This document shows, piece by piece, positions 1 through 36,966 of a DNA stretch of 36,966 nucleotides. Positions within the stretch are counted from its first letter, which is position 1. Each line of letters starts with the position of its first letter. The notes under the pieces are model-generated. The model was given only the letters and a program-made list of their open reading frames with translations, was not told the origin of the DNA and did no database searches. Location: the IMG/VR virus record IMGVR_UViG_3300017757_000042, positions 1-36,966 of that record. The stretch is one strand, 5' to 3'. This DNA comes from a virus. The position numbers and the translations under genes were made by a program.

Positions 1-53
1 ACTTGCGGAAGAACTATAAAGATACTATAGCATATTTAGATACAATACTTTAG
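1..53 (+). CDS. 3' end of an unidentified rightward gene (partial)
   Basis: One plus-strand frame is open from the window edge and ends at a TAG at 51-53, giving the 16-residue tail LRKNYKDTIAYLDTIL. The composition (Lys, Tyr, Ile, Leu with A/T-ending codons) is like the other phage genes here. A small hairpin with a T-run overlaps the stop codon, as expected at the end of a transcription unit. Too little is visible to name the protein. The other two plus-strand frames stop within about 30 bases. The call rests mainly on the stop codon and terminator coinciding, so it is moderate. Confidence 0.45.
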   Translation, partial: LRKNYKDTIAYLDTIL

Positions 54-69
54 ACACTTCGTGTCTTTT
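52..69 (+). terminator. Small rho-independent terminator
   Basis: AGACAC (52-57) pairs with GTGTCT (61-66) around a TTC loop and is followed by a short T-run (66-69). It sits on the stop codon of the left-edge gene. A second inverted repeat follows at once: TTTCCAAC (67-74) and GTTGGAAA (110-117), with seven Ts at 118-124 and a long loop of short TTCATT-type repeats. It may act as a back-up terminator. Confidence 0.5.
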
Positions 70-539
70 CCAACTACTAAATTCATTCATTTCATTCATT
101 TCATTTCTTGTTGGAAATTTTTTTAACACGATAAACGTTATCATGAAAGTTAAGCCATAATTCTCCTTAAGCAAGGAGAACAATGTGATGTCATCATGAT
201 GAGCATCGCCATCTCTATCTCGGGTGCTTTTAGGAACCAGTGAGCTTTTTGTCCCCATACACTACCGTCTCGAATCTCACGGAAATTAATATAACCTTGA
301 AGAGTTTAGTTACACTAACTTGTAGGTTGCTTTTTCTCAGAGCCTACATCCTTTTAATACTGTTTGTCGTGTGTTTGTATCTTTGCCGCTATACATCTCT
401 AGTTCCCGCACCAGGATTACTGGATTGTCAAAGAGACCGATTTAATATGCCTCGGTTGGGGCAGGTGTATAGTCCTATGTGTGCCGTGTGTGCCTTGTGA
501 GTATGACGTGGTGTCTATTATGTGTTAGTCAGCAAATAG
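54..539. other. Gap between convergent genes, with several hairpins
   Basis: About 490 bases between the left-edge rightward gene and the leftward nuclease gene hold no gene I can support. Two frames stay open, a leftward 77-residue and a rightward 86-residue one, but neither resembles a known protein and neither has a convincing ribosome site. Inverted repeats are visible: 161-168 with 173-180 (8 bp, 4-base loop), 321-328 with 341-348 (8 bp including one G-T pair), 448-453 with 458-463 (6 bp, 4-base loop), and a 12-base palindrome at 191-202. The stretch from about 240 to 500 looks richer in G and C than the coding DNA. I looked for tRNA arms on both strands and found none. Confidence 0.4.
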
Positions 540-965
540 TTATCTATCTTTCAAACTTTCTTTAAGGATTTTTGAACCACCTATGCGACAGTTGATAATT
601 CCGTTGTAGTAATCGTCAGTTAGCAACACTTTATGTTTAAATTGTAACTCTGCTTCAACATAACTCATTACGCCTCTAGTGGCACAATACTCTAATATCT
701 CTCTAGTAAATTGTTTCTCGCCTTGTGCTACAACATCGTTTAGTAAGTGATCCGAACTACCCCAATAAGTACGCCAGTCACTTTCTTTTGTGCCTCTACG
801 TTTATTCTTTCTGCCTTTTAAGGGCGGTTTGGTTGTTTTGAACTTTGCTAGTTTTTTGCCTATATACTTTTTACCATTCTTAGTATTGGTAATTAGGTAT
901 ACAAATCCTTCACACCATTCTGGTATGCTGTCTACTTTTTTACCTTGATATGTCCAATCGCTCAT
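540..965 (-). CDS. GIY-YIG endonuclease-like protein
   Basis: The 141-residue product looks like a small GIY-YIG nuclease. The first motif is GFVYLI (residues 20-25), and KKYIGKK (32-38) supplies the YIG element. A basic stretch follows (about 41-60), then DWRTYWGSS (63-71), which I recall from SegE-like phage GIY-YIG proteins. A Glu in YVEAELQF (102-109) is a candidate metal-binding residue, and Asn residues near 121-125 could complete the site. Such enzymes cut DNA with one divalent metal; phage members include homing endonucleases and repair-type nucleases. It is the last gene of the leftward gp55-gp47-gp46 unit, starting 5 bases after gp46 with only a weak ribosome site. Whether it is a homing enzyme or a nuclease of phage recombination cannot be told from sequence. 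Confidence 0.72.
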   Translation of the reverse strand: MSDWTYQGKKVDSIPEWCEGFVYLITNTKNGKKYIGKKLAKFKTTKPPLKGRKNKRRGTKESDWRTYWGSSDHLLNDVVAQGEKQFTREILEYCATRGVMSYVEAELQFKHKVLLTDDYYNGIINCRIGGSKILKESLKDR

Positions 966-970
966 GCATA

Positions 971-2740
971 TTAGTTATCCAATATTTCTATATCGTTTGC
1001 ATAAGAAGTGAACCCACCTTCTTTTACAACATATAAAACATTGCTAACTCTTCCTTGTAATTCTTCTTTGTGAGATATTAAGAATACATTTTTCTTCGAC
1101 TCTCTTCCCATTTTTTTGAGAACGGCTAATGCACTTTCTACACCAGTTGTATCCATTCCCGAATCTACAAGTTCATCAATACACATTAAGTTCATAGGCT
1201 GGTTAAGACTCTCGTAGATGTCACGGAATGCCCAACTCATACCAAGTATAAGTCTATTACGCTCACCTCTACTTAGATTATCAAAGTCTAAATCTCTTCC
1301 GTACTCTGTAATATCTACAGATAAGTCTGAGTTAAATTTAACATCATGTGGTAGTCCTAATTTTTCTAAATAGTAACCTAATCTATAATTTAAATATTGT
1401 AAGTTTTGGTCAATAATTTTCTTTCTTATAAAACTGTCTTTACTTGTTAATAATTTATATAGGAATTCTTGATGGTCTTTTAGTCTAGTTAGTTCATTCA
1501 TTGTGTCATAACTAACATCTTCTAATCCTGTATCTTGAAGTTGCTCTACTTGTTCTGTGTAAGGATTTGTATCTTTAATATTTTCTTCGATTTGAGCAGT
1601 AATTGTTTCTAGATTGTGTCTGTGCTGTAACGCATCTTCCATACTAGAATAAAATGTAATAGGCGATTCAGGCAACTCTCCTATATCTTGTAGTTTTCCT
1701 TTCACATCTGTAATTTTAATTTCTAAATCTGCAAAATAATCTATTTCTTTTTGTTCTTTCTCTTTAAGTTCTGCTGTGTACTCTTCATGTGTTTCTAAGT
1801 GTGCTGTTTCTTGTCCACATGCAGGGCATACACCGTCTTCTGCTTTTTGTATATTCTCTTTAAGTGTGTCTAATGTGCTAGTACTTCGTTTGCTACTAGT
1901 TACAAGTTGAGATAGTTCACTGTTTAGTCCTTGCATTTGAGCATATTGTTTGCTAATAACATCCATTGCTCTGTGTTTTTCTAACTCACGTTCAATATCT
2001 GTTTCTTTTAAGGTGTCTAAACTATTCTGTAGGGCATTAACTTTATCCGATTTATTTTTGTTCCATGCTTTACTTCTGCTTTCTATTTCTTCAATATTTT
2101 TCTGGATACGTTTGTTTGCATTATTAACTGCCTGTATTCTAAGTTCTTCTTCCTTAATATTATCTTTTGTGCCTTTTAAAAGTTCTTTAAGTAATTCTGC
2201 TTTCTCACTAATTTCTGTAATACCTAACAACTGCTCAATCATATCACGTTGGTCATTGGTTTTCATACTAAGGAACGGTTCCGTGTATGTGTTTAGTGCA
2301 ATCAAGTGCTTAAACATATTATGCGGAAAACCTATTACTCTTTCTATTTCTTTTTGTGTTTCTCTGCTGTCGCCTTGCTGTTCGTCATCTGCATTTTCAA
2401 CACCATCAATATAAAATTTTAGAGTATTAGGACGTCTGCCTCGTTCGATACGATATTCACGTCCATCGATATCAAAGTCCACGGTAACAATCATGCCTTT
2501 ACCATTTGTTTTGTTAATTAAGTTATCACGTCTGATATTTGTTAGTGCTTCTCCGTAAAGTCCGTAACTAAGTGCATTAATAATAGTAGTTTTACCTGTA
2601 CCGTTTCTACTACCATCACCACCCAAGTCTAGATTGTGTCCGAGAACAAGAGTAAGTTGCTCAGTATCAAACGTTACTGCCTGTGTGTTGTTTCCAACAC
2701 TCATAAAATTCTTTGCTGTTACATTTTTAATCGTTAACAT
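971..2740 (-). CDS. gp46: Recombination endonuclease subunit gp46 (Rad50/SbcC-like)
   Basis: The 589-residue product is the ATPase subunit of the gp46/gp47 complex, which resects DNA ends for recombination-dependent replication and host DNA breakdown. The N-terminal half-ATPase has a Walker A motif, GSRNGTGKTT (43-52, Lys50). Long coiled-coil arms rich in Glu, Lys and Leu flank a zinc-hook CPACGQ near residue 303. The C-terminal half has the ABC signature LSRGERNRL near 487, Walker B NLMCIDEL near 515-522, and an H-loop ISHKEEL near 553. T4 gp46 is 560 residues, so the size fits. Its ATG overlaps the gp47 stop codon (TAATG), which suggests translational coupling of the two subunits. All catalytic elements are present. 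Confidence 0.96.
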   Translation of the reverse strand: MLTIKNVTAKNFMSVGNNTQAVTFDTEQLTLVLGHNLDLGGDGSRNGTGKTTIINALSYGLYGEALTNIRRDNLINKTNGKGMIVTVDFDIDGREYRIERGRRPNTLKFYIDGVENADDEQQGDSRETQKEIERVIGFPHNMFKHLIALNTYTEPFLSMKTNDQRDMIEQLLGITEISEKAELLKELLKGTKDNIKEEELRIQAVNNANKRIQKNIEEIESRSKAWNKNKSDKVNALQNSLDTLKETDIERELEKHRAMDVISKQYAQMQGLNSELSQLVTSSKRSTSTLDTLKENIQKAEDGVCPACGQETAHLETHEEYTAELKEKEQKEIDYFADLEIKITDVKGKLQDIGELPESPITFYSSMEDALQHRHNLETITAQIEENIKDTNPYTEQVEQLQDTGLEDVSYDTMNELTRLKDHQEFLYKLLTSKDSFIRKKIIDQNLQYLNYRLGYYLEKLGLPHDVKFNSDLSVDITEYGRDLDFDNLSRGERNRLILGMSWAFRDIYESLNQPMNLMCIDELVDSGMDTTGVESALAVLKKMGRESKKNVFLISHKEELQGRVSNVLYVVKEGGFTSYANDIEILDN

Positions 2741-3759
2741 TATAGGGTTTCCAAACTCCTGTAAATCTCTATTAGTTCTTGGGTGTCAACTAAATTACTT
2801 TCTATAGTTTCTAGTTGCTGTATAACAATTTGGTCCACACTTTCAAACTGTATTTCACCACCTTCAAATACTTCCTCATCTTCTTTTACAGGCAGTAGTT
2901 GTATTTCTCTAACTTTAAAATTTTCCGCAAATGTTTCTCTAATAAAATTTGCTTCTTCGTAACTAATGTTTACATCTAATTTTATTCTAGCATGTGTTTG
3001 TGAGTCTAAATAATTTTCTGGCTTTTCTAATAGTTGCCTAAGTCCCATTGTAACATATTTAGGACAGTTATCCCAATTAACATATACAGGTTCTTCTCCC
3101 CATGTTAAAAACATAGCACCACGTTCGTTATCACCTGCATCTGAATAATTGTGTGGGAAAGCATTACCTATATAATGTATGTTGTTCTTGTATTGTCGTT
3201 TGTGAAAGTGACCACTAAACACATATTCTGGACCACTTAACATTTTATCGTTTATACCACCATGGTCCGGCATTTCAATCATTGCATTCATTTTAAAATA
3301 AGGTAATTCAAAATGTGCAAACATATATTTGCATTTCATTTTAGCAACTTGTTTGTACTCATCACCTACTAGCCAAGGTATAATAGCAACATCATCTTGT
3401 AAAAAATGTTCATCTATCATTACAATGTTAGGTAAATCTCTAGCAAACTCAATACTGTTTAGGTCACGTTTTTCTCTATAATATAAATCATGATTACCTA
3501 AAATCATGTAAACAGTTTCAAACGATTCGTTTAATTTTTTTAAGTCTCTAATAGTTGCATTCATAGTAGCAATATTAATACTTGCTCTATGATGATGCCA
3601 ATCACCTAAAAAGATACATGTCTCACAATCTCTGGCTTTTGCTTCTGCAATAAACCAGTCAATGTAGTTTTGACAATCTTGTAGGTGTTGCCTACTATTT
3701 TGTTTTAAGCCGTAATGTATATCAGTAAAACATGCGGCCCTTTCAAAAAGGTTTGCCAT
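2740..3759 (-). CDS. gp47: Recombination endonuclease subunit gp47 (Mre11/SbcD-like)
   Basis: This is the metallophosphoesterase nuclease that works with gp46. At 339 residues it matches the length of T4 gp47. The phosphoesterase motifs appear in order: TDIHYG (residues 12-17, Asp13 and His15), LGDWHHHR (51-58), LGNHD (87-91), and GHFHKRQ near 183, which together bind the two manganese ions. The C-terminal part is acidic and probably contacts the base of the gp46 coiled coil, by analogy with Mre11. It starts 8 bases after the gp55 stop and overlaps gp46 by one base. In T4 the genes also run 55 ... 47, 46, but with other genes between 55 and 47; here they are directly adjacent. Confidence 0.96.
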   Translation of the reverse strand: MANLFERAACFTDIHYGLKQNSRQHLQDCQNYIDWFIAEAKARDCETCIFLGDWHHHRASINIATMNATIRDLKKLNESFETVYMILGNHDLYYREKRDLNSIEFARDLPNIVMIDEHFLQDDVAIIPWLVGDEYKQVAKMKCKYMFAHFELPYFKMNAMIEMPDHGGINDKMLSGPEYVFSGHFHKRQYKNNIHYIGNAFPHNYSDAGDNERGAMFLTWGEEPVYVNWDNCPKYVTMGLRQLLEKPENYLDSQTHARIKLDVNISYEEANFIRETFAENFKVREIQLLPVKEDEEVFEGGEIQFESVDQIVIQQLETIESNLVDTQELIEIYRSLETL

Positions 3760-3767
3760 ATATTATG

Positions 3768-4640
3768 TTACTCGGTATTTGTATTTTCTACTTCAGTTTC
3801 AGCCGCTGAACGAAGTTCTTTCATAGCATTTTCGTGAGCAATCTGTCTTCCGTAACTTGGTAAATGTCCTGACTCAATTAATATGTCGTCTCTAATGTTT
3901 TGATTACGTTTCTCTAAATTTAAAACTCTTGTGAAACTGTTATTAACTGTTGCAGTATAATATGCAAATGGATTATCTGATTTTGCTTCGTTAAACTGTA
4001 GTCCTATTTGTGCAAGTTGCACTAATGCTTGTCCACGCATTTCGTCTACATAAGTGTAACCTCTCCAGTTACCTCGTTGACTGTATCGCTCGACAAGTTT
4101 CATAAACATGCTACCTAATGTGTTAGTAATCTTGCCATGGTCAACTGAAAAATGTCCATTGTGTAGTCCACCTACCCAATGACTTCTAGCAACTTCTCTA
4201 GGATTACTTCCAGCACTATCTAAAATATAATGTTTAAAAGGTGGAAAGTTTAACTTTGCTTTTGTGTCTGCAATAGTTTTTGTAGTTTTCTTTCTGCCAG
4301 GCTCATCCGGAATATGGTCATATCCCATTACCCTGAATACCAATTCATCTACTGGTACAGACTCAGGATCAATAGCAAAATCTTTCTGCTTAGGTTTTTT
4401 ATCCCAGCCTCCTTCTGCCATTGCTTTTTGATAGCCTTCTGATTGAACTTTAGATGCACGATTGGCTCGTGCTTCACTAATTGCTGTTTTATTAATTTTT
4501 TTAACGTCGTCTAATATAAGGTCAACGTTAAAATATTTGTCGTCCTGAACATAGCAGTAAGACATTTTACTTGCATGTATCTGTTTAAGGATATCTTTGT
4601 TGTTCAAATAATTGACTTTCTTTGGTTGTGGTGTAGTCAT
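3768..4640 (-). CDS. gp55: Late-transcription sigma factor gp55, with a long N-terminal extension
   Basis: The product directs host RNA polymerase to phage late promoters. Recognition rests on the conserved core at about residues 175-255: KLVERYSQRGNW, then YTYVDEMRGQA, then SDNPFAYYTATVNNSF and EKRNQNIRDD. This matches the gp55 block that corresponds to sigma region 2. T4 gp55 is 185 residues; this one is 290, with roughly 100 extra basic or polar residues before the core. The C-terminus is acidic (ETEVENTNTE) and I do not see an obvious hydrophobic sliding-clamp tail as in T4 gp55. The ATG has an AGGAG ribosome site a few bases upstream. It is first in the leftward operon, behind a strong sigma70-type promoter and possibly a late promoter too. 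It is the likely reader of the GATAAATA boxes in this window. Confidence 0.88.
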   Translation of the reverse strand: MTTPQPKKVNYLNNKDILKQIHASKMSYCYVQDDKYFNVDLILDDVKKINKTAISEARANRASKVQSEGYQKAMAEGGWDKKPKQKDFAIDPESVPVDELVFRVMGYDHIPDEPGRKKTTKTIADTKAKLNFPPFKHYILDSAGSNPREVARSHWVGGLHNGHFSVDHGKITNTLGSMFMKLVERYSQRGNWRGYTYVDEMRGQALVQLAQIGLQFNEAKSDNPFAYYTATVNNSFTRVLNLEKRNQNIRDDILIESGHLPSYGRQIAHENAMKELRSAAETEVENTNTE

Positions 4641-4660
4641 AAAATCTCCTGTTAAACAGC

Positions 4661-4689
4661 ATTATAGTACCGAAAGTGGTAAAAGTCAA
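4661..4689 (-). promoter_or_regulatory. Sigma70-type promoter of the gp55-gp47-gp46 operon
   Basis: Read leftward, TTGACT (4689-4684) and TATAAT (4666-4661) are separated by exactly 17 bases. The -10 box is a perfect match and the -35 box has one mismatch. Transcription would start near 4654, leaving a short leader that contains the AGGAG site before the gp55 ATG at 4640. This points to host-sigma (early or middle) expression. Confidence 0.85.
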
Positions 4690-4714
4690 CTGTTTTCTTA
4701 TATTCATACTAATA

Positions 4715-4747
4715 ATTAAAACGTACTATTATTTATCGTGATAAATA
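4715..4747 (+). promoter_or_regulatory. Late promoter of the gp48-gp5 block
   Basis: GATAAATA (4740-4747) resembles the T4 late box TATAAATA. ATTAAAAC (4715-4722) lies exactly 17 bases upstream, as at gp25. With T4 geometry the start would be at 4753, giving a 12-base leader that contains AGGAG before the ATG at 4765. Confidence 0.78.
4730..4737 (-). promoter_or_regulatory. Possible leftward late promoter, mirror of the gp48 promoter
   Basis: TATTTATC at 4730-4737 is GATAAATA when read leftward. It is the mirror image of the rightward box at 4740-4747, with only GT between them. A start about 6 bases beyond the box would lie near 4724 and read into gp55. No ATTAAAAC-like element is found 17 bases behind it, unlike the rightward partner, so it may be weaker or a by-product of dyad symmetry. 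Confidence 0.45.
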
Positions 4748-4764
4748 TGTTATAGGAGACTAAT

Positions 4765-5505
4765 ATGGCAAATGAAACAGAATTCAATCAAGGCTTACAA
4801 ATAGGTGGCGGCGATGAGTTTTCTCAATTCGTTCAAGCGAGTGATGGAACACAATTTGATAAAAAAGATTGGCGAGCAAGGATTCGTCCTAAGAAAGGCG
4901 GAGAGAAATGGGCTTACGGGCTCGTAGATCCCGATGACCCAACAAAAGAGATAACAGATAGTGTATTAAAGCCTTTACAAGAAAGAGGCGGAATAGTCTA
5001 TCCTTATACACCTGATATCTTTTTGCAGGCTAGTGTCGATTACAACGAGTCGATGCAACACGGTTCAAACTATCCTTTTTACACATATATTAATAGTAGA
5101 CCTACAACATTACCTATTACAGGTGTGTTTACTGCAAATACAGTAGAAGAAGGACAATATATGTTAGCCATTTTCCATTTTCTTAGAAGTGTTACTAAAG
5201 CATTCTATGGAGACTCTGCTGTCAAATCTGGATATTATGGTACACCTCCTCCGGTGTTACTTTTTGAATACCTAGGAGAATTTGGTTTTAATAAAGTTCC
5301 AGTAATTATTAGGAACTATAACTTCCAATTACCACCTGATGTAGATTATGTACCTGTTAAGTATAAAGGCACTACAACAATGATGCCTACAGAAACAAGT
5401 GTGATGATAGAATTAGCACCACAATACACATACAGAAAAACAAGGAAGAAATTTAACCTACAAGCATTTACTAGTGGTAAACAATTAAAAGACGGATTTA
5501 TTTAA
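4765..5505 (+). CDS. gp48: Baseplate tail-tube cap protein gp48-like
   Basis: The 246-residue product is probably the cap that sits on the baseplate hub and starts the tail tube and sheath. Family-like segments include YPFYTYINSRPTTLPITGVF (about 112-131), EEGQYMLAIFHFLRSVTKAF (about 137-156), TPPPVLLFEYLGEFGFNKVP (about 169-188) and an Arg/Lys-rich end (YRKTRKKFNLQ). T4 gp48 is longer (364), but shorter forms fit marine phages. It is first in the rightward block, with AGGAG spaced well before the ATG, and its stop overlaps the gp53 start (TAATG). The homologous tube protein gp54 is the main alternative; position before gp53 favours gp48. Confidence 0.72.
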   Translation: MANETEFNQGLQIGGGDEFSQFVQASDGTQFDKKDWRARIRPKKGGEKWAYGLVDPDDPTKEITDSVLKPLQERGGIVYPYTPDIFLQASVDYNESMQHGSNYPFYTYINSRPTTLPITGVFTANTVEEGQYMLAIFHFLRSVTKAFYGDSAVKSGYYGTPPPVLLFEYLGEFGFNKVPVIIRNYNFQLPPDVDYVPVKYKGTTTMMPTETSVMIELAPQYTYRKTRKKFNLQAFTSGKQLKDGFI

Positions 5506-5804
5506 TGGCAACTTTTCATAATACAAATAGTTTTTTATATCGAGCAGGCGTGAATGACTTTTACTTAGATGTTAATGACTTACCTAAAATACCTAAAAGT
5601 AGAGCCGATAGACTTTATACAATAGAATCAAGGTATGCAAATAGACCAGACTTATTAGCACACGAATTATACGGAAGTGTAAATCTATGGTGGGTGTTTG
5701 CTTTAAGGAACCCAGACTTGCTAGTAGATCCTTTAGAAGATTTTACTTCAGGATTATCTATATTTTTGCCTACTAAAGAAACTGTTGATAGAGTAACTGG
5801 CTAA
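5505..5804 (+). CDS. gp53: Baseplate wedge subunit gp53
   Basis: A 99-residue protein with the gp53 signature: RADRLYTIESRYANRPDLLA, then ELYGSVNLWWVFALRNPD and a close around LSIFLPT. The region from about 40 to 95 is the LysM-like fold at the start of T4 gp53 (196 residues), so this is a short form lacking the T4 C-terminal half. In T4, gp53 clamps the wedge around the hub. It overlaps both neighbours by TAATG junctions, so translation of gp48, gp53 and the next gene is probably coupled. Confidence 0.85.
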   Translation: MATFHNTNSFLYRAGVNDFYLDVNDLPKIPKSRADRLYTIESRYANRPDLLAHELYGSVNLWWVFALRNPDLLVDPLEDFTSGLSIFLPTKETVDRVTG

Positions 5805-8281
5805 TGACTGACAAAAATCCTAAAAGTGAAAAAACTGTAGTAGAAGACAGATACTTAGGAAGTGTATTAGGCAACCGACTTGATGCATACAACAATGCAT
5901 CATATAATTTACGATTATATATGATACCCGATGTAACTGCTGACGGCGGCGGCTATAAAAATGGTGCCTTACAAGCAAAACCAGAAGAAACTGTTATTAT
6001 AGCACAAACAGGTGTTACAGGAATACAAATAGATAACTTGTCTTTAAATATTGTACAAGGTGCATCAGGGTCCTTTGTAACTAATGGTACTTTTACGTTA
6101 TACCAACCGGGTGCCGCAGACTTATTAGATCAAATACAAATAGCAAAAAAAGTTTTAGGTATACAAGCAGGCATGTTTGCAAATGCACCTATATTTTTAG
6201 AAATTACATTCAAAGGTTATGAAGAAGACCTCGATGATGTAGAAGGAGCAGGTGCCCCTGTAAAAATTCAAGGCCCGTGGTGCTGGCAATTAGAGATAGC
6301 AACTATCGATGTTGCAATAACAGAAGATGGTAGCACTTACGATTTTTCAGTTGTAATAGGAAGTGATAGTGCTTATTCAGATACCTTTTACACTATTCCT
6401 GCAGATACTAGTATGACTGGTAGTACTATTAAAGAGTGCATGGAAGATTTAGAAGAAACATTAAAGAAATACAGAGAAGACAATTACAAAGAAGAACAAG
6501 TTCATGACGAAGTAGTTTTTGATTTATCACAAATAGAAGAAATGTTAGGTAAGGGTAAAATAAAATATTCAAATTATGAAAATGCAGAACAAATAAACAG
6601 GTTAATGAATGCTGAAGCACAAGGCATTAAGACTAGAGAAGAGTACGAAAAAGTTTTAGAAGATAATCCAGAAAGTCTAGACGGTGGCGTTAAAGCAACT
6701 GGCGGAATCTGGAAACGAGACAGAATACAACTTAAAGAAGGTACAAACTTTCACAAAATTTTTACAACATTATTTGTAATGAATGACGAATTTTTAGAAA
6801 AGTGTACCAGAAAGAAAAAGTTTGATAGTCCTAACATAGATGAAGATGGCGTAGACTTAAATCAAACATTTACACATTGGTATAAAATAGAAGCAGATAT
6901 CGAATATTTAGATTACGACAAAAGAAGAAATACATACGCAAGACGTGTAACATACAAACCTATGATATATCAAACAGCAGATCAAGATTTATCAATTAGT
7001 CCGGGAGAGTTTAACTTAGACAAAGATAATGTAACAAAACGTATAAAAGAAATGAATATTAAAAAAGCATATCATTATATGTATACAGGGTTAAATGACC
7101 AAATATTAAAAGCAGATATATCATATAAAGCAGGACAGTTATTATTAGGTGCTCCGGGCGGAGGCTTAATAGGTGATACATCAACTAGTCCTAATAAACC
7201 AGGTGCTCCTGTCAGTGACGGAGACCTAGACGGCAAGAATAAAAAAGCCGAAGTAGCCGCCAAGCAAGAAGAGAAAGACGGTATAATAAAAGCAATGGAC
7301 GATCCTAGTACAATGCAACGTATCCAAGATACATTAGGATTAACAAACGCAGAGGCTGAAGAATTAAAAGATTCTAAAGAAAAACAAAACAACTTAGCAG
7401 AAGCAATAATATTTTTAAACAATAACGGACAAAATCCGTTAGGGTATTATAAAAGTGCAAACGGCAATGCAGACTTTAATACGCCTGTAGACCAAGACTA
7501 TAGTAATCCAATGGAAATACCATACACACCTGAGGCAAGTGGGTATATTTATGGTGCAGATTTATTAGATAATGCAGGTGGCTCAGAAACAGTTATAGGC
7601 GAACTATCTGGACAACAAGCCATTAATACTCTTGTGTCTCAGATACGTGGAGATATTGCTACTGATTCTAAACCATCGTTTGACTATACAAAGAGTGTGG
7701 TTGCAACTAGTGGTAATACAAGTGATGGTACTCCTAAAGCAACACTATTTGGATATATGTATAATAATGTAAACGATGCTAGTATACTTGTAGACTTAGG
7801 GTTAACTGTTAGGGGTGATCCTTGGTACCTGGGTCCAATGCCAGTAGACCCAATGAAACCGTCAGGTCTTACATCTGCTGTAGAAGATGCTCAAGCAGTT
7901 ACCGATAATGATGCTATATCGTATAGTAGCAATGATAACTACTTTTTGTTTACAATGCAAACACCACGTGTTATAGATCCTGATTTAGACGATGAAGATA
8001 ATAACACTGGTTACATGTCTAAACAAGGAACAGCATACTTTTTGAGTGGAGTATATCAGATATTCCAAGTTACTGCAAACTTTAGTAACGGCATGTTTGA
8101 TTGTGAACTAAATGCTAAAAAACAAACAGCATTAAGTTTAGCCAACTTCGACATGACTAATGTTGATTACGGACAATCAGAAGGCGATGACGAATTAACA
8201 GATGCGGAAATAGCCGCAATGGCAGATGAAGTAAATGCACAACAACAAAGAGAATTCGAAGAGAATAGGGGAGGCGGATAA
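5804..8281 (+). CDS. VrlC-like baseplate hub/structural protein
   Basis: An 825-residue protein at the position where marine T4-like phages carry the gene named vrlC, between gp53 and gp5. The N-terminal part (about 60-215) is beta-rich (VTGIQIDNLSLNIVQGASG, APIFLEITFKGY) and resembles hub proteins of the gp27 kind. The middle (about 210-300 and 480-550) is highly charged and probably helical. The C-terminal part (about 700-785: YFLFTMQTPR, YFLSGVYQIFQVTANF, MFDCELNAKKQT) looks like a tail-protein beta domain. The end is acidic and Gly-rich. No gp27 gene is otherwise seen, and standing beside gp5 it may form the hub ring that carries the spike. The VrlC name is from gene context and recall; the hub role is inference. 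Confidence 0.6.
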   Translation: MTDKNPKSEKTVVEDRYLGSVLGNRLDAYNNASYNLRLYMIPDVTADGGGYKNGALQAKPEETVIIAQTGVTGIQIDNLSLNIVQGASGSFVTNGTFTLYQPGAADLLDQIQIAKKVLGIQAGMFANAPIFLEITFKGYEEDLDDVEGAGAPVKIQGPWCWQLEIATIDVAITEDGSTYDFSVVIGSDSAYSDTFYTIPADTSMTGSTIKECMEDLEETLKKYREDNYKEEQVHDEVVFDLSQIEEMLGKGKIKYSNYENAEQINRLMNAEAQGIKTREEYEKVLEDNPESLDGGVKATGGIWKRDRIQLKEGTNFHKIFTTLFVMNDEFLEKCTRKKKFDSPNIDEDGVDLNQTFTHWYKIEADIEYLDYDKRRNTYARRVTYKPMIYQTADQDLSISPGEFNLDKDNVTKRIKEMNIKKAYHYMYTGLNDQILKADISYKAGQLLLGAPGGGLIGDTSTSPNKPGAPVSDGDLDGKNKKAEVAAKQEEKDGIIKAMDDPSTMQRIQDTLGLTNAEAEELKDSKEKQNNLAEAIIFLNNNGQNPLGYYKSANGNADFNTPVDQDYSNPMEIPYTPEASGYIYGADLLDNAGGSETVIGELSGQQAINTLVSQIRGDIATDSKPSFDYTKSVVATSGNTSDGTPKATLFGYMYNNVNDASILVDLGLTVRGDPWYLGPMPVDPMKPSGLTSAVEDAQAVTDNDAISYSSNDNYFLFTMQTPRVIDPDLDDEDNNTGYMSKQGTAYFLSGVYQIFQVTANFSNGMFDCELNAKKQTALSLANFDMTNVDYGQSEGDDELTDAEIAAMADEVNAQQQREFEENRGGG

Positions 8282-9837
8282 TGGGATTAAAAAGCGGAAG
8301 ATATACAGCAGATAAATTTAAACAAAGTTTATCAAACCCTACGCAAAGTCTTAAAAAACAGGCTGACTTAGACTTTGGTATTTACTTAGGTGAAATTATT
8401 GTTCGTCCAAAAGATGATACTAATAGTGGTCGTTTAACCGTATGGTTACCTGCTCTAGGAAAAGATAGAGACAACCCTAGTAACTATGTAAATGCTTATT
8501 GGAGTTCTCCTTTTGCTGGAAGTACCCCTGGTAATAAAATTGGAGATAATTTAGCCGCTTATACAGAAACACAAAAAACATATGGCATGTGGATGGTTCC
8601 GCCTGATCCAGGTAATTGGGTATTAATTTGTTTTGCTGATGGAAAATCTAAATTTCCATTTTGTATAGGATGTTTATTCCCGGATCAAATGCAAAATATG
8701 GTACCAGGACTAGCAGGTGGTAAAACTTTTGGTACAGACATAAAATTACCTGTCGGAGAAGTAAATAGAAATACACCAGATATAGACCATGGCAAAAATG
8801 CTACTAGACCTTTACATCCGTACATAACGAAACCAATATTGGACCAAGGCTTAATATTAGATCCATTAAGAGGAGTATCTAACGCAAGTGCTAGAAGAGA
8901 ATCACCTAGTAGAGTTTATGGTATTAGTACACCAGGACCAGAATACATCAACTTAGATACTGCAAAGAAAGACGGCACTCATAGAGGCGCCGGACATAGT
9001 TTTGTAATGGATGACGGAGATGTATTAGGTAATGACCAAAACATAAGAATTAGAACTGGCGGTGGCAATCAAATATTAATGGACGACACTAATGGACTCA
9101 TATATGTTATAAATGCAAAAGGTACTGCTTGGATAGAATTAGGAGCAGATGGTGATATTCAAATTTATAGTGAAAAAGATATAAACTATAGAGCAATGGG
9201 TAATATTAATATGAGAGCAGAAAAAAATATTAATATAGATGGTAATGTTGCTGTTAATATAAATGCTGGAGTATACGGCGAAGCACATGCAGTAACTACA
9301 GCAGAAGGAGAACAACACGGTATGTTGAATATCAATGCTGGTGCAGAAATAAATGCTATTGCTAAAAAAGATTTCAAATTAACAGCAGATGATTTGGGAA
9401 GTATGCATGTATTAAGTAAAAATAATACACATTTTACAGCAAAAAAAGATGCACATTATGTTGCAAAAGGCTCAACATTCCTATCTGCAAACGATGGTAC
9501 ACATATAAGAAGTGGTAGTGAAACAAATATTGAATCTGGTGGTTTAACAAATGTGCTTGGTTCAGAAGTACACTTAAATGATGGTGGATCCGCAAGTAGT
9601 GGACAAAATGCACAACCGGCTTTAACAGTTCAACAATATGTAATACCAGAAGAAGAAATCCAAAAACCAGAGTGGGAATATGAATTCCAGGATACTACAG
9701 AAGACAATCCTCTCCCTACACAAGGTGAACGAAACGGTGAGGCTTTAACAACACAAAGTATTATACCTGAATTACCAACTAGAGAACCTTGGTCAGGACA
9801 TTTGGATAGAGATAAAGAAATAGAAAAAGACAACTAA
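8281..9837 (+). CDS. gp5: Baseplate hub spike gp5, without lysozyme domain
   Basis: A 518-residue gp5/VgrG-like spike. Residues about 30-150 form the OB-fold (GIYLGEIIVRPKDD, SGRLTVWLPALG, NYVNAYWSSPF, DPGNWVLICFADG). After a linker, residues about 238-430 form the triple-stranded beta-helix, with repeats such as GDIQIYSEKDIN and GNINMRAEKNINID. T4 gp5 (575 residues) has a lysozyme domain between the two; here the roughly 85-residue linker (PHPYITKPILDQG and following) is too short for it and shows no lysozyme catalytic pattern. The protein probably only punctures, and wall digestion must come from elsewhere. Its ATG overlaps the previous stop, preceded by GGGGAGG. The stop overlaps that of the oppositely directed small gene. 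Confidence 0.87.
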   Translation: MGLKSGRYTADKFKQSLSNPTQSLKKQADLDFGIYLGEIIVRPKDDTNSGRLTVWLPALGKDRDNPSNYVNAYWSSPFAGSTPGNKIGDNLAAYTETQKTYGMWMVPPDPGNWVLICFADGKSKFPFCIGCLFPDQMQNMVPGLAGGKTFGTDIKLPVGEVNRNTPDIDHGKNATRPLHPYITKPILDQGLILDPLRGVSNASARRESPSRVYGISTPGPEYINLDTAKKDGTHRGAGHSFVMDDGDVLGNDQNIRIRTGGGNQILMDDTNGLIYVINAKGTAWIELGADGDIQIYSEKDINYRAMGNINMRAEKNINIDGNVAVNINAGVYGEAHAVTTAEGEQHGMLNINAGAEINAIAKKDFKLTADDLGSMHVLSKNNTHFTAKKDAHYVAKGSTFLSANDGTHIRSGSETNIESGGLTNVLGSEVHLNDGGSASSGQNAQPALTVQQYVIPEEEIQKPEWEYEFQDTTEDNPLPTQGERNGEALTTQSIIPELPTREPWSGHLDRDKEIEKDN

Positions 9838-10031
9838 ATTTGTTGTTTCAATTCTCTTTGTAAATCAGCAAACTTAATATAAGCACGATATTTGCCTTCT
9901 TGCTCTTCAGCAACCATCATTTTAAGTTGTTTAATTTCTTCTTTAAGAGCCTGGCACTCGTTGTTCTTATCAACGAGCATTGTGCGAAGTTGCTCTTCTA
10001 ATGTATTATTAAGTGATGTATTAGTCATCAT
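9834..10031 (-). CDS. Small coiled-coil protein, function unknown
   Basis: The 65-residue product is almost entirely a predicted coiled coil from about residue 10 to 63, with a heptad-like pattern (LEEQLRTMLV, ECQALKEEIKQLKMMV, FADLQRELKQQI). No signal peptide or membrane segment is visible. It is last in the leftward cassette and overlaps the end of the hydrolase gene. Two adjacent ATGs (10031 and 10028) could start it. Its TAG is interlocked with the gp5 TAA, with no terminator between the convergent genes. The coding overlap with the hydrolase and the regular coiled coil support a real gene. A regulator, adaptor or partner of the hydrolase are all possible. Confidence 0.55.
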   Translation of the reverse strand: MMTNTSLNNTLEEQLRTMLVDKNNECQALKEEIKQLKMMVAEEQEGKYRAYIKFADLQRELKQQI

Positions 10032-10650
10032 GAAATACCTGTGTTTTTATAATTTCAACAGTATCATAATTAAATAAAACTTCATTATGGCTGGTTGTCA
10101 TTTCTATTTCAATGACATTATTAAGATTCTCAGGAATCGCCTTTTGTGTTTTAACAGTTAGAAGACCATCGTTAGACTCTCCCATACCGGCAAGGTCGTT
10201 ACCACTTGCGTTAAATCCTGTTGTTACTATATTAATTATCTTAAAGTTATTTGAAATGGTTTGTAATGCTGTTAAAATAGCACTTCCCGGCTTCATAGAT
10301 TCAAACAGTTTGCTTTGCCTAAAAACTAAACTTAACCATTTAGCAGTTCTACTTCCTCCCCATGGGGCACTCATGGCTATAAATGTTTTACAGTTATGTA
10401 AAGATTTTATAGCATGTAAACCAACAATACAACCATAACTATGTGCAATAACAGAAAACGGTTCATCACCAAAGGCTTCATATACCTCTGTGTATATGTT
10501 TCTGGATATCACATCGGGTGCTGTTTGGGTATCGTATTCTACTGTAATTAGATTGTGTTCAGGTAAAAATATTCGTAAGAAATTAAAACTTAATCCACTT
10601 TGCCCACTGCCGTGAATGAATACTATATTCTTACAGTTGTGGTAGTGCAT
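10021..10650 (-). CDS. Alpha/beta-hydrolase (lipase/esterase-like)
   Basis: A 209-residue protein with a complete alpha/beta-hydrolase pattern. The oxyanion segment is FIHGSG (residues 11-16), the nucleophile elbow is AHSYG (69-73, Ser71), SAPWGGS (94-100) is typical of lipase/PGAP1-type members, the candidate acid is Asp161 in ESNDGLL, and the candidate base is His188 in TSHNEV. No signal peptide or membrane helix is seen, so it probably acts in the host cytoplasm. Likely chemistry is hydrolysis of an ester or thioester; the substrate is unknown. It is the middle gene of a leftward cassette inside the baseplate cluster, overlapping its neighbours by 20 and 11 bases. It is not part of any T4 core function and is probably an accessory, host-modifying gene. 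Confidence 0.82.
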   Translation of the reverse strand: MHYHNCKNIVFIHGSGQSGLSFNFLRIFLPEHNLITVEYDTQTAPDVISRNIYTEVYEAFGDEPFSVIAHSYGCIVGLHAIKSLHNCKTFIAMSAPWGGSRTAKWLSLVFRQSKLFESMKPGSAILTALQTISNNFKIINIVTTGFNASGNDLAGMGESNDGLLTVKTQKAIPENLNNVIEIEMTTSHNEVLFNYDTVEIIKTQVFHDD

Positions 10651-10909
10651 TTTTCAACATGTTTTCCATGTCATAAAATTCTTGGGGCACTTTACCTTTT
10701 TGACCAACTAAGTTGACCATCTCAAAGAGAACATAGTTCTTAGTATAGTAATCATAAATGCCTACAGAATGTAGACGGTTTTGCTTTTTGTGTTGCATTT
10801 TAAAAAATCTCGGGCCGTAACCTCGAGAACCATCAGTAAGTTTAATTTTCCTATTGATGTCGTCGGCTTTTTTGCAGATTCCATCAAATCGGTCAATGAT
10901 ATTACGCAT
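10631..10909 (-). CDS. Small basic protein, function unknown
   Basis: I place the start at the ATG at 10909 because AAGGA lies 8 bases upstream of it; a longer frame exists only with a TTG at 10936. The 92-residue product is basic in its first half (RNIIDRFDGICKKADDIN, then RGYGPRFFKMQHKKQNR) and more hydrophobic and acidic in its second (SVGIYDYYTKNYVLFEMVN). I do not recognise the family. It is the first gene of the cassette, about 39 bases behind the predicted start of a sigma70 promoter, and overlaps the hydrolase gene by 20 bases. It could be a DNA- or RNA-binding or host-takeover protein, but nothing in the sequence proves this. Confidence 0.65.
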   Translation of the reverse strand: MRNIIDRFDGICKKADDINRKIKLTDGSRGYGPRFFKMQHKKQNRLHSVGIYDYYTKNYVLFEMVNLVGQKGKVPQEFYDMENMLKNALPQL

Positions 10910-10954
10910 TTTACGTTTCCTTAGTTTTATAAGCAAGATAATTCTTACTATGCT

Positions 10955-10983
10955 ATTATGTATTCAACTATTTACAAAGTCAA
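10955..10983 (-). promoter_or_regulatory. Sigma70-type promoter of the leftward accessory cassette
   Basis: Read leftward, TTGACT (10983-10978) and CATAAT (10960-10955) are 17 bases apart. The -35 hexamer is identical to that of the gp55 operon promoter. The predicted start near 10948 leaves a leader of about 39 bases holding AAGGA ahead of the ATG at 10909. This gives the cassette its own host-sigma expression within a late gene cluster. Confidence 0.75.
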
Positions 10984-10998
10984 CCTTTTTTTAGGCAT

Positions 10999-11016
10999 AT
11001 TAAAACTAGTTTTAAT
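10999..11016. repeat. 18-base perfect palindrome between divergent promoters
   Basis: ATTAAAACTAGTTTTAAT is its own reverse complement over all 18 bases. It lies between the leftward sigma70 promoter and the rightward gp25 late box. Its left half, ATTAAAAC (10999-11006), is the upstream element found 17 bases before GATAAATA at gp48 too. The gp8 promoter has a related sequence at the same distance, with 14 of 18 bases identical. It may be an operator or an activator site. Confidence 0.55.
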
Positions 11017-11023
11017 CGTTTAT

Positions 11024-11031
11024 GATAAATA
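11024..11031 (+). promoter_or_regulatory. Late promoter of the gp25-gp7 block
   Basis: GATAAATA ends 5 bases before the gp25 ATG at 11037. With T4 late-promoter geometry (box at -13 to -6) the first transcribed base would be the A of the ATG, so the mRNA would be leaderless. ATTAAAAC lies 17 bases upstream. Confidence 0.78.
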
Positions 11032-11036
11032 TTGAT

Positions 11037-11408
11037 ATGGCAAACATTTATCGAGGCTTTAGCACGGTAGGGAAGGTAAGGGCACCATTTACTAAAATTG
11101 ATGGTGAACTAATTAAATCAGACTTACTCAACGAGCTCTATTCAAGAAAGGGCGAACGAGTAATGAGACCAAACTACGGAACACGCATTTGGGATATACT
11201 AATGAACCCATTGGATGAATTTGTGGTGGAAGAAATCAAGGAAGATATAGACAGAGTAGTTTCTAAAGATCCTAGAGTTGAAATCACAGACATGTTCACG
11301 CAAGTACTCGACCATACTATTAGAGTAACTGTACATTTAAAGTTTAAACCTTTCTTAAACGAAGACACTTTATTTGTAGAGTATGCTAGAGACAATGTAG
11401 AGAACTAA
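11037..11408 (+). CDS. gp25: Baseplate wedge subunit gp25
   Basis: A 123-residue member of the gpW/gp25 family (T4 gp25 is 132), a sheath-initiating wedge component. Typical segments are GERVMRPNYGTRIWDILMNP (about 41-60) and LVNELYSRKG-like text just before it, with a closing FKPFLNEDTLFVEY. I start it at the ATG at 11037 (MANIYRGF). An in-frame ATG at 11022 lies in and upstream of the GATAAATA box, so it would not be transcribed from that promoter. There is no room for a ribosome site behind the predicted start, which suggests leaderless translation. One base separates its stop from gp6. Confidence 0.88.
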   Translation: MANIYRGFSTVGKVRAPFTKIDGELIKSDLLNELYSRKGERVMRPNYGTRIWDILMNPLDEFVVEEIKEDIDRVVSKDPRVEITDMFTQVLDHTIRVTVHLKFKPFLNEDTLFVEYARDNVEN

Positions 11409-11409
11409 T

Positions 11410-14400
11410 ATGGCAGTAAACAGTAGACAAAACAATTTATTTGCGGCAGAGGATTGGTCCGTAGCCTATCAGGCATACAGTCAAGTAGACTTTCAAGCAT
11501 ATGATTTCGATACCATTAGAAATGCAATGGTCGAATATATTAAAACAAACTTTCCTGAAAACTTCAATGACTATATTGAAAGTTCAGAATTTATAGCAAT
11601 TATAGAATTGCTTGCCTACTTAGGTCAGAGTATTGCATTTAGAATGGATATTAATACTAGAGAAAACTTTCTAGAAACAGCAGAAAGAAAAGATTCAGTA
11701 TTTAAACTTGCTAGACAATTAGGTTACAATCCTAAAAGAAATATTCCTGCTAGTGGCTTAATGAAAATTGTTAGTGTTTCAACCAATGAGCCATTAACAG
11801 ATAGTGCAGGAAATAATTTAAACGATAGAACAATTAGTTGGAACGATGCCAACAACCCAGATAGTTACGAACAGTTTATAACTATTATGAATAGTGCATT
11901 TGGAAATGTAAACAGATTTAGTAAACCTGTTAAAACAGGAACAATTGGAGGCATACTAACAGATAGATATGATATTAATACTCCTAACAATTCTCCACTA
12001 GCACATAACTTCAGTGTAAACGTTAACGGTGTAAATAGAAATTTTGATTTTGTAAATATGGATTTTGAAGATGCAGGTGTATTTGCAGAAAAACATCCTG
12101 ATGCTACAAATAACTTTTCAATTATTCATAGAAACGACGGCTTAGGTCTTTTAAGTAAGAACACAGGATTCTTTATGATGTTCAAACAAGGAACATTAAA
12201 TGTACAAGAATTTAACTTTGCACAACCAATTGAAAACAGACAACAAGATATTAATGTTGAAAACATTAATGAGTTCGATGTATACCTACAAGAAGTAGAC
12301 TCACTTAATAACGTATTATCAAAGTGGACTAAAGTGCCAAATACGGTTGGACAAACACTTATGTATAATACTAAAGCAAAAAACACACCGTTGCTATATG
12401 CTGTACAAAACTTAGGTACAGGTGGTATTAAACTACAATTTGCAGACGGTAACTTTGCAAATGTACCAGTAGGAAAATATAGAGCATTTTATAGAGTAAG
12501 TGATAACGAAAGATTCCAACTGCAACCAGATGATGTTAGAGCAACTGTTACAACAATACCTTACTTAACACAAGACGGAAAACAATACAATTTAACAATA
12601 ACAACCAGATTAGAAAATGCTGTAACAAATAGTTTACCAGCAGAAAGTTTAGCAGGCATTAAAGAAAGAGCACCTAAGGCTTACTATGCTCAAGACAGAA
12701 TGATAACAGCACAAGATTATCAAGTACTACCGTTGGCTAAAAGTACAAATATTAAAAAACTAAAAGTTACTAATAAAACACATGCAGGGCATAGTAGATA
12801 TATTGATATTACCGATCCTACTAGCACATTCCAGACTACAACAAACATTGCAGAAGACGGAGCATTGTATGAGGAGGCAAGTAACTCTAGCGATACATTT
12901 ACTATTACGCAAACTAATACAGCACAGGATTTTATTAATACTAAATTCCCAATAATAGTAAAGAATTTAAAATTAAACGATTTTATATACAGTTCGTATA
13001 GGACAGCAATTAAGGAAGAGCCACAATATCAAGACATGTTTGATATTTCCATATATGGCATATCGTGGAATACATTGCCAAGAAAAAGTGTAGGACAATT
13101 TGGTTACCTAACAGAGTTATTCACTAATTCAGGTACTGCCACAGACGTTAATACTGCAAATACCAATTTTAAAATTATACAGCCAGGTTATATGTTAAGA
13201 TTCTATGATCCTGCTGACAAGTCAAGTTATGAATGGGTTAAAATTATAAGCATAGATAATAATGGTGTTAGAAATTCTTCCAGCAGTACTACTAACGGAC
13301 CAGTAAAACTTAACAAAGAAATTAAAAACGGATGGAAATGTGACGAACTTATAGTGGTATTAAGAAAAACACTATTCGCACTTGAAGAACAAGAATTAAG
13401 AAATGCATTAACTAATAGAGCAACATTTGGCTTAAGATTTATGCCTAGTGAAAACAGATACTACATTATAGAAAATAATAACTTATCTTCTTCAATAGAA
13501 TTTAGTGCAGGAAACACAGGCGATATTACAGGTACAGGTGCTGATGCAAGTTGGATATTAAGATTTAACTATACTACAATAGACACATTGTCTTATAGAT
13601 ATGACATAGAAATAAGAGGTACGCAGTTTGTATTTGAAAGTTTAGAAGATATACGTTTTTATGACGTTAATCAAAACAGAATACAAGACAATGCAACAGG
13701 ATTAGCAAAATACGATACTATTGAATTGCCAACTTTAAACCTAAAACCAAGTTTTACAGAAGGATTTAGTTGGGTCGACCAAGATGGTACAACACTTGGC
13801 GATAGATGGTATTTGCCTACAACAGGATCATATTTTCAAAATATTCCATTAATTTCTAGAAATGTTAAATTCTCTGATGTACAAGTATCTTTAACATCTA
13901 ACTTTGGAATATACAAAAACGGAACTGTAGGTGAATTTGTAGAACAAGCAAATATAGAATTAGGCACTAGTTCTGCTACAACAGATGACGGCAACGTAGT
14001 TATTGTAGATGATACTGGTGTTGTTAATTCACTACCAACTATCACTATACCTTTTAGTAATACAACATTCGGTGGCAATATATTAGACGGCTCTGGAAAC
14101 ATTAGATATAGATATAATAATGTTAACCAGCCTTCATTGGCGCCTAGTGTGGTAGGAGATGGTAATGGATTTTATCTACTAGATAGTGATGCTACTGAAC
14201 AAACAGGTAATATTAAAATAGAACTGAATACTAGACATCATTATGCTGTAGATAGTACTACAAGAAATAATAGAAGTGATACTATTAGTATTAAATATGT
14301 TAACGACAATGCAAGAATTGACAGCCCAATTTTATATAGTGCAATTGGCAACTTCCAATATCCGGACGGGTACACAGATCCTAAAAAAGTTAAAGTTACA

Positions 14401-15846
14401 CCAGTAAACACACAATCGTCAGATAGTCCAGATGATCCTATTCAATTTGAAAAGTTTGTTGGAGATGATGATATTATATTATTTGAAAACTACGAAGACT
14501 TTGATGGTTACACTTATACAAGACCTGTTAAATCAGGAATATTAGATTTGAGAAGAGAAAACGGAGTTAATTTTAGTGATGACTACACTAAAATTGCAGG
14601 AGACTCAATTGGTAATGCAGGAGGTAACGGACAAACGGTTTCAGGTGTTGTTCATAATACATCAGACTACGAATACTTCTTAGTTAAAAACAAAACAATA
14701 GTTGATACATTTGATAATACAGAAGGGCTGGGTGCATCTAACGGACTCCACAATAAAAAAGTATACTCCGTGAATACAGGCAAAGTTTATATTATGTCAA
14801 AAAGTAGTACAGACTTATCAAGAGTATCAAATTACGAAAGCTCAAATCATTTTGCTAAAAAAGGAAGAAGTTTTACACAGAATACAAAGTCTGCAAGGCA
14901 GAACGGCGTCATATTTAAATGGACACATATTGCAGATAATAGTGTAAGAATAGATCCTAGCATTAGTAATATACACGAATTTTTCTTACTAACAACTTCT
15001 TACCACTCGCAAGTACAAGCATATATTAATGTACCTGGAACAGCATTTCCAACACCGCCCACAAGTTCGATGTTAGAAAATGAATTTGCAGTATTACAAG
15101 AATTTAAATCTGCAAGTGACCAATTAGTATTTAAAAGTGGAAAGTTTAAAATGTTATTTGGAGCAGATGCATTGAATGAATTACAAGCAAGATTTAAAGT
15201 AGTTAGATTGCCAGGTACAAGTTTAAGCGATAACGAAATTAAAACCCAAGTAGTTACTGCAATTAATAAATATTTTGATGTAGATAACTGGGACTTTGGA
15301 GATACTTTTTACTTTACAGAATTAAGCAGTTATATACATCAACAGGTAGGTAACTCAATAGGAAGTATTGTTATTGTACCTAAAAAAGCAAACGGAGTAT
15401 TTGGGGACTTGTTCCAAGTTAAAGCAGATTCGGATGAACTATTTTTAAGTACTGCATCTATAGATGATATAGATGTTGTAGATAAATTAACACACGGAAA
15501 TATCAAACCAGATAAGTCAAGTTCAGGACTATTTACAACGTATGACGGAGCGGAAAAATCAACAGGACCGTATGCAATTAATGGATACTATCCGTTATAT
15601 GCAACATCAGAAGCGGCAAACTTTGCAGGAGATGGTACAAGTCATTCACATATATTCTTTGGACAAACATTCTATATGCCTAACGGTGTAACATTCTATC
15701 ATGGAACGTATGTGTTAGATCAAAGTGTTGCAGACACCACTTTAGGTAATACAATTACATTAAATAACTCTGTTGGAAATAGTAGTTCCAGCAATAACGG
15801 CTCAGGCGGATCAGGCGGATCTGGCGGCGGCTACAGCGGATATTAA
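11410..15846 (+). CDS. gp6: Baseplate wedge subunit gp6, greatly enlarged
   Basis: The N-terminal part (about 20-130: YDFDTIRNAMVEYIKTNFPE, FIAIIELLAYLGQSIAFRMD, REN FLETAERKDSVFKLARQLGY) is the conserved gp6 head. The C-terminal part (about 1255-1375: ELQARFKVVRLPG, DVDNWDFGDTFYFTELSSYI, NSIGSIVIVPKK) matches the gp6 end. In T4, gp6 (660 residues) forms the iris that joins wedges into the hexagonal baseplate. At 1478 residues this one has roughly 800 extra residues, mostly beta-rich and Asn/Thr-rich, between those ends. The last 25 or so residues are a Ser/Asn/Gly tail (SSSSNNGSGGSGGSGGGY). The ribosome site is weak, so translation may be coupled to gp25. Confidence 0.83.
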   Translation: MAVNSRQNNLFAAEDWSVAYQAYSQVDFQAYDFDTIRNAMVEYIKTNFPENFNDYIESSEFIAIIELLAYLGQSIAFRMDINTRENFLETAERKDSVFKLARQLGYNPKRNIPASGLMKIVSVSTNEPLTDSAGNNLNDRTISWNDANNPDSYEQFITIMNSAFGNVNRFSKPVKTGTIGGILTDRYDINTPNNSPLAHNFSVNVNGVNRNFDFVNMDFEDAGVFAEKHPDATNNFSIIHRNDGLGLLSKNTGFFMMFKQGTLNVQEFNFAQPIENRQQDINVENINEFDVYLQEVDSLNNVLSKWTKVPNTVGQTLMYNTKAKNTPLLYAVQNLGTGGIKLQFADGNFANVPVGKYRAFYRVSDNERFQLQPDDVRATVTTIPYLTQDGKQYNLTITTRLENAVTNSLPAESLAGIKERAPKAYYAQDRMITAQDYQVLPLAKSTNIKKLKVTNKTHAGHSRYIDITDPTSTFQTTTNIAEDGALYEEASNSSDTFTITQTNTAQDFINTKFPIIVKNLKLNDFIYSSYRTAIKEEPQYQDMFDISIYGISWNTLPRKSVGQFGYLTELFTNSGTATDVNTANTNFKIIQPGYMLRFYDPADKSSYEWVKIISIDNNGVRNSSSSTTNGPVKLNKEIKNGWKCDELIVVLRKTLFALEEQELRNALTNRATFGLRFMPSENRYYIIENNNLSSSIEFSAGNTGDITGTGADASWILRFNYTTIDTLSYRYDIEIRGTQFVFESLEDIRFYDVNQNRIQDNATGLAKYDTIELPTLNLKPSFTEGFSWVDQDGTTLGDRWYLPTTGSYFQNIPLISRNVKFSDVQVSLTSNFGIYKNGTVGEFVEQANIELGTSSATTDDGNVVIVDDTGVVNSLPTITIPFSNTTFGGNILDGSGNIRYRYNNVNQPSLAPSVVGDGNGFYLLDSDATEQTGNIKIELNTRHHYAVDSTTRNNRSDTISIKYVNDNARIDSPILYSAIGNFQYPDGYTDPKKVKVTPVNTQSSDSPDDPIQFEKFVGDDDIILFENYEDFDGYTYTRPVKSGILDLRRENGVNFSDDYTKIAGDSIGNAGGNGQTVSGVVHNTSDYEYFLVKNKTIVDTFDNTEGLGASNGLHNKKVYSVNTGKVYIMSKSSTDLSRVSNYESSNHFAKKGRSFTQNTKSARQNGVIFKWTHIADNSVRIDPSISNIHEFFLLTTSYHSQVQAYINVPGTAFPTPPTSSMLENEFAVLQEFKSASDQLVFKSGKFKMLFGADALNELQARFKVVRLPGTSLSDNEIKTQVVTAINKYFDVDNWDFGDTFYFTELSSYIHQQVGNSIGSIVIVPKKANGVFGDLFQVKADSDELFLSTASIDDIDVVDKLTHGNIKPDKSSSGLFTTYDGAEKSTGPYAINGYYPLYATSEAANFAGDGTSHSHIFFGQTFYMPNGVTFYHGTYVLDQSVADTTLGNTITLNNSVGNSSSSNNGSGGSGGSGGGYSGY

Positions 15847-15854
15847 GGAATACC

Positions 15855-18800
15855 ATGGCTGACAAGCAAATTAAAAAGTTACCAGGACAGTTACAAACTA
15901 CTGTACTGAAAAACTTTTTTGAAACTACAGTTGAGCAATTATTCAGTAAAAGTAATATTGAATCTATTTCAGCCTACGTAGGTAGAAAAGAATTTGAGCA
16001 ATTCAACCCTAATAATGATTTTTATGTACAAGAGCATACACCAGAAAGAGAAAAATATAGTTTAGAACCAGTTGTTAATTCTTTAGATCCAGTAGAAGGT
16101 GATTCTACAAACATATTGTTCTATGAGGACTTTTTAAACCAACTAAGCAGTTATGGTGCTGATACAAACAAACAAAACGTTTTATTCGACACAAACTTTT
16201 ACAGTTTCCTTCCACCAATTAATTATGATAAGTTAATAAACTATCAAGAATACTTTTGGAGTACAGAAGGCCCAAGAACTATTTCCATTAACGGAACCTT
16301 AGCAACACCTATCAATGTATTAAAAGATATATTAGGCAAGAAGTCTTATACTTCGCCTAACGGTATCGAATTAAAGAATGGTGCTGTAGTAGAGTTTACT
16401 GGAGAACATGTAATACCTGAATCTTACATGGGTGCTAGATATATTGTAGAGGGTGTTGGGGAAAGCATTATATTATATGCAAAAGAACAAAACTATAGTG
16501 CTGTGTTCTCAACTCCGGCTTTTGTACCGTGGGATCAAGAAATAATCACAGCAGAATCAAATTTAATTGCTACGGATAAACCTTCAGGCGCCATTACAGC
16601 GATAGGGTTATCAGGCAGACCATACTATGATGCATTAGGACAATTAACAGGAACAGTTTTTAATACCTTAGACGATATAACTGAATCAGGAGATACTTAC
16701 TGGAAAGGTTATGTTACAGGTGCAGGCGAATTTTTATCTTATATAAATGACGGTGAATATGGATTTGATAACAGTCCATGGGACGGTGGTAACACACAAG
16801 AAACACCAGACTATATGTTAATGCAAAGAGGAACAACGGATAATAATACCTGGAGTAGAATTAACTTTTGGCATCACAAAGATAGATTTTTAGAAGCAGG
16901 AAGTTCTTTGCCTGCTAAAAAATATAGAGCAAAAAGACCTATTTTAGAATTTGATAGAAATTTAGAATTATATAACTTTGGTAATAAGGGTTTAAGTTTT
17001 AGTGCAGATTTAAGTGGAGAAGATTATACTCTATCTGAAATAGAAGGCAGACCTGTAAGTGCTCCACTAGATAGCCAAGGTTTAAAAATTAATAATAAAA
17101 TTATTATACCGGATGAAGAAACAGCAGTATCTAGATATATCTATGTTGTAGAAGACGAGCAAAAACAAACTGTAAACGGTTCTGTTAGTGCGTCTGCTAC
17201 TATTGTATTAACATCAACAACCGATGTATACATAGGAGCAACTATATCAGGAACAGGTATTTCTGAAGGCTCCCTGGTATTAACAGTTGATAGAAGTACA
17301 AATACAATAACATCTTCAAATGCAGATACTATTGCAGATGGTACCGAACTAACATTCAAAGATAGAGTTAAATTAACAAGGCTTCCTGCAGATACAAATC
17401 CTACAGGAGCAATAGACGGAGATGGAAACTTTGTTCCTTACTCACCAGAAGTAGGCGATATTGTTTCAATATTATTTGGTAATAACCATCAAGGTAAAGA
17501 ATATTATTGGTCAGGAACAAGATGGTTGGTCGGACAGCAAAAAACTAAAGTAAATACTGCTCCATTATTTCAAGGATATGATGTTAATAAAAAGTCTCTA
17601 GGAGACACTTTAACATACCCGCAATCATCTTTTGCAGGTACTAAAATATTTTCATACAAACCTGGATTAACAAATACTGTTAATGATAGTGTTTTAGGCT
17701 TTCCGTTACACTACAAAAATTTTAATAACTTTAGTGAAATAGTTTACGATAATAATTTATCAGGAGACGTTATAAGTTACATACCGTTTGGTGGTAACTC
17801 AACAAACTTTGCTAAAGGTTACATTTACTACAAGAAAATATTACCTAACGGAGATGTTACATATGACACAACTTGGGTAGGACACAAACAACCGTTCAAA
17901 CAAAAAATAGAAGATACATTTATTGTTACTCAAAATAATTTAGATACAAAAAAACTTGTTTGGGAAATCACAGCAATACCAAATAACAATACACAACTTA
18001 ATGTAAAAGTAAATGGGTTAAAAAGAACAGACTGGACATATAATACAAATTTAAAAAGTGTTACATTTAATAGTTTTAATTTAGCACTTAACGATGTAAT
18101 AGAAGTAAGAACAACATCTGATACAGGTATTATTAAAGATGCTAAAAGAGAAGGTAGATTTGAATTACCTATTAGTTGGTATTCTAATACTGAAAAGGCT
18201 GATGTACTTACAATCAGTGAGCCTCAATATTTAGAGCATATTGTAAATTATGTAGGCGGGCAAGAAACTATAACAGGTAATATTCTAGGCACAAATAATT
18301 TTATAAACATAACAGATGATAAAACATTTGCAGACAGAATTGTTCAAACAGACGATGACTTGCAAATGGCAGGATTTTTAATAAGCAACGATAATTTTAA
18401 TATTGTTGATGCTATGAGATTTAACGGTGAAGAATACCTCAAATATAAAAACAGATTAAAGAAAGAAATTAAACGTTATATCGATAATAATGATACATCT
18501 AACATGACTAATCATGATATTTTAGAAGATGTATTACAAAATGTTATATCTTACAATCCTGGAAAACTAGTATTTGATTACAGTTACATGTTAGCATTAG
18601 GTGATAGATATGACGAAGAAACAATCATTACAAATAATATAGTACAAAAAGAATATACTCTTACAAACTATGCAGATAAAACAAATATAGAAAACACTAT
18701 ATTAGTTTATGACCAAGACGTAAATGGCAATGATATTATGTTGCTAGTTGATAACGATTATACAATAACATCTGCATCAGGTGTATGCACATTAACATTT

Positions 18801-21800
18801 ACAGAAAATTATAATTTAACATTAGGTAATACAATTAAAGTTAGATTCTTTAATAAAAATAGAGAAAGTGCTCAGTGTCCTCCAACAACAGCGGCAATGG
18901 GACTAACACCTGTTTACATTCCCGAAATATTATCAGACACAAGTTTTAAAGATGCTATTAATGTTATTGTTGGTCACGATGGAAGTAGAACTATAGCAGA
19001 CAATGACACACAAGACACAGTTCTATTAGAATTTGAAAAACGTGTTTATAATAGTATACAAACTGTTTATAGAGAAAGAATAAAACATCCAGACTTAAAT
19101 GTACATGATATTAGACCAGGGCAGTTTAGAACTACAGGCATAGATAGAACAACATACTATAATATATTAAGAGAAAACTTTAATAAATTTGTTTCTAGAA
19201 ATGAAGTAGATTTTGTTTCAAATGAATATTATGATGCTAATGATTCTAATACATGGAATTATAATTTTGGAACAGCATCTCCTAGTTATTGGAGAGGAAT
19301 ATTTGAAGCCTGTTACGATACAGAAAGACCACATACTCATCCTTGGGAAATGCTTGGCTTTATTAAAAAACCAACATGGTGGGATACTCAATATATTACT
19401 ACAACATATACCAATTATGGTAGTGGTAATAAACCAATGTGGAAAGATTTAGAAGAAGGAATTATTAGACAAGGCACAAGAGAAAATGTTACTAATGATG
19501 TATACAAACTTAATAATTCTTACAGACGTATAGGACTAAGTTTAGAATTACCTGTTAATATAAATGCTGAACGATTAGCACCAGCAAATATTGTAAACAC
19601 GGGTGCAACAACTAAAACAGTTTCTTGGTCAAATACAGATACAGGAACTGCTAGTGCTAATGCATCACCATTTATTAATACTACCGACGGTCTTAATTTA
19701 ACTGAAAGGACTAGTGGTGCAAATACATTTTTAAACATAACCACAAACAATTTACAAAATCATACAGTTGGTACATTCCCAATAGAAGGAAGTACGGCAT
19801 TTATAGAAAGTAAAGAATTAAAATATGTTATAGAATCAAATGCAACATCTAATACAGTTACATCTTTTGCAAGTGCAACAAGTACATCAAGTACTTCTGT
19901 AGGAATTGCAGTAAATGGCGCATTACTTTTTAATGCTAATGCAGGTGTAACAATAGATACTACAAGCAATTGGCATTATAACAACATGTATAGAAATGAA
20001 TCCGGGAGAGATACAGTTGGAGGTAATCCAGATTCAAACAATATTTATGGTTATATACAACCGGGACCAGAAGTGGTTGGATTATCTAATTGGCAATTAG
20101 ATACACACTCAACTATACTAGGTTGGGCATTTGATGGCTTACCAATTTATGGTCCATATGGATATACCGATAGATTAAATGATACCAGTGCAATTAAACG
20201 ATTGGAAAGCAGTTATAGTTTAAGAACAGGACCAAGGTCAGCAATAGCACCAGGAGTTGGTGGAACACCCTCAGGCGAGTTCATCGAGGACTATGTGTAC
20301 GATTCTGCAACAGGTGACCTAGACGAATTTAACGGCAGGTATGGAGTAACACCGGAATTCCCGGGTGGTACATACTATTACGTTGCAACATTAGATGCCG
20401 CCGGCAATCCAGCATATCCATATACAACAGGTCCAAAATATAGATATGCGCCAACAGATTTAGCAAATAATATAATAGGTGCAGGCACACATTCAAGTGC
20501 AGGCTCAGTAACTTATGTAAGAACAAATACATTAAACATTGCGTATGCATCTGATACAACATTAACAGGCTCCGACTGGAAGTTTGGAGATGGTGCACCA
20601 GTTGAAAATGCATGGAAATATTCAGAACAATATCCCTTCGCTATAGCGGAGGCACTATTTCTTACCAAACCCGGTAAGTTTGCCAGTGTATTTGCAGAAC
20701 CCGAAAAAATTATTCGTGGCTCTGCAAATGCCATTCAGTTGTTAGATAAAACAACATTAAAACGTTACAAAATTAAAGATGCAATAGTGCATGGTAACAT
20801 GGCATTAGATAAGAAAACATTATTAACAAATACAGGGTATACACAATTTATAGATTCCTATTTAAGATTCCAAGGTATAAGCACACAAAACGAATTTGCT
20901 ATACCATTTAAATCCGTTAACGGAAAATTAGGACATAAGTTTGCAGGCTTTATTGACAAAGATACTATGACGGTATTCAGTGATAGTTATAGTACAACTG
21001 GAGATAGTTCTAGTTTAATATTACCTCATGAAGATATTCAAGTTAATATACATCATGGTCCGATGAGTACAACAAATCATTATACGGGTGTTAATGTAGA
21101 ATTAACTACAGATGGATATTATAAAATAAGCGGATTTGCAAGTACAAAAAGATATTTTGAAGTTGGTGTTCCTAATAAAGATGGTCCGAAAACTGAAATT
21201 TCTGTGGGTGGGGAACCTGCTAACTTTAGTGGATTTGATATGAGTAGAGACTATGTTGCAGGTGACATAGTAAAATCAGGTTACAATTATTATCAGGCAA
21301 AAGAACAAATACCTGCAGGAACATCTGTAACAAATACAGAATTTTATCAAAGACTTTCTAAACTACCTACTATAGGCTCTGCAGAAGCAACATACTATCT
21401 AGAAGATACAGGCGAAGTTAAACGTGTAGAATACGGAACAGTATACAAAACATCACATGAGCTTTTTGAATTCTTAATAGACTTAGGAAGATACCAAAAA
21501 GTAATGGGGTACGACTTTAATGATTTCAATAACGAAATAGGTGACGTTAACGATTGGTTGTATTCAGGTAAGCAATTCTTATTCTGGAGTTTAGGTAATT
21601 GGTCAGCAGGAAATACTTTAAGTTTAAGTCCTATGGCTAGTAAAATTAAATTTGTATCTCAAGAAGGACGTATAAGCGACATTAAAGAATCCTTCAAAGG
21701 ACAGTTTAGCATATTAGATGAAACTGGTAAAAAGATATTGCCAACAGAATGTGCAATTACAAGAGAAGGACAAATAATAACAGTTTCTCCACCAGAAGGT

Positions 21801-24800
21801 TCACAAATATTTGGTATTATAATTCATACAAATAGTATAGAACATGCTATGCTTGTTAATAATAAAACAGTATTTGGTGACACAATTTATGATCCTGTGT
21901 TTAATCATAGACAAAAACGTTTAAAAGTAAAAGTTAAAAGAACTAAAAATTGGGATGGCTCATTAATGAGTGAGGGGTATTTAGTTACCGAAGATAGTCT
22001 CAAACCTAACTTTGATACTTTAGCACAAGACATGGGCCGATACAACGAAACAGGTTATCTGCCTGTTGAAAGACAAGTGTATGAAGCAAGTAGAAGACAA
22101 TATGGGTACAACGAAAGGAAGTACCTCAGAGAATTTGAACTGGTAGACGATAATCAATTTGATTTCTATAGTGGTATGATTCGAGATAAAGGAACAAAAG
22201 GCAGTCTAGAAAAACTATTAAACAGTGATAAGGTTCTAGTTCCTGGTAGTCTTGCTGTATATGACGAGTGGGCGTTGAAGGCAGGTGACTTTGGTGACGT
22301 GCAAAACCATCAAAGACTAGATGTAAAAATAGCAGACACAGAAATTACAAGTGAAAAACAATTAATACAAATTGTTTATCCAGAAGATATTGTTAGTACA
22401 GTTAGCGAAGTAGAAGTTTTAGGAAGAGTTAATAAATTTTATAGTGTACCTATATTAGAAATTGAGCCACCACCTGCAGAGATTCCAGGATCTTTCCAAT
22501 ATGGTGGAGGTACGACAGCAAAAGCAACTGTCAATCTTAATACGTCTGGCACAATTAAAGACATAACAGTCACAGAACCAGGATATGGTTATACTATTAA
22601 TCCTTCAGTAACAGTTATTGCGGCACAATTACTAACAGCAAATATTACAACTTACTTTAGTAAGCCATATGCAATTAGTAGTGCATACGTTCCTAATGCA
22701 GGTTCATTTAGTGGTAATGCATTAACAGGAATTTACTTGACAGACAATTTCTCAGCAAATGCGGCTTCTTTTGTTAATTTAAGTTCAGCAAGTAATATTA
22801 GTTTAGTTGCAGATGCAATCAATACCAATGCTAATACAAATGCTAATGTTAAAGCAGAAGTAATTACAATTAGTACTGCAAGTGGTAACACAACTGTTAA
22901 TAATCATATGTTACAGATTAGTGCAAACGACTTTACAATTGGTGGTAATTCAGATGCGGCAGTTATAGATGATATCACTAACAAATTAAAATTACAAGAA
23001 AAACGTTATCAACCAAGGCAACGATACAGTTTTGAAACTGCTAACACTACTACACAATCTGAAGTATTAGTGAATGTAAACGATACTGCTACAACAAACG
23101 GAACAGATTGGTTGTTTGATGCAGGTAGTAGAACAACTATCAATCCAACACAACGAACAACATCAGGTTCTATATCGTTTGACTTTACACCAATGTCAGG
23201 TACAAGTACAACACTTTCACCTATAGGTGGAATTACTTCAGGTGCTATAGCATCAGATAACTTACAAATTATTAACGGAGATTATCCCCATATAGAAGTT
23301 AAAGTTAACGGTGTATTATTAAGTGATACACTAGAAGGAAATACAGTAAGTGGATTTAGTGTAACCAATGTAGACAGTAATACAAACCGTATTACATTCC
23401 ATGACGTAACTAAATTACCACAACAAGAATTAAACTCTAACACACCTATAGAAATTATAGAATTGGCTACAGTAGACTTTGAGGATACCTATCAAGGAGA
23501 TTTACCTGGACAGTCGCTAAACATTAAAGTTAAAGCCAAAGATGCTTTAGCGGCAAAACTAAAACAAATTAGAACATTAGAAATAACACCTGATGTAAAA
23601 ACTGATGCAACAATATTAATTGATGTAGACGACAATACTAGAATGGTACAACGACCAACAGATATGAGAACAAAAAATCTGTGGCCCACAACATCAAGTG
23701 TTAGTCATGTGGGTATAGTAGATAGTAAATATACTCCATTACCAAATGCTGGATATGTTTCTACATATAATGTACAATATCAAGCAATGGATTTGCCAAA
23801 CTTTGAACGATTATTTAATAGAGATACAAGACCTGCAAGTAAAATTCCACAAAAGAATGATGTAGTACATTTTGCAAAAAGCGAACACTCAGAGTTTGAT
23901 GTTTACAAATTAGTAGAACCTGCAAATTCAAATATTGCATATATCGAAGAAGACCCAAATAGAGGAACAAGTTTCTTATACACAGATATAAGTTTAAATG
24001 AATATGCAAATGCAAACTATTTGGGTAATGCAGAAGTTGAAGCAAACATTACAAACTATTATGATTATGTAGTTGCATTAAAACGAGATGTAGATATAGA
24101 TCCTTATTATGCAAACGTACAATTACCGGATGGGGAAAAAGCATTTGATACATCACTTATGGATGTTAATACACCTGTAGCATTGTTTTTAAACGAAAAC
24201 CAAATTATAAAAAATTCTATTCAAATATCAGGGATAGGATATAAAGAGCCATTAAGATTAAAAATTGAAAAAGTAGAACCTGCACTAAGTGGAAATATTA
24301 GTAATGTTTCATACTACCTTGCATCATCTGAAGTATGGAATGTTGATGCAAACCTAACTGGTATTGGTAACACAATTAAAATAACACATGAAGGCACAGA
24401 ACAAATTGCAGACCTAGAAGATGGTTCTTATATAACATTTACTGATACAGCAAACACATACCCACTAGATAAAAGTCAAAGCGGTGTTGAATATAAAGCA
24501 AGTAATGTTAGTGTTAGTCCTTTAACAACCAAGCAAACAAAAACAGGAACATCAGATAACATTATACATACTGATACATTAGATGGAGCAGTATCCAGTA
24601 CTAATATTGTGCTCACAACAGGAAGTTTCAATATACAAGTAGGTCAAATAGTAAGTGGTACAGGCGTACCTGCAAACACAACAGTTTCTGCTATTACAGA
24701 TAATAAAAATTATACACTATCTACATCAGTAACAATGGGTAACGGTGTTGCTATTGGATTTGCTACAAGAGAGGATGTTTTTGCAATATCAAATGTTATA

Positions 24801-27800
24801 ACAACTTCGTTTACAGTTGAAGATGCAAATGTAAGTGCAAATATAAGCAGTAGTTCTCTAAGAGCACAAGTAAACAGCGGACTTAAATTTACAACAGATA
24901 TGGATCTAACTAATGTTGGTTTATTCAGTACAATGAAAATAAACAACATGGGATTATATAGTGGTATATACAGAATTGATAATAAGAATATAGGGACCGG
25001 TGAAGTTAGTGTTTATGGAACATACGTTGATCCATTTAGTGCTACTCACACGTTCACAGGTGTCGATACAACAACAATTACTGTACCAAATGCAAATACA
25101 TTTATACAACCAGGAATGCTTGTAAGCGGAGGTGATGTAGCGGCTAATACAACAATCGTTGATGTAACTTCCACAGGTGTTATTTTATCTGCAAATGCAA
25201 ACAGTGATGCAAATAGCAGTATAACATTCTCAGATAATTTATACGCAAATGCTACAGTGGTTCATGATAGTGTAAACATTACGTTTGCAGAAAATCATAC
25301 ATTAGCAACAGACGGTACTGATATTATACTTAATAAAACTGTAAACATCATTGACATGTCGCCGTCATATTATAACTGGGCTTGGAGAGTAAATGATGTA
25401 CCTACAGCAAATACATTAACTGTACAAGGGTTTGGATATGACCACCCTTACACTACTGGTGGCAACACTTACATAAGCAAAATAGATTTCATAACACATG
25501 GCACAGATGCTATAACAACAACACCCGGAGCGGATACTGACGCATATTTAATTTCAAAACATGACGGTGAAGTTTATGTTAATGGTGCCAAAGTTGCTAC
25601 GGCTTTCCCGATGTATACTTCTCAGGAGTATGTAGACGAAATTAATAGACAGATTCAAATTAAAAATGGTGCAGTTATAAATTGTGGATCATTTAGGATG
25701 GCATTACCTGGATTTTTAAATGTCCAAAGAAATGGTGGATCTGGTATGAGCGGAGGAGGTGGACCTTATAAGCCAGGAAAAACGTTGCCTAATAATACAG
25801 CAACAAATATAACAAGTACAAATCAAATACCAAACCCAGGTAATACTGCTGTAGTGCAAACTCCTATAGTGGGTGCGGCAAGTCAATCTACACCTAATAC
25901 CCCTGCATATCAAGGTAGAAAAATCACACCTGCAGTTGGACCTCCATTAGAATATTTAGGAGATAATCCAACAAGAGATGAAGCAAACGGTCATTACGGA
26001 CCAAATGGTGATTCTTTTAAAACGATGAATGCTCAACAAGACAATAAAAAAAATGCGGTTGATCCTTATCAAAACTACATAGGAACTTCATATTATTCAA
26101 ATGTAACTGTAAACAAATTTGGTATAATTCAGGGAATAACGTATCCAAGAACTTATTACAACTGGAATCCAGAAACAGGACAAAGAGGACTATGGATGTG
26201 GATGGGCACTCCTGCTGTATCAGGTTGGATCAATACGTGGATAGACCCAAATTCAGTAATAGTTCCTCCTCCACCAGGAGTTCCTAGTTTTACCCAGCCT
26301 GGGGCCGGATATGATACTTCCTCTGGCACTCCTCCGGTTAACACAAACACTGGAACTAATACAAGTACCAATACCAATACAAGTACCAATACCACAGTAG
26401 TACCGGCTTCGGCTGGTAACTCTCAGGGTGGTGCTGGAACAACTACATCCGGCACTGGAGTAGGAAGTACTAATGTAAATAATACAGGAACAACAGCGGC
26501 TGACTTTACGGCGTTAATTGCTATAACTCAACACGATGATGCATGTCCTGTACCTCCACCACCCCCTCCACCACCCCCTAATCCTCCGGTGGGAGAAGTG
26601 TGCAGGCAAGAAAGTAATTCTCTAGGTATAGGAAAGACAGAAACATTTAAGTATACATTTACATCTGATACTAGTCAAACATATCCAATAAAATTATTGT
26701 TTGATACTTATAGTGCTAAAGATAGAATTACAATTTATCAGTCTAGCAGTCAAATAAGCAGAGGAACAAAAGTTGCAAGTACTAGAGTTGGAGATGGTGT
26801 TAGTAACATTACACAGGCTGATATAAATGCATGGGCAAACACAACATTCCAGGCAAGTGTTGGACAAAATCCTTGGAATACGAATACTGGTGCAGTTAGT
26901 GGTTTATTAGGTCAAAATTATACACAACGAGGCGATGGATATGTAACAGAGAATGGTAAAATTTCTTGGACATACAACGCATCCTTAGGACAATATATTA
27001 CAATAACAGTTGAAAAAGATTCTAGATCAAGTACAGCATTTAGATACTTTTTGTGTTTCCCTGTTAACGATGCTAATGGAACAGGCTTCCCTGCTAGTGG
27101 CACAAACAATAATAATTCTGCGATTGGTAATCCTCCACCAGGTGGTAATCAAAGCCAGTTCCCGAATTTGGCAAACCAATCTTGGACTCAAACATTCCCG
27201 TCATACAACATAGGTGGTATACCAAATTTTGGAAACTTAGGAGGCGCACCTGGATATGGATATGGAAACTTTGGAATTGGCGGCGGTGGTGGCAACTATG
27301 GATTTATGGGAACAAATTATACATACTCTAGTACACTTGCCGGATTAACTGGAGTTAATATAGCAGGATTACCGAGTTATAATTTAGGACAAAATGTAGG
27401 CGGTGGTACAACTACAGCAAGTAACACAACAACTGTAGCAAATCAACCAACAAATAATATAAATTACTTAACTATTGGTGCTTTACAACAAAATTCTACA
27501 ACAGGACAATTTAGTGCAGTTCCAGGTTCAACTACAAACGTTCCTATCTGTCCACCTAAAGCAAGAATAAAAGTTTGCGGACAACAAAAGATGGTGGGTG
27601 CTGGAGATTCATTCTTTATTAACGGTGACGAAATATCTTTATCAGGTGCAACTGATATTGAAGCAGTTAAAACAGAAATACTTGCACAAACCTCATCAGT
27701 AGAGGTTATGATAACAACAGATGGCGCAACTCAAGAAAAATGTTTGTTTATTAGAAATAAAGTTTCTGACCCAATGATTATTAGAAATGGTTGTGCTGGT

Positions 27801-30800
27801 GGTGTACACAAAGAAGTATTAGACTACTCCTTAAAAGCAGATGAGCAAATGTGTTTTAACAAAGAAACTGTACAAAACCCAACAGTAACTACAACTACTA
27901 CTGGCGCTCAGAGATATAGTGTTAGTGGCGGAACAGTAGACTTAGCATCGGGTTCTACAGGAACTACTGCTTATGGAACACCAACAATTAAAACTCCTAG
28001 AGAATTACAACAAAAAGGAGAGAAGAGTAGTGTATGTGTTACTAGAGGCTCGGGCTATAAAAATGGTGATGTACTAAGAGTTATGGGTGGTACACCGGTA
28101 ATAGACAGCGGTTCTACAGGTATCGAATACCTAGTAATATCAAGTTCAGGTTATGGTTATGGAAATCAAGTAGGTCCAATTGGAAGACCTGTACAAATTA
28201 GAATAGGTTCTAGGGGAGAACCTGGTAATGGTGCTATGTTAGACTATAGTTCATTATCCTTTGACGGTAACGGCGGTTTATCCGGGATACAACTTCCAAA
28301 CAACCAGCAGATAATTAAGGTGCTAAGTGAAGGACAAGGATACAGCATAGACAACCCACCGACTATCACAGTAATAGGCGCTGGTAGTGGTTGTATAATA
28401 ACTGCTAAATTAAAAGAAAAAAATGTTGCAGTTGAAAAAACTGCTAAATTTATTGTAAAAGAGGTTGACCAAGAAGGTGCAATTATAGATTTACAAGTTA
28501 TAAACAGAGGAGTATATAAAATATTTCCAAGTGACTTAGATAGTGGTGTACCATTACAGTACGATATTAAACGTCCTATAGACGGGGTACCTACCAATGA
28601 GCTTTTAGGAAGTGATGTTGTAACTACAACAGGAATTGATCCCACAAAGGCAGGTAAAGGAATAGGTGCTAGAGTATTCTTAACAGCAAGAGATATTCCA
28701 ACTTGTAGTGAGAAGGGAACAGCATTAACAGATTTAGGATTACCTGAAGGACTTACATTCCCAATCCAACCAGCACAACAACTAGCAGATGACATTGCTA
28801 TTTGGAGTCCGTTAGATGAAAATGGTAATCCATTCTTTACAGGAGATTTTGTTACAGTAGGAACAGACGGAGAACTGAATACAGACCCTAATGCTCAAGG
28901 TGATGATCCGTTTGGAGAAATTATTATTGGTGGACCAAACATTGATGGTATTACATTATCAGATCCTTTAAACCCTGGTTTCTTAAATGCTATTGGTTTG
29001 CTGGAAGGCGACTATGTTTGTGATGAGCAACCACTATTTAAAAATATTGATGAAACTGGCATAGATCCTAAACTAGTAGTAGAAAAAGGTGCATTACAAA
29101 ACTTAAATTCATTGACTAGTGGAAGAGTTGGTCCTGCAGGAAATTATATAGGTACGATGCCTTGGAATACAGCATTTAATCTTGGAATGAATTTAGGTAA
29201 TGCAGAAATTATAGATAATTTATATGAATATGAACTTAGACAAATAGATGGACAACAGCCAATAACATTCACTGATGCATCATTGAATAGGCAAAACGTA
29301 ACACCGTTGCTTTTAAACAGTATGAGATTCGATACTGAAAGTGGATTAGACTTAGCAAATATTAGTAATGCTTGGATCGATAGTTACGGCACAACAAACG
29401 GTTGGGCATACTTAGAAAGTAATACTGTTATTAGACAACAAGAGGCACTAACAGATATTGCATTCTTAGATGATGTAATAATATATGACGAAGAAACAGC
29501 AGAAAAAGAATACGATATAAACTTATACGATCCATTCAAAGGTATTATACCAGGATTTATAGACAAAGAAATAACATATAAATCAGAATCAGATCCTGTT
29601 GTGTACGATCCAAAATACACTAAGTTCGGTAAAGAACAAGTTGGACAAACATGGTGGGATACTAGTAAAGTAAGATATAACTGGTACGAGCAAGGAGCCG
29701 GAACATATAGTAATGGATATAACAACACAGAAAGAAATAGAGATTGGGGTAGTAAATTCCCAGGTAGTCAAATTTGTATTTACGAATGGACGGAGAACTT
29801 AGTCGAGCCTAGTAACTACAGTGGCGAAGGAACAACACTTGGAGTCAATAATTTTATTACAGATAAAGAAATAAATTCTAAAGGTAAAGAGATAATTTAC
29901 TACTATTACTGGATAAGAAAATTAACTTCTGTTTCTGATAATGCAAAATTAAACTTAGGTAGAGATAAAAGTATTTTAGAACTAGAATTACTTCTAGAAA
30001 ATCCTGAAGGCAATAGAATGCCTTACTTAGGACTTATGTCTCCGGATGCATATACTGTAAACAAATTAGGTGACTTAATTAAAACAGAAGATTCAATTGT
30101 TAGTTTAAACTTTAGAAGAAAAGATTCTGGTCTATCTAAGAAACATTCTAGTTGGACACTAGCAGGTGAAGGTAATCCTAATGCTGTTATACCAAATAAT
30201 TTAAGTATTAAAGTTATAGATAGTTTAGCAGGATATAATGCTTTAGATGAAGTAGTTCCAGTTGAAGGACTAAGTCCAGGTGAAAGATATGGTAGTAAGT
30301 TTAGACCTAGACAAACTATGTTTAAAGACTTACTTGCGGCTAGAAAACAAATGTTCGAATCTTTAAATGATATATTTGCAGAAGTACAAATGAATACTAC
30401 ATTCAATGATTGGAGATTAGGTCTTCCTACTTCTACGCCTAACTTAGATACAGTCAACTGGTTTGAGTTGTTAAGAACAGATAAAATTACAGGCACAAAA
30501 TTATATTATAACAGCGACTATAAACCACTAAGAAAAGTTAAAACAGATAAGCAGTTGCAATTAATTAAAAACTTATTGGATAAAAGTGTAATACAAGTAC
30601 AGGCAAAAGATAGCGATCCATACAAGTTGTATGAATATTCTAAAGGTACAAAAACATTTAAACTTATTGCAATTGAAAACGAAACTGTCGAATGGAACAG
30701 CAGTATATATACAGCCAGACAAACATTAGCCGTAGGACAGGAAGTAAGACAAATACTAATACATTTATATTACAATGTGTTTACAGGTTCTAATAAGATT

Positions 30801-32672
30801 TATTGGAACAGATTCTTTTTTGATATGGTTAAGTTTGCAGTTGGTGAACAACAAGAAATAGATTGGGCATTTAAATCAACATATTTAAATGTTGTAAAAC
30901 AAGAAACAGACTTAATTCCATTTAAAGGATTAAAGATTGATAACTTTGATAAAGCAGTAGATTACTTTAATGAAGTTAAACCTTATGCAAGTAAGATTAG
31001 AAACTATAGAGATATTAAACAGGCACCTATTGAAAACTTAATAGGTAGTACATCTGATTTTGATAGACCTCCATTCTTTGATGAAGATGCTCAAGAAGTT
31101 AGAATATTAAATGCAAATGTTAGTGCAGATGCAAACATATTATCTAGCGATACAATTTATGCAGGATTTGTTAGCAACGATGGATTGACAAATAACAGCA
31201 TAAGAAAAATGGATACTAAATTAATATTTGACAGAGTTAAAGCAGACTTGTTTGAAAATAGCAGTGGTATACAAACTACAAGAATTGTTGCAGTAAGTAA
31301 CAATACAAACTTAGCACTATCTTTTGTTCCTGCAGACAGCAGTAGATTAGAAGTTAGATTAAATAATGTATTAGTTCCAGCAACAAGTACAAGTTCAGGC
31401 ACAGCAGTAACTAACTGGACATACAATGCAGAAGATAATGTAATTACATTAAACAAAACATCTGCAGATAATCCAATGTTACTAACTATAGAGCCTGGCG
31501 ATGTGATTGACATAAGTTGTATGGACGGATACGATCCTTCAAAAGAAACATTAAGTGCGAGTATTGCCAAGAACATTGTTAAAATTGAAACAAATTCAAA
31601 TGCAGATATTAGTAGTTCTGCAAAAAATTGGACAGCGAGTGACAGGGAGTTTAAATTTAATACAGAAATTAGAACAGCATTTATAAGTGCTATGGATTCT
31701 GCTCACGGTACTGGTGCAGGAGAAACTACGTCATTCACAACTAATGCAACTATAATGACAGACATGGTTTCTAGTGGTAATTTAAATACAACTATTGGCC
31801 TAGTTAAAACAGCAATAGGTGGAGACTTTAACGGCTCACTATTAGATGCAAATACATTTATTGATGTTGTTCCAGGAACACATCCAACAACATATTATAC
31901 TAATACAAGAGGATTTGATTATTTCTTATGGGACACAGATGTCTGGGATAAAGAAGTAACTGTAGAAAACTTCCACGGTGTATTTAATGAAGATAGACAG
32001 GGCAATGTAAATTATAGAATTAATGATGAAACAATATATGGGTTTGATGCTGTAACATTTACAAAATCTTCATATGGTCCTGATAGACCTGAAGAATTAA
32101 TTGTTGTACAACCGTTTGAAACATTAGTTATGAACATTCATACTAGTAACGTTTCCCATGGTAATGTTGCAATAGGAACAACAAGTTCTAAACCAGTTCA
32201 GCACACAATGTTTATGGACTTATTTGGTAGAACAGACTTTTATAGACGTTCCACAACAGGTATTACTACAACGTCAGCAACTGTTAATAGTTGGGAAAAT
32301 ACTATTAGTGTAACAGATGTAAGTGATTTACCTGTAGCAAATGAATCTAATAAAGGTGTAATTTGGATTAACTCAGAAAGAATAGAATACACAGGAGTTG
32401 ATTCGGTAAGTAATAAATTACTAGGTATCATACGAGGTACTAGGGGAACAACTGCTAATCCAATAATAGCATCTGGCTCACAAATATATAATGGTGAAGA
32501 AACAGAAAACATTGCTCTTTCAGGATTTAGAGACCCACAAGATTTAAATTGGCTCACTAGTGATGTCAATGCAAGTGCAGATAACAGTTATGTTACTGTA
32601 AGTTTATGTGATACATCAGGTGATGCCACAGAAAACACAATAGTAGGATTTATACAAAAAGGTTCTACATAA
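15855..32672 (+). CDS. gp7: Giant baseplate wedge protein gp7-like, 5605 residues
   Basis: One uninterrupted frame, starting behind AAGGAA, encodes about 5605 residues; T4 gp7 is 1032. The head (1-150) and segments RPHTHPWEMLGFIKKPTWWD (about 1156) and LAVYDEWALKAGDFGD (about 2133) fit marine T4-like gp7, the wedge initiator that binds gp10 and gp8. A YHYH domain spans about 1373-1532 (ILGWAFDGLPIYGPYGY, then GRYGVTPEFPGGTYYYVAT). Three related modules (about 438-505, 2908-2972, 3067-3128) share the pattern V-SGTG...G..LTF. Others include a TN-rich stretch and nine consecutive prolines (about 3495-3580), a Cys-bounded CUB- or PPC-like domain (3583-3736), a Gly-rich patch (3788-3820), GxGY repeats (about 2244 and 4056-4182), and a terminal segment ending GVIWINSERIEYTG ... 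IIRGTRGTTA (about 5479-5534). The extra parts probably form projections around the baseplate that bind glycans or cell surface. Confidence 0.8.
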   Translation: MADKQIKKLPGQLQTTVLKNFFETTVEQLFSKSNIESISAYVGRKEFEQFNPNNDFYVQEHTPEREKYSLEPVVNSLDPVEGDSTNILFYEDFLNQLSSYGADTNKQNVLFDTNFYSFLPPINYDKLINYQEYFWSTEGPRTISINGTLATPINVLKDILGKKSYTSPNGIELKNGAVVEFTGEHVIPESYMGARYIVEGVGESIILYAKEQNYSAVFSTPAFVPWDQEIITAESNLIATDKPSGAITAIGLSGRPYYDALGQLTGTVFNTLDDITESGDTYWKGYVTGAGEFLSYINDGEYGFDNSPWDGGNTQETPDYMLMQRGTTDNNTWSRINFWHHKDRFLEAGSSLPAKKYRAKRPILEFDRNLELYNFGNKGLSFSADLSGEDYTLSEIEGRPVSAPLDSQGLKINNKIIIPDEETAVSRYIYVVEDEQKQTVNGSVSASATIVLTSTTDVYIGATISGTGISEGSLVLTVDRSTNTITSSNADTIADGTELTFKDRVKLTRLPADTNPTGAIDGDGNFVPYSPEVGDIVSILFGNNHQGKEYYWSGTRWLVGQQKTKVNTAPLFQGYDVNKKSLGDTLTYPQSSFAGTKIFSYKPGLTNTVNDSVLGFPLHYKNFNNFSEIVYDNNLSGDVISYIPFGGNSTNFAKGYIYYKKILPNGDVTYDTTWVGHKQPFKQKIEDTFIVTQNNLDTKKLVWEITAIPNNNTQLNVKVNGLKRTDWTYNTNLKSVTFNSFNLALNDVIEVRTTSDTGIIKDAKREGRFELPISWYSNTEKADVLTISEPQYLEHIVNYVGGQETITGNILGTNNFINITDDKTFADRIVQTDDDLQMAGFLISNDNFNIVDAMRFNGEEYLKYKNRLKKEIKRYIDNNDTSNMTNHDILEDVLQNVISYNPGKLVFDYSYMLALGDRYDEETIITNNIVQKEYTLTNYADKTNIENTILVYDQDVNGNDIMLLVDNDYTITSASGVCTLTFTENYNLTLGNTIKVRFFNKNRESAQCPPTTAAMGLTPVYIPEILSDTSFKDAINVIVGHDGSRTIADNDTQDTVLLEFEKRVYNSIQTVYRERIKHPDLNVHDIRPGQFRTTGIDRTTYYNILRENFNKFVSRNEVDFVSNEYYDANDSNTWNYNFGTASPSYWRGIFEACYDTERPHTHPWEMLGFIKKPTWWDTQYITTTYTNYGSGNKPMWKDLEEGIIRQGTRENVTNDVYKLNNSYRRIGLSLELPVNINAERLAPANIVNTGATTKTVSWSNTDTGTASANASPFINTTDGLNLTERTSGANTFLNITTNNLQNHTVGTFPIEGSTAFIESKELKYVIESNATSNTVTSFASATSTSSTSVGIAVNGALLFNANAGVTIDTTSNWHYNNMYRNESGRDTVGGNPDSNNIYGYIQPGPEVVGLSNWQLDTHSTILGWAFDGLPIYGPYGYTDRLNDTSAIKRLESSYSLRTGPRSAIAPGVGGTPSGEFIEDYVYDSATGDLDEFNGRYGVTPEFPGGTYYYVATLDAAGNPAYPYTTGPKYRYAPTDLANNIIGAGTHSSAGSVTYVRTNTLNIAYASDTTLTGSDWKFGDGAPVENAWKYSEQYPFAIAEALFLTKPGKFASVFAEPEKIIRGSANAIQLLDKTTLKRYKIKDAIVHGNMALDKKTLLTNTGYTQFIDSYLRFQGISTQNEFAIPFKSVNGKLGHKFAGFIDKDTMTVFSDSYSTTGDSSSLILPHEDIQVNIHHGPMSTTNHYTGVNVELTTDGYYKISGFASTKRYFEVGVPNKDGPKTEISVGGEPANFSGFDMSRDYVAGDIVKSGYNYYQAKEQIPAGTSVTNTEFYQRLSKLPTIGSAEATYYLEDTGEVKRVEYGTVYKTSHELFEFLIDLGRYQKVMGYDFNDFNNEIGDVNDWLYSGKQFLFWSLGNWSAGNTLSLSPMASKIKFVSQEGRISDIKESFKGQFSILDETGKKILPTECAITREGQIITVSPPEGSQIFGIIIHTNSIEHAMLVNNKTVFGDTIYDPVFNHRQKRLKVKVKRTKNWDGSLMSEGYLVTEDSLKPNFDTLAQDMGRYNETGYLPVERQVYEASRRQYGYNERKYLREFELVDDNQFDFYSGMIRDKGTKGSLEKLLNSDKVLVPGSLAVYDEWALKAGDFGDVQNHQRLDVKIADTEITSEKQLIQIVYPEDIVSTVSEVEVLGRVNKFYSVPILEIEPPPAEIPGSFQYGGGTTAKATVNLNTSGTIKDITVTEPGYGYTINPSVTVIAAQLLTANITTYFSKPYAISSAYVPNAGSFSGNALTGIYLTDNFSANAASFVNLSSASNISLVADAINTNANTNANVKAEVITISTASGNTTVNNHMLQISANDFTIGGNSDAAVIDDITNKLKLQEKRYQPRQRYSFETANTTTQSEVLVNVNDTATTNGTDWLFDAGSRTTINPTQRTTSGSISFDFTPMSGTSTTLSPIGGITSGAIASDNLQIINGDYPHIEVKVNGVLLSDTLEGNTVSGFSVTNVDSNTNRITFHDVTKLPQQELNSNTPIEIIELATVDFEDTYQGDLPGQSLNIKVKAKDALAAKLKQIRTLEITPDVKTDATILIDVDDNTRMVQRPTDMRTKNLWPTTSSVSHVGIVDSKYTPLPNAGYVSTYNVQYQAMDLPNFERLFNRDTRPASKIPQKNDVVHFAKSEHSEFDVYKLVEPANSNIAYIEEDPNRGTSFLYTDISLNEYANANYLGNAEVEANITNYYDYVVALKRDVDIDPYYANVQLPDGEKAFDTSLMDVNTPVALFLNENQIIKNSIQISGIGYKEPLRLKIEKVEPALSGNISNVSYYLASSEVWNVDANLTGIGNTIKITHEGTEQIADLEDGSYITFTDTANTYPLDKSQSGVEYKASNVSVSPLTTKQTKTGTSDNIIHTDTLDGAVSSTNIVLTTGSFNIQVGQIVSGTGVPANTTVSAITDNKNYTLSTSVTMGNGVAIGFATREDVFAISNVITTSFTVEDANVSANISSSSLRAQVNSGLKFTTDMDLTNVGLFSTMKINNMGLYSGIYRIDNKNIGTGEVSVYGTYVDPFSATHTFTGVDTTTITVPNANTFIQPGMLVSGGDVAANTTIVDVTSTGVILSANANSDANSSITFSDNLYANATVVHDSVNITFAENHTLATDGTDIILNKTVNIIDMSPSYYNWAWRVNDVPTANTLTVQGFGYDHPYTTGGNTYISKIDFITHGTDAITTTPGADTDAYLISKHDGEVYVNGAKVATAFPMYTSQEYVDEINRQIQIKNGAVINCGSFRMALPGFLNVQRNGGSGMSGGGGPYKPGKTLPNNTATNITSTNQIPNPGNTAVVQTPIVGAASQSTPNTPAYQGRKITPAVGPPLEYLGDNPTRDEANGHYGPNGDSFKTMNAQQDNKKNAVDPYQNYIGTSYYSNVTVNKFGIIQGITYPRTYYNWNPETGQRGLWMWMGTPAVSGWINTWIDPNSVIVPPPPGVPSFTQPGAGYDTSSGTPPVNTNTGTNTSTNTNTSTNTTVVPASAGNSQGGAGTTTSGTGVGSTNVNNTGTTAADFTALIAITQHDDACPVPPPPPPPPPNPPVGEVCRQESNSLGIGKTETFKYTFTSDTSQTYPIKLLFDTYSAKDRITIYQSSSQISRGTKVASTRVGDGVSNITQADINAWANTTFQASVGQNPWNTNTGAVSGLLGQNYTQRGDGYVTENGKISWTYNASLGQYITITVEKDSRSSTAFRYFLCFPVNDANGTGFPASGTNNNNSAIGNPPPGGNQSQFPNLANQSWTQTFPSYNIGGIPNFGNLGGAPGYGYGNFGIGGGGGNYGFMGTNYTYSSTLAGLTGVNIAGLPSYNLGQNVGGGTTTASNTTTVANQPTNNINYLTIGALQQNSTTGQFSAVPGSTTNVPICPPKARIKVCGQQKMVGAGDSFFINGDEISLSGATDIEAVKTEILAQTSSVEVMITTDGATQEKCLFIRNKVSDPMIIRNGCAGGVHKEVLDYSLKADEQMCFNKETVQNPTVTTTTTGAQRYSVSGGTVDLASGSTGTTAYGTPTIKTPRELQQKGEKSSVCVTRGSGYKNGDVLRVMGGTPVIDSGSTGIEYLVISSSGYGYGNQVGPIGRPVQIRIGSRGEPGNGAMLDYSSLSFDGNGGLSGIQLPNNQQIIKVLSEGQGYSIDNPPTITVIGAGSGCIITAKLKEKNVAVEKTAKFIVKEVDQEGAIIDLQVINRGVYKIFPSDLDSGVPLQYDIKRPIDGVPTNELLGSDVVTTTGIDPTKAGKGIGARVFLTARDIPTCSEKGTALTDLGLPEGLTFPIQPAQQLADDIAIWSPLDENGNPFFTGDFVTVGTDGELNTDPNAQGDDPFGEIIIGGPNIDGITLSDPLNPGFLNAIGLLEGDYVCDEQPLFKNIDETGIDPKLVVEKGALQNLNSLTSGRVGPAGNYIGTMPWNTAFNLGMNLGNAEIIDNLYEYELRQIDGQQPITFTDASLNRQNVTPLLLNSMRFDTESGLDLANISNAWIDSYGTTNGWAYLESNTVIRQQEALTDIAFLDDVIIYDEETAEKEYDINLYDPFKGIIPGFIDKEITYKSESDPVVYDPKYTKFGKEQVGQTWWDTSKVRYNWYEQGAGTYSNGYNNTERNRDWGSKFPGSQICIYEWTENLVEPSNYSGEGTTLGVNNFITDKEINSKGKEIIYYYYWIRKLTSVSDNAKLNLGRDKSILELELLLENPEGNRMPYLGLMSPDAYTVNKLGDLIKTEDSIVSLNFRRKDSGLSKKHSSWTLAGEGNPNAVIPNNLSIKVIDSLAGYNALDEVVPVEGLSPGERYGSKFRPRQTMFKDLLAARKQMFESLNDIFAEVQMNTTFNDWRLGLPTSTPNLDTVNWFELLRTDKITGTKLYYNSDYKPLRKVKTDKQLQLIKNLLDKSVIQVQAKDSDPYKLYEYSKGTKTFKLIAIENETVEWNSSIYTARQTLAVGQEVRQILIHLYYNVFTGSNKIYWNRFFFDMVKFAVGEQQEIDWAFKSTYLNVVKQETDLIPFKGLKIDNFDKAVDYFNEVKPYASKIRNYRDIKQAPIENLIGSTSDFDRPPFFDEDAQEVRILNANVSADANILSSDTIYAGFVSNDGLTNNSIRKMDTKLIFDRVKADLFENSSGIQTTRIVAVSNNTNLALSFVPADSSRLEVRLNNVLVPATSTSSGTAVTNWTYNAEDNVITLNKTSADNPMLLTIEPGDVIDISCMDGYDPSKETLSASIAKNIVKIETNSNADISSSAKNWTASDREFKFNTEIRTAFISAMDSAHGTGAGETTSFTTNATIMTDMVSSGNLNTTIGLVKTAIGGDFNGSLLDANTFIDVVPGTHPTTYYTNTRGFDYFLWDTDVWDKEVTVENFHGVFNEDRQGNVNYRINDETIYGFDAVTFTKSSYGPDRPEELIVVQPFETLVMNIHTSNVSHGNVAIGTTSSKPVQHTMFMDLFGRTDFYRRSTTGITTTSATVNSWENTISVTDVSDLPVANESNKGVIWINSERIEYTGVDSVSNKLLGIIRGTRGTTANPIIASGSQIYNGEETENIALSGFRDPQDLNWLTSDVNASADNSYVTVSLCDTSGDATENTIVGFIQKGST
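26358..26393 (+). repeat. 18-base perfect tandem repeat, two copies, inside gp7
   Basis: AATACAAGTACCAATACC occurs twice in direct succession (26358-26375 and 26376-26393). In frame it encodes Asn-Thr-Ser/Thr repeats (NTNTSTNT type). The length is a multiple of three, so copy-number change would keep the frame. Confidence 0.9.
26550..26591 (+). repeat. Polyproline run inside gp7
   Basis: The codons CCT CCA CCA CCC are used twice and followed by CCT, giving nine prolines in a row and then NPP. The run separates the TN-rich linker from the Cys-bounded domain. It probably forms a stiff polyproline rod, and such runs normally slow ribosomes unless EF-P is active. Confidence 0.85.
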
Positions 32673-32701
32673 AAACATATTTTAATGAAAAGTGATAAAT
32701 A
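32669..32701 (+). promoter_or_regulatory. Late promoter of gp8
   Basis: GATAAATA (32694-32701) ends 5 bases before the ATG at 32707, the same spacing as at gp25. ATAAAAAC (32669-32676) lies 17 bases upstream and differs from the ATTAAAAC of gp48 and gp25 at one position; it overlaps the gp7 stop codon. The predicted start is the A of the ATG. Confidence 0.75.
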
Positions 32702-32706
32702 ACAGC

Positions 32707-33330
32707 ATGGAAGATTTAAATAAAACTAAAAAAGATAAAGCAGAAGAAACACCAATAGATGACACTATGGGTTTAAAAATGTCTGGTCATATTTTGATTA
32801 GAGATAAAGAATCCGGTGAAGAACTTGTTAATAAAAGAAATGCTATTCACTATGGTAACATGGCGAATATAATTGCTAGAGCAATGACAGACAAGTTAGG
32901 TGACTACTACATACATTTTATGGGCTTCGGTAATGGAGCAACAAGTGTAGATACTGCTGGAAAAGTTATATATAAATCTCCAAGGGTAAGTGAGAGTTAT
33001 GAATCTAGTGGTACGTTATACTCTAGAACATATCAAAAAGTAGTTAGTAATAGCACGGCGACGGATAAAATCGAAGTTATACCAGGACCAAGTTATACAG
33101 ACTTAAAAATTACATGTACACTAGGATACAATGAACCTAGTGATGCAGACGCATTTGATACAAGTACAACAAATGACGGTTCATATGTATTTGATGAACT
33201 AGGCTTGTTATCATATGCAGACGATATAAACGACAGTATTTTACTGACACATGTTATTTTTCACCCAGTACAAAAAAGTAAAAACAGAGAAATTGAAATC
33301 GTATATACTGTACGAGTTCAACTAAATTAG
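32707..33330 (+). CDS. gp8: Baseplate wedge subunit gp8
   Basis: A 207-residue protein with the gp8 pattern of marine T4-like phages: GLKMSGHILIRDKESGEELV near the start, NAIHYGNMANIIARAMTD, IHFMGFGNGAT, FDELGLLSY and the closing HPVQKSKNREIEIVYTVRV. T4 gp8 is 334 residues and binds gp10, gp7 and gp6 in the wedge. I use the ATG at 32707; an in-frame GTG at 32692 overlaps the late promoter box and would not be transcribed from it. No ribosome site lies between the predicted start and the ATG. It follows gp7, as in T4. Confidence 0.85.
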   Translation: MEDLNKTKKDKAEETPIDDTMGLKMSGHILIRDKESGEELVNKRNAIHYGNMANIIARAMTDKLGDYYIHFMGFGNGATSVDTAGKVIYKSPRVSESYESSGTLYSRTYQKVVSNSTATDKIEVIPGPSYTDLKITCTLGYNEPSDADAFDTSTTNDGSYVFDELGLLSYADDINDSILLTHVIFHPVQKSKNREIEIVYTVRVQLN

Positions 33331-33342
33331 AGGAAATAGAGA

Positions 33343-35412
33343 ATGACGTATTCAGTAAAAACGACTGACACTAACGATACAATCACTATTGCAACGGGTG
33401 AGGTAAGCACTAAGTATGGTGTAGCACTTGTAGGCAGAAACGTATCAGGTTATGGTCAATTTTTCGTTGAAAACACAATATGGATGCTAGAGAACTTTGC
33501 AAGTGATTCTAGCCCAACTGCTAGAAGTGATTCAGCATTAGAAGGTCAACATTGGTACAGTACCGGTGATAACACAATGCGAGTATATGATGGGACGGCG
33601 TGGAGAAGGCAAACTCCTCTAATTGCTTCTTCGGCTCCTACCACAGACTTAGGTCAAGGGACAGAATACTTCGATACAGTTGACAACAAGAAAAGAATTT
33701 ATGATGGCAGTACATGGAATGATGTTTCATATCCTGGTACTGTTACAAGTAGATGGTCTTCAGAGAAAGGCGGAACTACATATGGTACAAGATTTAGAAC
33801 ATTGTACTTAACAGATACTACAAGTAAGAAAAGAGCAGTTGCGGCACTAGTTTATATAAACGATGGTACTGATACAGGTTATACTAGTAATGAAACCATT
33901 ATGTGTATATTCAGTGACTATGCATTTACAGTAGATGCTAGTTCATTATCAACTAGTTACAGAGACAGTGAAAGTTCACCAGTTAACCTAAATGCAGAAT
34001 TTAATGATGCTAACGGTATGGGTTATGATATTAAAGTTGGTATGAACTTAAGACGTGCTTACTCTACAACAGCAGTTAGTTTGGCAAACGTTGCCTTACA
34101 GGCAGATAGTGCCAATGGTTTACTAGTAGGTGGTACAACATTACCAGCAAGTGGTTTCTACCATACAGGTAGTACTGCTATTGTTCCTGGCTCAACAGAT
34201 GCTGTAAACTTAGGTAGTACAACAAACAGATTTAATAACCTATATTTAGGTAGTGATATTGTAATTGGTGATCCAGCAGAAGCGTCTGTTCAAAACCATA
34301 CAATTCAATCAACAGGTAATGCGGCATTATCCGTAGGTACAACAAACGATCCAGTTAAAACATTATATGTGGATGACATCTATATGTCAGGTACTATAAT
34401 TGGATTTGGTGCAGATACTATTGAAACAATTGGTTCTAGTGCAAATCCAATGGACACAGCATTTATTAGTAATGTTGCAGTTAATCCTGCGGCAGGAACT
34501 GCTCAACAAAATATTACAACATCTGGAATAAGAGGACTTGATTTACAAGACTCTAGTGGTACAGTGGTATTTGATGCATCAACAGGAACATTACAGAATA
34601 TTGCACTAGCAAATGCTTTAACACAAGGCGATGGTATTACATCTTTTAGTTATGATGGAAGTACAGCAAGTCAAACTATAGCAGTAGACAGCACAGTTGT
34701 TAGAACAACTGGAACACAAACTGTGGCAGGTGCTAAAACATTTAGTGCAGAAATTATTTCAACTGCAGGTTTAGATGCAACAGGACAAACTATTAAATGG
34801 GGTTCACTAAGCGACGGTACAATTACTGTTACCCAATTTGTAGACGAAGACAATATGGCATCAAATAGTGCCACACAGATTCCGACACAGCAATCTGTTA
34901 AAGCATACGTTGATACTAGTTTATCATCAGGATTCACTAGTGATGCTAACAATACTAGAGACTTAGGTGCTAGTGGTAATAAGTGGGCTAATGTTTATGC
35001 AACAACATTCCAAGGTGTAGCAACAACGGCTCAATATGCTGATATGGCTGAGGTTTATTCCTCCGATGCAGACTATGAAGCAGGCACAGTTGTTAAGTTA
35101 GGTGGCGATGCAGAAATTACAATGACTACAGCACATGCAGATACAGATGTATTTGGCGTGATATCAACAAGCCCAGCATACTTAATGAACGCAGAAGCAG
35201 AAGGATTACCAGTAGCAATGACAGGAAGAGTTCCAGTTAAAGTAATTGGTAAAGTTAGTAAAGGCGAAAGACTAGTTAGTTCTGACGTTCCTGGATTAGC
35301 ATGGGCATTAGGTGATGAAGAATATGATACTAGAGCAGTAATAGGTAGAAGTTTACAAGACAAAAATGACGGCAACGAAGGCATAGTAGAAGCAGTTGTC
35401 GGTGTAAAATAG
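33343..35412 (+). CDS. Tail fibre-like protein
   Basis: A 689-residue fibre-like protein preceded by GAGGAAATAGAG. The N-terminus (about 15-52: TKYGVALVGRNVSGYG, FFVENTIWMLENF) is a segment common at the baseplate-attached end of marine T4-like fibres. Short beta repeats follow (EGQHWYSTGDNTMRVYDG, GTEYFDTVDNKKRIYDG), then a shaft with LYLGSDIVIGD-type turns (about 298 and 545). The C-terminal domain (about 566-689: ADMAEVYSSDADYEAGTVV, VFGVISTSPAYLMN, VPVKVIGKVSKGERLVSSD) resembles fibre C-terminal domains related to peptidase G2/intramolecular chaperones. It probably binds host receptors. Its place after gp8 is that of T4 gp9/gp10, but similarity to those is not visible. Confidence 0.72.
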   Translation: MTYSVKTTDTNDTITIATGEVSTKYGVALVGRNVSGYGQFFVENTIWMLENFASDSSPTARSDSALEGQHWYSTGDNTMRVYDGTAWRRQTPLIASSAPTTDLGQGTEYFDTVDNKKRIYDGSTWNDVSYPGTVTSRWSSEKGGTTYGTRFRTLYLTDTTSKKRAVAALVYINDGTDTGYTSNETIMCIFSDYAFTVDASSLSTSYRDSESSPVNLNAEFNDANGMGYDIKVGMNLRRAYSTTAVSLANVALQADSANGLLVGGTTLPASGFYHTGSTAIVPGSTDAVNLGSTTNRFNNLYLGSDIVIGDPAEASVQNHTIQSTGNAALSVGTTNDPVKTLYVDDIYMSGTIIGFGADTIETIGSSANPMDTAFISNVAVNPAAGTAQQNITTSGIRGLDLQDSSGTVVFDASTGTLQNIALANALTQGDGITSFSYDGSTASQTIAVDSTVVRTTGTQTVAGAKTFSAEIISTAGLDATGQTIKWGSLSDGTITVTQFVDEDNMASNSATQIPTQQSVKAYVDTSLSSGFTSDANNTRDLGASGNKWANVYATTFQGVATTAQYADMAEVYSSDADYEAGTVVKLGGDAEITMTTAHADTDVFGVISTSPAYLMNAEAEGLPVAMTGRVPVKVIGKVSKGERLVSSDVPGLAWALGDEEYDTRAVIGRSLQDKNDGNEGIVEAVVGVK

Positions 35413-35419
35413 ATAAATA
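35412..35419 (+). promoter_or_regulatory. Late promoter of the 348-residue structural gene
   Basis: GATAAATA starts on the last base of the fibre gene stop codon. The predicted start, near 35425, gives a 22-base leader with TAGGAG placed before the ATG at 35447. No ATTAAAAC-like element is seen 17 bases upstream, where the DNA is coding. Confidence 0.75.
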
Positions 35420-35446
35420 TAAGAAACAAAGAAGTAGGAGTTTAAT

Positions 35447-36493
35447 ATGCCAAGTGGAGCAAGTGTAACAGTAACAGGTGGATTCAACATGACCAAAGTT
35501 GTAACAGGTGATGTGATTGGAAACTCTGATTACGATTTAATTAAATCAAACGTCTATAGGCAGTTAAGTACGCCTGCAGACCATACAGTAGGCACATACA
35601 CAGCAAGTTCAATATACGGCTACAATCAATCGATTGGTAGTTTAGACGCCGCAACAGGCGAAACAATTAATGCAAGTAGTACAGATAACGGATACAAAAA
35701 CTTGCAAGACGAGGTCCAGGCTATAGGAACATTCCTAGGTCTTTCTTTAAATAGTTCAACAACAACAGATAAAGTAGATGGTAATACAATCTCAGCAAGT
35801 GATTGGAGTAACTTAATGGACGATGTTAAGTTATGTTTCGATGCAAGACTTTCTGTTCCTGGTGGTAGTTTAACATCTGGAGCATTTGGTGATTCTACTA
35901 GAACAACAGCATGGGGTAGTTCAGGTACACCACAAATTACACATGAGTTTACTACTACATTTAGTAGTGAAGCACATGCTAGAGCATTTTTCAACGGTGG
36001 AGGAGAAATAAACTTCACAGCAGGACGTTCAGGTGGTACATCAGGTAGTGCGGCAGGAACAATTGGTTCTCAGAATTCAAACTGGACATCACTACTAAGT
36101 AGTATGGGTACATTATCATTTAACCTTAACAACTTAACAAGTTCAGGATCAACAGGTACAAGTGCTGGTAAAGGTTTTTATGAACTAACAGCAAGTTATC
36201 AAGACTTATATACCAAGTATGGATCAGGTTCTTATGCAAGTAACTATTACTTAATAAGAGCAAAAGTCAACAGTACAACTAATCCAACAATTATAACATT
36301 CCAGGTAAGATTTAGAGATGACCACGCATTGGGCGATGGTGTTGGTGCTGACGGTGTTGACGGTAACGCAGATGACTCAGTCGGATATGTAGATAGTGTT
36401 GACGGTACTGTAGTAAGTACTGTAACATCAAAACGTGCAAATAACGGTGTTGTTATTAGTGCGCCATCTTACTCCGCAGTAACTAACCTGTAA
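35447..36493 (+). CDS. Putative virion structural protein
   Basis: A 348-residue Ser/Thr/Gly-rich protein without Cys-rich or enzymatic motifs beyond one Cys. Segments such as EAHARAFFNGGGEINFTAGR (about 175-194), NWTSLLSSMGTLSFN (about 206-220), NYYLIRAKVN (about 266) and ITFQVRFRDDH (about 281-291) are familiar to me from structural proteins of marine T4-like phages. An Asp/Gly-rich stretch (about 292-325) could bind calcium. It has its own late promoter, a good TAGGAG site and a strong terminator behind it, so it forms a separate high-output unit. A fibre or baseplate decoration role is likely; the exact place in the virion is unknown. Confidence 0.62.
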   Translation: MPSGASVTVTGGFNMTKVVTGDVIGNSDYDLIKSNVYRQLSTPADHTVGTYTASSIYGYNQSIGSLDAATGETINASSTDNGYKNLQDEVQAIGTFLGLSLNSSTTTDKVDGNTISASDWSNLMDDVKLCFDARLSVPGGSLTSGAFGDSTRTTAWGSSGTPQITHEFTTTFSSEAHARAFFNGGGEINFTAGRSGGTSGSAAGTIGSQNSNWTSLLSSMGTLSFNLNNLTSSGSTGTSAGKGFYELTASYQDLYTKYGSGSYASNYYLIRAKVNSTTNPTIITFQVRFRDDHALGDGVGADGVDGNADDSVGYVDSVDGTVVSTVTSKRANNGVVISAPSYSAVTNL

Positions 36494-36508
36494 TAAGCAA
36501 ATTTAAAG

Positions 36509-36538
36509 AAGCCAGTTCGTTGTAACTGGCTTTTTTTT
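36509..36538 (+). terminator. Strong rho-independent terminator
   Basis: AAGCCAGTT (36509-36517) pairs with AACTGGCTT (36524-36532) around a 6-base CGTTGT loop, and a run of eight Ts starts at 36531. It closes the structural gene unit, 16 bases after the stop codon. The next late promoter box begins five bases after the T-run. Confidence 0.93.
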
Positions 36539-36542
36539 GACT

Positions 36543-36550
36543 GATAAATA
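36543..36550 (+). promoter_or_regulatory. Late promoter of the 122-residue gene
   Basis: GATAAATA ends 5 bases before the ATG at 36556, the same as at gp25 and gp8; the sequence GATAAATATTG-N-TATG is shared with gp25. The predicted start is the A of the ATG. The region upstream is the terminator, so no ATTAAAAC-like element is present. Confidence 0.75.
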
Positions 36551-36555
36551 TTGCT

Positions 36556-36924
36556 ATGACGTCTAAACTTAACAAAGCATTAGAGTTTTCTAATTACAGA
36601 ACAACTTTAAATATTCAACACAATGCACTTAAATCCAAAGTGCAAACATTATTAAATTATAGTATTAATGGTGGCACATTCGAGATATCACAAATATTAA
36701 TCTCTTTTGTAAAAACATTAATAGAACAGGGACACGACACAGCAATACTTTTAGATGTGTACAACAACCCTATTGAAATTGTTGGTTTAGAAGATTTTTT
36801 AGAGGAAATTCTATCAAGATACTTTGAAGCAACAAACGAATATCACGCAGAATATTCAAAAATGAAGCAGAGTCGCAAAGTTCATAAATTGGTAGATTTG
36901 GAACTTGATGACGACAAAGAGTAA
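36556..36924 (+). CDS. Small conserved-looking phage protein, function unknown
   Basis: A 122-residue, mostly helical, soluble protein. The first part is polar (KLNKALEFSNYRTTLNIQHN). The middle has a hydrophobic helix-like stretch (ISQILISFVKTLIEQGHDTA), then LLDVYNNPIEIVGLEDFLEE and the acidic end LELDDDKE. It resembles small proteins of unknown function in other marine T4-like phages, as far as I recall, but I cannot assign a role. It has its own late promoter right after a terminator and a start codon that probably coincides with the transcript start. The next gene begins inside its last codons, so the two are probably translated together. Confidence 0.7.
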   Translation: MTSKLNKALEFSNYRTTLNIQHNALKSKVQTLLNYSINGGTFEISQILISFVKTLIEQGHDTAILLDVYNNPIEIVGLEDFLEEILSRYFEATNEYHAEYSKMKQSRKVHKLVDLELDDDKE

Positions 36925-36966
36925 AGGAATATTAATATTTGCTCATAACAATGAGGAAATAGATTA
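36908..36966 (+). CDS. 5' end of a further gene (cut by the window edge)
   Basis: An ATG at 36908 opens a frame that runs to the edge, starting MTTKSKGILIFAHNNEEID. It overlaps the previous gene by 17 bases in another frame. The short hydrophobic strand followed by an AHNNEEID turn is reminiscent of the start of a conserved protein of unknown function in T4-like phages. Only 19 residues are visible, so no function is given. The ribosome site is weak (TTTGGAA), so coupled translation is likely. Confidence 0.6.
   Translation, partial: MTTKSKGILIFAHNNEEID

Follow-up and report, generated by a model that had tools for sequence, protein, structure and literature searches.

Late promoters placed at the start codon suggest leaderless late mRNAs in a group of marine T4-like phages

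The mRNAs of lambda cI and other single phage genes are leaderless and begin with a 5'-terminal AUG, but they are isolated examples and do not form a systematic promoter class. The Thermus phage phiYS40 makes many leaderless middle and late mRNAs (PMC3594737), and in Deinococcus-Thermus leaderless mRNA arises where a -10 element and the ORF are separated by a short, constant distance (PMC12340547). T4 late promoters depend on the sigma factor gp55, require no -35 element and use a box of the TATAAATA/NATAAATA family at -13 to -6, with A(-13) in one study (PMC2988020) and adenine at -12 in another (PMC7892883). The form NATAAATA is that of cyanophages (PMC2984593).

The stretch of DNA analysed here, referred to as the window, comprises the 36,966 bases of a linear IMG/VR virus record and is a fragment of a T4-like phage. 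Family and PHROG matches identify a gp55-type late sigma factor and gp53-, gp5- and gp25-like baseplate genes, and SbcC-like and calcineurin-like nuclease subunits are also encoded. Searching at the DNA level revealed no named relative of the window. As in T4, a gp55-type sigma factor accompanies an eight-base box of the same family, GATAAATA, present at five plus-strand sites. The resemblance to phiYS40 lies in the many leaderless phage mRNAs, predicted here from sequence; the differences are the phage and host group, the T4-type late box and the parallel class of SD-led late genes. The Deinococcus-Thermus motif is a cellular sigma70-type -10 element and not a phage late box. A literature search, with most subscription papers outside its reach, found no earlier report of leaderless T4-like late mRNAs. 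Leaderless starts are known in other organisms, and the T4-type gp55 version appears to be new.

Six copies of GATAAATA occur in the window (Table 1) compared with 3.8 expected, which is no significant excess. All five plus-strand copies precede genes, three at a gap of exactly five bases and two at longer gaps with AGGAG. The pattern GATAAATAN5ATG is found three times, against a mean of 0.07 in 100 shuffles, none of which reached three, and the reversed-pattern control yields no site in the window. The significant feature is the fixed spacing rather than the abundance of the box. A preliminary description had placed the last A of the box six bases from the A of the ATG at three genes, and had noted larger spacing with AGGAG at the remaining two late units. 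Both statements are exact. Its T4 register of -13 to -6 agrees with the two studies cited above, and its placement of the ATG at the expected +1 fits this register and the initiator step described below. The resulting division into putative leaderless units and leadered units with an SD is likewise supported.

Table 1. Coordinates of late boxes, genes and associated elements in the window.
Feature	Position	Strand	Remarks
gp55-type sigma factor for late transcription	3768..4640	-	PHROG 12791, E 9e-93
GATAAATA box facing gp55 gene	4730..4737	-	
GATAAATA late box, leadered class, gp48	4740..4747	+	17-nt gap TGTTATAGGAGACTAAT with AGGAG; ATG 4765
GATAAATA late box of gp25	11024..11031	+	-13 to -6 if A of ATG 11037 is +1
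TTGAT spacer and ATG of gp25	11032..11039	+	predicted +1 at 11037; Y(-1)A(+1) signature
gp25 baseplate wedge gene, predicted leaderless start	11037..11408	+	PF04965, E 4e-8, above cut-off
GATAAATA late box of 207-residue gene	32694..32701	+	
207-residue gene, predicted leaderless start	32707..33330	+	gap ACAGC; PHROG 11259 (no function assigned)
GATAAATA late box, leadered class, 348-residue gene	35412..35419	+	27-nt gap (...AGTAGGAGTTTAAT) with AGGAG; ATG 35447
Hairpin AAGCCAGTT/AACTGGCTT, then T-run	36509..36538	+	end of 348-residue unit
GATAAATA late box of 122-residue gene	36543..36550	+	4 bases after hairpin with T-run
122-residue gene, predicted leaderless start	36556..36924	+	gap TTGCT

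We measured how many bases separate ATAAATA from in-frame ATGs close to ORF starts in the window, in eleven larger contigs from its group, of which some were read in part, and in eight named phages that are T4-like or related. Together, the window and these contigs contain 61 sites at gap 5 compared with 0.8 for the average permuted 7-mer; no sites fall at gaps 2-4, seven fall at 9-15, and a broad class extends over 16-40. Since related contigs contribute some genes more than once to the 78 sites of the wider set, a fairer count comes from six independent records, namely the window, two contigs of about 330 kb (G001 and G011) and the cultured phages HTVC008M, Mosig and Melnitz. In these records the distribution is bimodal, with 48 genes at exactly 5 (16 in G001, 12 in G011, 8 in HTVC008M by ORF scan, 6 in Mosig and 3 each in Melnitz and the window), few at 9-15 and a broad SD-bearing class at 16-40. 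ATAAATA is the commonest 7-mer at -12..-6 before the first ATG in G001, G011, HTVC008M and Mosig. A pattern search of HTVC008M with ATAAATAN5ATG returns nine sites, all at annotated CDS starts, and every checked gap-5 ATG of the cultured phages is a deposited CDS start (18/18; 9 in HTVC008M, 6 in Mosig, 3 in Melnitz). Unlike these genomes, T4, KVP40, Syn9 and S-PM2 have no gap-5 sites and nearly all their gaps are at least 10 nt; PA5oct has 2-3 of about 33 at gap 5. Judged from this survey, a group of marine T4-like phages shares gap-5 spacing as a general trait.

The leadered promoters of the group provide a view of the transcript start that is independent of the ATG. In these promoters (n=157), a pyrimidine-purine (YR) step is most frequent at offsets 5/6 from the box, at 0.57 versus 0.15-0.37 elsewhere, and offset 6 is an A in 69%. 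Offsets 5/6 also rank highest in T4-type references, where the step reaches 0.42 (n=80). In the gap-5 class, C or T stands just before the ATG in 47/48 cases, compared with a background of about 0.49 over the whole gene set (p 8e-14), and the A of the ATG is therefore the likely initiating purine. It is from T4 and this initiator signature that we infer the +1 position in the window phage. Gap-6 sites have a pyrimidine before the ATG in 6/7 cases; their transcription start may be shifted by one base, as TSS use can wobble. A further group of 12 gap-8 sites, in G001, G011, HTVC008M and Mosig, outnumbers those at gaps 6, 7 or 9 and keeps the step at 5/6 in 11/12, implying 3-nt leaders.

Translation signals separate the same classes. 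A strict SD precedes 72 of 105 leadered sites but only 5 of 68 sites at gaps 5-8 (p 1e-16), so that the latter show the lack of an SD expected of leaderless starts. With respect to 5' RNA structure, the leaderless genes are not clearly weaker than other genes.

Comparison of relatives bears on the proposal, made in the preliminary description, that the gap should remain constant while its letters drift. Both gp25 and the 122-residue gene behave in this way. The gp25 label itself is borne out by the domain match, and in gp25 relatives the box is kept in 43/43 and gap 5 in 42/43 (gap 6 in one), with spacers TTGAT, GTTGT and TTCAT. Family searches with the 122-residue gene gave no match. Its close relatives hold gap 5 with seven further spacers (TAGCT, TAGAT, TGCTT, TGTAT, TTGAT, TGACT and TGAGT), apart from one with gap 6, and three relatives have a GGTAAATA box instead at identical spacing. 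Distant relatives have long leaders with AGGAG-like sites at their ends. The 207-residue gene, earlier labelled gp8, belongs to a family of no assigned function and the label is unsupported. This single orthologue family is itself bimodal, with 39 distinct sites at gaps 5-8, 2 at 9-15 and 51 at 16-45. About 8 bases 5' of the gp25 box, a ATTAAAACTAGTTTTAAT palindrome occurs in the window (about 10998-11016) and in relatives. TAAAAC motifs lie 5' of other late boxes in this clade (15/51), although in T4 the late promoters lack an upstream element.

The reading favoured here, with a probability of roughly 0.86, is that at each of the three window genes the start codon is fused to its late promoter, which is of the T4 type, and that these genes hence produce leaderless mRNA. 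The late box would occupy -13 to -6, followed by five free bases, and RNA polymerase with the phage gp55-type sigma factor would start RNA at the A of the AUG. The resulting mRNA would begin with 5'-AUG, lack an SD and be translated by leaderless initiation at the 5'-terminal AUG, mainly by 70S ribosomes. Other late units would keep the same distance from box to start and transcribe an SD-containing leader of about 11-35 nt. Few sites have a gap that would produce a leader of about 4-10 nt, as would be expected if such mRNAs suit neither translation route. Leaderless mRNA is very likely at gap-5 genes generally, for which we infer both where transcripts begin and how they are translated. Compact, SD-independent expression of single genes or operon heads is the most likely role of the fused starts. 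Such fusions would be used with both late and sigma70-type promoters, interchangeable with SD leaders and gained or lost gene by gene.

That they serve instead as a ribosomal switch specific to late infection is less likely. The preliminary description had suggested that the leaderless class serves ribosomes altered late in infection, and the corresponding alternative is that ribosomes carrying phage bS21, or working with changed initiation factors as in phiYS40 (IF2 raised and IF3 lowered in infected cells), prefer 5'-AUG mRNAs. However, complete sigma70-type promoters with the ATG 5-6 bases after the -10 hexamer are also present, 7 in G001 versus 25 leadered and 12 in G011 versus 24, as in TTGACA-N16-TATAAT-AGTATT-ATG. 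In these two relatives the predicted leaderless starts are thus not restricted to middle and late genes in the manner of phiYS40. Moreover, genomes with the leaderless class also contain SD-led late genes, and often the same gene is SD-led in a sister phage. The gp25 gap is 5 in HTVC008M, 8 in Mosig and 16 with AGGAG in Melnitz, and PA5oct has a long leader with GTG; one orthologue is thus predicted to lack a leader in some phages and to have an SD leader in others. Early-type leaderless promoters and orthologue switching together lead us to reject a late-specific translational switch as the main explanation. It is retained as an unlikely rival because bS21 accompanies all strong cases and phiYS40 provides a precedent. 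Every one of the five large or complete genomes in which the leaderless class is clear encodes the protein (HTVC008M 91228-91431, Mosig 9932-10141, Melnitz 35389-35661, G001 near 145900 and G011 near 275600); T4, KVP40, Syn9, S-PM2 and P-SSM2 do not. Consistent with this, S21 has been described as core to pelagimyophages and as setting them apart from cyanomyophages (PMC7029224). Nonetheless, PA5oct, Atu_ph07 and Vibrio phage 2.275.O encode bS21 without a clear leaderless class, and the association is confounded by kinship. As a cause of the leaderless class, bS21 was rejected, being carried also by phages without that class. Sigma70-type promoters with the ATG at the expected +1 include L243-L259 (G011) and L207-L223 (G001). 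In a test of the host side with four SAR11 single-cell genomes, matches to the TTGA/TATAAT pattern are at control level for both spacings.

Leaders could also derive from unseen promoters or operon readthrough, with SD-free translation and an incidental spacing of the box. The 207-residue gene offers some room for this, as a co-directional gene lies about 20-35 nt upstream and readthrough from it may occur. The 122-residue gene, however, follows a hairpin with a T-run that is kept directly before the box in close relatives; the scanner calls this stem on the minus strand only, and the plus-strand T-run was read directly. Upstream of gp25, the neighbouring genes have the opposite orientation, and no further plus-strand promoter-like site was found in the stretch before it. 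Hidden leaders would also fail to explain the peak at gap 5, the initiator step and the scarcity of gaps 9-15, which makes this account very improbable.

Also very improbable is the placement of the true starts at upstream in-frame codons, with the box intragenic and the transcripts arising elsewhere. Such codons exist at ATG 11022, which overlaps the front of the gp25 box region, and at GTG 32692 before the 207-residue gene, but neither has an SD. GTTGT-type gp25 relatives carry a TAA at -24 and then no in-frame start before the ATG, and the ATG of the 122-residue gene is preceded, at 18 bases, by an in-frame TGA. Across the gap-5 class, 38/48 ATGs have no other in-frame start upstream, and the alternatives at the remaining 10 all lack an SD. 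Chance in AT-rich DNA, compatible as it is with the unremarkable box count in the window, is practically negligible given the spacing controls and the absence of gap-5 sites from T4, KVP40, Syn9 and S-PM2, and is refuted by the multi-genome peak.

The leadered late units show their own conservation. Orthologue sites of the 4740 box have a gap of 16-17 in 13/14 distinct cases; one gp48-type gene (L043) has gap 5 where others show 16-17. Between gp55 and gp48 (4730-4747), two boxes stand back to back as TATTTATC-GT-GATAAATA, a pair conserved in 27 loci, some of which come from the same or near-identical contigs. Through the minus-strand box, the late sigma factor would regulate its own gene. T4-type late promoters are co-activated by gp33 and gp45, and proteins of the gp45 clamp type and of the gp33 type are annotated in HTVC008M, Mosig and Melnitz.

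If 5' ends map as predicted by the fused-promoter reading, T4-type late transcription operates in two modes here, one giving leadered and the other leaderless mRNAs. The group with fused starts includes cultured viruses of OM43 and of SAR11, an abundant ocean bacterium, so that leaderless translation becomes testable in these hosts and a concrete question arises for phage-encoded bS21. A broader scenario would have a marine T4-like branch, SAR11 phages included, run many genes on promoter/start fusions (nine start sites in HTVC008M) while bS21 shifts the host ribosome toward leaderless or SD-poor mRNAs; we regard it as unlikely. Gene starts could also be corrected, as genes of this kind can be overlooked or extended by gene callers that look for an SD. 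Standard methods failed to find late promoters in pelagimyophages (PMC7029224), and this may be because many of them overlap the start-codon region.

Three further features of the window lie outside the late boxes. A SegE-type GIY-YIG endonuclease (540-965, minus strand; PF19835) adjoins recombination nuclease genes, an alpha/beta hydrolase-like gene (10021-10650, minus strand; PF12697) lies amid the baseplate genes, and positions 15855-32672 form one open reading frame of 5605 codons.
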